Below are positions 1-64,000 of a DNA stretch of 64,000 bases, one piece after another. The DNA is taken from the NCBI RefSeq assembly GCF_032854445.1, contig NC_088296.1, forward strand, positions 4,613,246 through 4,677,245. The letters run 5' to 3'. Numbering within the stretch: position 1 is the first letter of the stretch; every line of letters starts with the position of its first letter. The notes under the pieces are model-generated. The model searched no databases, was not told the origin of the DNA, and saw nothing but the letters and a program-made list of their open reading frames with translations. A program made the translations under genes and the position numbers. The DNA comes from Liolophura sinensis (Eukaryota; Mollusca; Polyplacophora; Chitonida; Chitonidae).

Positions 1-1298
1 CAGCCATCCACCATTAACACAGTGACAGGGATTTGTTTGTCCCCAGTGATGAAATCTCCACCATGCATACTGGAAACAGCCATCCAGCATTAACACAGTG
101 ACAGGGATTTGTTTGTCCCGCAGTGATGAAATCTCCACCGTGCATACTGGAAACAGCCATCCAGTAGTAACACTGACAGGGATTTGTTTGTCCCGCAGTG
201 ATGAAATCTCCACCATGCATACTGGAAACAGCCATCCAGCATTAACACAGTGACAGGGATTTGTTTGTCCTGCAGTGATGAAATCTCCACCATGCATACT
301 GGAAACAGCCATCCATCATTAACACAGTGACAGGGATTTGTTTGTCCTGCAGTGATGAAATCTCCACCATGCATACTGGAAACAGCCATCCAGCATTAAC
401 ACAGTGACAGGGATTTGTTGTCCCGCAGTGATGAAATCTCCACCATGCATACTGGAAACAGCCATCCAGCATTACCACAGTGACAGGGATTTGTTGTCCC
501 GCAGTGATGAAATCTCCACCGTGCATACTGGAAACAGCCATCCAGCATTAACACAGTGATAGGGATTTGTTCATCCTGCAGTGATGAAATCTCCACCGTG
601 CATACTGGAAACAGCCATCCAGCATTAACACAGTGATAGGGATTTGTTCATCCTGCAGTGATGAAATCTCCACCATGCATACTGGAAACAGCCATCCACC
701 ATTAACACAGTGACAGGGATTTGTTTGTCCCGCAGTGATGAAATCTCCACCATGCATACTGGAAACAGCCATCCAGCATTAACACAGTGACAGGGATTTG
801 TTTGTCCTGCAGTGATGAAATCTCCACCATGCATACTGGAAACAGCCATCCAGCATTAACACAGTGACAGGGATTTGTTGTCCCGCAGTGATGAAATCTC
901 CACCATGCATACTGGAAACAGCCATCCAGCATTAACACAGTGACAGGGATTTGTTGTCCCGCAGTGAGGAAATCTCCACCATGCATACTGGAAACAGCCA
1001 TCCAGCATTAACACAGTGACAGGGATTTGTCTGTCCCGCAGTGATGAAATCTCCACCATGCATACTGGAAACAGCCATCCAGCATTAACACAGTGACAGG
1101 GATTTGTTTGTCCTGCAGTGATGAAATCTCCACCATGCATACTGGAAACAGCCATCCAGCATTAACACAGTGACAGGGATTTGTTGTCCCGCAGTGATGA
1201 AATCTCCACCATGCATACTGGAAACAGCCATCCAGCATTACCACAGTGACAGGGATTTGTTGTCCCGCAGTGATGAAATCTCCACCATGCATACTGGA
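1..1298. repeat. 77-bp minisatellite, about 17 copies
   Basis: Tandem array with a 76-77 bp period running off the left edge of the window. Each unit carries CAGCCATCCAGCATTAACAC, then GATTTGTTTGTCC and CCACCATGCATACTGG. Units differ by single substitutions and by a 1-bp TTGTTTG/TTGTTG length change. Short overlapping ORFs on the minus strand repeat the same peptide in shifted frames, as expected because 77 is not a multiple of 3; I do not regard them as genes. It may lie inside a 3' intron of the TXNL1-like gene, but no exon similarity was seen in the unit. Confidence 0.95.
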
Positions 1299-2332
1299 CA
1301 TACACATGCTTATACACACGATGTAATAAAGATGTCTAGACCTCCATCAGTGTTATGTATGAAACATATATCTAGTCATCAACTTACTCAAACTTCTGCA
1401 AAGGCTCCATGTTTTCACATTGGTCAAAATCAAGAGTGTGGGGCTGATTTATGAAGATTTTTATTGTCTTTGGTCCTTTATCTGCAAAACAAATTAACAC
1501 ACAAGGCCAATATTATTGTTTAAATACAGGGTGTGTAATTTACAACACTCTATCATTGTATGTTTTCATCATTGGGACCAACACAGGGAAGGAACATACA
1601 CGTAAGCTTCAGAACTAAGGGACACAACTCTTACCAGCACCAAATCTCTCCCCCTATAGTGACAACTCAAATACCCTCAACCTCCACCTTGTCGCATACC
1701 ATAGAGCAACTCTCAGTCAGGTTCATGCACTTTCTTTCAAAGATAAAACTAAATTGGCTGGGTTGACAAATTTCCAGACATCACAAAAAAAGTATCATTT
1801 TAAAAGTGTGATGTTCTGAGAATAATGTCCTCAGAATATGCTTGAATAAGAAAAAAAAGATTGAATTACAAGTCGTGAATTTTGTAACTGACAGTAATTA
1901 ACATGCACATAGCGAATCATCGATGAAACCATCCCCTACGTGTGACAGTGCTCGACTTGTGAGCAAAACCTCAGCGCAATAAAACGATACCACGCCCAAC
2001 ACTTTAACAGTGCTTTCTCTGTCATTGGACGCCGACGCCAACACTCGCGGGTATGAGTTGACATAAAGCTGCATGGGAGTACACGGAAGTTCTTTTTGTT
2101 GTCTCCAACCAAAAAAATTACAGACTTTACAAAAATTAACATGGACGAAAAATGCAAATCTCTCAAGACCTCAATATGACACCTCAGAGTAGGGTCTACC
2201 TTTGGTGGGGCTGTCAAGTTACATACAACCAGCAGATTTTTATTGATAGTCTGTGTCACAGAGATGTCTTGTCTTGTCTTGTCTTGTACACAGTCCATCT
2301 CCTGGTTCAAGTACTTTGAGTTTTCACTTATA
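1299..2332. other. Gene-poor stretch, no supported gene
   Basis: No supported exon was seen on either strand, although the remaining PITH-domain exons of the TXNL1-like gene could have been expected here on the minus strand. Positions about 1670-1850 resemble 31650-31820 and 62973-63110 (a CATAGAGCAACT-like core, then a TTGGC...ACAAA motif), so they belong to a dispersed repeat family. A 124-codon minus-strand ORF at 1936-2310 matches nothing I know. Confidence 0.5.
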
Positions 2333-2863
2333 TGACATCTTACCCGCAGGCACTAACAGCTTTAGGGAGTGTAGTTTAACACACTGACATCTTACCCTCA
2401 GGCGCTAACAGCTGTAGGGAGTGTAGTTTGACACACTGACAACTTACCCTCGGGCGCTAACAGCTTTAGGGAGTGTAGTTTAACACACTGACATCTTACC
2501 CTCAGGCGCTAACAGCTGCAATGAGTGTAGTTTGACACACTGACATCTTACCCTCAGGCGCTAACAGCTGTAGGGAGTGTAGTTTGACACACTGACCACT
2601 TACCCTCGGGCGCTAACAGCTGTAGGGAGTGTAGTTTGACACACTGACAACTTATCCTCGGGCGCTAACAGCTGTGGGGAGTGTAGTTTGACACACTGAC
2701 AACTTACCCTCAGGCGCTAACAGCTGTAGGGAGTGTAGTTTGACACACTGACAACTTACCCTCAGGCGCTAACAGCTGTAGCGAGTGTAGTTTGACACAC
2801 TGACAACTTACCCTCAGGCGCTAACAGCTGTAGTGAGTGTAGTTTGACACACTGACAACTTAC
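2333..2863 (-). repeat. 52-bp array made from TXNL1 exon 5 end plus its splice donor
   Basis: About ten extra copies of a 52-bp unit lie immediately downstream (minus strand) of exon 5. On the minus strand each unit reads GTCAAACTACACTCCCTACA, then GCTGTTAGCGCCTGAGG|GTAAGT and about 8 more intron bases. That is the last 38 nt of the exon (encoding [13 protein letters not shown]) plus the first 14 nt of the intron. All copies keep a donor-like GTAAG or close variant. The period is not a multiple of 3. Confidence 0.9.
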
Positions 2864-2930
2864 CCTCAGGCGCTAACAGCTGTAGCGAGTGCAGTTTGAC
2901 AGCCTGGTTAAATGCCATGTGAATAATCAA
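2864..2930 (-). CDS. TXNL1: TXNL1-like exon 5, seed of the 52-bp array
   Basis: A 67-nt exon: acceptor TTTTTCAG, then 22 codons plus 1 nt reading [22 protein letters not shown], then donor G|GTAAGT. It enters in phase 0 from exon 4 (…ESDCDEQ). It aligns with the PITH segment written from memory as LLITVAFNQPVKLYSMKF in vertebrate TXNL1. Its last 38 nt and donor are the source of the adjoining array; the exon copy is the only one preceded by the AFNQ-coding part and a good acceptor. Confidence 0.88.
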
Positions 2931-5900
2931 CTGAAAAACAAAGAACGCCAATCAGGTCAATGACAGCATGTATGAACATGTATGTAGCTAGATTCAGCCA
3001 TCTATTTCACTGTTGCTTAACACTTTACTCAAGAATTATTCACTTATGCAATGGATGGAGGACTCCAAAGAGACCAGCGTAAACTACCTACGTTTCCCAC
3101 AAGTGATATACAGATATGCACACAATAATGGCGGAGGACACGTGGTCTTCACAGAAGCTAACAGTGTGCAAACGGTCATATGTAAGCGTAGTCTCATGCT
3201 GATACCAGCATGTAAGTTTTTCCAATAAGATATTAATCAAATTTTACAAAAAAAAAAAAACATCTTAAGTGGTACAATTATGTAGATGAATCAATTAGTA
3301 TCAAGCAAATTGTGTGACTTGAAAGAAAGGTAAATTTCATGTGAAATACAATAATACAAGTACCTGCCTATGTGACCAATTTTTGATCAAGTAAATACAA
3401 TAATACAAGTACTTGCCTATGTGACCAATTTTTGATCAAGTAAATACAATAATACAAGTACTTGCCTGTGCGACCAATTTTTGATCAAGTAAATACAATA
3501 ATACAAGTACCTGCCTATGTGACCAATTTTTGATCAAGTAAATACAATAATACAAGTACTTGCCTATGTGATCAATTTTTGATCAAGTAAATACAATAAT
3601 ACAAGTACTTGCCTATGTGACCAATTTTGAACAGGTAATTTTATATCTTCATTCATCATGTCTGACTCAAGGTAACTAATACAGTGTACCTGCTAATCTG
3701 ACCAATTTTTCCTCAAGTCGGCTGATATCAGCTAATTTGACCAACTTTTATTCATGTACAGAATGTAGATCAACACTTGCTATTCTGGCCACCTTTTATT
3801 TAGGTAAACTTGATATCAGTCAAGTTAGTTTTTGCCCAGGTAGAGCTGAATCAGTATAGGCTATAAAATTGATTACTCATTTAAGTGAGTGAGTGAGTGA
3901 GTGCTTGGGGTTTAAGGTCGTACTCAACAATTTTTCAGTCATATGACAACGAAGTAATCCTTAGGGTGCATGTACGTGTAATGTGCCTCCTTGTTGCAGG
4001 ACTGATTTCCACCGCTCTTTTATTTAGTGCTGCTTCACTGAGACGACTTACGGAGGGCAAGTAAGCCGCACAGCCCGAGCCATTATATTGATACGGGTCA
4101 ACCAGTCGTTGCACTATCCCCTTCAAGCTGAACGCCAAGCGAGGAAGTTACAACTTCCTCTTTTAAAGTCTTAGGTGTGACTCGATCAAGGATTGATCCT
4201 GGATCTACCGGTCCTGAAGCGGACGCTCTACCAACTGTGCTGTCTGGGCCGGTATTTAGTTTCCTTTTTTTTTCACATGGTTAGTCCTTCTAATGAACAA
4301 CATATTCATATCTTTACTTTTCAAAAAAAAAAAACAAAAAAAAAACAGTAGGGATATGAAACTCTCTGCTTTCAGCACCACCAATATCTGTCCTAAAACT
4401 TAGATGTATTAAGGTATGATGATTTTGTGCATTTAAAAAAGAATGATAAAAGAATTAGGAAAGTTTTTAGCTGCGTGCCTGCACAGACTCGAGTATACAG
4501 TCATGATAATGCAATGTTGTACATGGCGTCTTTCGTCACATCCTGTCTTGTTGCATGACATAGGAATCTCCAATGGTTAAGTAGGCTAAAATTATATTAC
4601 ATGTATGATATCTCACTAAGCATGGATTGGAACGCTGTAAAACAAAGCGTGTCTTTTTTTTGACGTCATGGCATCTGAGTGTGAAATATCAAAATGTAAT
4701 AAACATAGCGATATCTAACTGAGAGAAATATCACTTTTATCAGTGAAGGAAATTCTGACATTTCACCTGTATATAAGTAATAAATCTGATCGTTAATGAA
4801 CCCACCTGCTCGTCACAATCTGATTCCAGGTACCCACCCTTCTGAGTGATCGCATGAGTGAACGGGTGATCGTCAGATTCATTCAGACACTCACAGCCTG
4901 ACTTGTTCAGAAAACTATTCAAATCTCCCTACAATGATAGAGAGAATGAGTGTTATAATCAGTCACATATGAATCCAATTCTGCTTAAAAGGAGAAGAAA
5001 ATATAAAAAAATGATGCCAAATTTAGATGAAAGAGTGTGAAATCTTATTTGCAAGCAATGGTCTTTAATATTTTTTCAATTTTACTGAAAGTATTTCTGT
5101 GTTGAAGGTCTTTAGGACCACATATTGTCCTTACATTATAACCTTGTAAATAAAGATGTGATGCATGTCTAATAAATGTATTTGAATGTAAATTTGTTAT
5201 TTATATCCAAAGAGTAAGACATACGTTTAATACTAATTATGATAATATTTATGAATAAATCAAAAATATAAATATGATCAAAATCCAGGTTGAATACATT
5301 TGTTAGCTGAAAAGGCCAAATTGCAGTGCAAATATACATGTATTTAATAAAGCTGAGTTACATTCTCATTTAAAACATTATTATGCTAAACCGATATATA
5401 CCACAAGGTGGTCCCAAATACCCATTATATAAAAACTATTTTCAAGAGTCTTACTCTCTCTAATCAAAAATTGAAAAAATATTAAATACTGCATTTACCA
5501 CTATTCACATTATTTCATCTGAACTTTATGTTTTTGTAATGTTTTCTCCACATTTAAAAAACAAACAACAACACTAGTCTAAATGTATGTATATATCAGC
5601 ATGTCATCAGTTTTATCCAATCAGATGTGAGTTTTTTCTATAACAAGTGGAGGCATTTTTTTCTGCTTATGTCACCCTAACCAGACATGACACCAGGCAC
5701 AGGCTTAGCCAGTACATGCATACTGACACTTGGCCTTCAAAAAATATTGAAATATTCAATTTGACTAAACTTTGGATTGATACTGAATTGTTTACTGTTT
5801 ATCGCCATTTTGGAGAACTTTGTTTCCGTTTTGTTTTTTTTCCAAAACGATACATATAATGGTTAGAGGAAAACGGAGTGCCTGAGGTAAACCACTGATC

Positions 5901-8602
5901 GTTGACATGTTCCGAACAAAATTTTGCATGTGAAGTAGAGATGGGTAAGAGTTAAGCAATCTTAAATGAACATAATACTACACAAAGGGAACATGAGTGT
6001 CATCAACTGCTCATTGTCACCAAAGGTGCACCCACGGAAGTGGAAGCAGACTTCTGACTGAAAACAACCAAAAACAACATGGAACTTAAATTACGCTACC
6101 ACACGAGCGTCATGCTACTTTGGTTGTTGACTTACGTGTCCTTTGACAGGTGCGTCTCCCTGTACACCATCCTCTCCCTCATAATGCTGCTTAATCTTAG
6201 CCTCCAGGCTCGCAGGGTCCGCCCCCTGTAAGCTGTCCACTTTGGTCATGTTTTTGTAGAACAGGAAAGTTGGCATGGCTCGGACATCTCGGCTGTGAGC
6301 TACATCCTGGCAAAAATGAATCAATATTTCACCTATAATCGCAGCAATAAGTATAATGTCACACCATGTGGGGTTTTTTCTTCCATCTCCCTAGATCAAA
6401 GTTTTCTGGATCAAAATCTGATTTCTCCCTTACTGCACTGTTTTTACACACTGGGAATACAGCACCCCTACAATATGCTGAACGGACTTGGCTGTGAGAG
6501 CAGGTTTCCAATCGCCTTCTTGTCATTTAAGATGAGCAGGAGAGAAAAATGAAATGGTTCAACAGACTGACACAGAAATGTACGCTTGGGGTTTTACATC
6601 ATACTTTTCAGTGATACAACAACAAGGAGCCTTTCAGTGTGAGTTCATACACTGTGTTTTTTTGTGGCAGGGCGAGTCCATGCTGCCAAAGGGATACTGC
6701 AACTGAAGTACCATGCCACAAACATCAGACATGACACCTACACCCAGTCATGTCACACTGATAATGGGCCAACCAGTCATGTTTCGTTGCTCTAACATCC
6801 CCCTAGTTAGCACCTGTCATATTTTCTGAATAAACAAAGACTTACCGGCGTCTGGTCTACATCCACCTTGAGGAATACAGCATTTGGGTAGGTGCGACTG
6901 AACTGCTCAAAGCTTGGAGCTATCCTCTGGCATGGCCCACACCTGTAACAGAGGAGCGGTTCTCATTTACACGATGTCAAGTGAAATTCCACAACTTTTT
7001 CATGACAAGAGATGTAGATGATATCTACATGTATATTCCCTAAAATCAAAGTTAAGGGAATTCATCTGGATCTCAAAAAAGCTTTTAAAAAAAAAAAAAA
7101 GAAAAAGAGTTTATGGTTATTTAAGTGATCTGCAAGGTACATACAGAGAAGTCAAATGCTGCATGTTCCTGTCCATACTCACTTGTGACAAAAAAAAAAC
7201 AAAAACAAAAAAAACAGAGAAGCTGCAAATGTCAAGTACAGAGTGTCAATCTGAAATGCTCTTGCTTTACTAGCAACTTTACCTCAAACTTCAAAGGTTT
7301 CTGGATGTTAACTTGACCATGGCTAGCCCTGGATGACAAAGTTTGTTTTTCGTATATTTGTTCTGGTGCTGACATAATCATGGCTGAGTCCCATTCACCC
7401 TGGTAAGAAGCTTTATAAAGTGTTGTGAGCAGCTTGGTTTTATGATGCTGCATGTTTGTGATAGAGGATATGATGTCAATTCACTGAAGAATTTGCTTCT
7501 CAAACTAAACATCTGAGAAGAGGGTCAATGACACTGGGCTGCAACATTAACTTAACTCCCACAGAGCCCATATGTACTTGAACTCCACTTCTAGGTCTTT
7601 CAGCACACATTCACATATCATAGAACACAATACTCATTGCTATTTTAAAATTCTGATATTCATCAAGTCCATCCCTGTCTCTCACAAAATTCACCACACA
7701 TTTCCGAACGCCAACTCAATGGAACTGCTCTTAAAGATGTCTGTGCTTGTGCCACCAAAACGCACCTGCACTTTACAAACAAGCTTTTTTTAAAGTTCTT
7801 CTGGGCTGTATTGTGAAGCCTGATGTTGTATCTACAGACTGCAATGAACATGTCATAGTTTTCAAGACGTTTTCAATGTTTCTCGGTTACATCCAATGTA
7901 TTTATTTATTTATTTGATTGCTTTTTTATGCCGTACTCGAGAATATTTCACCTGTAAGACGGTGGCAAGCATTATCGTGGAAGGAAACCGAGCAAAGCCC
8001 GGGGAAAATCCACAACCATCTGCTGGTTGCTGTCAGACATTCCCACATACAGCTGGAAAGGAAGCCAGCATGAGCTGGACTTGAACTCACAGCGACCGCA
8101 CGGTTCACATTTCAGAAACCACAACAAGCTCTTCAAAACCTTCCAAATTTTTGCAGTTAATGTGACCACAAGCGAATAAATTAGTTTAGCGGGTGAGATT
8201 AGTAAATCTGGAAGACAATATTCAAGATTCAACTGCACAATGACAAAGAAATAAGCACGTGAGTTGAGTTTGTTTGCCATAAGTGTGAAGGAAGTGAGAG
8301 TTTGGAATTCTGTACTGTGTGTTCTTAATGAACTTACTGAACAGACATATCGCATCCGACCTGGAAAATTATCATACACTAGACGTAGCAAAATGACCTA
8401 CTGAAAGCAAACACATAAGTCTGAAGCAGCCTCAGTTAAGTATTACAACTGCTTCTTAATGTGACGTAGTTGAGATCAATGGCGTTGTTGTTGTTTACCA
8501 TGACGCGAAGAAATCCACCACCACAAGTTTAGCCCCTGCGTTTGCGAGTTCTGTTTGAAACTGCCCCTCGTCAGCGACGACCAGGACTCTATGTGATGCC
8601 AT
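2864..8602 (-). CDS. TXNL1: Thioredoxin-like protein 1 (TXNL1-like), 5' exons, partial
   Basis: Family knowledge: TXNL1 is a cytosolic/nuclear redox protein with an N-terminal thioredoxin domain and a C-terminal PITH domain that docks on the proteasome 19S lid. Exons seen (minus strand): 8499-8602, 6846-6942, 6136-6306, 4806-4928, 2864-2930. All have AG/GT borders and compatible phases and give 187 residues. The start ATG at 8602 opens [14 protein letters not shown]. The active site WCGPC is rebuilt across intron 1 at residues 35-39, followed by [22 protein letters not shown] and the MPTFLFYKN strand typical of this family. From about residue 125, [18 protein letters not shown] and [16 protein letters not shown] match the start of the PITH domain. 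Human TXNL1 has 289 residues, so about 100 C-terminal residues are missing; their exons are not seen and may lie left of the window. The intron after exon 5 starts with a donor-containing minisatellite. Confidence 0.93.
3344..3638. repeat. 49-bp tandem repeat, 6 copies
   Basis: Unit contains AAATACAATAATACAAGTAC, TTGCCTATGTGACC and TTTTTGATCAAGT. Six near-identical copies sit in the intron between TXNL1-like exons 4 and 5. Diverged relatives of the GACCAATTTTT motif continue to about 3780, so the array decays rather than ends sharply. Confidence 0.93.
3884..4253 (-). mobile_element. tRNA-derived SINE, family A, full length
   Basis: Read on the minus strand it starts with a tRNA-like head (CCCAGACAGCACAGTTGGTA with an A-box-like GTTGGTAGAGCG, then a B-box-like GGATCAATCC), followed by a body with TTGACCCGTATCAATATAAT and a tail CATATGACTGAAAAATTGTT ending in CACTCACTCACTCAC. 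Relatives lie at 12871-13182, 43649-44003 and 53579-53868. The ORF inside it is an accidental reading of the SINE. Confidence 0.88.
4254..4805. other. Intron 4 remainder, no feature seen
   Basis: AT-rich intron sequence of the TXNL1-like gene with A-runs at about 4323-4347. Nothing recognisable on either strand. Confidence 0.5.
4929..6135. other. Intron 3 of TXNL1-like gene
   Basis: AT-rich intronic sequence. Fragments at about 5660-5710 (CCAGACATGACACCAGGCAC) and 5840-5915 resemble the dispersed families C and D described elsewhere in the window. No exon-like signal. Confidence 0.5.
6585..6800 (-). mobile_element. Dispersed SINE-like element, family C
   Basis: Shares GTGGCAGGGCGAGTCCATGC, TGCCAAAG, ACATCAGACATGACACC and GGGCCAACCAGTCATGTTTC with 44950-45185 (same strand) and with the reverse complement of 37915-38140 and 54130-54325. 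The CATATGAC-type tail is shared with family A, so C may be a relative with another body. Sits in intron 2 of the TXNL1-like gene. Confidence 0.7.
6943..8498. other. Intron 1 of TXNL1-like gene
   Basis: Contains A-rich runs (about 7089-7105 and 7190-7215) and a truncated SINE B at 7896-8103. No coding exon seen; the short ORFs here are unsupported. Confidence 0.5.
7896..8103 (-). mobile_element. SINE family B, truncated in the head
   Basis: Begins with TATTTATTTATTTGATTG tail, then CCGTACTCGAGAATATTTCAC and runs through GGAAGCCAGCATGAGCTGGA to ACAGCGACCGCA, losing the tRNA-like head. Family B is the commonest interspersed repeat in the window; its full-length form is at 9838-10099. Confidence 0.88.
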
Positions 8603-9560
8603 TCTGCCGCTGGTATTGCCTTTCTGGATAAGATCGACGTAAATCCGAACACACTGGCTATTTTAAGTCGGTATTATTTATCAACATGTATTCAAAACCC
8701 GTATGTCACGCTTACCGGAAGTGACGTCGTCATAACTACTCAAACTGATGACGTCTTATCTGTAAACACAGGAAAGGTAGTGTCATCAATATATGTAACC
8801 ATTGAGTGGTCCAATACCTGGAGCCTTGTTACCTCCCCTCTCATAAAAAGCCATTGAAAAAAACTGAAAAAAAAAAGATATTGTGTTAATAGTATATCAT
8901 TTTTAATGACTTAATATGAAAGATCATTAAAACAAGGCGTTTAAACTACTGTAATTTGATTCTTTAAGCTATCAAAACAACCAGAATATAAATTTCTGTA
9001 AGGAAATGACAGGACGTCATGTTGATTAGTTTGGCTTCATATCTATTGGTTCATAGGACCTTCATGGCGTACATTTATAGCAAGTACCTTAACGGGAGTA
9101 AACATTAAAATAATTAGCCGACTGTAATTAAGCTTTCATTTGAACAAGTTTAGGATAGGTGATTGTGACAATTGAACTTAAGCATACACAAGTTCAGATG
9201 ATTGGCAAGATATGTGGTAAGTTTCATCAAAATCGGCATGCTAGTTTGAACAAAATCTGAATGCATGGAAAGCACTGTTACGAAAAGTTCTAAATTGGGG
9301 CAATTAATAAAATAATTACTCGATTGCTATTAAACTAAAACATGCACAAGTTCAGGTGATAGGCAAGGTGTGTGGTAAGATTCATAGAAATCGATGCTGT
9401 AGTTTGGGAGGAGATGCAAGGACAAAATCGTGTCTACAACCAGACAGACGGACAGACAGCGTCATTCTAGTTTACCCCCCCCCCCCTCCCTATTTCCCTC
9501 ACAAATTTCGTTTAGCTGGGTATATGAAAAACGTACCTGTATACCCTAAATCTTCAACCT
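8603..9560. other. Upstream region of TXNL1-like gene and dispersed repeat
   Basis: Positions 8603-8760 must hold the TXNL1-like promoter and 5'UTR, but no TATA box or initiator can be picked out. From about 9110 to 9480 there are two related segments sharing ACAAGTTCAG(A/G)TGAT, GGCAAG and GTGGTAAG, the second ending in CAGACAGACGGACAGACAGC and a C-run at 9475-9486. This looks like the tail of an interspersed repeat. Confidence 0.45.
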
Positions 9561-9725
9561 TTTATTTACTTACTTATTTTCATTGGTGTTTAATGCTGTA
9601 CTCAAGACTATTTCTCCTCTTCCCGGGAAGAGTCTACAACGCAAATAAAACCCACGATATTCACATCACCGCATTGGTGAGAGGCCATTGCGTTAGCAGG
9701 CCAACCACTCAGCCACACAGGGCCC
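9560..9725 (-). mobile_element. SINE family B, internally deleted
   Basis: Tail TATTTACTTACTTATTTTCA and ACTCAAGACTATTTCTC are joined almost directly to the head part GCATTGGTGAGAGGCC...GCCACACAGGGCC; most of the body is missing. Confidence 0.65.
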
Positions 9726-9837
9726 TGCGAATGAAATCAGTATCAAAATCGCGTATACCATGGTAGGTTTTGAGTTGTCGATAAACAAAATATGTATCTT
9801 AGTTGAGATTTGATCACAGCTGTTCATATGTGCAAGG

Positions 9838-10099
9838 AGCCTCCGTGGCTCAGTTGGTTAGCGCGCTAGCGCAGCGTAATGACTCAGGAGTCTCTCACCA
9901 ATGCGGTCGCTGTGAGTTCAAGTCCAGCTCATGCTGGATTTCTCTCCGGCCGTATGTGGGAAGGCCTGTCAGCTACCTGCGGATGGTCGTGGGTTTCCCC
10001 CGGGTTCTGCCCGGTTTCCACCTACCATAATGCTGGCCGCCGTCGTATAAGTGAAATATTCTTGAGTACGGCGTAAAACACCAATCAAAAAAAAAAAAA
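9838..10099 (+). mobile_element. SINE family B, full-length reference copy
   Basis: Complete element: tRNA-like head (GCCTCCGTGGCTCAGTTGGT, A-box-like; B-box-like GAGTTCAAGTCC), body with CCGTATGTGGGAAGGCCTGT, GGATGGTCGTGGGTTTCCCC, CCATAATGCTGGCCGCCGTC, GTATAAGTGAAATATTCTTG, then an A-tail (about 18 A). The tail and promoter boxes show Pol III-type retroposition. At least 20 other copies or fragments lie in this window. Confidence 0.93.
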
Positions 10100-11690
10100 A
10101 AAAAATCGTATGTGCAAAGTGACAATCTAATTCATCAGGACGAACATTCTGTCCCTAGCCCCAAATTCAGCATAATTAGACATAGTTATGAAGCAGAGTA
10201 CCATAGACACTCAGTCCATACTTACTCACAAGAGAATTATACTCATTGAAAAACTTAAGGAACTTGGAATGAAGGCGTATGATGGAATAACCTTGACGTA
10301 CTAGTTTCTGCAGTAATTGTGATCTTAATTGAAATCGTCACATAACACACAGGATCTAACATTTGCTACAAGGCCAGATAGCCTATTTAAACGCCAGATA
10401 CAGATCCCTTCGGTATGTTGCTACCAAATTAAGGCCAACTTACAATGTAATAATTGAAACTATCCATCTTGTCGTAATGTTTGCGTGACAAGAAGCCGTT
10501 CTGATCTTTGTAGTCTAGATAAAATGTACCATTTGGATCTGAAGTTTCCTTTAAATCAAGTAAATATGGCAATATATCTTTGAAAAGCCTTTGCTATTTA
10601 TTGTCGACCACTTGTTACACGATTTCAGTCGTGTAGAATCGATTTGGATTCTAATTTAATTCATTTGCCCAGAACACTCCATGCTCTTTTCCAACATCAC
10701 TGAAAGCTGCTGGCTGCTTTCTCTGTCACAAATCCGTCCTAATCTTGTGCTTTGTATACTTTTTTAATTCTTTGGTCGTTTGTGTTCTGACGCCTATATA
10801 GACCCATCCCCATAATGTGGACGGTATACGTAGCGGTCATCATCAGAGTCCCTTGCCATGCTTAGAGAGGTCAGCATTTCGAAAGCAATGTCCTTTTTTT
10901 TTTATTTATGAACCAAGATTCCCAGATATAAACTCTCTTCGTACCCATTCGAGTCGAATCGATCCCAATTTGTTTCCAGAGGATCCACCTCTCCTAACGA
11001 GATCCACGTGTCACTTGGTTTGCTCTTTGCCCAGATCTAGTTGGGACACTACTAACTTCCCATCAAATCCCGGGAAGGTACGCGCTGGCTGTTTCACAGA
11101 TAAACTGTTGACAAAGAAATCCAATATCTATAGTACCATTATCTTTGAAACAAAACAAAAAAAAATCAAAAAAAAAAAATCAAAAGTTAAAAAAGCAAAA
11201 AGGGATTAAAAAAATCAAATAAAATCCCAACGTCCCGCTAATTAGACGAAAATTTGGAACAGCCAGCATGTACCTTACTGGGATTAGGTGGAAGTTCGAA
11301 ATCAAAACATGGCGGAAGTTGGTTCGACTTGTTTGATTCAAAAGTTTAAACCGTTGCATTACTGTTGAAAGGTGCATGTTTACCAATAATGGCGTTGGAA
11401 TACCTACGCTACGGACGACTTAAGAAATCGATACGTATTAAGAACATGGACAAGTTTGAGCTGTTATTTTCAGTTAAGATTTCTCTTGTGAAGTTAGCTT
11501 ACATCGAAATAGGGGGCTACGTTAATATGTATGTATGTATGTATATTGGGGTTTTCCGCAGTACTAAGTAATTTTTTCAGCCACATGACGAAGATGCATA
11601 GATGTCTATACATATACTTATAACATTCAGTACTTAGGTCAACACAAAGTCGAATGTCATAACAGTATGATAATTTTTTATGTATAAAAA
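10100..11690. other. Gene-free stretch
   Basis: No supported gene or known repeat. The 130-codon ORF at 10817-11209 ends in a lysine-rich low-complexity run from an A-rich tract (11157-11215) and looks accidental. A short TATG microsatellite lies at about 11527-11543. Confidence 0.45.
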
Positions 11691-12148
11691 TCCCCTAAAT
11701 ATGTCCCCTGATATTAGTATATATAAAAATCCCCTAAATAAATACCCCTTGATTTTAGTATATATAAAAATCCCCTAAATAAATACCCCCTGATTTTAGC
11801 GTATATGAAAATCACCTAAATATATACTCCCTGAATTTAATATATATAAAAATCCCCTAAATATATACCCGCTGATTTTAGTATATATAAAAATCCCCTA
11901 AATATATACCCGCTGATTTTAGTATATATAAAAACCCCCTAAATATATATCCCCTGATTTTAGTATATATAAAAATCCCCTAAATATATACTCGCTGATT
12001 TTAATATATATAAAAATCCCCTAAATATATACCCGCGGATTTTAATATATATAAAAATCCCCTAAATATATACCCGCTGGTTTTAGTATATATAAAAATC
12101 CCCTAAATATATATCCCCTGATTTTAGTATATATAAAAATCCCCCAAC
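11690..12148. repeat. 41-bp AT-rich minisatellite, about 11 copies
   Basis: Unit: TATATATAAAAATCCCCTAA, then ATATATACCC(C/G)CTGATTTTA. The first copies have a slightly different length, the later ones a near constant 41 bp. Confidence 0.92.
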
Positions 12149-12870
12149 CTTTCGCGCGGTGCGATTGCCATACCAACACACGAAGCAGCTTGTGCTTCTC
12201 CCTACAATGTTTCTAAAATCAATTCAGCATGACTAACATGTCTTCGAGCTTTTGTATATTTACGGTAATTACACATAATATATTTTGACGGCTAGAATCC
12301 CCAGATGAAGTCATAATTATTTAATAAAAACAGTGGTATGTTGGATAATGGGTGTAACATGTTTTGACGAAGGCCGACACCTGTTTCCGAAACTGCTATC
12401 GACTTTACCGTAAACCCTGTTTTTGACACTGCCATATGTGAAATTGTTTATACATTTTAGTAGTATAACTTTATAATAAATGAATTTTAATTTATATCTG
12501 TAGTAGTATATTATCTCACGGCAGTATTGTTTTAGAGATGTATGTTAGGAAATTAAGGCGATGTAGTCTATTCTCAGAGACAGTAGTGTAGGCTGTGTTA
12601 CTGCGTGAAGTTTGTTCCAACCGTTTGTTGGTGCAGCCATTGTGAAAGAAATTACTCTAAAGAAATTACTAAATTAGCCATTGCCAAGCAAGCAACTGAT
12701 TTTGAATAAATATGACGTCACTCGAGATGAGAAAAAGTATTCTAACTGCATTTTCTTTGTAATAAAATAGATGTCCAACATTTCAAGGTGTAGAGCTCAT
12801 GTTGTTACGTGTCTGACTAAAGGCAATTCGGTAGCGAGTTGGACTGATTTTACAGACAGCGGAACATGAC
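12149..12870. other. Gene-free stretch
   Basis: Unique-looking AT-rich sequence with no coding or repeat signal that I can support. Confidence 0.4.
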
Positions 12871-13182
12871 TGAGTGAGCGAGTGAGTGCTTGGTGTCATA
12901 TGAGGACGAAAGAATCCTTACAATGCATGCAATGTGCCTCCTGTTACTGGACGGATTTCCACCGCTCTTTTATCTAGTGCAGCTTCACTGAGACGCCTTA
13001 TCGAAGCAAGTAAGCCGCCCAGCTCGAGCCATTATACTGATATGGGTCAACCAGTCGTTTGCACTTCATGCTAAACGCCAAGCGTTTTAAAGCCTTTTTT
13101 AAAGGTGTGACTCGACCCAGGACTGACCGTGGATCTACCGCTCCCGAAGCGGATGCTCGACCAACTGTACTATCGGGCCGGT
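12871..13182 (-). mobile_element. SINE family A, near full length
   Basis: Same order as the 3884 copy: GTGAGTGCTTGG tail, CATATGAGGACGAAAGAATC, CCGCTCTTTTATCTAGTGC, TGATATGGGTCAACCAGTCG, then the tRNA-like head with GACTGACCGTGGATCTACCG. It has an internal deletion around 12890 and within the GAAGTTGTAACTTCCTC hairpin seen in other copies. Confidence 0.85.
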
Positions 13183-14297
13183 CAGCTGAACATGAGCCAC
13201 TGCCTAAAAGAAGTAGCCTGGCTTTATATGTTTTCATATGAATGCGACTATATGCCTTAAGATGGTGACTGAAGATGTTGAAAAAAAAAAATCATCTTCA
13301 TAAACTCCGCTACTTTACGTTCACCAGACGTTACATAAACGACCTTCGGGTGGTACGTATACATATATATTATATATACATGAATAACATTTGAGTCACG
13401 TCAAGCAGGGGCACTCAGCCAAAAGTAACCTTTTTCTGTGTAAATTTGACTATTTACATATAACACATACATATTGCACATGACTTATCTCTTGAAACTC
13501 GCAATGAGCTGTGATATCACGAGAATGAAATACCATGGTATAAACTCAAATGGTCCAGTGTTAAGGTACACATCATGCATTAGTCTGATGGTTAATGGTC
13601 GATCACGACCTGAGCGTGTCGCTTACCTAGGCGTATAGCTGCTCTGGGGTGCAGAAACCTAGAGGACTACATTTTGCTTACGCAACCGAGACACGGGGAC
13701 AGATCAAATAGTTCATAGCTACGATATGAGCACTGTGAGTGGAGTGTAGCAAGCACGGGCGACTTTTGTTTACCTCGATCCGTCTGGCGTCCAGTAGGCG
13801 CACTCCCGCGTCGCTGACGTCATGCAGAAGCAATTCCGGCAAGGTTTCCATTGACACTGACTTAATCAGAGCTTTTACTTCTCCGGATGGTCAGCCAATC
13901 CTAGCCGGTCGTCCTTACTTGGCAGGCTCGAATGGAGCAGGCATGCCGCGTTACCTGGGCCGGCCCCCGGGACGGCTTCCCCAGCGTCGTAGATATGACG
14001 CAACTGACGTCGACAGAAAAACTCTCACAGGAGCTGTCGGACGTCACCAAAACCATCCTGCGCCAGAAGCTTCCAGTATCTGGCGCTGTCCTCCTCAAAG
14101 GGCTTCCGTTGACAACAGCGCAGGACGTGGCGTCCTTTAACAGGTACTTGGGGGTGGAGACAATGCCTTATGAGGGAGGAACTGGGTTAGAGAGGCTGTG
14201 GAGTCGGGCGTCATGACAGCTAGTCGAGAGCCACCCTGTTATACCATCGAACCCCATAATGAGATGTCCTACCTGCCAAAATGGCCGACACATGCAA

Positions 14298-15288
14298 GTA
14301 TAGTCTTTACCGTCACGTAGATTTATTTTAACGTGGATTAAGCGCTGTAAACTTAAGCATGTTTGCTTAAGCATGTTTGACTGATACGCCGACGATCAGT
14401 TTTAAAGGAGAAAAAAGGTTGACATAAGGTAGTAAAACAGCCAAGCTTTGGGAAGTACCTGACGAACCTTCCAAAGGCTGAAACTCTCAGCTGAAACTCT
14501 CTGTTATAGCTGTAGAATGCCCTAAAGGTGTATCGCATTGGTGGAAAGCAAGGTGACGTTCAACGATAATTTTCGTTTTTATTTAATGTGGGTGACAACG
14601 CGGCATTTTGAATAATTTTTGACCGCTGTTGTCCAATGAATTGCAAAAAATCACCATTGCAGTTGTTTTTATTTGTTTTTACTTACTTAACCTACTTTTA
14701 CCCAAATTACTTGCTGAAGCGACGGCAGTGTGATAACTAGCAGATGGCCAGCCTTACCCGGTGAAATACCCTTCCCGCCATTTTATATCATGGGTTTTTT
14801 TCTAACTGTACATATGAATATTTAAAAAGTAACGAGATACAGACCTAGCCATGAATGGCATAAAGCAAAATCAAATAAGAAAAGCAGTTATGTTAACTGA
14901 CATGTATTAGAATCCGCCGCATGATCTAACGTATTTGTATGTTAAATGTGATGACAGCACAGCATTTTCAGTAATTCTATAACAATGACGTCCCTAATAA
15001 ATGTCAATAATTTAACATCACTGTATATTTGTGTCACCTAATTCTGCTTGCGCCATGGTCCCAGGGGACGTGTTATTTGCTACTATTTATGCATTTACAT
15101 GAACAGTTAGAATAAAAATGTAAGGCAAATTGATAAGAGGCTGTATCTTACCGATTACGTCTGGCCATTTGCCAGCTATTACATTATCTTCGCTGCTCTG
15201 GTTTTACTCCGTATGCCGTACGACGTAATATAAATTATATTATGCAACTAAATGTTTCAAAAGTAGGCCTATTTAAATTGTTTTACAG
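14298..15288. other. Intron 1 of dioxygenase copy 1
   Basis: Contains, at about 14712-14810, a single diverged unit (GAAGCGACGGCAGTGTGATA, GATGGCCAGCCTTACC, GGTGAAATACC) that is homologous to the 48-bp array edge at 26440-26540 in copy 2 and to 30470-30570. Otherwise unremarkable. Confidence 0.6.
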
Positions 15289-15707
15289 CTATTTTTTTCT
15301 GCGAGATTCCACCAGAACCCGGATGTGGAGGTGAAACCGTCCTGGTGGGGAACAGAGATTTTCAAACAGAGATAAACCCAGAAGTCAAAGAGAAATTCAA
15401 GAGGCTTGGGGTCCGTTACAGCAATCATCTGCCTAGTTTACAGGACCAGGACAGGAAGGGCCTGACAAACTATTTGTCGTGGCAAGAGGTAGTGTGGGAA
15501 CCTCCATTAAGCCTTCCTTGAACAACATAACGTATTAGTGTTTCAAAGAACAGGCCATCATTTCATCAATGTCAAGGCTCCCACGGCATTTGTGTTTTTT
15601 TTTTTTTTTTTAAAAAACTCTTCATTTTGTCATTCTTGTGATGTTGCAAGGTTTAATGAATTTCTCTAATTTCTAATTAGTAACATTTGCGCAATATATC
15701 AACAGCG

Positions 15708-15815
15708 GGCCTGATCCCTGTGGGTACTATGTGTAACTGTGCACCAGATATCAACAGCGGGCCTGATCCCTGTGGGTACTATGTGTAACTGTGCACCATA
15801 TATCAACAGCGGCTT
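15708..15815. repeat. Two-copy direct repeat of about 58 bp
   Basis: ATATCAACAGCGGGCCTGAT, CCCTGTGGGTACTATGTG and TAACTGTGCACC occur twice in a row, with a third partial start. It lies in intron 2 of dioxygenase copy 1. Confidence 0.9.
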
Positions 15816-15832
15816 CCTTTAAGGTCGTACTT

Positions 15833-16108
<276 letters not shown>

Positions 16109-17280
16109 CACACAAATGAACCAGGGTCAAATTAAGCAATCAGTCAGTGATGGGGAAATGTGAACAAAGGCCCTACGCGATCTCTTGATCTTACACTGTA
16201 GCATTCAAAGCCAGAATGCGATACAGAACTTATATTTGTATTCAGCCTGAAATTATCCACAAACTATGTGTTTAAAACTCAAACTGGATGTCATTTGTGC
16301 CTAGAATATTGACTATCTTTACTGCAGCATTGCATATTTGACATGACTGATGTCTCTCTCTTACGTGCTACCAGTTTTTTTCATTTTACCCTGTATATGT
16401 TGTTTCTTGCATATTCTTGCGGTATATAGTGCAATACGTTGTTTTGAAAACGGTTTACAAGTGGTATATGAAAGTTGGAGCTGACTCTCAGATTTTGGTT
16501 ATTGTTTACAGGTGTTACAGGTAGACAACAGAGAGAGCGCGGAGCGGATTATGTCGGAGCAGGGTTACAGTTACAGGTTCCATACTGATGGGTCGCTGAC
16601 GAGTTGGCATAACCTCCAGCCACTAGACCACACCATACCACAGGTTGTCACCTCGTTCTGTGTGTCTGTATATAATATTAGCCAGCTTGTCTCATCGTTC
16701 TGTCTGTATATTAGGCACTAACCGTGCTGTCTTAGGGTACATGGTTACGAGGAAAGGAAAACATACCTGTTAAATTTTGATGATATTTTCCGGCGTTACA
16801 TTATTTGATAGTTAACTCTCAGTCACATGTAACCGGTGAAAACCTCGACAACTTGACTACTTGAACATGTCTTCTTGAAGCAGAGGTGCGTTTCTTTCAG
16901 TCTGCTCAAAATTTCCATGTTTCAAACCCACGTATTTTTTACTAGGCTTCTTCGTTACTTTTTTCCCAGGAGAAGAGCTCTGGTTTAATCAGCTCATCTG
17001 AACGTGAGCTACTTTCAGGCACACCCTTTTGGTCTTCGTGGATATCCCTGAGGATAAATTTCCTTCCAACGCTCACTACGGTGACGGGTCGTCCATTGAG
17101 CCGGAAGTCCTGGAGCACTTGCGAGAAGTCACCTGGAAACACGCTATCGGGGTCCAGTTGAAACAGGGAGAGCTGGTCGTCCTTGACAACATGCTGGGTC
17201 CAACATGGTCGCCTTGGTTACGTGGGAGAAAGACGGTTGCTGGTCACTCTTATATCCGCAATGGACGTCAGTGCATGAAG

Positions 17281-18300
17281 TAACCCGTGAGGGCAAATGG
17301 CTGTACTGGTATAAAAAAAAATTACCAAAACAAAAATATAATAACTGTAGTTATTCAGGAAGGGGAGAAGAAACAGACCCAAAAGCGACGTTTTTCCTAA
17401 CGCCACAAATCAATATTTTATCTGGAATTCTTAAGAGGTAATGGATTGCGCTGTGTTAGAACAACTGAAAACACGATATCGCCTTACTCGTACCCCACGC
17501 ACATATGGTTGAAAGCAAAGAAGTGTTCGGGTGACGAGAGCTGCAACAGCTGTTTTCTTGGGTTACAGAGATAAGTTGTATTTGATTGGTCAAAACTGAC
17601 AATATGGCGGCGCGTCGGATTTGCTCAGTGTGTGTGATTTTGTTTACTCAGAACTGCGATATCTCAGTTAAGCAATATCACAAAGGCAATAAGCAATATT
17701 TTTAAAAATTCATGTGGAATACTTTATATCGAGTCATAAATGTACATTTAGCCTGGTGTTATCTTTTATTTTGAAGTAGTTTTATTAATAAACAGTTTGT
17801 TCCAAAAATATTAAGTAGTATAACCAACGCCAGCCACAATGGTATTCAGCGTAAAATACCACCAAAATATGATAGTTATAACCTAACCCTTCCGGAGGTG
17901 GTTGACGGCCGACCGGAAATCCCCGAAATGTTCCGAGTGCACAACAATCGGACCTGGTGTTTAACCATAATCTCTGGCACCTGAAAGGGACCATTTAATA
18001 CGTGGAAAAGCTGGACAATAGTGGAGTTGGAATTTGAAATCTTTTGTCTTTAAAAGTAACAGTCAAGCGAGTTTCAGTCAAGCATGGACGGAGCAATTTT
18101 TTCATGGAAAAGTGAATTGTTACGGATCTTTTTTTGGTTCGGCGGAGTCTCAAAACAAGCTGGTTAAGTACAGAGATGGATGACGTCTGATGACGTCAGT
18201 CTTTGCTACCAAGTTTTCATACAGATGTGAACAGTGGTAAATGGTCCGTACCGTAAATCCTACAACATCTGGGGCTGTTTCTCACCGTAACTCTCGCAAC
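17281..18300. other. Gene-free stretch after dioxygenase copy 1
   Basis: No exon or known repeat recognised. The terminal exon reading frame ends at a TGA near 17277-17279 in the corrected frame, or a TAA at 17281-17283 in the frame actually open. Confidence 0.4.
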
Positions 18301-18309
18301 AGATTCGTC

Positions 18310-21300
18310 TGACGATGATGCCCCTATTGGCAACCTTTGCTAGGAAATGCCCTACGTCAGCAAATGACTACAGATTACAGTTTGGAAACTTTACTCCGCC
18401 TGGAACATACAGTTTCGTGGCAATGTAGAATTGCAGATTACGCATTTATCAAGGGAAGTAATTTTGCAACACCCTATGCATACCTAAATCTTTTCAACAC
18501 AGATGAGATGCTGACAGATGTAGCTGGCCAAACAAATCGGTTTCTCTGAGACTGAAATCTGTGACAACAACATCTCTAGAATGATCTTACTTGGAGTACG
18601 TCACAAGATATGGTCTTGTTAACATCAACATGGTCACTGATGAGTAGAAGAAGGATAAGTTGTGGAGAATTCGAAGCTGGTTCGATGCTTTACGACAAAA
18701 TTTCTCTCAATTCCTGCAGAGTAGAGCCACTCTGTCGATGAAATAATTGTTCCATTCAAAGGTAGATCTCATCTAAAAGTGTACATGCCAAAAAAAACCC
18801 CCACACACATACAAATGGGTATTCAAGATTGGGGTAGATTTGGCATAGGAGGCTTTTTACATGATTTCGACATATACCGCAACAGAAATTTCAGAACTTG
18901 GGGTAACTGGGGACCTACTAATGAAGCTGATTGATTCACTACAAGCTGGTCTGAATCACAAGCCTTTGTACATAATTACTTTCCATAAAAGTGAGGGAAC
19001 ACATCAACATTCTATGGCATATAGGATTATGAGCGTGGGCACTCCTTGCATAAAAGTTAGGAACAAATCAACATTCTATGGCATGAAGGATTATGAGCGT
19101 GGCACTTCTTGCATAAAAAGTGAGGAACACATCAACATTCTATGCATATAGGATTATGAGCGTGGGCACTTCTTGTATAAAAGTGAGGAACACATCAACA
19201 CTCTATGGCATGAAGGATTATGAGCGTGGGCACTTCTTGCATAAAAGTGAGGAACACCTCAACATTCTATGGCATGAAGGATTATGAGCGTGAGCACTTC
19301 TTGCATAAAAGTGAGGAACACATCAACACTCTATGGCATGAATGATTATGAGCGTGGGCACTCCTTGCATAAAAGTGAGGAACACCTCAACACTCTATGG
19401 CATATAGGATTATGAGCGTGGGCACTCCTTGTATAAAAGTGAGGAACACATCAACATTCTATGGCATATAGGATTATGAGCGTGGGCACTTCTTGTATAA
19501 AAGTGAGGAACACATCAACATTCTATGGCATCAAGGATTATGAGCGTGGGCACTCCTTGTATAAAAGTGAGGAACACATCAACATTCTTTGGCATGAAGG
19601 ATTATGAGCGTGGGGCACTTCTTGTATAAAAGTGAGGAACACATCAACACTCTATGGCATGAAGGATTATGAGCGTGGGCACTTCTTGCATAAAAGTGAG
19701 GAACACATCAACATTCTATGGCATATAGGATTATGAGCGTGGGCACTTCTTGCATAAAAGTGAGGAACACATCAACATTCTATGGCATGAAGGATTATGA
19801 GCGTGGGCACTTCTTGTATAAAAGTGAGGAACATATCAACATTCTTTGGCATGAAGGGTTTTGAGCGTGGGCACTCCTTGTATAAAAGTGAGGAACAAAT
19901 CAACATTCTTTGGCATGAAGGATTATGAGCGTGGGCACTCCTTGCATAAAAGTGAGGAACACATCAACATTCTATGGCATGAAGGATTATGAGCGTGGGC
20001 ACTCCTTGTATAAAAGTGAGGAACACATCAACATTCTATGGCATGAAGGATTATGAGCGTGGGCACTTCTTGCATAAAAGTGAGGAACACATCAACATTC
20101 TTTGGCATGAAGGATTATGAGCGTGGGCACTTCTTGCATAAAAGTGAGGAACACATCAACACTCTATGGCATGAAGGATTATGAGCGTGAGCACTTCTTG
20201 CATAAAAGTGAGGAACACATCAACATTCTTTGGCATGAAGGATTATGAGCGTGAGCACTTCTTGCATAAAAGTGAGGAACACATCAACATTCTATGGCAT
20301 GAAGGATTATGAGCGTGAGCACTTCTTGCATAAAAGTGAGGAACACATCAACATTCTATGGCATGAAGGATTATGAGCGTGGGCACTCCTTGCATAAAAG
20401 TGAGGAACAAATCAACATTCTATGGCATGAAGAATTATGAGCGTTGGCACTCCTTGCATAAAAGTGAGGAACACATCAACATTCTATGGCATGAAGGATT
20501 ATGAGGTGGGGACTTCTTGCATAAAAGTGAGGAACAAATCAACATTCTATGGCATGAAGAATTATGAGCGTTGGCACTCTTGCATAAAAGTGAGAAACAC
20601 ATCAACATTCTATGGCATGAAGGATTATGAGGTGGGGACTTCTTGCATAAAAGTGAGGAACACATCAACATTCTATGACATGAAGGATTATGAGCGTGGG
20701 CACTCCTTGTATAAAAGTGAGGAAGACATCAACATTCTAAGCATGAAAGAGTATGAGCGTGGGCGCTTCTTGCCTAAAAGTGAGGAACACATCAACATTC
20801 TTTGGCATGAAGGATTATGAGCGTGGGCACTTCTTGCATAAAAGTGAGGAACACATCAACATTCTATGGCATATAGGATTATGAGCGTGGGCACTTCTTG
20901 CATAAAAGTGAGGAACACATCAACATTCTATGGCATGAAGGATTATGAGGTGGGGGCTTCTTGCATAAAAGTGAGGAACACATCAACATTCTAAGCATGA
21001 AAGAGTATGAGCGTGGGCGCTTCTTGCCTAAAAGTGAGGAACACATCAACATTCTTTGGCATGAAGGATTATGAGCGTGGGCACTTCTTGCATAAAAGTG
21101 AGGAACACATCAACATTCTATGGCATATAGGATTATGAGCGTGGGCACTTCTTGCATAAAAGTGAGGAACACATCAACATTCTATGGCATATAGGATTAT
21201 GAGCGTGGGCACTTCTTGCATAAAAGTGAGGAACACATCAACATTCTATGGCATATAGGATTATGAGCGTGGGCACTTCTTGCATAAAAGTGAGGAACAC

Positions 21301-21580
21301 ATCAACATTCTATGGCATATAGGATTATGAGCGTGGGCACTTCTTGCATAAAAGTGAGGAACACACCAACATTCTATGGCATGAAGGATTATGAGGTGGG
21401 GACTTCTTGCATAAAAGTGAGGAACACATCAATGTTTTATGGCATGAAGGATTATGAGCGTGAGCACTTCTTGCATAAAAGTGAGGAACACATCAACATT
21501 CCAAAGGGTTATGGGCGTGGACACATCTTGCATGGAATTGCCTTAAGGCAGATGCCAAAATCTGACGTGGCTAATTTTTG
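18310..21580 (+). mobile_element. piggyBac-type (PGBD) transposase remnant split by a 64-bp array
   Basis: Fragments of a PGBD-like DDE transposase appear in order but in shifting frames: ATPYAYLNLFNTDEMLTDVA and GQTNRF (about 18466-18545), KDKLWRIRSWFDALRQNF (about 18650-18705), SVDEIIVPFKGRSHLKVYMP (about 18736-18795; the DE..VPFKGR motif is typical of the family), LHDFDIY and ELGVTGDLLMKL (about 18857-18930), then a HNYF motif where DNYFTS is expected (about 18958-18990). The downstream piece NCLKADAKI at about 21540-21565 fits the segment that follows in PGBD proteins. A tandem array occupies the gap. Stops and frameshifts make it inactive. No terminal inverted repeats or TTAA sites were identified. 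Confidence 0.78.
19003..21515. repeat. 64-bp minisatellite, about 39 copies, inside the piggyBac remnant
   Basis: Unit: ATAAAAGTGAGGAACACATC, AACATTCTATGGCATGAAGG, ATTATGAGCGTGGGCACTTC, TTGC. Variants include GCATATAGG for GCATGAAGG and GAGGTGGGG for GAGCGTGGG; a block containing CTAAGCATGAAAGAGTATGA occurs twice (about 20730-20770 and 20993-21030), so larger blocks were also duplicated. Read as SEEHINILWHEGL.AWALLA, the unit fits between the DNYFTS-like and NCLKADAKI-like segments of the transposase, so the unit itself is probably transposase coding sequence. Being 64 bp, each extra copy shifts the frame. Confidence 0.93.
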
Positions 21581-22325
21581 TTTTTACTGTTTTATTGCTA
21601 TTTAATAACTTATCAGTACCAGTCAGCGATTTATTGTTTGATAATAAATATTTCCTGACTTCAACAATATAAACATGGTTGTATTTGTGTTTTGCTTGTT
21701 TTGAGATACGTGCTCTACTCATTAGTTAAAGACCCTTAAACAGAATCCGTTATCTAATACCCATTGCATTATATATGATGCATTCGTAATATATATTCAT
21801 ATATATATCCTTTCACCGACATGTGTGTTTTTGGGTTTATTTCAACCATTTTTATTTATCTGATGAAAAAATTGTGACATTTAGTTCATTAATCGGGTAC
21901 TACAGATTGTTCTGTTGTCTAAAGTATACATGTGTTACGCTATACTGTCTATTATTATTATTAGACGTAGTTCTCGGAATATCGCCCAGTGTTGCCATAC
22001 CTTCCCATGTTGTGTTTCCCTTCATCGTCTGCTTGTCACTGCCTCGTGTAAGGGAAGTGCGCGGATGAGCACGATCTCGAATACGTTCGCCATCGTTTGC
22101 GTTCGGGAGAGGTAAGGGGACTTATGTCATATCCATGTCCAAATTGCAGTAAAAATTACCGTAAGTGTTGTATGAGCACATAATATATACTGAAAAGTGT
22201 GACGTACTACATACGTATGAAAAAAGGAGTAGATAGCTTTGGTAAAGGTTTTACATGACGAGTTCACAGTGTTCACTGAGATGTGTCACTCGAAACAAGC
22301 AAACTGAAAAACCATGTCTCCCTGA
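21581..22325. other. Gene-free stretch
   Basis: AT-rich sequence, including ATATATATTCATATATATAT near 21790. No gene supported. Confidence 0.4.
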
Positions 22326-22327
22326 CA

Positions 22328-22374
22328 TAGCTGGCCACCAAAATCATGGCCGATGTCGTATATGTGAAACATTC
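22328..22374 (+). mobile_element. SINE family B tail fragment
   Basis: GCTGGCCACCAAAATCATGG and GTATATGTGAAACATTCT resemble the end of family B; the pyrimidine repeat starts directly after it. Confidence 0.45.
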
Positions 22375-23012
22375 TGTCTGCCTGCCTTCTGTCTGCTCCT
22401 TCTTTTCTGTGTGCCTGCCTTCTGCTTCATCCTTTTCTGTCTGCCTGAATTCTGTAGGTTCCTTTCCTGTCTGCTTGCCTTATACCAGTTCCTTGTCTGT
22501 CTAACTGCCTTCCGTGTGCCTTTCCTCTGTCTGTTCCCTCTCTGTCAGCTACTTTCTTTCTGTTCTCTCTGTCTGCCTTCTGTCTGCCTGTCTTCTGTCT
22601 GTCTGCCTGTCTTCTGTCTGCCTGTCTTCTGTCGGCTGCCTTCTGTCTGTTCCTCTTCTGTGTGCTTGTCTTCTGTCTATTCCTTTTATGTCTGTCTGCC
22701 TTCTGCCTGTCTTCTTAATTTTATTGTACGTCTTAATTTTATTGTCTCTTTTCTGTCTGCATATCTTCCACGTGTTCCTTCTTGTCTGCCTGTCTTCTGT
22801 CTGTTCTTGATCTGTCTGCGTGTTCCTGTTCAGTCTGGCTGCCTTCTTTATGTTCATTTTCTCTCTGGTTGTCTTCTGTCTGTTCCTTTTCTGACTGCCT
22901 ACCTGCTATCTGTTCCTTTTCTGTCTGCCTACTTTCTATCTGTTCCTTTTTCTGCCTGCCTACGTTGTGTCTGCCTGCCTTCTATCTTTTCCTTTTGTGT
23001 CTGCCCTTTCGG
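22375..23012. repeat. Degenerate CTGTCTGCCT/CTGTTCCTTTT repeat
   Basis: About 640 bp of imperfect short tandem repeats of CTGTCTGCCTTCTGT and TGTTCCTTTTCTGT. The 259-codon Cys/Leu/Ser/Pro ORF across it is low complexity and unsupported. Confidence 0.9.
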
Positions 23013-23044
23013 TTGCAGTGACATAAAGTTATAAGAGGAGCCAG

Positions 23045-23245
23045 AGGGATTATGAGCGTGGGCACTTCTTGCATAAAAGTTTGGAAAACACCAACATTCT
23101 AAGGCATAAAGGATTATGAGCGCGGGCACTTCTTGCATAAAAGTGAAGAAAACACCAACATTCTAAGGCATAAAGGATTATGATCGTGGGCACTCCTTGC
23201 ATGAAACTGCCTGAGAAGACAGATGCCAAAATCTGACATGTGCCA
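23045..23245 (+). mobile_element. Second piggyBac-type fragment with about 2.5 copies of the 64-bp unit
   Basis: GATTATGAGCGTGGGCACTT, CTTGCATAAAAGT and CACCAACATTCTAAGGCATA repeat two to three times, then GCATGAAACTGCCTGAGAAG and ACAGATGCCAAAATCTGACA follow, the same right flank as the large array (21530-21565). It is therefore a second copy of the same element, with a short array. Confidence 0.8.
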
Positions 23246-24154
23246 TACTGACGGTACTTAAGAAATCTACATTAATGTCAGTTTCCAAGTTTTCTCGAAT
23301 TTCTTGATCTGTTCAATTCTTTGGATTCTTTGATATGTGAGGTTAGAGCAATCTAAAGTCTTTAAGCACATATCATTTCCACAAACTGGATAGCCTGTTT
23401 TTTGTCGTTTCACAAAGAGGCTTTCTCCTAAGAAGGCCGCATGAAAACATTCAACACACGGCGTGCTTTCTCTTAAGATCATCCGTGCCAGGCCAGTAAT
23501 ATCGTGGCTGACAAGAATTGTTACCTGAGCAGATATCTTAGCCTTGCCCAGAGGGTTTAGCTTTGCTTACCCAACCGAGGACCATAAGGCAGATTGCTTA
23601 GTCGTGTTATTGTAAACGGAGCATGTACCATGCACGTCCGGCGTTTGCTAGCGTGTATTAGCCAAGTTTCATTGACGCCATGGAGGGGTTATTCCACCAA
23701 GGTCCACCGTGAAGCCTTCAATGACACTGACTTAATTAGCGCTTTTACTTTTCTCCGAGGGTCAGCCGATTCTAGCTGGTCGTCCGCACTTGGGAGGTGT
23801 TCAATGGGGCAGGCATGCCGCGTTACCTGCCTGGCTCCGGGACGGCTTCCCCAGCGTCGTCGATGTTACGTAAATGACATCTACAGAGAAGCTTTCACGG
23901 GAGCTGGTAGGACGTCACCAAAACCGTTCCAGTATCTGGCGCCGTCCTCTTCAAAGGGCTTCCGTTGACAACAGCGCAGGACGTGGCTTCTTTCAACAGG
24001 TAGCTGGGGCTGGAGACAATGCCTTATGAGGGAGGAACTGGGGTTAGAGAGACCGTAGCGTCGGGCGTATCGACAGCCAGCCGAGAACCGCTATGTTTCA
24101 CCATCGAGCCGCATAATGAGATGGCATACCTGCCCAAATGACCAACACATGCAA

Positions 24155-25205
24155 GTATAGTCTTTACCATCACAAATTGTCATTTATGTGAAATGATGGA
24201 GATTTACTAAAGGTAGCAAAGTTGACTAAAGAAGGCTGTCACGAACAACCCCTGCATGGTCATTTATCAGCAGTTTCTTAACCACTGTACCATAGGTCCT
24301 CATATTTGTACATAATCTGATTCATTATACAGAGAAGATTCCTTTGGGGGAAATTATCTGCCAGCAAAAAAAAAAGTAACAAATAAACCTTTACATTAAA
24401 ACAAAGTCAAATTTCGTGTCTCGGCAACTCACTGAATAAATTCGTTAGCCCACAACAATATCTTTGTCATTGTGACACCAACTGACAAACACAGATCGTG
24501 ATACAAAAATTCAGTTGTTTTTATATTTGCCGCCCCTGAAAAACAGTGAAGCAACCACCAGGATTAAAAAAATGTTATCTAAAGAGATAATAATAGTAAT
24601 AATGCTTTATTTCACGCACCAAAGTCCATATGAAAAAGAAAGGTTTTTACAACAGAAGTAAGAGAAACGCCAAGAATGTTACGTATTAACCATGTGATTG
24701 ATGAAGGCTGATATACATGTAGTTGTTAACATTTAACACTCACATAACCAGGGTATTCGTGACTAACTTGTTTTCATGTTACTAAGACAATGCATGAAAG
24801 AAAATTACTACGCCGGTGTTCTAATCCCGGCGGAGGAAATGATCACGTGGTAGCAGATCGAGGCTAAATTTGGAAAATAAATCGGTTGCCGATTGAGTTC
24901 TACAGTTCTGTTTGACCTTTATTGAATACATTTTGAAATTTGATCGAGCCAAAAAGAATTATGATACGATATCGAGGAGACTATTTTAGATGCCTGGTGT
25001 ATGGGACTATGACAATTTGGAGACTTCCGGTAACTTGTCAACTTAGCGCATTACAGTGAAGTAAACAGGGATACAGAGTTATATGTTGAAGTAAAGGGTT
25101 ACCCAAGGCTTTTCGAAGGTAATAATGCTCATTTGATAACTTACCTCCTTAGATATAATAGCCAAGATATTTTCTGTTGTTTTCTTATGCTCTGTCACTA
25201 TGGGC
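24155..25205. other. Intron 1 of dioxygenase copy 2, left part
   Basis: No exon or known repeat family recognised over this stretch. Confidence 0.4.
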
Positions 25206-25207
25206 TA

Positions 25208-25328
25208 TTCGCGGATGGTCGTGAGTTTTTCCCCGAGATGTGCCCGGTTTCCACCCACCATAATGCTGGCCGCCGTCGTATAAGTGAAATATTCTTGAGT
25301 ACGGCGTAAAACACCAATAAAATCAATC
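25208..25328 (+). mobile_element. SINE family B, 3' half
   Basis: CGCGGATGGTCGTGAGTTTT, CCATAATGCTGGCCGCCGTC, GTATAAGTGAAATATTCTTG and AGTACGGCGTAAAACACCAA. Confidence 0.88.
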
Positions 25329-25489
25329 ACATGGGCTATTCAAAAAAGATGAACCATTTCTGTTGCATGATGTTTAATGGAAACAGGGGATCAGTATTCG
25401 GGATTATAAGGGGAAATTATTTACCAGTGGAAGTAGAAGTTTGCAAACAATGGGTTAATGTCCATCACTGACGGGAAGAGTATAATTAG

Positions 25490-26490
25490 GACGTATAGCA
25501 TGGAGAGAAAAACCAGAGCAGTAACGATAGTGTGATAGACGTACAGCATGGAGAGAAAAACTAGAGCAGTAACGATAGTGTGATAGACGTACAGCATGGA
25601 GAGAAAAACTAGAGCAGTAACGATAGTGTGATAGACGTACAGCATGGAGAGAAAAACTAGAGCAGTAACGATAGTGTGATAGACGTACAGCATGGAGAGA
25701 AAAACCAGAGCAGTAACGATAGTGTGATAGACGTAGAGCATAGAGAGAAAAACCAGAGCAGCGACGATAGTTGATAGATGTACAGCATAGAGAGAAAAAC
25801 CGGAGCAGCGACGACAGTGTGATAGACGTAGAGCATAGAGAGAAAAACCAGAGCAGCGACGACAGTGTGATAGACGTACAGCATAGAGAGAAAAACCAGA
25901 GCAAGCGACGATAGTGTGATAGATGTACAGCATAGAGAGAAAAACCGGAGCAGCGACGACAGTGTGATAGACGTAGAGCATAGAGAGAAAAACCGGAGCA
26001 GCGACGACAGTGTGATAGACGTAGAGCATAGAGAGAAAAACCAGAGCAGTAACGATAGTGTGATAGACGTAGAGCATAGAGAGAAAAACCAGAGCAGCGA
26101 CGGTAGTGTGATAGATGTACAGCATAGAGAGAAAAACCGGAGCAGCGACGACAGTGTGATAGACGTAGAGCATAGAGAGAAAAACCGGAGCAGCGACGAC
26201 AGTGTGATAGACGTACAGCATAGAGAGAAAAACCAGAGCAGTAACGATAGTGTGATAGACGTACAGCATGGAGAGAAAAACCAGAGCAGCGATGGTAGGT
26301 GTGATAGACGTAGAGCATAGAGAGAAAAAACAGAGCAGCGACGACAGTGTGATAGACGTAGAGCATAGAGAGAAAAGACATAGCAGCGACGACAGTGTGA
26401 TAGACGTAGAGCATAGAGAGTAAAACCAGAGCAGCGGCCACAGTGATAGACGCACAGCATAGAGAGTAAAACCAGAGCAGCGACCACAGC
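25490..26490. repeat. 48-bp minisatellite, about 20 copies
   Basis: Unit: AGAGCAGCGACGACAGTGTG, ATAGACGTAGAGCATAGAGA, GAAAAACC. Two main variants (CAGTAACGATAG and CAGCGACGACAG) alternate. The period is a multiple of 3, so ORFs of up to 372 codons run through in several frames on both strands; the repeated SLYAVRLSH-type peptides are artefacts. The right-hand unit grades into the single-copy motif GTAAAACCAGAGCAGCGACC shared with 30470-30570 and 14712-14810. Confidence 0.93.
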
Positions 26491-26915
26491 GTGACAGGTG
26501 ACAAATGGCCACACGTAACCTGAAGTACTGCCTCTTGCCAATGCAAATGCTTACAGAGCAGCAAATTACACACCCCTTAGCTTAAGCAGAAGTAGGCAAA
26601 ATATGCAGTTATGTTAACTGCAACTGACTACGTTGCCATTTGCATTTTCTCCCAAATATCTCATTGAGCTGTCCAACTTTCACCCCATTTGTGTTTCCTG
26701 CCTATAGATTTTCATATGCTTCATATCACATTTTATAAACAGCTGCAGATATTTGTTTCACTTTTCGGTGAGTTACCTCGACACGAAAGATGACAATGTT
26801 TCATTGTTAATTTCTTCATTTTAGTGGTAGATAAGTGTCTTTACTGATTTATATTCCATGTATTATAGTGAAGCATAATGTGTGCAGATATGAGCTTCAA
26901 TAACATTGCAGTGGT

Positions 26916-27118
26916 TAATTTATTTATTTATTTCATTAGTGTTTTACGCCGTACTCAAGAATATTTCACTTATACGACGGCGACCAACATTATGGTGGAT
27001 GGAAACCGGGCAGAGCTCGGGGGAAACCCACGACCATCTGCAGGTTGTAGCAAGACTTTCCCATTTACGACCGGAGAGGAAACTAGCATGAGTTGGACTT
27101 GAACTCACAGCGACCGCA
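26916..27118 (-). mobile_element. SINE family B, head truncated
   Basis: ATTTATTTATTTATTTCATT tail, GCCGTACTCAAGAATATTTC, then GAACTCACAGCGACCGCA at the truncated end. Confidence 0.9.
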
Positions 27119-27178
27119 TCATTGCAGTGGTTAAAAAACTATTGATAAATGACAATGTACGGATGTCTCCAATAAGTT

Positions 27179-27598
27179 TAAAAGCAAGGACCACTCTAAA
27201 ATGAAGTATATATCAGATAGAAGACCATTAGAAACTGTCCAGGAAAACAGTTGGATTTTATTTTTTAAATGTTTCTAAGCAAGTAAAATTGTGTGAAAAG
27301 ATCAGATTTTACGGTGGTCTGTTGTGACCCAGAAGGTGTCATTTACGCCACATCTATACTTTTTGCCTGAAATAGTTCATTTTAAGGTCAAATCGGCGAA
27401 TAAAAGAACCTTATGTGACGTCACTGGCCCCATAGTGGTCAGAAAAGGCCACCATGGTATAAAATATTCAAATGCATTTTACTAGGCTAAACAAATTGTA
27501 AAAAAATATCCAACTATTTTCCTAGACATTTGTAATGATCTTTCATCTGATACATACTTCATTTTAATGTTTTCTTTGCCTTTGAACCACATAACTGG
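27179..27598. mobile_element. Foldback (MITE-like) element
   Basis: The left arm (GCAAGGACCACTCTAAAATG, AAGTATATATCAGATAGAAG, ACCATTAGAAACTGTCCAGG, AAAACAGTTGGAT; 27184-27258) is matched by the reverse complement of the right arm (about 27507-27595: CATTAAAATGAAGTATGTAT, CAGATGAAAGATCATTACAA, AGGAAAATAGTTGGATA). Arms of about 90 bp, about 80% alike by eye, flank a 250-bp centre without an ORF. Confidence 0.75.
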
Positions 27599-27907
27599 CG
27601 ACATGGCCGGCCACAACAAATAACCATTAAACAGCTTAAACACAAGCATAGCTTACTCATGTTAGTTTTAAGACTGGACCAAACCTAAGTGTCTGTATGA
27701 CACCACTGGACGTCGGCAAATAAATGACTGAACTCAAACATGCGACAAGAGGAGATGAAAGCACCATAGTGGTGGATGGCAAGCTACCCTCCATAAACTT
27801 CATGTGACACCACCTAAAAACCCTAATCATGAAACATGTTAATAAGAAACAGTGTTAAATCTCAAGTCTAAAACAATGAAGCAATATCTCATTTGATACC
27901 GTTCAGG

Positions 27908-28150
27908 CTTATTTATCTAATTGGTGTTCTACGTCGTACTCAAGAATATTTCACTTATACGACTGCGACCAGCATTATGGTGGGAGGAAACCGGACAGAA
28001 CAAGGGGAAACCCATCTGTTGTCAGACCTTCCCACGTACTTCCGTAGAGCAAGCCAGCATGAGTTGGACTTGAACTCACAGCCACCGTATTGGTGGAAGG
28101 TGTCAGGGTCATCGCGCCCTGCTGGCCTGTTAGTCGCCGGTACAGAATAA
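27908..28150 (-). mobile_element. SINE family B, near full length
   Basis: CGTACTCAAGAATATTTCAC through GAGTTGGACTTGAACTCACA to TCATCGCGCCCTGCTGGCC; part of the body is deleted. Confidence 0.85.
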
Positions 28151-28607
28151 ATCCTAATGCCTGTATTTCAGCCATTGCTCATAACTTTGATTTGAATAGT
28201 GAATACTAGCATCTGTGTGTTGTTCATGGTGAATAAATTGAATCAGTTAGTCACTAAATGTTCATATGCCATATTACTCGGTTACAGCTATCGTTTTTCG
28301 GTGAGATTCCGCCAGAGCCCGGATGTAGAGGCGAATCCGTCCGGGTGACGAACAGAGATATTCAGAGGGAGATAAATCCAGAAGTCAACGATAAATTCAA
28401 GAGACTTGGGATTCGCTACAGCAATAATCTGCCTAGTTCACAGGACCAGCGCACAAAAGACCAGACAGTCTATTTGTCCTGGCAAGAGGTAGTTTGTGAA
28501 ATTCACTGATCCTTTTATCTAGGAACTACCGTGTGTGAACTAAAATTTCATCCATAACAGGTACTCATTTGCCCGGTTTTTACGTTGATCTTAGAAAGTT
28601 GTTCGAT

Positions 28608-28795
28608 GCATTTTATTAAGCCGTACTCAGGAATATTTTAGTACCAGCATTATGGTGGGAGGGAAATAGGCATAACCAGGGGGAAGCCCCCAACCATCTG
28701 CAGGTTGCTGCAGATCTTCCCATGTAGGACTATAGAGAAAGCCAGCTTGAGCTGAACTTGAACTCACAGGGGCCACACTGGTGAGAGGCCCTTGA
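28608..28795 (-). mobile_element. SINE family B, diverged
   Basis: AAGCCGTACTCAGGAATATT, CCAGCATTATGGTGGGAGG, CAACCATCTGCAGGTTGCTG and CACACTGGTGAGAGGCCC; an older copy by its substitutions. It lies in intron 2 of dioxygenase copy 2. Confidence 0.82.
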
Positions 28796-29867
28796 GTTTC
28801 TAGCTCTGGATGACTACACTTCGCTCTCTTATATTGGTGCTGGTGCTCGCATAGTCATACATTGTTCCCATTCACCCCTAAAGGAATCATCGTAAAATTT
28901 CGGAAAACAGTGGATTAGTGACCTTTCCAGTCTATTCAATCACTTCTTTACAGTGTTTAGGGTCCTAGTCTGTCAAACAGATTAAATCCCGAGCTGTCCA
29001 TCATCTCAAACGTAAATATACATGCATATTTCAATAAGTTCAACTTCTCCGCTCATCATATAAACCATCCGGGTTCTTGGGCCACAGCATTTGCAGTCAC
29101 GAGGCCGGGAACCAGGATAACCACCGTACCCAGAATACCACAGACAGAAGACAGCGGCCATTTTGGGAACTTGGAGTTCCCTGGGACACTAAGCATGTAA
29201 ATGAATGACAGCGATCAATGGCTACATAAGCACCACTATAAATATAAAAGAGTCATCCAGGGCTAGGTCATTGCACCGCGCAGGCACTAACCACCTTGCC
29301 CACGGAGGGCTTGTGAGGTTTGTTGGAGGGTTTTTCTACGGGCCTTGTCATATGAGTTTTAGAAGGCCTCTGTTGACTAGGATTCAGGTCTGGCTGTGTG
29401 TGAAGGTTTGCCCTTCTGACGGATGTCAGAGGTTTCCTTTGGGCTCTGGCCGATGAATTAGTATGGACTGGTCTGCCAGCTAGAATCCATGCCTCGATGT
29501 TTCAGAAAGTTTACCACGCACCTGATGTGGAAATGGTCTGTAGAAACATAGAAAAGTAGTGCACGGATGGATTAGCTTTCTGCTTGTTGTTTACAGGTAT
29601 TCCAGGTAGACGACAGAGACAGCGCGGAGCGGATCATGTCCGAGCAAGGCTACAGTTACAGATGGCATAGTGATGGATCACTGACGAATTGGTATAACCT
29701 ACCAGCCACTAGACCACACCATACCACAGGTTGTCACGTCGTACAATCTCTATATACCATAACGGGGTGTTTCATCGTTCTGTCTCTTCATATATACAGC
29801 CAGTTTCTCTGTCCCTATATATAGCATACTAGTCAGGTTGTCTGTGTAGTACAGTACACAATTGCTA

Positions 29868-29968
29868 ACTTGTCGCGAGTTTCGCGATTTCCTCCCACAA
29901 TAATGCTGACCACCGTCGTATAAGTCAAATATTCTTGAATTCAGACAGCTGAAAACAATCAAATAAAT
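29868..29968 (+). mobile_element. SINE family B, 3' end
   Basis: TCCTCCCACAATAATGCTGA, CCACCGTCGTATAAGTCAAA and a CAATCAAATAAATAA tail. Confidence 0.75.
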
Positions 29969-30276
29969 AATTAACATGTCGCATTGTTAAAGTAAAAGAA
30001 AGCTGACATATGAAGTAAGGCTGATCATACAGACAACTGAAAACCACACGTAAAATACTTTCCTTTATTTTTTCAGATTTCTTTAAGAGTGTTGAAAGGC
30101 ATTCAAACATTGAATACTATGATGGGCCTTATGAGCGATCCCTGATGATCAGAAGCAGAGAGGAATTTGGGAACATTATTTCGGTAATCTTTTACTTATA
30201 CGTGAAAAGAGTTATGCCAATATGTAGTGTCGTGATGAAAGCTGGATAAACTTCCTGTGACGTCAAAGTTCCCAAC

Positions 30277-30362
30277 CTGCCCGGCTTCCTTCCACCATAA
30301 TGCTCGTCGCCGCCGTATAAGTGAAATATTCTTGAGTAAAACTCCAGTCAAAAAAAAAACAA
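30277..30362 (+). mobile_element. SINE family B, 3' end
   Basis: CTGCCCGGCTTCCTTCCACC, GCCGCCGTATAAGTGAAATA and an A-tail. Confidence 0.8.
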
Positions 30363-30469
30363 AATATATGTATTTATTTAGGGCCCTGTTTTTTTAAAAA
30401 TCTGATACGAAAGTATAAGGGTGTAATTCAGAAGTTTAAGATGTTTAATGAAAAACAAACCTTTTGGCG

Positions 30470-30570
30470 CAGAGAGTAAAACCGGAACAGCGATGATAGT
30501 GTGGCAGTTTATTACTCGTAACCGGTGAAATACCGCTTCTTGTCAATTTACATCAGGGTTTTACCTGTTC
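30470..30570. repeat. Single unit related to the 48-bp array of 25.5-26.5 kb
   Basis: CAGAGAGTAAAACCGGAACA, GCGATGATAGTGTGGCAG and CGTAACCGGTGAAATACCGC match the right edge of the 48-bp array (26400-26535) and the single unit in intron 1 of dioxygenase copy 1. This looks like the unexpanded ancestral state. Confidence 0.7.
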
Positions 30571-30784
30571 ATGTAAAGGCTTAAACAGTAGCAACTTACT
30601 CGCTCTCTACCACTATGGGTTTAGCAGGTTCAGTAGATAAATGTAATGACATTTGCTTACTCTTATTTTTTTTAGGAATAAGTTTCAGTTGACAAAACTG
30701 TACATCGTATACAAACTAATGCAAAAAAGCAATTTTGTTGTCGAAACGACAAATGAAAGAAACTGAAAATTGTGCTGTGCACTA

Positions 30785-31287
30785 AGTGTCTTTCATGCAA
30801 CCACACTGTTGTGATAGTTTTTCATGCCACATTGTTGCAATGTGTATTTTATTCAGCCACACTGTTGTAATGTGTCTTTCATGCAGCCATACTGTTGTAA
30901 TGTGTCTTTTATTCAGCCACACTGTTGTAATGTGTCTTTCATGCAGCCATACTGTTGTAATGTGTCTTTCATTCAGCCACACTGTTGTGATGTGTCTTTC
31001 ATGCAGCAACACTGTTGCCATGTGTCTTTTTCTCAGCCACACTGTTGTAATGTCTTTCATTCAGCCACACCGTTGTGATGTGTCTTTTATTCAGCCACAC
31101 TGTTGTAATATGTCTTTCATTCAGCCACACTGCTGTAATGTCTTTCATGCAGCCACTGCTGTAATGTCTTTCATTCAGCCACACTGTTGTGATGTGTCTT
31201 TCGTGCAGCCACACTGTTGTAATGTGTCTTTCATGCAGCCACACTGTTGTAGTGAGTCTTTCATTCAGCCATACTGTCGCAATGTTG
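30785..31287. repeat. 30-bp minisatellite, about 17 copies
   Basis: Unit: CAGCCACACTGTTGTAATGT, GTCTTTCATG. A few units lost 1-6 bp. The 169-codon Cys/His-rich ORF is a by-product of the 30-bp period. Confidence 0.93.
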
Positions 31288-31347
31288 TAATGTAACTTGG
31301 CCAGAGACAGCACAGGTTTACAGAAGTATTTCTTGCCATCCGTTTTA

Positions 31348-31572
31348 TAAAATTTATTTGTTGTTTTACGCCATACTCAAGAATATATCTCTTATACGAC
31401 TTATGGTGGGAGGGCACCCACGACCATTCACAGGTTGCTGACAGATCTTCCTACGTACAGTCGGAGAAGAAGCCAGCATGAGCTTGACTTGAACTCACAG
31501 CAGCGGTAGTGGTGAGCGGCTCCTGGGTCATTGCGCCGCTGGTGTGCTATGCACTTCGGCCACGGAGACGCC
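31348..31572 (-). mobile_element. SINE family B, near full length
   Basis: TTTTACGCCATACTCAAGAA through AGCCAGCATGAGCTTGACTT to the head CTTCGGCCACGGAGACGCC. Confidence 0.87.
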
Positions 31573-31872
31573 TTCCCTTTTTATAAAAGAATGCTCCAGT
31601 ATTGAACTTGCTAATGTCACGTAGGTATAAACAAATCTTACTACCCTTATTCTTCAACCTGTTTCAGTTTTTGCACACTACCATTGTGAAATAAGCACAT
31701 TTATTATTTGATCTCGGAGACATAACTACATTTGTGGGCTTGGCCAACTTCAGGGAGTCACAAAAAGTGTATACTTTTATCAGTCCACACAGAATAGTGC
31801 CCTCAGAATATGCTTGTATTAACCACTTTGACAACATGGGGAAGGGGTGAAGAGTTACCGTTAGTATTTTAA

Positions 31873-32108
31873 CTCCTTGGCCGTATTGTTAGCGTTCTAG
31901 TGCAGCAGAAGCCACCCAGATGCGTATCATCAATGTGGTTGCTTTGAGGTTAAGTCCAGCTTATACCGGCTTCCCCTCCAATCGTATGTGAGAAGGTCTT
32001 GCAGCAGCCTACAGGTGGTCGTGGGTTTCCCCCGGGCTCTACTTGGTTTCCTCCTACAATAATACTGGCCTTCGTTATATAAGTGAAATATGCTTGATGG
32101 TACGTTAT
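31873..32108 (+). mobile_element. SINE family B, diverged full length
   Basis: CTCCTTGGCCGTATTGTTAG head, GAGGTTAAGTCCAGC B-box region, ACAGGTGGTCGTGGGTTTCC, TTATATAAGTGAAATATGCT. Confidence 0.82.
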
Positions 32109-32239
32109 GTCACTCGTATATGCATAAACTACTCCCCTAAAAAATACATATAACAATACATATAACAAAGTTTTACACAGTTTGGCAGAGTATACCAGAA
32201 ATCTGAACATATACCACGTGCAGGCTTTCGAAACTAACA

Positions 32240-32487
32240 TTTATTTATTTTATTTGATTGGTGTTTAATGCAGTACTCAAGAAAATTTCACTTATACGAC
32301 AAAGGCCAGCGTTATGGTGGAAAGAAACCCACGACCATCTGCAGGTTGCTGTCACACCTTCCCGCGTTCGGCCGGAGAGGAAGCCAGCATGAGCTGAACA
32401 TGAACTCGCAGCGACTGCACTGGTGAGAGGTCTCCTAGGTCATTGCACCGCGCTGGCAAGCTAACCACCTCGGCCATCTCGGCCCCT
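32240..32487 (-). mobile_element. SINE family B, full length
   Basis: TATTTATTTTATTTGATTGG tail, GTACTCAAGAAAATTTCACT, GAAGCCAGCATGAGCTGAAC, and the complete head CTAACCACCTCGGCCATCTC. Confidence 0.9.
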
Positions 32488-32565
32488 CGTAATTAGTACA
32501 TAACCTTACGACAGTTACATCACATATATATCTGATAATAGGAAACAATAAATGACGTCAACCGC

Positions 32566-32725
32566 CTTGGGAAGGTCTTGCAGAAACCTGCGGACGGTCA
32601 GGGGTTTCCTCCGGGATTTGACCGGTTTCTTCCCACCATAATGCTGGTTGCTGTCGTATAAGTGAAATATTTTTGAGTACGGCGTAAAACACCTATAAAA
32701 TACATAAACAAATAAATAAATGACG
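32566..32725 (+). mobile_element. SINE family B, 5' truncated
   Basis: TGGGAAGGTCTTGCAGAAAC, CCATAATGCTGGTTGCTGTC, GTATAAGTGAAATATTTTTG and an AAATAAATAAATG tail. Confidence 0.88.
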
Positions 32726-32876
32726 TCAAAAGGGTGTCTTTGAGCAATGAGTAACACACATCTTTAATGAATGCAAAACACTGGAGGACAAAATAAACAA
32801 AACCAAAGACATAAAATTTAAGCTGGCTCATATGACTAGAAACAATATACACCTCAATAAACTATGAAAGTATTGA

Positions 32877-32996
32877 TATGTATTTATTTAGTCCTTTGAC
32901 TGGTTTTCAGCGCCGGACTCAAGAATATTTCACTCAAACGACGGCGGCCAGCATTATCACCGGGGGAAACGTGGGGGGGGGGGGGGGGAGACCACA
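32877..32996 (-). mobile_element. SINE family B fragment with a long G-run
   Basis: CGCCGGACTCAAGAATATTT and CGACGGCGGCCAGCATTATC; the usual GGGGGAAACCC motif has become a run of about 16 G (32972-32987). Confidence 0.75.
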
Positions 32997-33082
32997 CACA
33001 GGTTTAATATGTATGAAGAGTTGCCTAATAATCAATACGCCTACATGTATTTGGAACAAATATAAATTACTGAGTTCATTTT

Positions 33083-33600
33083 TTTTTCTTTGACTTAGTT
33101 GCTTTATTTGAAATACTTAAATATGTATATGCCTGAATGTTTGACCAATCAATGCAGTGACAACTTCCTGGCGTGACGACATAATCTGAGGACATGAAGG
33201 AACAGTCTGTTTTCTTTGTCCCATCTAAAATGGAAGATTTTATTGCACTTACACCAAACAAACAAGGGCAGTCAGAACGACCTCTCAAAGAGTGGGATAG
33301 AAGATAAGACAAATATGCTGCTGACTGGTATGTTTGAAGGACAATGCCACGTTCTACTCTCATAGCGTGTGGGGCCTTAGTGAAGGAGAACGGTAGACGA
33401 GGATTGTGTCGATTGCACAGTCTAACGTTCAAAAGTCTTCTACAGGTATAGTGTACGTATTGATTATAATTCAAAGGAGATATTTTTGCCACAAATGTTT
33501 TACTAGAAAACTTGCTAGGGATCAGAAAGTCTTTTCCATCAGTTTTCCACCAATATGATATGTCTCTATATATGTCACATGAATAAAAGTGCGTCGGTAA
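33083..33600 (-). other. Unidentified ORF ending in AATAAA and an A-run
   Basis: A reading frame is open on the minus strand from 33600 to about 33076 (about 170 codons, with no ATG at its left end; the longest run from an alternative start begins at 33492). It is not low complexity and looks protein-like (CRRLLNVRLCNRHNPRLPFS, VERGIVLQTYQSAAYLSYLL, SLRGRSDCPCLFGVSAIKSS). It runs through AATAAA (33104-33109) and an A-rich stretch without a stop until TGA. The upstream end merges into a family D repeat. It could be a retrocopied fragment or an unusual exon; I do not recognise the protein. Confidence 0.4.
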
Positions 33601-33705
33601 CTTGCCAAAGGTTGGTGGTTTACCTCTGGCACTGTGGTTTCATCCAGCCATAAAACTGACGGGCATCGTATAAGTGAAATCTTCTTCAGTATGACGTAGC
33701 AAAAA
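33600..33705 (+). mobile_element. Family D repeat fragment
   Basis: CTTGCCAAAGGTTGGTGGTT, TACCTCTGGCACTGTGG, GCATCGTATAAGTGAAATCT. Shares its 3' end with family B but has another body; relatives at 43080-43225 (opposite strand) and 55090-55265. Confidence 0.6.
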
Positions 33706-34370
33706 AATAAACACTGATATACCCACGGGTAATGGACAACGAGTCTAGTATATAGCCGCCACTTGTCAAGTGAATGTACGTTACAAACTGAGCAGTAAAA
33801 CTAATGACAGCTGGATTTGAGCTTGTGAACTCATTGACAACTGCTAGAGTGACACTATCAATAACTCAGACATCGAGGCGCAGTAAACTCAAAACACAGT
33901 GACATAAAGCCGTAGTGACAAGGGCAGAAATGCGTGTTCTGCTTAATCTGGGATATGTGAACATCTTCAAGCCACCTAGTATCATCTGTACTAAAAAAAA
34001 CAATGCCATGCACAAATGAACTCATAAACCTGCCTGACTAACAATGAGGCACTTAGCAGTTTAACTTTTAATGATATTTGTGCACAGATAAGTAGCAAAA
34101 GATAATATCCGCAACATTCAACCTGCATCAGAACAACAGATATATAAAGTAGACTGAAATACGATTAATTTATTAACTCCATTGGTGTTTCCCGCCCTAC
34201 TCAATACTAAAATACGATACAGATTCACAAGGAGAAATCAATTAATTTGACTGCTATAGACTGTGCACAAAGGCCTTAATTTTGAAAATTGGTCATGCGA
34301 ATAGTGACCTGGAACGTCCATGTTGGTTGACTGCTGGTATAGAAATGTCTGCTTGGACGCACACATGTCT
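33706..34370. other. Gene-free stretch
   Basis: Only a short SINE B tail-like piece (about 34163-34205, TTGGTGTTTCCCGCCCTACT) is recognised. Confidence 0.4.
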
Positions 34371-34377
34371 AAATGTA

Positions 34378-34862
34378 ATACATTGTACACTGTATGTGGG
34401 CCTCTGCTACAGCATTGCAGACTTTGACAATAGTTCCGGGGTGTATGTGGGCCTATGCTACAACACTGCACACTTTGATCAAAGTTCTGGGGTGTATGTG
34501 GGCCTATGCAACAACACTGTAGACTTTGATCATTCCTGGGTGTATGTGGGCCTATGCAACAACATCGCAGACTTTGATCATTCCTGGGTGTTTGTGGGCC
34601 TATGCAACAACATCGCAGACTTTGATCATTCCTGGGTGTATGTGGGCCTATGCTACAACACTGCAGACTTTGATCATTCCTGGGTGTATGTGGGCCTATG
34701 CTACAACACTGCAGACTTTGACAATAGTTCCGGGGTGTATGTGGGCCTATGCTACAACATTGCAGACTTTGACAATAGTTCCGGGGTGTATGTGGGCCTA
34801 TGCTACAACATTGCAGACTTTGGTCAAAGTCCTGGGCGTAAGTGGGCCTGTGATCAAAGTCC
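34378..34862. repeat. 48/51-bp minisatellite, about 10 copies
   Basis: Unit: TGTATGTGGGCCTATGCTAC, AACACTGCAGACTTTGA, then TCATTCCTGGG (48 bp) or CAATAGTTCCGGGG (51 bp). The lengths are multiples of 3, which explains ORFs on both strands up to 227 codons. Confidence 0.92.
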
Positions 34863-35040
34863 AGGGTAAAGTTTAGTTCTAGTGGGCTATGTTGTGTCTT
34901 TTTGTTATTTTTTTTGACCATGCTCAGGTCAATGTAAAGTTTCAGATGTCACAACCATTATGACGTATGCATACATAACATTGGCTGAATTGTGAAGGAC
35001 AGTTGACACTGATCAGTTGATGGTTACAATGTTTAACATA

Positions 35041-35274
35041 TTTATTTATTTCACTGGTGTTCTAATGCGGCCATCATTGTGTTGGGAGGAAACCAGGCAG
35101 AGCTCAGGGGAAACCCAAGATCATCCGCAGGTTGCTGCCCAACCTTTCCACATACGGCCGGAGAGGAAGCCTGAGCATGAGCTGGACTTGAACTCACATT
35201 GACCACATTGGTGAGAGGCTCCTGGGTCATTGCGCCACACTGGCAGGCTAACCACCTCAGCCAAAGAGGCCCCC
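35041..35274 (-). mobile_element. SINE family B, near full length
   Basis: ATTTATTTATTTCACTGGTG tail, GGTTGCTGCCCAACC, TGAGCTGGACTTGAACTCAC, and head CTAACCACCTCAGCCAAAGA; the GCCGTACTCAAGAATATTTC part is deleted. Confidence 0.87.
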
Positions 35275-35364
35275 TGTTTTAATACAGCTAGGGACAGTAT
35301 TCCACCCAAGACACGCATATGTCAGTCACAGCTGAAATAATGCGAACTGGATCATCATGAGCTA

Positions 35365-35620
35365 ACTGCCGAAAATGACCTAAAATTTCACCCAGGATGA
35401 AATTTCTCTTTGTGCCTAATTTTGAGCAATCTATCGATCTTAGAAACAAATTTTCACGTTTGTTTGACTTTGACCAAACAAATCAAAGTTATATAGTGGA
35501 AGTGGTATATAGTGGCATAGCCAACTGGAAACATTTCAGCATCAGAAGCAATATTTTTGATAATGTAATACTTGTCTCTAATAAAATCTATGTACTTTTT
35601 GGGACAAACTCTTGTATTCA
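35365..35620 (+). repeat. Dispersed repeat family E
   Basis: AAAATGACCTAAAATTTCAC, then later GAAACATTTCAGCATCAGAA with TCTCTAATAAAAT match parts of 40385-40620 (opposite strand) and 43385-43612. Family E copies cluster around the TBC gene (also 37425-37600, 44265-44410, 46840-46985, 47930-48060). No ORF; type unknown. Confidence 0.55.
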
Positions 35621-35656
35621 TGTATTTTTGGTTCAGTGAGACATGACTGGACGAGG

Positions 35657-38600
35657 TCAGTGCTTAGCTCCCCGTCTTTTGGAATGATCTGACTTCGGCA
35701 CATCCACCAGTACAAAACAATCACCAACTGTTCGTTTACAATACTGGAAAAACAAACTCTCTGCTTTCCCCAAAACATCGTCCAGGTCAATTTGCAGGCT
35801 GAAAACAAGGGAAAAAGTAAAAGAACTGCTTTAGCACAAATGTTCTGGCTGCAGACAGTACATGTCACAACACTTTGATGAGTCATGCATTGGGAAAGTC
35901 AATCTTTAACAGGCTGAAGACCTGTGACACACATTTGATAAATGTGGGAAAGTTGACATTTCACAGTGTGAAGAACTGTGACACAGATTTGATAAATCTG
36001 GGAAAGTTGACATTTAACAGTGTGAAGATCTGGGGTACAGATTTGATAAATCCAGCAAAGTTGACATTTAACAGTGTGAAGATCTGGGGTACAGATTTGA
36101 TAAATCCAGCAAAGTTGACATTTAACAGTGTGAAGATCTGGGGTACAGATGTGATAAATCCAGCAAAGTTGACATTTAATAGTGTGAAGAACTGGGGTAC
36201 AGATTTGATAAATCCAGGAAAGTTGACATGTAATAGTTTGAAGAACTGGGGTACAGATTTGATAAATCTGGGAAAGATGACATCTAAAAGTGTGAAGAGC
36301 TGTGACACAGATTTGATAAACCTGGGAAAGTTGACAATTAATAGTGTGAAGAACTGGGGTACAGATTTGATAAATCCAGCAAAGTTGACCTGTAATAGTT
36401 TGAAGAACTGTGGTACAGATTTGATAAATCCAGCAAAGTTGACATTTAACAGTGTGAAGATCTGGGGTACAGATGTGATAAATCCAGCAAAGTTGACATT
36501 TAACAGTGTGAAGATCTGGGGTACAGATGTGATAAATCCAGCAAAGTTGACAATTTAATAGTGTGAAGAACTGTGGTACAGGTTTGATAAATCTGGGAAA
36601 GTTGACATTTAATAGTGTGAAGAACTGGGGTACAGATTTGATAAATCCAGCAAAGGTTGACCTGTAATAGTTTGAAGAACTGTGGTACAGATTTGATAAA
36701 TCCAGCAAAGTTGACATTTAACAGTGTGAAGATCTGGGGTACAGATGTGATAAATCCAGCAAAGTTGACATTTAACAGTGTGAAGATCTGGGGTACAGAT
36801 GTGATAAATCCAGCAAAAATTAGCATTTAATAGTGTGAAGAACTGTCACACAAATTTGATACATCTGTGAAAATTAGCATTTAATAGTGTGAAGAGCTGT
36901 GACACAGATTTGATAAATCCAGGGAAGTTGACATTTCACAGTGTGAAGAACTGTGACACAGATTTGATAAATCTGGGAAAGTTGACATTTAATAGTGTGA
37001 AGAGCTGTGACACTGATTTGATAAATCTGCGAAAATTAGCATTTAATAGTATGAAGGACTGTGACACAAATTTGATACATCTGCGAAAATTAGCATTTAA
37101 TAGTGTGAAGAGCTGTGACACAGATTTGATAAATCAGGAAAAGTTACCATTCAACAGAGTGAAGAACTGTGACACAGGGCAGTAATCAAAATTACTCATT
37201 ACTTCATAGATAACTTTCACTGATTTTGATCTTACCCATTGATACACTGAAAGACCATGGCAGAGTCTGTACACTTGAGGAGGCCCTCCCGACACTGAAT
37301 GAGCAGCGCCACGCACATGAAGGACTCAAATGTGTAGTCGTAGTGGAGTGTCAGATTGTCTACTGTCCTCAAAACGCCATCTGGGCAAACAGAGGAAATA
37401 ACTTCATTAATGGTAAACGGCCTAAAAATTTGAACAAAACAGTGCATTTTGCAGGCAGTAAATGTCATAATGTATGACTTTTGGTGATGAAAATTTAATT
37501 TTGGTATCATTCTACCTTTTAAACAAACCTCAAAATGCCTTTCTAAGAACAACAAAACTCTCAGATTCAGACAAAAATTGTACAATTCTACGTCATTTAT
37601 CATATCCATTTATTCCAATAGTCATTATTTTTTTTTTATTTATTTGATTTGGTGTTTAACAACTTACAAAAGTACTGTAAAATATCTCAATTGACCTTTT
37701 ATGTCCTATAAACACACCAATAATAACCATGCCCACCAATCAAAATGCCAGCATCGACAATTATCAAGATTTCTAATTGGCTGATGTAGTATTTTGACTG
37801 GGAGTTGCAGTCTGTCAGTCGGATGATATCAGTCAGGCTCTCTTTCTTTATTTGTGTCTCAAAGTTGGGAGACCTGGGTATCAAACCCTGGTTCCAGTAG
37901 TAACAAAGAGATTAAGAACGGTGCTTGCGGCTGCCTTGCTTGGCCCCCAGCAGTGAGAGGTTAGAGCAAGGAAACGGGACTGGTTGGCCCAGTGCCAGTA
38001 TAATGTGACTAGATGAGGTGTCAGGTATGGTGTCTTAGGCATGATATTTCAGTGGCAGCAGCAATATGGCATTATTCTCCCTGTCACAAGAAGACACAGT
38101 ATATTTACATGCCACTAATATATGTCCTCATATGACTAAAAGATTGTTAAGTACAATGTATTTATTTATTTGATTGGTGTTTTATGTCATACTCAAGAAT
38201 ATTTTACTTATACGATAGAGGCCAGCACTATAGTTGGAGAGAGACCTTCTCATGTATGGCCGGGGAGGAAGCTAGCATGAGCTGGACTTGAACTCACATT
38301 GACTGCCTTGGTGAGAGGCTCATGGGCGATTGCGCTGCGCTGGCATGCTAACCACTTCGGCATACATACATCCATACTTGAAACCTCTAACATCAGAGTG
38401 GCTCACCCTGGTTTTCAAACTCTTTCATCTGTTCTCGTCTGCGGGCATTGGCTGCCTCCAGGGATGATAGCTCCAAATGATGGCTGCTGAGAATCTCAAA
38501 ACATCGCAACGAGTCGTCAAAATTGAATTCCCTCTTGAAACCCAAGAGCAACCACCTAGTAAATATATAGAGAAAGAATAAGTATTTGGTGGCCCTAGCT

Positions 38601-41600
38601 TCATTATTACCATCTGTGAACACATGAAGAGAGAGTATTCGTAGCTAGTCACGTTTTAATTCCCCTTTCATGAAACTCAGGGCCTAATCTAGCCTCCAAA
38701 GGGCAAGGTGTGGAACCAGCGGTGAAGGGCACCTCATTGTTGTATATTTTCATTCTTATAAATTTTCAAGGGGCTTTGGACCCTACGAGTGAGCTCCTCT
38801 CCAACTGTACACCGCAACACCCACCCTTGTTAAGGCCTTTTTAATACTGTAATTATTTTACAAGTAGAATAAGTAGTGGTAATAGAACACACAAGCATGC
38901 ACACTCACATTCATACACAAATATTCATGACTTTTTCATGAAGTTTTCTAAAGATTTTCAAAATTCATGAATTATTCAAGACATATCAAAATTTATTCAC
39001 GACTAATCAGAGAGATTTAGCATACTGGTGTGTCCAGAGAGACGGCTGGTGTGCTGGTGTAAATTTACACCAAATCTGTGACACCTAAAGTTTGATACGT
39101 TAAGTTTGCCAAGTGAAAGTAGAACACAATCTGACATGTTTGTACTAACCTGTGGCAGAAGAGGAGATCTCCCAGGTCATGTGACTCCAGGTGACTAATC
39201 AGAGAATTATCAAATTGCTCCAGTAGTTTCCTTACAAGATCTGGCAAAGGAAAACAGGCAACAAAATAAAAACATTCAACTGGTCATCCAAATAAGGAAA
39301 CACAATGATAACAGATATACAAATGTTATTTATATTTATATTTGTATTTATTTATTTATTTATTTGATTGGTGTTTTATGCCGTACTCAAGAATATTTCA
39401 CTTATACAACGGCGGCCAGCATTATGGTGGGGAGGAAACCGGCAGACCCTGGGGAAACCACGACCATCTGCAGGTTTTAACCTTTGGGGTCAGTTCTCAG
39501 AATACAAGTTGTACAATAAAATGTAGGAAATGATACTGCCAAAAATCACAGGATGGAGGGTTGTATGGTTTATATGGCTTTTTTAGCATCCATTTTGGAG
39601 GAAAACAGTAGCAGCCAATGCTAGCAGACCACCAATATTGCTGATCATGTTCCATTCATAGGATGATCAAATTACAGTCATGAAAACTGTTCACATTAAC
39701 TTTTACTTATCTATTTATTTGATTGGTGTTTCACTTGTACAAGAGCAACCAGCGTTATGGAGGCAGGAAATTGAGCAGAGCACCCATGACCATCCACAGG
39801 TTGCTGGCAGACGTTCTTTACATTAACTTTAATAAGCGGCAAATGCTACTAGACCACCATCATGGCTGATCACATTCTGGTGGGTTGATGATACAAAGTT
39901 TGTACATTATTAATAAGTTAACATAATACCAGGAAATCTGTAACCATGGCAACAAGAAATGAAGCACTAACCTATTTTCTGCACCATGCCTTCCTCATCA
40001 AAGTCATTCTTCACACTGATCATGTATTTTGTAAAGCACCAATAAGCTTCTACCTGCAAGACAAATTAAACCACCACAAAATTTTCAAATCGTCATAAAT
40101 GCACAGTTAAAATGGCTGCACAATGAACAACTACTTTAAGGCACTGAGAAGATATTGGTCTTTTTCTATCTCTGCCTCATGCTTGCTTGGTTATACTGGT
40201 CCACAAAGGGAAGTGAGGTCACCCTTAGTAAGTTCTTTGTTTGGCATAACCTGACATCATCAGAGAAAACAAAAGTGGGAGTGGGTGGGGTTGGGTGCTG
40301 TCAATAAGGAATGTCTACAGCTATATTCTAATCTTCTACAAGGAATTGATAATCATGAAATAATCTCTTATAATGTCTCTTACAATGTCTCTTTTGTTTA
40401 AGGCCATGCCCTAAATGACCAGAAATGTCATCCATGACTAAACTGTCCATTTTCCTGATTCTGAGAGTTGTGCTGATTTTAGAAAAATGTTTTGAGGCCT
40501 GCTTGGAACATGAGGATGATATTCTCTTGGAAATTTCAGCATCAAAAATAATATTTTTTGACATTTATTAGTCTCTAAAAAGCCCACTTTTGGGGTGAAA
40601 TTTTAGGTCATTTTAGAGTAGCTTTAAATTATTACGTTCAATTATTAAGTGACATTGTTTTAATTATTGATTTGATAATGTTCAACATGTTAAAAATGTA
40701 TAAGAAATTAGGAAATGAATACACTGTGCAGTAAAGTCTTGCCTCAGAGTTGAAAACGACTAAGAATCGTGCCATGATGTCGTTCATGCCCTGGGCATAG
40801 CCGATGTCTGTCTGGAAGGCCGCAAATGTGATAAGGGCTTCTCTCAGCTGTGTCAGATGTGGGTTATTTTTACCACTGTAACACAAACACTCAACCAGGT
40901 TATGCATTATTGTCACCATCATTAACTTTATAATGCGTAATGTAACCTAGAAAATACTCAATCTGTTACACTTTTATAATATTGTCACCATCTTTAACTA
41001 AATGAATATACTTGCAACCAAGAAAATGTTCAAAAATATCATTCTTAACTACATGTAAATGCCAAAAACACTCCTGAGAAAATAATCAACCAGTTACACC
41101 TTGCTATCAAAATGTACCAAAAAAAAGTTCAACAAATGGGTAGTTTCACCATGTTAATTCACTCTGTTTGTTCTGGTATTTCCTTTAAAGGCATTACCCT
41201 GTGAAAACTGACAGGTGGTACAGTACTGACTTTGCGTGAAAACCAAAGAGATGCTATTTTATCATGATGATTTTCACTTTCATATTTTATGATGATGCAC
41301 AAACTACATGCCACCTGGAAATTCTACACAAATTCAAACATTTTTTTTTATTATTGTGTCAACACAAACATTTATACAGGAAATACTCATAGTTCCTGTC
41401 TCTCCTGTGCACATTTGTGTCCTGTATCTGGATGTCTGTTTTGTTCTTGGTCTGTAATTACAGGAAATACTCATAGTTCCTGTCTCTCCTGTGCACATTT
41501 GTGTCCTGTATCTGGATGTCTGTTTTCTTCTTGATCTGTACTTACAGGAAATACTCACAGCTCCTGTCTGTCCTGTGCACATTTGTGTCCTCTATCTGGA

Positions 41601-44600
41601 TGTCTGTTTTGTTCTTGGTCTGTACTTACAGGAAATTCTCACAGACCCTGTCTGTCATGTGTACATTTGTGTCCTCTATCTGGATGTCTGTCTTGTTCTT
41701 GGTCTGTACTTACAGGAAATACTCATAGCCCCTGTCTGTCCTGTGCACATTTGTGTCCTCTATCTGGATGTCTGTTTTGTTCTTGGTCTATACTAACAGG
41801 AAATACTCATAGTCCCTGTCTGTCCTGTGCACATTTGTGTCCTGTATCTGGATGTCTGTTTTGTTCTTGGTCCGTACTTACAAGAAATACTCATAGTCCC
41901 TGTCTGTCCTGTGCACATTTGTGTCCTCTGTCTGGATGTCTGTCTTGTTCTTGGTCTGTACTTACAGGAAATACTCATAGTCCCTGTCTGTCCTGTGCAC
42001 ATTTGTGTCCTCTATCTGGATGTCAGTTTTGTTCTTGGGCTGTACTTACAGGAAATTCTCACAGACCCTGTCTGTCCTGTGCACATCTTTGTCCATCATC
42101 TGAATGTCTGTTTTCTTCTTGATCTGTACTTACAGGAAATACTCATAGTCTCTGTCTGTCCTGTGCACATTTGTGTCCTCTATCTGGATGTCTGTTTTGT
42201 TCTTGGTCTATACTAACAGGAAATACTCATAGCCCCTGTCTGTCCTGTGCACATTTGTGTCCTCTATCTGGATGTCTGTTTTGTTCTTGGTCTGTACTTA
42301 CAAGAAATACTCATAGACCCTGTCTGTCATGTGTACATTTGTGTCCCCTATCTGAATGTCTGCTTTTGTCCTTAGTCGGTACTAGGAAATACTCATAGTC
42401 CCTGTCTGTCCTGGGAATGTCTTTGTCCTCTATCTGGAGGTCTGTGTTTGTCCTTACAGTCTGTACTCACAGGAAATACTCACAGTCCCTGTCTGTTCTG
42501 GGCATGTCTCTGTCCACTATCTGGAGGGCTGTGTTTGTCCTTACAGTCTGTACTCACAGGAAATACCCACAGTCCCTGTCTGTCCTGGACATGTCTGTGT
42601 TTCTCCTTACAGTCTGTTCTCACAGGAAATACTCACAGTCCCTCTCTGTCCTTGGCATGTCTTTGTCCACTATCTGAAGGGCTGTGTTTGTCCTTACAGT
42701 CTGTACTCACAGGAAATACTCACAGTCCCTGTCTGTCCTGGGAATGTCTTTGTCCACTATCTGGAGGGCTGTGTTTGTCCTTACAGTCTGTACTCACAGG
42801 AAATACTCACAGTCTCTCTCTGTCCTTGCATGTCTTTGCCCTCTACCTCGATATCTGGTTTTGTTCTTAGCCTGTACTTACAGGAAATACTCATAGTCCC
42901 TGTCTGTCCTGGGCACATCTTTGTCAATGATACGAATGTCTGTCCTCAGCTGGTCCATGTCTAACTGCTGCCTGTTTACATACACCTGTACAGGTAGGGA
43001 AGAACAGCTGCAGGTTATCATATAAAATTATTCCATCATTTACTTATGTATTTGTTATACAAATTGTTACATAGTATCTCACTGTTGCGTATTACATACC
43101 ACACTCAAGAACTGTTCACTTTATACAGTGGCAGAAATTTCATGGGAGGAAGAAACCAGAGTGCCCGGTGCAAACCACCAAGTTCCGGCAAGTTACGTAC
43201 AAACGTTCCTACGAGACTTGCGGATAAGCACACCATAGTGGGAGCGACAACTGGTGTTCAGTGATCAATTTATTACAGATCTACAAATTCAAAAGCCTGA
43301 GCTCATACATGTTCCTATTAACAAGCCAGTGTCTCTAACAAACTAGACCAAGCACAACTCCCAAATTGAAGGTTAATATAAAACATACACCCTGAATGAC
43401 ATGAAATTCCGCCCGCTAAAAGTGCATTTCAGAGGCTAAAAAAAAAAAAAAAAAATATATATTATTTTGGTGCTGAAATAATTTTCCAGTAGAGTATTGT
43501 TGTATGCAAACCTCAAGACACCTTTCTCAAATCAACAGAATTTTCAGAATCAGAAAAAAAAAATGGACAAGTTAGTCATGGATGAAATTTATGGTCATTT
43601 AGGGTTTGTGATACACGTTAATTATACATGTATATATCAATGTCAAATAGACAGCACAGTTGGTAGAGCGCTCGCTTTGGGAAGGGTAGATCCAGGGTCA
43701 ATCCTGGGTCGGGTCACACCTAAGACTTTAAAAGAGGAAGTTGTGGCTTCCTCGCTTGGCGTTCAGCATTAAGGGGATAGAGCAGCGACTGGTTGACCCG
43801 TATTAGTATAATGGCTCGGGCATGGCGGCTTACTTGCCTACGGTAAGGTGTCTCGGTGAAGCAGCACTAGATAAAAGAGCAGTGGACATCCGTCCTGGAA
43901 CAAGGAGACACATTACATATACTCTAAGGATTCCCGCGTCATCATATGACTGAAAAATTTGTTAAGTACGACGTTAAACCCCAAGCACTCACTCATTCAC
44001 TCAAAGTCAAATAATACTATTTCAAGACATAATGTTATACTGATTCCGAACATCAGGGTACAAAGATTTTCCAAGATACGGTGTTATGTTCAACAGTGTA
44101 TCATCAGTTCTGGTGTTTTGTTGCCACACAGACCATGAACTTCTCCTCAGATATGTCTGATCCTTTGCTATAGTTGCATAAGGCCATTGCTACATCAAGG
44201 TGTAAAAACAGTATATCACATACAAATGTGAATATTGGAACGCATTTGCAGACTGAAATTAATGTCCTAAAATACTACTTCAGGTTATGAAGTTACTCTT
44301 CTTATGTCATACATCATTCTACCTTCTAAACAAACCTGAAAGCACCTTTTTATTGATCAACAGAGCTGTCAGAATCAGGCAAAATGTATAACTTTAATTG
44401 TCAAGAGTGACAGTTTAGGTCAGTCCTCTGAAAACAGCATGCAACAAGCTTTCTTTGAGCAAGGATTTGCAAACACATGGTGACGGAGGCATAAATATAT
44501 AACCACACAGTGTTATATAACATCAGACTGTAATCTGTGAAGCTCAACCATGACGGCAAAAATATCAGAATTATTTGATGCTGTTCAACAATTAGCTGTA

Positions 44601-47600
44601 GATCAACAGGTTTATATGGCGTTCCAACCATAAGTGGGAAGGTCTGCCAGCAACCTGCGGATGGTCGTGGGTTTCCCCGCAGGCTCTGCCCGGTTTCCTC
44701 CCACCTTAATCCTGGCTGTCGTTGAATAAGTGAAATATTCTTGAGTACGCCGTAAAACACCAATGAAATAAATCAAATAAATACATGGTGTTCAAAGTGA
44801 GTGGGGTATCATGTTTGGTCGTGTGAGCATGGTATTCCATTGAGGTAGCACTATATAATATATATGAGTAATGAAACTGACCTTCTACAAGAAGAGACTG
44901 TAGCATGTAGGTATGCTTTGGGTTATATGTGTATGTATTACCATTTTTCAGTCATGTGACAACGAGGAGGCATCAGGTGTGCGTATATACATAAACTGTG
45001 TCTTCCTGTGGCAGGGCGAGCCCATGCTGCCAAAGTGCTGCTGCCACCAAAGATCATGCTGAAGACACCAGACATGACACCCCACCCAGTCACATTATAC
45101 TGACACCAGGCCAACCAGTCCTGTTTCCTTGCTCAAACCTCTTGGTACTGAACACCAAGCCAGGCAGCAAGTATCATCTTTAAAACCCAAGTCTCTGAGG
45201 TGGATGCTCAGACCAAAACGGACCCTTTCAAAAATGTAAATAGCTGGAAAATTTTCCATTATGTCCTGCACTAACATAAAACTCATTTGCAGGCTTGGCA
45301 TATGTCTGTAATGAAACTGGCCTGCTACAAGCGATATGACAAAAATGGTGCTGAAAGTGAAATTAAACCCCCAAAACCCTAAACACACGAACAAAAGATG
45401 GCAGCCATCCTCCCATACAGACCTGTGACTGTAGCTTCATGAATTCCATCCTCTGCTGCACATCAGGGGAGGTAATATCGAAAGGGAGATTGGACTCAGA
45501 CAAATCTGTCTTGTTTTTCTGTGCAGTGAAAAGCGCTGGGACAAGCTGAGCTGGCGAGGCGGTACTGCTGTTGCCTTCAGGGTCTCTGTCTCCAGGGTCC
45601 TCGTAACTAAGCTTGTCTGGGCTGGGGAGATCCTCATCTACTTCCTGCTGATATTTGGCGACCAGTCCTTGTTCAAGAGGAGATGCTGAAGTGAAAACAT
45701 CCAAACACATGTTGTTCTGTACCATATACATGAACAATGTGTAACGCGAATATCAGTAGTATAAAATGATACTAAGACAAACAACAGCTAATAAACTATG
45801 ATATACATGTACTTGGTTCAGTCATGGGTAGATTTTCTGAAGTATATCCACATCTATACATGTCCCTAATGGGGCACATTTTACTTCACATTCAGGTCCA
45901 AGCTGAGTTCATTCTGAGAGGCCTCTCTGGTCTAGGTGGTTAGCCTGGCAGTGCGGTGCAATGACCAAGGAACCTCCCACCAATGCGATCTTATGTGAGT
46001 TCAAATCCAGGTCATACTGGATTCGTCTCATGCCGCATGTGGCAAGGTCTGTAAGCAACCTTCCCATGTACTGGACGGTCGTGGGTTTCTGCCCGGTCTC
46101 CTCCCACCACAGTGCTGGCCGAACACAGCAGGACCTTCTGATTCATTAACAGACGCTTCCATTCAGATTTTGGAAAGATATTTTCAGAATAAATCTGACT
46201 GGGAAAAATAATGTCACATTATTTTTCTTCAAGCAATGACTCTCCCGAGGCCATTTTCTTGTCAGGTCACCCTGCCAAGTTACCACTTCATCCTATTCAA
46301 CATGTAAGCATTCAGACATGGTCAGCCATTCTTAGTTCCCTGCTCATGTGTGGTTCACAATGCACCAGTTTAACACTTAAACTAACCATAAAATCCAACT
46401 TATTGCATCAATATCAGTCTATCCACTATAAGATGCCACACTGACAATTTAAAGATGGATAGGCTTTTGGATGTGACAGCTAATTATCAGGCGACGCTTT
46501 CTGTGCTAGTGACTGGCAAAGTTCATATTGGCTCCTTCAGTATGACTACTCTGAGTGAATTGTCAGTCAGTGCCATATCCCTAATGATGAACTTCATCTT
46601 CTCGGCTTTTAAAACTTTACAGAATTTTTTTTACATATTTTTCTGTGACAACTGTGTCCTATATCCTTTTTTCCATGTATATATCATGACAGACATTGTG
46701 ATAACTTTAAGTCGAACTGAGTGTTGTTCTTTCGAGTAAATACCTTTGCAGAATGCTCACAAAACATCATCACTAAGTCTCAAATGAACCAGACTATACA
46801 TCTTAATCCCAAATTACTTCAGTGGTAAAAATATATGTAAGCTTCTTTCAGGTTTAACATTTTGCTTGATTCTGACTAATTTATCACAAAACTTTAAATG
46901 CTGGAATCAAAATACCTATGTTTTAAGGCCTTTATGTGCTTCCAAAAGCGCACTTTTTTCAGTCCATATTTCAGGTGAAGTACAGTATATCATGATGTCC
47001 TGGAGAACTCCCTATTCCCAGTCCCATATTCTGTCTACTTATTAATTTGAATTCCAAATTCAATAACATTTAACTTGATACTGGACAATTCTACTTTGAA
47101 TCAAGAAACTGGAGAGTTCTGTGTAAATCAGCAACCTTTGGCAACCTTTGACAACCTGTGACAACCTTTGACAACCTGTGACAAACTTTGACAACCTGTG
47201 ACAACCTTTGACAACATTTGACAACCTTTGACAACCTTTGACAACATTTGACAACCTGTGACAACATTTGACAACCTTTGGCAACCTTTGACAACCTGTA
47301 ACAACCTTTGACAACATTTGACAACCTGTGACAACCTTCGACAACCTTTGACAACCTTTGACAACCTGTGACAACCTGTGACAACCTTTGACAAGTACAG
47401 GTATCCTAATTCTTTTAACCTTTTCTACTGCCCCTGCAACCCATATTTTGTAATATACCAGTACTTAGAGACCTCAGAGGTGTAGAGAAATAATTTGCAC
47501 AGTTTTATGAAGCTTGCATTTTTCATGACAACCACAAATTATTTTAACATCATTTTCATAATAATTTTAAGTATAAATTCCACTTAAAAAGAACTTCAGA

Positions 47601-50600
47601 GGTTAAAAAGGTTGAAGATTTACAGTAACTGACATGAGGCATACAGATTTTCATGAATGAGCCTGTAGGGAAACCCACAACCATTGCCAGCAAACCTTCC
47701 TGAGTATAGCTGGTGAGGAAGCCAACATGAGCTGGATTTGAACTCACGGTGATCGCAGTGGTAGGAGGCTACTGGGTCATTGCGACGTACTGGCGTGCTA
47801 ACCACCTCGGTCATGGAGGACCAGAGCATTTATCGAATACACTGGCATTGTCATCAGATTACTGGCAACAAGGAACACAAGAACACTGAGTCTTGATATG
47901 TCTAGTGAAAGTGACATAACTACATGTAAGTTTGCCCCATTCTGAGAGATATGTTCCTATTTGAAACATGTTTTGAGGTTTGTTTGGAAGGTAAGGCATC
48001 CTTCTGAAAAAAAAAAAGTTCTCCACCAGAAGTATTGATCTTTATTTGCCTTTAAAAGTGCCTTGCCCTTAATCCCATCCTCCCCCTCATTTTTGCCAGT
48101 TGATTCACCCCCTAAGCTGTTCTGGCATTGATCTGTGCCAGTTGATTACCCCCAAGCATCAGCATCCAGTTAACTTCCCCTCGCCCAGGCTGTTTTCGCT
48201 AGAAGACTTACCCCCTGGTTTGCTCTGTACCACTAGCATGGTTTTCCAGCGAGATTTCAGCTCCCGATACTTCACATAGTTATCCAGCCTCAGGACCTCC
48301 CGCTCTCTGTGAACAGACGTCAGACTGACAGATGGGCAGACAGAAATACAGAGACAAACAACTAAATATTCCCACATGGAGTAAGGCACACGCGGACAGA
48401 AATACAGGCAGATGTACAGGCACATAAACACATACTGTTAGATTGACAGAGAGACACCATGAGATTGACATACAGACAGACACATGCACCCAGAATGACA
48501 GACACGTGGACAGAAATACAGACAGACATACAGACAGCTAGACATGCAGATACATGTATAGACAGACGGATGGATAGGTGGACAAAAATACATACAGACG
48601 TACAGACACATAAACACACACAGTTAGACTGACACAAACCGAGAGCTTGATAGACGGACAAACATACAGGCAGATACAGACAGACACATACACCCAGAAT
48701 GACTGACAGATGGACAAAAACACAGACAGATATCCAGACACATTAACACACACAATCAGATTAAGAGACAGACACTGGGATACTGACAGACAGACATACA
48801 GACAGAGACAGACAGACACATACACCTAGAATGACAGACAGACAGATGGACAGAAACAGAGAGATGCGCAGACAGATAAACGCATACACACAGACTAACA
48901 GACAGAAAGAGACAGACAGAAATACAGACAGACAGACAGACATCTAAAATGACAGACAGATGGATGAACAGAAATACAGATAGACGCACAGACAAACACA
49001 CAGAAAGACGCACATACAGACAAGCATACACACACAACTAGATTGATGGACACAGACTCCTTTCCCACTTTGGATGGGGAAGGACAAAAGTGAACAGAGA
49101 CATGCATACATAACATTGCTGACACATACATGCACAAACAGACAGACAGACAGTCAGACAGACAGTCACATCAACATGGTGACACACGTACACTCCATGT
49201 GAACATGCAAAACACAGTCAGTTTATGTATGTGGACAAGAAACAGTGAATAACAAGAAAAATGGCAAATTTATGAAAACAGTTTTATCACAATTTATATG
49301 GTTTCTAAGAAAATCTTCAGACTCCTCATGTATTACAGATGTATGTAATAATTACAGATAATTTCATGTATACGCCACTGTCTCTGTATATGACAGTAAT
49401 TACTGTAGTTCATCAACCTCTTCACATGTCTGCAAGGTGTTTATTTTAGCATATTCTGAAGGCATTATTCTGTGTTGACTGATGGAATGATACTTTTTGT
49501 GAACCCCTTGAACTGACCAACCCAACTAATTTAGTTTTGTCTCCAAAATCAAATTAAAAATGTGCATAAATTGCAATTAAAGTTGGTGTTTTGTGAGCAA
49601 AGGTAGAGTAATTATGGAAGATAGAAAAACAGCGAAACATGCACAGTGGCACATAGACAGACACAGAGAGGCTGTGAGGCAAATGGACAGACACGGTGGC
49701 GCTGTGAGGCAAACCGACTGACACAGTAGGGCCGTGAGGCAAACAGACAGACACAGCCAGGCTGTGAGGCAAACAGACAGATACAATGGGGTTGTGAGGC
49801 AAATGGACAGACACAGTCAGGCTGTGAGGCAAACGGATAGACACAGCCAGGCTGTGAGGCAAACAGGCAAACTCAGTGGGGCTGTGAGGCAAACAGACAG
49901 ACACAGTGGGGCTGTGAGGCAAACTAACAGACACAGTCAGGCTGTGAGGCAAACGGAATTGACACAGCCAGGCTGTGAGGTAAACAGGCAAACTCAGCGG
50001 GGATGTGAGGCAAACAGACAGACACAGTGGGGCTGTGAGGCAAACAGACAGACACAGTGGGGCTGTGAGGCCTACGGACAGACACAATGAGGCTGTGAGG
50101 CCAACAGACAGACAAAATGAGGCTGTGAGGCCAACTGACAGACATAATGAGGCTGTGAGGTCTACAGACAGACACAATGAGGTTGTGAGGCCAACAGACA
50201 GACACAATGAGGTTGTAAGGCAAACAGACAGACACAATGAGGTTGTGAGGCCAATGGACAGACACAATGAGGCTGTGAGGCCAACGGACACACATCTGAC
50301 ATAAAAAACATACGAATGCTCGCACAGCGGTAGACAGAGTGGCAGAAAACAAACTGACAAGCTGAGTAGAATTATGAGGCAAAAAGACACACACAATTTA
50401 TTTATTTGATTGCTGTTTTACGCCAAGCTCAAGAATATCTCACTTACAAAATGGAGGTAGGTGGAAGACCTTCACACATATGACAACAGAGGCAACCAGC
50501 ATAAGCTGGGCATAAACTCACGGCAATCACATTAGTGAGAAGCTCCTGGGTCATTGTGCAGCCACACCCCAGACACTAAACACATGATTGTGGTCGCAGT

Positions 50601-52855
50601 GACAGATACACATACAAGTAGAGTGTTAGAAAGGTAAACTGGCAAAAAACAGGTTGATATGTAGTTGTTTTGTGTAGACAGACACTGTTATGTATAAACA
50701 ATTAGAATGTGTCTGCTTGACACCTGCAGCATGGACCTCTCATTAGTGTCAAATGACTTACCTGCCTGTAGAGGTACAAGGGTAGAGACCAAACAGGAAC
50801 TGCCAGACTTCCTTACGAATACTCGGATCAACTCCTCCTGTCGTAATTTGAACGAAAATGATAAAATTTTAGAAGTGAGCATATAAATTAGTTCAGTGAT
50901 GTTAAAGCCCTTCTCTGTCAATCATTGCCAGGCCATCATTTCACTAAACAGGGTAGCTTTATAATAAGATAAGGTTTGATTCTCGGTCAAAGTTTCCAGA
51001 GTCTCCATGTCCTAGTGGTTAGTGTGTTAGTGCAATGACGTAGAACCTCCCAGTAATACAGCTGCAATGACATGGAACCTCCCACTAATGCGGTTGCAAT
51101 GACCTGGAACCTCCCACTAATGTGGTTGCAATGACCTGGAACCTCCCACTAATGTGGTTGCTGTGAGGGAAAGTCTGGCTTTCACTGCTTTCTCTCCTGC
51201 TATACGTGGGAAGGTCTTTCGGCAACCGGCGGATGGTTGTGGATTTCCCCCAGGTTCTGCCTGTTTCTTCTCCCACCATAATGCTGGACTCATCACTGGA
51301 CTAACACTCATCATATAAATAAACATGAACTTGCTTTTCCAACATAAGAAAATGCTTTTAATACTGCATTTAACTGAATTATTTCCAATCAAATTTTAGA
51401 TGCGAGAAGGTCATGAGAAACAAACAATTAATTTACAGTGGCTTATTATGGTTGCTGGCTCCTTTACCCAGGAAAACAGCCTGTCTGAGAGCATGTTCAT
51501 CCACCAGCCTGCCCTCAGCATCAAGAAGTTTACTGAATTGCTCCTGGGTAAGTGGTGGGGTGCGGCTATTCGTCCTGTCAGGCGTCGTCGGGGATGAGTT
51601 GCTTCCCTTTGTTGCAGCACACTCGATATATTCAAACGAGTCATCAAGACTACAGGGTCTGTATAAAAGAAGCATTTTTACAAATAATAATGATATGATT
51701 AGTTTCCAATTGTCACTCACTGACTGTCTGATTAATTGATTGTTGATTAATGCCGTAGTCAAGAATTATTCACTTTCAGGATTTTATGTCAGTTTTATGG
51801 GTGGAGAGAGGGAGTGTTTGGGATTTAGTTTTATGGGTGGACCAAGCTGTTTCACCCTGGATAAAACCACCTTATGAAGATTTCACTGCTACACTTTTCC
51901 ACTTACATGTATGACACACAGATGGACACATCATATTCTGGTGCTACATAGACAAATGGGTCATTCTGTGTCAAATAAGCTGAAATTTTTTTTTTGGCAG
52001 TGACCCCCTTGGATTATTTTGAAAAAATTTTAAAGTATACCTTAGCATAAATGAGGAAAGTTTGCCAAGTTATAGCTCCAAATTCCAAGTGGTTTTTGAG
52101 ACATGGCCCTTTAGAAACACCATGTACTGTTCATTTTTGACAGTCTCGAAATGCTTATTTCTGGTGGAAACATTTTTAGATGACTGGTTTTCCCCTTCCA
52201 GGGGGCTAGAGGTCTGGAAATCCTCCTACTGGACTTTCCTACAAAGGTTTTCAGAATATATGTCCTCAGAAAAAAAAATATTCAACACTTTTTGAGATAA
52301 CAGCCCTTAAATATCACACTCTAATCACCGGTAACGCTCTTGTTAAATTTTGTATTTTTATTGAGCTGCCATAGGTCAGGTGAAGTATATAGGAGATCTT
52401 TGTTACCTGATTAATATTATTTATGTACATGGTGATCATTTGCACAAGTAGGCCTGACCATTTCTGAGCTTTATCTTTAATGTACCTGTTGTCTGAACTA
52501 TGTTCCAGGACAAGCCACTCTACAATTTAACCCTTTTTTCACCTTAACAATTCACCATGTTGACAGTTGAATTACAAACACTCCACCAACAAAAATATAA
52601 AACAAATAGAATGCTGCATGTCAACTTTCATCACTTGTTTTTTTCTAATCATTTTCATATCACATGACAAAGTTATAGTATTATATTCTATTTCTTATAC
52701 AAGTTAAATGAACCATGTGTGAAATGACAGTCACTGTAGTAACTTACTGATTTGACTTAAATAAATTATCTGAACTTTTTCTGACTTATTTAAATTACTG
52801 AATGAAAGAGTATCCATCATGTCTGTTCAACTCACCTACTCCGATACTGTGCCAT
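35657..52855 (-). CDS. TBC-domain Rab GTPase-activating protein, complete 12-exon gene, 496 aa
   Basis: Minus-strand exons: 52836-52855, 51468-51658, 50762-50837, 48212-48306, 45423-45685, 42882-42985, 40743-40875, 39972-40053, 39150-39240, 38407-38555, 37236-37380, 35657-35798. Every junction has an AG acceptor, all donors but one are GT, phases agree, and the sum is 1491 nt including TGA. TBC proteins stimulate GTP hydrolysis on Rab GTPases using two fingers; both are present: I-x-x-D-x-x-R (IDKDVPR, Arg about 241) and Y-x-Q-G (YAQG, Gln about 278). Other TBC hallmarks are GGVDPSIRKEVWQFLFGLYP (about 71-90), the segment WLLLGFKREFNFDDSLR (exon 10) and a C-terminal helix LDDVLGKAESLFFQYCKR. 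A long insert (exon 5, about 88 residues, acidic and Ser-rich) splits the domain. DLLFCHRWLLLGFKREF recalls TBC1D25-like members, but I cannot assign the subfamily. The first exon codes only MAQYRS plus 2 nt. Intron 6 holds an exon-derived 84-bp array and intron 11 a 54-bp array. Confidence 0.92.
35890..37180. repeat. 54-bp minisatellite, about 24 copies
   Basis: Unit: GTGTGAAGATCTGGGGTACA, GATTTGATAAATCCAGCAAA, GTTGACATTTAACA. Subtypes GAACTGTGACAC and GATCTGGGGTAC alternate; some units carry AAATTAGCATTTAATAG. It lies in the last intron of the TBC gene and shows no similarity to the neighbouring exons. The period is a multiple of 3, hence the 227- and 272-codon ORFs, which I do not accept as genes. 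Confidence 0.93.
37425..37600 (+). repeat. Dispersed repeat family E
   Basis: CCTTTTAAACAAACCTCAAA, ATGCCTTTCTAAGAACAACA and AACTCTCAGATTCAGACAAA match 44265-44410 and 43385-43612 in the same orientation. Confidence 0.6.
37915..38150 (+). mobile_element. SINE-like family C
   Basis: GCAAGGAAACGGGACTGGTT, GGCCCAGTGCCAGTATAATG, GGTGTCTTAGGCATGATATT, CACAAGAAGACACAG and CATATGACTAAAAGATTGTT; reverse complement of 6585-6800. Confidence 0.72.
38158..38364 (-). mobile_element. SINE family B, near full length
   Basis: TATTTATTTATTTGATTGGT, CATACTCAAGAATATTTTAC, GGAAGCTAGCATGAGCTGGA and CATGCTAACCACTTCGGC; the middle is deleted. Confidence 0.88.
39345..39480 (-). mobile_element. SINE family B, 5' truncated
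   Basis: TTTATTTATTTATTTGATTG, TATGCCGTACTCAAGAATAT and ACGGCGGCCAGCATTATGGT, ending after CCATCTGCAGG. Confidence 0.9.
39705..39820 (-). mobile_element. SINE family B, diverged fragment
   Basis: CTATTTATTTGATTGGTGTT, ACTTGTACAAGAGCAACCAG and CATCCACAGGTTGCTGGCAG; the CGTACTCAAGAATA block is missing. Confidence 0.8.
40385..40620 (-). repeat. Dispersed repeat family E
   Basis: Its reverse complement (TGACCTAAAATTTCACCCCA, GATGCTGAAATTTCC, CAGAATCAGGAAAATGGACA, GTTTAGTCATGGATGACATT) aligns over its whole length with 43385-43612. About 230 bp, in intron 7 of the TBC gene. Confidence 0.75.
40743..40875 (-). CDS. TBC exon 7, with a GC splice donor
   Basis: The exon encodes GKNNPHLTQLREALITFAAF, then QTDIGYAQGMNDIMARFLVV and FNSE, including the catalytic glutamine finger YAQG. 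Acceptor GTTACAG. The donor reads GAG|GCAAGA: there is no usable GT at this position, and the next exon (VEAYWCF) joins in the right phase exactly here. This is therefore a GC-AG intron, a known minor donor class. Confidence 0.85.
41365..42881 (-). repeat. 84-bp array made from TBC exon 6 end plus its splice donor
   Basis: About 18 extra copies directly downstream (minus strand) of exon 6. On the minus strand each unit carries the exon-like GACAT(C)C(A)GATA...GTG.ACAGGACAGACAGGGA and CTATGAGTATTTCCT|GTAAGT, followed by about 25 nt of intron (ACAGACCAAGAACAAAACA). Two subfamilies: 41365-42395 with GTAAGT donors, and 42396-42840 with GTGAGT donors and CTGTAAGGACAAACACAG. As 84 is a multiple of 3, the ORFs across it (up to 179 codons on the opposite strand) are artefacts. 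Confidence 0.9.
42882..42985 (-). CDS. TBC exon 6 (arginine finger), seed of the 84-bp array
   Basis: Acceptor CCTGTACAG, then 34 codons plus 2 nt: VYVNRQQLDMDQLRTDIRII and DKDVPRTDRDYEYF, donor CT|GTAAGTAC. It carries the catalytic Arg of the IxxDxxR motif. The last 58 nt plus 26 intron nt are the source of the adjoining array. Only this copy has the upstream NRQQLDMDQL part and a good acceptor, so the downstream copies are not alternative full exons. Confidence 0.9.
43080..43225 (-). mobile_element. Family D repeat
   Basis: ACCACACTCAAGAACTGTTC, TTTCATGGGAGGAAGAAACC, CGGTGCAAACCACCAAGTTC and CGGCAAGTTACGTACAAACG; reverse complement resembles 33600-33705 and 55090-55265. Confidence 0.55.
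43385..43612 (+). repeat. Dispersed repeat family E with internal A-run
   Basis: CCTGAATGACATGAAATTCC, TTGGTGCTGAAATAATTTTC, CAACAGAATTTTCAGAATCA and AGTTAGTCATGGATGAAATT; aligns with the reverse complement of 40385-40620. An A/AT run sits at 43438-43466. Confidence 0.75.
43649..44003 (+). mobile_element. SINE family A, full length
   Basis: AGACAGCACAGTTGGTAGAG (A-box-like), AGGGTCAATCCTGGGTCGGG (B-box-like), AAAGAGGAAGTTGTGGCTTC hairpin, CGACTGGTTGACCCGTATTA, CATATGACTGAAAAATTTGT, and the CACTCACTCATTCACTCA tail. Best preserved family A copy; it lies in intron 5 of the TBC gene. Confidence 0.92.
44265..44410 (+). repeat. Dispersed repeat family E
   Basis: CATTCTACCTTCTAAACAAA, CCTGAAAGCACC, CAACAGAGCTGTCAGAATCA; same order as 37425-37600. 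Confidence 0.6.
44627..44787 (+). mobile_element. SINE family B, 5' truncated
   Basis: AAGTGGGAAGGTCTGCCAGC, AACCTGCGGATGGTCGTGGG, AATAAGTGAAATATTCTTGA, CACCAATGAAATAAATCAAA tail. Confidence 0.9.
44950..45185 (-). mobile_element. SINE-like family C
   Basis: TCATGTGACAACGAGGAGGC, TCTTCCTGTGGCAGGGCGAG, CCCATGCTGCCAAAGTGCTG, ACACCAGACATGACACCCCA, CAGGCCAACCAGTCCTGTTT. Confidence 0.75.
45918..46125 (+). mobile_element. SINE family B, diverged, 3' truncated
   Basis: Head CTCTGGTCTAGGTGGTTAGC, GTGAGTTCAAATCCAGGTCA (B-box-like), GTCGTGGGTTTCTGCCCGGT, ending at ACAGTGCTGGCC. Confidence 0.85.
46126..47124. other. Intron 4 of the TBC gene, middle part
   Basis: No exon seen. A family E fragment lies at about 46840-46985 (minus; TTTTGCTTGATTCTGACTAA, TTCCAAAAGCGCAC). 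The 94-codon ORF at 46455-46739 is unsupported. Confidence 0.45.
47125..47395. repeat. 10-bp tandem repeat
   Basis: About 27 copies of ACAACCTTTG with variants ACAACCTGTG and ACAACATTTG. Confidence 0.95.
47410..47580. repeat. Dispersed repeat pair with 61378-61512
   Basis: TTTTCTACTGCCCCTGCAAC, AGAAATAATTTGCACAGTTT and CATCATTTTCATAATAATT also occur at 61378-61512 in the same orientation. Confidence 0.65.
47660..47822 (-). mobile_element. SINE family B, 3' truncated
   Basis: GGAAACCCACAACCATTGCC, AGCCAACATGAGCTGGATTT, GTGCTAACCACCTCGGTCAT. Followed by a family E fragment at about 47930-48060. Confidence 0.85.
48310..49165. repeat. Degenerate ACAG/CAGA-rich repeat beside TBC exon 4
   Basis: About 850 bp of imperfect CAGACAGACA with interspersed GATGGACAG and ACATACA motifs, beginning 3-10 bp from the exon 4 acceptor. 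On the transcribed strand it is a very long TCTG-rich tract. Confidence 0.9.
49635..50292. repeat. 30-bp minisatellite, about 22 copies
   Basis: Unit: AAACAGACAGACACAGTGGG, GCTGTGAGGC; later units carry AATGAGG instead of AGTGGGG. Probably grown from a CAGA microsatellite like the neighbour at 48.3-49.2 kb. The long ORFs on both strands (up to 280 codons) are artefacts of the 30-bp period. Confidence 0.93.
50396..50585 (-). mobile_element. SINE family B, diverged
   Basis: TTATTTATTTGATTGCTGTT tail, CAAGCTCAAGAATATCTCAC, CAACCAGCATAAGCTGGGCA, AGAAGCTCCTGGGTCATTGT. Confidence 0.8.
50997..51300 (+). mobile_element. SINE family B with a tandemly repeated head
   Basis: Head TCTCCATGTCCTAGTGGTTA, then a 32-bp unit from the tRNA-like region (GCAATGACCTGGAACCTCCC, ACTAATGTGGTT) in about four copies at 51036-51162, then the usual body TACGTGGGAAGGTCTTTCGG and CACCATAATGCTGG. 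The 3' end is lost. Confidence 0.85.
51760..52800. other. First intron of the TBC gene
   Basis: AT-rich, no recognised repeat or exon. A GGTGGAGAGAGGGAGTG stretch near 51800-51815 is not distinctive. Confidence 0.4.
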
Positions 52856-53249
52856 TATGTATTCATTTTCTCAAACATAGTCGTCATGATAACTTTTCGA
52901 AAACGCCTGTCTTTATTTTTAACTTGTCACCTCAGCTGTCAGTATGATAATGTCAAACGCGTCTCATACTATAGAACCGGAAATGTAAATTTCAGCTGTA
53001 AATCAAAATGCTATTTCTCCAAGATTTTGTCGAAATACTACGGCAAAATAAATACAAAAATGGAAGACAACCCATTTAATGAAAGGTTATTTTATTATAT
53101 GATAAGTATTTGACTACTGAAGAAATGAACCCGTTTTTTTTTTCTAATTTTTCCGACTTCATAGTAATTTAGCAATTTGACAAAACCCTCCAGGAAGTAG
53201 AAATAGGAGGCGTCAACAACATTGATGTTGGTTGCTGAACTTCAGCAAA
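52856..53249. promoter_or_regulatory. Shared upstream region between two divergent genes
   Basis: The TBC start codon (minus, 52855-52853) and the secreted-protein start codon (plus, 53250) are 394 bp apart and point away from each other, so both 5'UTRs and promoters must fit here unless non-coding first exons exist elsewhere. No TATA box is evident. This is an inference from the two start-exon models. Confidence 0.5.
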
Positions 53250-56200
53250 ATGCGGCTTTTATTTGGCGGAGGCATAATTATCAGCCTTTTGTTTTGGGGT
53301 AAGTAATGAAAGAAAGTATTTGTAAGCGTACGACTAGGGATCCCTGCCAGTGGTGCATTTGTAATTCTTATCGCGACGACAAGTGGGTCGTTGTTTACAT
53401 TTGTTCGTTTTGATCATGAACACGGTCAAAACAACAACGAGACCAACATGCATTACTGGTTACTAAAGTCGCGCGGGATCATGTCCCTTCAATACTCACC
53501 AGCCATGCCGGTGTTTCACAACCACAAAGGACATTATTTCAATTAAATGAAACGTTGAGGCCTATTTTCAACATTTTCTGGGTCGAGTCACACCTAAGAT
53601 TTTAAAAGAGGAAGTTGTAACTTCCTCTCTTGGCGTTCAGCACGAAGAGGATAGGGCAACGACTGGTTGACCCGTATCAGTATAATGGCACAGGCAGGGC
53701 GGCTTACTTGCCTTCGGTAAGGTGTCTCAGTGAAGCAGCACTAAATCAAAGAGCGGTGGAAATCCGTCCCGCAACAAGGAGGCACATCACATGCACTCTA
53801 AGAATTCCTTCGTCGTCATATGACCAAAAACTTGTTCAGTACGACGTTAAATCCCAAGCACTCACTCTATAATTCAACATTTTCTATATATATCTGCACC
53901 ATTGTTGACCATTGTATTGAAAAATCCAGTCAGTCCACTTTGCAGTGGGCCTTTAAATCCACTCCAAAAGCCTGTTGTGTATTGAGCTGAAGTTTAGCAT
54001 ACATGTGCATGTCAAACCCATCACATGAGAGTGATGTTCCATCAACTGAATTGAGTTAGGCTACATGCCTCTAGTATTTAGACTGATGTGACCAAAATTC
54101 CTCTGGTTGTGGACCCGCGGACTGCAAATCTTAATTTACGACACTGCGGCCACAACCGTTTGTCATATCTGGTGTCTTCGGCATGATACTTCAGTGGTGG
54201 CAGCACTTTAGTGGTATTGACTCGCCCTGCCACAGGAAGACACAATATATGTGCACACACCTAATGTCTCCTCTTCAGCATATGACTTTAAAAGTAGGAC
54301 GTATAATCCCAGGCACACATACACACGATGTAGTCAGAAATTGCACCTGTCATAACTGTTGTGAAAACATGAAGAGAAGAAACAGGCCATCAGGGTAAAT
54401 GTGCCTGACATACCATTGCAACGGCTTTGTGAAACAGGGCCCTGGTGTTCATATACCTTAATATAATAAGAGCATGAATGTAGCCACAGTGTACAAAGGC
54501 AAAAGTACATATAGGAAAGACAAAGTAACTGGACGTGAAGAGTTATGAAGTTATGTTTATGTTTCAAGTGCCCAATGCAAGTGGACACAACTCCTCCAGT
54601 TGTGACCAATGGCATCATGTGGCCGCCAACTCCACCCAGTCGGTGCGGGGCCTGAATATGACCTGTGTGCGGAACAGAACATGCACGGGCATCACCTGTA
54701 CAGGCATCTACCATTACAAGGTGAGACATTCAGTACAAAGGTTCATTTCACTTGAACAGTATGTGGGGAGGTCAGGCAGCAACCTGTTGATGGTCAGGGG
54801 TTACTCTTGGTCATGTCCGGTTTCCTCCCACCATATTGCTGGCCTTTGTTGTGTAATTGAAATATTCTTGAGTATGGCATAAAACACCAGTGAAATAAAT
54901 AAGTAAATTTCACTTGTACATGTAGGGAGCTGACAGTGGCCAAGTGGTTAAAGGTGCTTGTATAACAGCTAGAACTAATGAGCCTTTGACAGCAGATTTA
55001 TAGATTGCCTGGCCCTTTGCTCATAGCATGTGGAGTCTTAGTGACAATAAGCTGCTGATGACACAGTGTAATGTTTGTTGGTTACTCGTCTCTCACCAAT
55101 ATGTGGTGTGCTTATCTGCACGTCGTGTGCGGGAAAGTTTGTCAGTAAATTGTCCAAGGTCTGTGGTTTTTTACACCAGGCATTCCAGTTTTCTCTACCT
55201 ATAAAACTTTTTAACTGTGATTGTATAAGTTAAAAATTCTTGAGTATGGCTACAATGAAATAAACACTAAATTTACTTTAATATTTGTCGCACTTAGTGA
55301 AGTTGAACACCTGACAGGTGTCACGTTTATAGTGAAGATAAAGTTTATGGGTGGATGAAACCAAGCCCAGGCGTGCTGTGGGATCAGGTTCTGCGGATGT
55401 TTTGTAGGGTCAGATTTTGGAAGTGTTACCATGGAACCCTTTTGTGGGGTCAAGTTGTGGGATAGTGTGTTCCTGCACAGCAGTCATGCTATGGGATGAA
55501 GTTGTGGGGACATTTTGTAGGGTCATATTTTGGGACATACCATGGAAGTTGTTGTGCATGGCACCATGGAAACTTACGGATTATCTCCAAGTTTGATGTT
55601 TCCCACACAGTTTTTCCAGAAATATTGGCGTTTTGGACAGGACTTTTAAGTATTTACAGTTTTTATGAATTTACAACTTATTTCTCTGACTGCTGTCCTA
55701 AATCTGTTTTATGTCATAATGAATTCAAGATATCTCTGCTGTGGTACATGAAAATGCTTTAAATTTACGAGGGAAGTTAATGTTTTGTGTTGTTCTGCTC
55801 ACTGTAGGCATTAATTTTACCCCTTTTCTCTCTACTTTCAATTACCAGTAACATGCCACCAGGCATAAGTATCATTTTCTGGTACAGCCTTTGTTAATGC
55901 TCAGGCCTTTGTTCATGCTACAACCTTTGTTCATGCTACAACATTTGTTCATGCTACAACCTTTGTTCATTTTGCTGCAATCTGTGTTCATTTTGCTACA
56001 ACCTTTGTTCATGCTGCAACCTTTGTTCATGCTACAATCTTTGTTCTTTCTGTATCATATTGTTTGTGTGTTTCAGATCCCAGCTGTAGCTGCCAGGAAT
56101 GTGGACTTCTGCTTTGGCTTCCGCCTGAACCCCTGTGACTCGCCAGTCACTGCGGACATTTATCTACAGGTCCCTGAGAAGCCTGTGTCCTATGTAGTCC

Positions 56201-59200
56201 GCACCCATAATAGTCAAAACATCCAAGTCCCCAGTAAGTCTACACCCATAATAGTCAAAACATCCAAGTCCTCAGTAAGTCTGCACCCATAATAGTCAAA
56301 ACATCCAAGTCCTCAGTAAGTCTGCACCCACAGTAATCAAACCATCCAAGTCCTCAGTAAGTCTAAACCCACAGTAATCAAACCATCCAAGTCCTCAGTA
56401 AGTCTGCACCCACAGTAATCAAACCATCCAAGTCCTCAGTAAGTCTGCACCCACAGCAATCAAACCATCCCAGTCCTCAGTAAGTCTGCACCCACAAGTA
56501 ATCAAACCATCCAAGTCCTCAGTAAGTCTGCACCCACAGTAATCAAATCAGCCAAGTCCTCAGTAAGTCTGCGCCCACAGTAATCAAATCAGCCAAGTCC
56601 TCAGTAAGTCTGCACCCACAAGTAATCAAACCATCCCAATCCTCAGTACGTCTGCACCCACAGTAATCAAACCATCCCAGTCCTCAGTAAGTCTGCACCC
56701 ACAGTAATCAAACCATCTAAGTCCTCAGTAAGTCTGCACCCACAGCAATCAAACCATCCAAGTCCTCAGTAAGTCTGCACCCACAGTAATCAACCCATCC
56801 AAGTCCTCAGTAAGTCTGCACCCACAGTAATCAAACCATCCAAGACCTCAGTAAGTCTGCACCCACAGTAATCAAATCATCCAAGTCCTCAGTAAGTCTG
56901 CGCCCACGGTAATCAAACCATCCCAGTCCTCAGTAAGTCTGCGCCCACAAGTAATCAAACCATCCCAGTCCTCAGTAAGTCTGCGCCCACAAGTAGTCAA
57001 ACCATCCCAGTCCTCAGTAAGTCTGCGCCCACGGTAATCAAACCATTTAAGTCCTCAGTAAGTCTACGCCCACAAGTAATCAAACCATCCAAGTCCTCAA
57101 TAAGTCTGCACCCACAAGAAATCAAACCATCCAAGTCCTCAGTAAGTCTGCACCCACAAGTAATCAAACCATCCAAGTCCTCAGTAAGTCTGCACCCACA
57201 AGTAATCAAACCATCCAAGTCCTCAGTAAGTCTGCACCCACGGTAATCAAACCATTTAAGTCCTCAGTAAGTCTGCGCCCACAAGTAGTCAAACCATCCA
57301 AGTCCTCAGTAAGTCTGCACCCACAGTAATCAAATCATCCAAGTCCTCAGTAAGTCTGCGCCCACAAGTAGTCAAACCATCCAAGTCCTCAGTAAGTCTG
57401 CGCCCACAGCAATCAAACCATCCCAGTCCTCAGTAAGTCTGCACCCACAGCAATCAAACCATCCCAATCCTCAGTAAGTCTGCACCCACAGTAATCAAAC
57501 CATCCAAGACATCAGTAAGTCTGCACCCACAGTAATCAAATCATCCAAGTCCTCAGTAAGTCTGCGCCCACAAGTAGTCAAACCATCCAAGTCCTCAGTA
57601 AGTCTGCACCCACAGCAATCAAACCATCTAAGTCCTCAGTAAGTCTAAACCCACAGTAATCAAACCATCCAAGTCCTCAGTAAGTCTGCACCCACAAGTA
57701 ATCAAACCATCCAAGTCCTCAGTAAGTCTGCACCCACAAGTAATCAAATCATCCAAGTCCTCAGTAAGTCTGCGCCCACAAGTAGTCAAATCATCCAAGT
57801 CCTCAGTAAGTCTGCACCCACAGCAATCAAACCATCCAAGTCCTCAGTAAGTCTGCACCCACAGTAATCAAACCATCCAAGTCCTCAGTAAGTCTGCGAC
57901 CACAGTAATCAAATCATCCAAGTCCTCAGTAAGTCTGCACCCACAGCAATCAAACCATCTAAGTCCTCAGTAAGTCTAAACCCACAGTAATCAAACCATC
58001 CAAGTCCTCAGTAAGTCTGCACCCATAAGTAATCAAACCATCCAAGTCCTCAGTAAGTCTGCACCCACAGTAATCAAATCATCCAAGTCCTCAGTAAGTC
58101 TGCGCCCACAAGTAGTCAAATCATCCAAGTCCTCAGTAAGTCTGCACCCACAGCAATCAAACCATCTAAGTCCTCAGTAAGTGTGCACCCACAGTAGTCA
58201 AACCATCCAAGTCCTCAGTAAGTCTGCACCCACAGTAATCAAATCATGCAAGTCCTCAGTAAGTCTGCACCCACAGTAATCAAACCATCCAAGTCCTCAG
58301 TAAGTCTGCACCCACAGTAATCTAAGTCCTCAGTAAGTCTAAACCCACAGTAGTCAAACCATCCAAGTCCTCAGTAAGTCTGCACCCACAGTAATCAAAC
58401 CATCCAAGTCCTCAGTAAGTCTGCACCCACGGTAATCAAACCATCCCAGTCCTCAGTAAGTCTGCACCCACAGTAATCAAACCATCCAAGTCCTCAGTAA
58501 GTCTGCACCCACAAGTGATCAAACCATCCAAGTCCTCAGTAAGTCTGCACCCACAGCAATCAAACCATCTAAGTCCTCAGTAAGTCTAAACCCACAGTAG
58601 TCAAACCATCCAAGTCCTCAGTAAGTCTGCACCCACAGTAATCAAATCATACAAGTCCTCAGTAAGTCTGCACCCACAGTAATCAAACCATCCAATTCCT
58701 CAGTAAGCCTGCACCCACAGTAATCAAACCATCTAAGTCCTCAGTAAGTCTGCACCCACAAGTAATCAAACCATCCAAGTCCTCAGTAAGTCTGCACCCA
58801 CAGTAATCAAACCATCCAAGTCCTCAGTAAGTCTGCACCCACAGTAATCAAACCATCCCAGTCCTCAGTAAGTCTGCACCCACAGCAATCAAACCATCTA
58901 AGTCCTCAGTAAGTCTAAACCCACAGTAATCAAACCATCCAAGTCCTCAGTAAGTCTGCACCCACAAGTAATCAAACCATCTAAGTCCTCAGTAAGACTA
59001 AACCCACAAGTAATCAAACCATCCAAGTCCTCAGTAAGTCTGCACCCACAAGTAATCAAATCATCGAAGTCCTCAGTAAGTCTGCGCCCACAAGTAGTCA
59101 AATCATCCAAGCCCTCAGTAAGTCTTCACCCACAGCAATCAAACCATCCAAGTCCTCAGTAAGTCTAAACCCACAGTAATCAAACCATCCAAGTCCTCAG

Positions 59201-62200
59201 TAAGTCTGCACCCACAGTAATCAAACCATCCAAGTCCTCAGTAAGTCTGCACCCACAAGTAATCAAACCATCCAAATCCTCAGTAAGTCTGCACCCACAA
59301 GTTATCAAATCATCCAAGTCCTCAGTAAGTCTGCGCCCACAAGTAGTCAAATCATCCAAGTCCTCAGTAAGTCTGCACCCACAACAATCAAACCATCCAA
59401 GTCCTCAGTAAGTCTAAACCCACAGTAATCAAACCATCCAAGTCCTCAGTAAGTCTGCGCCCACAAGTAGTCAAATCATCCAAGTCCTCAGTAAGTCTGC
59501 ACCCACAGTAATCAAACCATCCCAGTCTTCAGTAAGTCTGCACCCACGGTAATCAAACCATTTAAGTCCTCAGTAAGTCTGCACCCACAGTAATCAAATC
59601 ATCCAAGTCCTCAGTAAGTCTGCGCCCACAAGTAGTCAAACCATCCAAGTCCTCAGTAAGTCTGCGCCCACAAGTAGTCAAACCATCCAAGTCCTCAGTA
59701 AGTCTGCACCCACAGTAATCAAACCATCTAAGTCCTCAGTAAGTCTAAACCCACAGTAATCAAACCATCCAAGTCCTCAGTAAGTCTGCACCCACAAGTA
59801 ATCAAACCATCCAAGTCCTCAGTAAGTCTGCACCCACAGTAATCAAATCATCCAAGTCCTCAGTAAGTCTGCGCTCACAAGTAGTCAAATCATCCAAGTC
59901 CTCAGTAATTCTGCACCCACAGTAATCAAATCATCCAAGTCCTCAGTAAGTCTGCACCCACAGTAATCAAACCATCCAAGTCCTCAGTAAGTCTGCACCC
60001 ACGGTAATCAAACCATCCCAGTCCTCAGTAAGTCTGCACCCACAGTAATCAAACCATCCAAGTCCTCAGTAAGTCTTCACCCACAGCAATCAAACCATCT
60101 AAGTCCTCAGTAAGTCTGCACCTACAGTAGTCAAACCATCCAAGTCCTCAGTAAGTCTGCACCCACAGTAATCAAATCATCCAAGTCCTCAGTAAGTCTG
60201 CGCCCACAGTAATCAAACCATCCAAGTCCTCAGTAAGTCTGCACCCACAGCAATCAAACCATCTAAGTCCTCAGTAACTCTGCACCCACAAGTAATCAAA
60301 TCATACAAGTCCTCAGTAAGTCTGCACCCACAGTAATCAAACCATCCCAGTCCTCAGTAAGTCTGCACCCACAGCAATCAAACCATCTAAGTCCTCAGTA
60401 AGTCTAAACCCACAGTAATCAAACCATCCAAGTCCTCAGTAAGTCTGCACCCACAGCAATCAAACCATCTAAGTCCTCAGTAAGTCTGCACCCACAGCAA
60501 TCAAACCATCTAAGTCCTCAGTAAGTCTAAACCCACAGTAGTCAAACCATCCAAGTCCTCAGTAAGTCTGCACCCACAGTAATCAAATCATCCAAGTCCT
60601 CAGTAAGTCTGCACCCACAGTAATCAAACCATCCAAGTCCTCAGTAAGTCTGCACCCACAGCAATCAAACCATCTAAGTCCTCAGTAAGTCTGCACCCAC
60701 AAGTAATCAAACCATCCAAGCCCTCAGTAAGTCTGCACCCACAGTAATCAAACCATCCAAGTCCTCAGTAAGTCTGCACCCACAGCAATCAAACCATCCC
60801 AGTCCTCAGTAAGTCTGCACCCACAGCAATCAAACCATCTAAGTCCTCAGTAAGACTAAACCCACAGTAATCAAACCATCCAAGTCCTCAGTAAGTCTGC
60901 ACCCACAAGTAATCAAACCATCCAAGTCCTCAGTAAGTCTGCACCCACAAGTAATCAAATCATCCAAGTCCTCAGTAAGTCTGCGCCCACAAGTAGTCAA
61001 ATCATCCAAGCCCTCAGTAAGTCTTCACCCACAGCAATCAAACCATCCAAGTCCTCAGTAAGTCTAAACCCACAGTAATCAAACCATCCAAGTCCTCAGT
61101 AAGTCTGCACCCACAGTAATCAAACCATCCAAGTCCTCAGTAAGTCTGCACCCACAAGTAATCAAACCATCCAAGTCCTCAGTAAGTCTGCGCCCACAGT
61201 AGTCAAACCATGCAAGTCAACATGCCCATTGTATGTCTGCAGGACCCTAGTAATAAGTCTGCATCTATCATAATCACAGTTTGCAGGTCCATGGTACATA
61301 TGCACTCTACACAGTCAACAAGATACATCTACTGTATGTAGTATTGTGATGTGTATACCCAACAGTTAAAATATGTGCCGTAGTTCTTCAACTTTTTCAA
61401 CTGCTTCTGCAACCAATATTTTGAACATTTTGATAGAACTTAATAGAGAAATAATTTGCACAGTTTTAGCATCATTTACCATCATTTTCATAATAATTAT
61501 ACACATAAATATACATGGTGACCGGTTTCCTCCCACCATGATGCTGGCCGCTCTTATTGAAATAAAATATTCATTTACATGTGTAGTGGGCCATGAAACA
61601 CTAATAAAGTAGATAAGTAGATAAACTATCCAAATAAGTGATGTTTTACTAGTGAGGGAATTAGTATCTAAATATACCAGAACTGAACAGTGAATTTGCT
61701 GTATGGCTTTGAGTCTTCAACCCTCTGTTCGTGTTTTTTTTTTTTTTTTCGGACAGATCTGTCGTATCGGTTGATAACTGACTTTGTCACAGCTGATGTG
61801 TTCCTGGATGTGACCATGGGAACACCCGCCCACAACCGTGTAGAATTTGGGGTGAGTATACTGTATATACATGGCTGACAGGGTCATTATTTTTGGCTCG
61901 AGGGTATGGCTATTCGAGATCATAGTCACCCAGGCCTTTGCCATTGCACTCGATCGGTCTGGAATATACTAATATAGTTACGTGTACAGAAAAAATTGTG
62001 ATGACCTAATGGTAATGATGGCGGGGAGGAGGATGTGGTCAGTCAAGTCCGGTACTCGTACAGGAAATTCCCTCGATTCTTTGGGCTTCCTTGGTGGTTG
62101 CAAGGAAAGATATGATACAGCCCCCGTAAAAACCCAAGCTAGTAGTTAAAACCAGGCTGAAGATTAACATGCTAATAACAGTATTGGAGACAGTTTGTAT

Positions 62201-63765
62201 ACTGCATGTAGAGCGCCTGTACAAAGCTTGTGGACAGTCACCTGCAGCAGAGCTTGTGGACAATCACCTGCAGCAGAGGGTCTGAACGGTCACCTGCAGA
62301 GTTGGGTTTCCCTGCAGAGCTTTTGGACGGTCACCTGCAGAGTAAGGTTTCCGTGCAGAGCTTCTGGACAGTGACCTGCAGAATTGGGCTTCCGCACAGA
62401 GCTTCTGGATGGTCACCTGCAGAGTAAGGTTTCCGTGCAGAGCTTCTGAACAGTGACCTGCAGAATTGGGCTTCCGCGCAGAGCTTCTGGACGGTCACCT
62501 GCAGAATTGGATTTCCGGGCAGAGCTTCTGGACGGTCACCTGCAGAGTTAGGTTTCCGTGCAGAGCTTCTGGACGGTCACCTGCAGAGTTGGGTTTCTGT
62601 GCAGAGCTTCTGAATGGTCACCTGCACAGTTAGGTTTCTGTGCAGAGCTTCTGGATGGTCACCTGCAGAATTGGGCTTCCGTGCAGAGCTTCTGGATGGT
62701 CACCTGCACAGTTAGGTTTCTGTGCAGAGCTTCTGGATGGTCACCTGCAGAATTGGGCTTCCGTGCAGAGCTTCTGGATGGTCACCTGCACAGTTAGGTT
62801 TCTGTGCAGAGCTTCTGGACAGTGACCTGCAGAATTGGGCTTCCGGGCAGAGCTTCTGGACGGTCACCAGCAAAGTTAGGTTTCTGTGCAGAGCTTCTGG
62901 ACGGTCATCTGCAAAGTTAGGTTGACAATTTTCAAAAACCAGTATGGGTACTTTACAGAAAAATGGCACACTAATTCCTCAACCTTTTCGCATATGAAAG
63001 AGCAACTTTCAGTGTAATTTATGAACATTTTTAATATGATTTTGCTGACAAAATTACATTGGTTTGATTGGCAAATTTGAGGGCTTTGCAAAAAGTGAAT
63101 AATAAACACCATGCAAACATGCAAAAATGTTGAACAATTACAGAGTGTTTGGTAGATGTTATTTTATATTTGTTAGAGGCTAGCCTAAAACCCATAGATA
63201 GAGGTGGAAAAAATGTTTCTTGACATCATTGCTGACATACATCATCCATTTGGCCGGTAAAGCGTACTTAGCAATCCAAACAGTTAACTGAATTTCATTT
63301 CAGCGTAGAAAAAAATTTAAGACATGGTGAAGGTATTTTCAGAGGCCTTTGTATTGATGTTTACTTAATTTTTGGTAATAAGATACAGGTATTTTCAAAT
63401 AGGTCCCTTCTACTGATTTTTATTTTACTTTGAATGATTCTTTCCCTTTCCCGTGGTTCCCCCACCCTGTTTGTTGTAGGTGGATCTCACAGTCAGGGCC
63501 GACTACACCCTAGCAGAGACTTGGCCTGAGGGGCTGAAAAGAAGCCTTGTTCCTTTACAGCAGCTGTTACTGGACTGTGATCACCCCACGTCCCCTCCCC
63601 AACAGACTCCTGCTCTGACAGTGGGGCAGTGCATCCCTCCAGGTCAGTCCACAACCCCCAAACCAATGGTAACCACACGTCACCCTCATGCCGAGGCCGC
63701 GAAGCCAGGTCATTCCACTCCACCTGTGACAAGTACAACAACTTTACCCCAACCTCTAATCACAG
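53250..63765 (+). CDS. Unrecognised secreted or membrane glycoprotein, first five exons
   Basis: Exons 53250-53298, 54569-54720, 56077-56233, 61757-61851 and 63480-63765, all with AG/GT borders and matching phases, give 246 residues and continue past the window. Exon 1 encodes MRLLFGGGIIISLLFW, a plausible signal peptide. Mature part: Cys-containing region (SSSCDQWHH, NMTCVRNRTCTGITCTGIYH, VDFCFGFRLNPCDSPVTADI) with several N-x-S/T sites (NAS, NSS, NST, NMT, NRT, NLS), then YLQVPEKPVSYVV, LITDFVTADVFLDVTMGTPA, VDLTVRADYTLAETWPE, and from about residue 195 a Pro/Thr/Ser-rich mucin-like stretch. I do not recognise the family. Intron 3 (5.5 kb) is almost entirely a 41-bp array derived from exon 3's own end. 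A later transmembrane segment could exist outside the window. Confidence 0.82.
53579..53868 (+). mobile_element. SINE family A, head truncated
   Basis: Starts inside the B-box side (GGGTCGAGTCACACCTAAGA), then GGAAGTTGTAACTTCCTCTC hairpin, TTGACCCGTATCAGTATAAT, and tail CATATGACCAAAAACTTGTT ... GCACTCACTC. It lies in intron 1 of the secreted-protein gene. Confidence 0.9.
54130..54330 (+). mobile_element. SINE-like family C
   Basis: ATATCTGGTGTCTTCGGCAT, GATACTTCAGTGGTGGCAGC, ACTCGCCCTGCCACAGGAAG, then CATATGACTTTAAAAG. Confidence 0.78.
54762..54906 (+). mobile_element. SINE family B, 5' truncated
   Basis: TGTGGGGAGGTCAGGCAGCA, GGTTTCCTCCCACCATATTG, AATTGAAATATTCTTGAGTA, CCAGTGAAATAAATAAGT tail. 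Confidence 0.87.
55090..55265 (+). mobile_element. Family D repeat
   Basis: CGTGTGCGGGAAAGTTTGTC, CAAGGTCTGTGGTTTTTTAC, AAATTCTTGAGTATGGCTAC; a diverged relative of 33600-33705 and 43080-43225. Confidence 0.5.
55266..55890. other. Intron 2 of secreted-protein gene
   Basis: GTGGGGTCA-type motifs recur loosely at 55380-55530 (GTGGGATCAGGTTCTG, GTGGGGTCAAGTTGTG, TAGGGTCATATTTTG), a very degenerate tandem repeat. No exon seen. Confidence 0.45.
55895..56048. repeat. 18-bp tandem repeat upstream of exon 3
   Basis: About 8 copies of CTACAACCTTTGTTCATG, two with TTTTG insertions. It lies just before the polypyrimidine tract and acceptor of exon 3. Confidence 0.9.
56077..56233 (+). CDS. Secreted-protein exon 3, seed of the 41-bp array
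   Basis: Acceptor GTGTGTTTCAG, 52 codons plus 1 nt ending YVVRTHNSQNIQVP, donor CCCCA|GTAAGT. The final 34 nt (CGCACCCATAATAGTCAAAA, CATCCAAGTCCCCA) plus 7 intron nt make up the first unit of the following array. Exon 4 joins in phase to give Asn-Leu-Ser, an N-glycosylation site at the junction. Confidence 0.85.
56234..61218 (+). repeat. 41-bp array of exon 3 end plus splice donor, about 120 copies
   Basis: Nearly 5 kb of tandem units CACCCACAGTAATCAAACCA, TCCAAGTCCTCA|GTAAGTCTG. The first one or two units after the exon still carry the exon-like ATAATAGTCAAAACATCC; later ones have ACAGTAATCAAACCATCC. Variants (ACAAGTAATC, CAGCAATC, CGCCCAC, TCTAAACCC) occur in repeated higher-order blocks of several units. 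Almost every unit keeps TCAGTAAGT, a near-consensus donor, on the coding strand. It fills most of intron 3; unit length is not a multiple of 3 and the frame closes by stop in the second unit (56290-56292). Confidence 0.95.
61219..61756. other. Intron 3 remainder
   Basis: A decayed edge of the array (GTATGTCTGCAGGACCC, GCATCTATCATAATCAC) runs to about 61300; 61378-61512 is a copy of the repeat at 47410-47580; 61520-61570 is a SINE B 3' fragment (GGTTTCCTCCCACCATGATG). A T-run (61735-61749) precedes the exon 4 acceptor. Confidence 0.6.
62220..62925. repeat. 41-bp minisatellite in intron 4, about 17 copies
   Basis: Unit: GCAGAGCTTCTGGACGGTCA, CCTGCAGAGTTAGGTTTCCG, T. Variants AATTGGGCTTCC and GTTAGGTTTCTG alternate. 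It has no visible relation to exon 4 or 5 and no donor motif, despite the same unit length as the intron 3 array. Confidence 0.93.
62926..63479. other. Intron 4 remainder
   Basis: About 62973-63110 is related to 1670-1850 and 31650-31820 (dispersed repeat). The rest shows nothing recognisable until the CCCACCCTGTTTGTTGTAG acceptor of exon 5. Confidence 0.5.
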
Positions 63766-64000
63766 GTAAGTTCTGAAGCCGAAACAGAGCATGAGGCAAA
63801 TAATCTTCAATTCATCACTGAACTCTCACCAAATAAATACATGTAAATGAATCGTCAGAACAGCGATTACGGTTTCCTTTCCTTTTAAGTCTCCTTGAGA
63901 ATTCACACATTTTGCTGCTTGGCTTTGCATTTTTAGCTGTGACAAGTAACTCTAAGTTTTTCTAACTGTCTATTGATCAGTTGGTCAGTTGAATGTTTGA

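What the first reader, a model, noticed from the sequence alone, without database searches (positions are those of the whole stretch)
2333..61218. Recurrent 'splice-donor minisatellites': three genes each with an exon end plus 5' splice site tandemly amplified into the intron
In the TXNL1-like gene (exon 5, 52-bp unit), the TBC gene (exon 6, 84-bp unit) and the secreted-protein gene (exon 3, 41-bp unit), the tandem unit consists of the last 34-58 nt of a real coding exon plus the first 7-26 nt of its intron, including GTAAGT. In each case the array begins exactly at the authentic exon and extends only downstream, with 10, 18 and about 120 copies. Unit sequences are unrelated between genes, so this is a repeated process at 5' splice sites, not a shared mobile sequence. 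Seen directly: unit composition, position, polarity. Inference: a mechanism acting at exon-intron borders (for example R-loop, spliced-intermediate or replication-slippage related), or selection for keeping many donors (U1 binding, decoy or alternative 5' sites). I know of no described class that fits.
Basis: partly seen in the sequence, partly recalled or inferred. Interest (0 to 1): 0.9.

Follow-up and report, generated by a model that had tools for sequence, protein, structure and literature searches.

The report
Minisatellites that straddle splice donor sites
In an animal genome packed with short tandem repeats, a few repeat arrays start inside the end of an exon, so the exon's splice signal is copied many times into the intron; this is real and recurs elsewhere, but single human genes with the same design are already known and the whole-genome counts show at most a weak preference for splice sites.

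Summary
Three genes (TXNL1-like, TBC-domain, unnamed secreted protein) carry minisatellites whose unit is an exon end plus its splice donor (11, about 18 and about 121 copies). The exon-proximal donor is the authentic one: among the donors tested it alone keeps the reading frame open, and conserved domains run across the junction in two of the genes. One further locus on contig C1 (RNA polymerase III RPC1-like exon), and probably another, have the same build.

Minisatellites cover 26% of the window and 9% of 20 random 10-kb loci. A strong-donor word sits in regular arrays about as often as control words by hits (2.36% against 2.13% pooled); by distinct arrays on C1 the excess is 1.8-fold (p 0.09). 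"Only downstream" is what selection would leave: later donors give stop codons, and in long introns the donor nearest the exon is favoured. The kind is not undescribed: human ABCA7, IFI6 and CBS carry comparable repeats. Best reading: ordinary minisatellites caught on donors and tolerated there. A roughly 2-fold bias towards donors is not excluded. Splicing and polymorphism of these loci are untested.

The parts
2864..2930 (-). TXNL1-like exon (PITH domain) that ends in the array
2333..2901 (-). 52-bp minisatellite, 11 copies: last 38 nt of the exon plus 14 nt of intron with GTAAGT
1388..1481 (-). next TXNL1-like exon; joins in frame only with donor 1 of 10 tested
42882..42985 (-). TBC-gene exon that ends in the array
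41375..42925 (-). 84/87-bp minisatellite, about 18 copies: exon end (44-62 nt) plus intron start
40743..40875 (-). next TBC-gene exon; joins in frame only with donor 1 of 16 tested; it ends in a GC donor
56077..56233 (+). exon 3 of the secreted-protein gene, ends in the array
56196..61218 (+). 41/42-bp minisatellite, about 121 units, 119 donor-like sites
61757..61851 (+). next exon of the secreted-protein gene; joins in frame only with donor 1 of 117 tested

Best explanation
These are ordinary minisatellites, formed by local tandem duplication in a genome that makes very many of them, whose left edge fell inside the last tens of bases of an exon. The unit therefore carries the exon end and its 5' splice site. 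Shown: the anatomy, that among tested donors only the first gives an open frame, and the high minisatellite load. Inferred: such arrays survive at donors because in long introns the donor nearest the exon's own acceptor is chosen, so the copies stay intronic; copies on the exon side, or arrays over an acceptor, would damage the protein and be removed. The copies have no shown function; some may leak into non-productive transcripts.
For: High load: 17 arrays, 16.9 of 64 kb in the window; 26 arrays, 18.4 of 200 kb in 20 random C1 loci. Hit-level rate in regular triplets 2.36% for AGGTAAGT against 2.13% for seven pooled control words, range 1.05-3.00%; CAGGTAAGT 2.80% against 3.30% reversed. Of six arrays found by the donor word that could be judged, two sit on a coding exon end, close to the share of solitary strong-donor words in held sequence that I judge to be exon ends (about 4 of 15; both by eye and small). 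Only donor 1 open at 5 of 5 loci. Donor columns no better kept than the rest in two arrays. Introns of 1.4, 2.0 and 5.5 kb fit exon definition, where the splice sites closest across the exon are preferred (PMC9225289, abstract).
Against: Three cases in one 64-kb window exceed the local expectation. Array-level excess on C1 1.77-fold (p 0.09) and 2.3-fold for CAGGTAAGT (p 0.05). In 43 arrays, 11 units hold a donor of score 7 or more against 5.0 expected (P 0.005), though 3 against 1.3 at score 9 (P 0.16); against 60 permuted matrices the donor matrix is first at one threshold, but 20 of 60 reach it at the other. In the 41-bp array the donor nonamer is among the best kept.
Confidence: 0.75

Rival explanations
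1. A mutational process prefers 5' splice sites, for example slippage or repair linked to transcription, U1 binding or R-loops, so donor ends are tandemly amplified more often than other sequence.
For: Array-level and unit-level excesses of about 2-fold; three cases in the window; L025 and L001.
Against: No hit-level excess; unit-level result depends on the threshold; gene density and distance to chromosome ends not controlled.
Confidence: 0.15
2. The copies are kept as decoy or poison donors that lower or tune expression: use of a later copy gives a premature stop and decay of the mRNA.
For: Every later donor tested gives a stop. In human ABCA7, retention of one unit gives a premature stop, and longer arrays go with lower expression (PMC5954066, passages).
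Against: Most intronic extensions would hit a stop anyway; no sign of selection on donor copies in two of three arrays, undecided in the third. The ABCA7 authors found no effect of length on that retained-unit transcript. No RNA data here.
Confidence: 0.07
3. The arrays are assembly artefacts.
For: No reads could be examined; copy numbers of long arrays are often misassembled (recalled).
Against: Units differ: 55 distinct types among 121 full units of the 41-bp array, two subtypes in the TBC array; similar arrays at another locus.
Confidence: 0.03

Closest known systems
Human ABCA7 intron 18 VNTR (PMC5954066, passages read)
   Same: Minisatellite (25 bp, 23.7 units in the reference) that flanks an exon, includes its donor, runs only into the intron; one-unit retention gives a frameshift and premature stop
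   Different: The unit starts at the donor GT and holds no exon bases as described; known effect on splicing and disease risk
Human IFI6 (6-16, G1P3) minisatellite (Turri et al. 1995, not held; passage in PMC4526556)
   Same: [quoted passage not shown] downstream repeat units serve as alternative donors
   Different: Later donors give further mRNA species there; here each tested later donor gives a stop
Human CBS 31-bp VNTR at the exon 13/intron 13 boundary (passage in PMC5188458)
   Same: Tandem array over an exon-intron boundary, length linked to lower enzyme activity
   Different: Described as in non-coding sequence; whether each unit holds a donor was not in the passage seen
Intron gain by tandem duplication across a splice border in potato (PMC4974935, abstract)
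   Same: Tandem copy of a segment that includes a splice border
   Different: One duplication at an intron-exon (3') border that made a new intron; here many copies at a 5' border and no new intron shown

Membership tests
Minisatellite | Head-to-tail array of similar units in the tens of bases | tested here: met
Donor-straddling minisatellite (ABCA7, IFI6, CBS type) | Array overlaps an authentic exon-intron boundary | tested here: met
Donor-straddling minisatellite (ABCA7, IFI6, CBS type) | Units repeat a usable donor motif | tested here: met
   motif only: 10 of 11, about 17 and 119 donor-like sites; use in RNA not seen
Donor-straddling minisatellite (ABCA7, IFI6, CBS type) | Variable copy number between individuals | not testable with these tools
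   one assembly only
Donor-straddling minisatellite (ABCA7, IFI6, CBS type) | Later donors used in RNA, or array length alters splicing | not testable with these tools
   no RNA data
   none by hits, 1.8 to 2.3-fold by arrays with p 0.05-0.09, threshold-dependent by units
   of 43 arrays the donor test gave the 3 window cases and the acceptor test 1 weak candidate on the strand opposite to a known gene; the exon finder is weak (10 of 19 known exons exact)

The most novel reading that the evidence does not exclude
In this genome donor ends are tandemly amplified about twice as often as other sequence, by a process tied to transcription or splicing, giving many genes that each carry tens of competing donors and still splice at the first one: a natural series of multi-donor experiments.
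Probability: 0.17. Interest if true: 0.65.

Novelty: new member of a known kind. Interest (0 to 1): 0.4.

Why it matters
Even as a by-product, these loci are a natural test of how a spliceosome picks one donor among 10 to 120 near-identical ones, at two loci with the authentic donor weaker than its copies (L025, L001). They also suggest that donor-straddling repeats, described in the papers seen here from single human genes, can be frequent in repeat-rich animal genomes, where they could mislead gene annotation.

Tried and rejected
Spliced RNA as source: rejected, since units hold exon and intron bases joined as in the gene. Shared mobile element: rejected, the three units are unrelated. Short direct repeats as seeds at array edges: looked at, edges too diverged to decide, not claimed. 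Selection on donor copies: no clear sign; the third array was biased because its units were anchored on the donor, so it was redone by alignment to the consensus. A fixed 14-nt spacing pattern was uninformative.

Limits of the counts. The planned random sample was 100 loci; only 20, all on C1, were obtained, so the array density is a C1 figure, and 2 of the 20 loci (L031, L032) hold 12 of the 26 arrays. Array-level counts were made by eye from listings cut at 100 rows: AGGTAAGT complete to 93.4 Mb of C1, AGTAAGGT to 52 Mb, the other two controls all of C1; expected numbers assume each word is spread evenly over contigs; the array at C1:51.32 Mb was counted for both AGGTAAGT and AGTAAGGT because it holds both words on opposite strands. 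Hit-level counts weigh long arrays heavily. About 1,560 donor-straddling arrays expected by chance genome-wide rests on an assumed 200,000 donors. One search gave loci for nine arrays; I judged six (L001, L003, L007, L012, L016, L025) and dropped L002, L009 and L010 because the upstream side was cut or too short (one search had listed a weak L010 candidate). The exon finder missed L001, which I found by eye. The PKD-like look of the L012 exon is recalled and had no Pfam match. The Sushi search gave exon places without letters, so an exon-by-exon survey was not done; the PDZ search did not complete.

Full report
What is there. It holds a TXNL1-like gene (minus strand; Thioredoxin and PITH domains), a TBC-domain gene (minus strand), an unnamed secreted-protein gene (plus strand) and a TauD-like exon (E 0.00038, below the family cut-off). 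After merging, TRF gives 17 minisatellites of period 15 to 150 that cover 16.9 of 64 kb.

Check of the finding. Three arrays begin 38, 44 and 38 nt inside an exon by TRF edges and run into its intron: 2333-2901 (52 bp, 11 copies), 41375-42925 (84/87 bp, about 18 copies) and 56196-61218 (41/42 bp, about 121 units). Each unit carries the exon end and the donor. The first donor is the authentic one: with it, and with no other tested, the exon joins the next exon in an open frame (10, 16 and 117 donors tested), and the PITH and TBC domains run across the junction. In the window, 3 such arrays against 0.3 to 0.5 expected is P 0.004 to 0.013, but the window was chosen for being striking.

Recurrence elsewhere. 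Three strong donors AGGTAAGT at 28 to 58 nt spacing occur 626 times genome-wide. By my count from the capped list, 20 distinct arrays lie on C1 up to 93.4 Mb. Loci were returned for nine arrays; six could be judged. L025 (C1:14.889 Mb, 44-bp unit) starts inside an exon whose protein matches RNA polymerase III subunit RPC1 (E 3e-8; sequence). L001 starts inside a probable exon of an unknown gene (only a Pfam match of E 0.2). L012 begins near the end of a probable exon but does not clearly hold its donor. L003, L007 and L016 show no coding exon to my eye. In L025 and L001 again only donor 1, of 11 and of 6 tested, keeps the frame, and there the first donor (CAG|GTAAAT; CAT|GTAAGT) is weaker than later ones (CAG|GTAAGT; TAG|GTAAGT).

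Is there a preference for donors? By hits: the number of regular triplets per occurrence of the word is 2.36% for AGGTAAGT (626 of 26,576) and 2.13% pooled for seven control words (3,914 of 183,420; range 1.05 to 3.00%). The controls are the three other words with the same dinucleotides and the four reversed words. For CAGGTAAGT it is 2.80% (275 of 9,807) against 3.30% reversed (160 of 4,849) (computed). By distinct arrays on C1: 20 donor arrays against 18 for three controls, 1.77-fold after scaling, two-sided p 0.09; CAGGTAAGT 10 arrays, 2.3-fold, p 0.05. By units in the 43 arrays of the window and the 20 random loci: 11 units hold a donor of score 7 or more against 5.0 expected (P 0.005), and 3 against 1.3 at score 9 (P 0.16). 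Against 60 column-permuted matrices the donor matrix is first at one threshold (2.5-fold, 0 of 60 reach it), but 20 of 60 reach it at a stricter one (1.83-fold), and 6 of 60 on mean percentile. Taken together: no strong preference; a bias of about two-fold is possible, and its cause is open because gene density and distance to chromosome ends were not controlled.

Why arrays point downstream. An array over a donor is symmetrical; it lies in the intron because the first donor is used. Use of any later donor tested retains intron with a stop at five loci, so expansion on the exon side would be removed by selection. [quoted passage not shown] the three introns are 1.4, 2.0 and 5.5 kb. Over an acceptor such an array would, by the same reasoning, be harmful; among 43 arrays one weak acceptor candidate was found, on the strand opposite to a known gene. 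This is inference; no RNA was seen.

Are copies under selection? In the TXNL1-like and TBC arrays donor columns are about as conserved as the rest (0.951 against 0.969; 0.949 against 0.949). In the 41-bp array the donor nonamer is kept in 93% of units while other nonamers range down to 46%; the variation sits mainly in eight columns shared by unit subtypes, and 8 of 41 windows of that length avoid them by position alone (my count), so I do not claim selection.

Known cases. Searches of held papers and passages read point to three human genes. ABCA7 has a 25-bp VNTR including the exon 18 donor, where retention of one unit gives a premature stop, and where length goes with exon 19 skipping and lower expression (PMC5954066, passages). 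IFI6 is a second (PMC4526556, passage citing Turri et al. 1995; the 1995 paper itself is not held). CBS is a third (PMC5188458, passage; donor content per unit not seen). Human VNTR polymorphism is enriched near chromosome ends (PMC7608644, title and passages). Here the C1 arrays also crowd one end (8 of 20 in the first 5 Mb by my count), and the window lies 4.6 Mb from the start of its contig. I met no paper on donor-straddling arrays as a genome-wide class in these searches; that is not proof of absence.

Verdict. Real, recurrent, and a new member of a known kind. A special mechanism is not shown. The most useful part for a specialist is the set of natural multi-donor genes, two of them with an authentic donor weaker than its many copies.

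Noticed in passing
window 1-1298 and 35915-37171: Two more arrays begin just downstream of exon ends (90 nt after the exon ending at 1388 and 65 nt after the exon ending at 37236, both minus strand) without holding the donor, so arrays near the 5' side of introns may be commoner than at the 3' side in this window.
   Followed up: partly
window 18984-21501 and 23047-23206: The same 64-bp unit family occurs in two places about 1.5 kb apart, with a TTCTGTCTGCC-rich stretch (22372-22961) between them.
   Followed up: no
window 15289-15488 and 28288-28488: Two similar plus-strand predicted exons (EIPPEPGC...YLSWQE) near a TauD-like exon at 17019-17242 suggest a duplicated dioxygenase-like gene, the second copy perhaps degenerate.
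   Followed up: no
window 40743: The TBC-gene exon 40743-40875 is followed by GCAAGA, a GC donor instead of GT.
   Followed up: no
L025, C1:14.889 Mb: RPC1-like exon whose authentic donor GTAAAT is weaker than the GTAAGT of its copies.
   Followed up: partly
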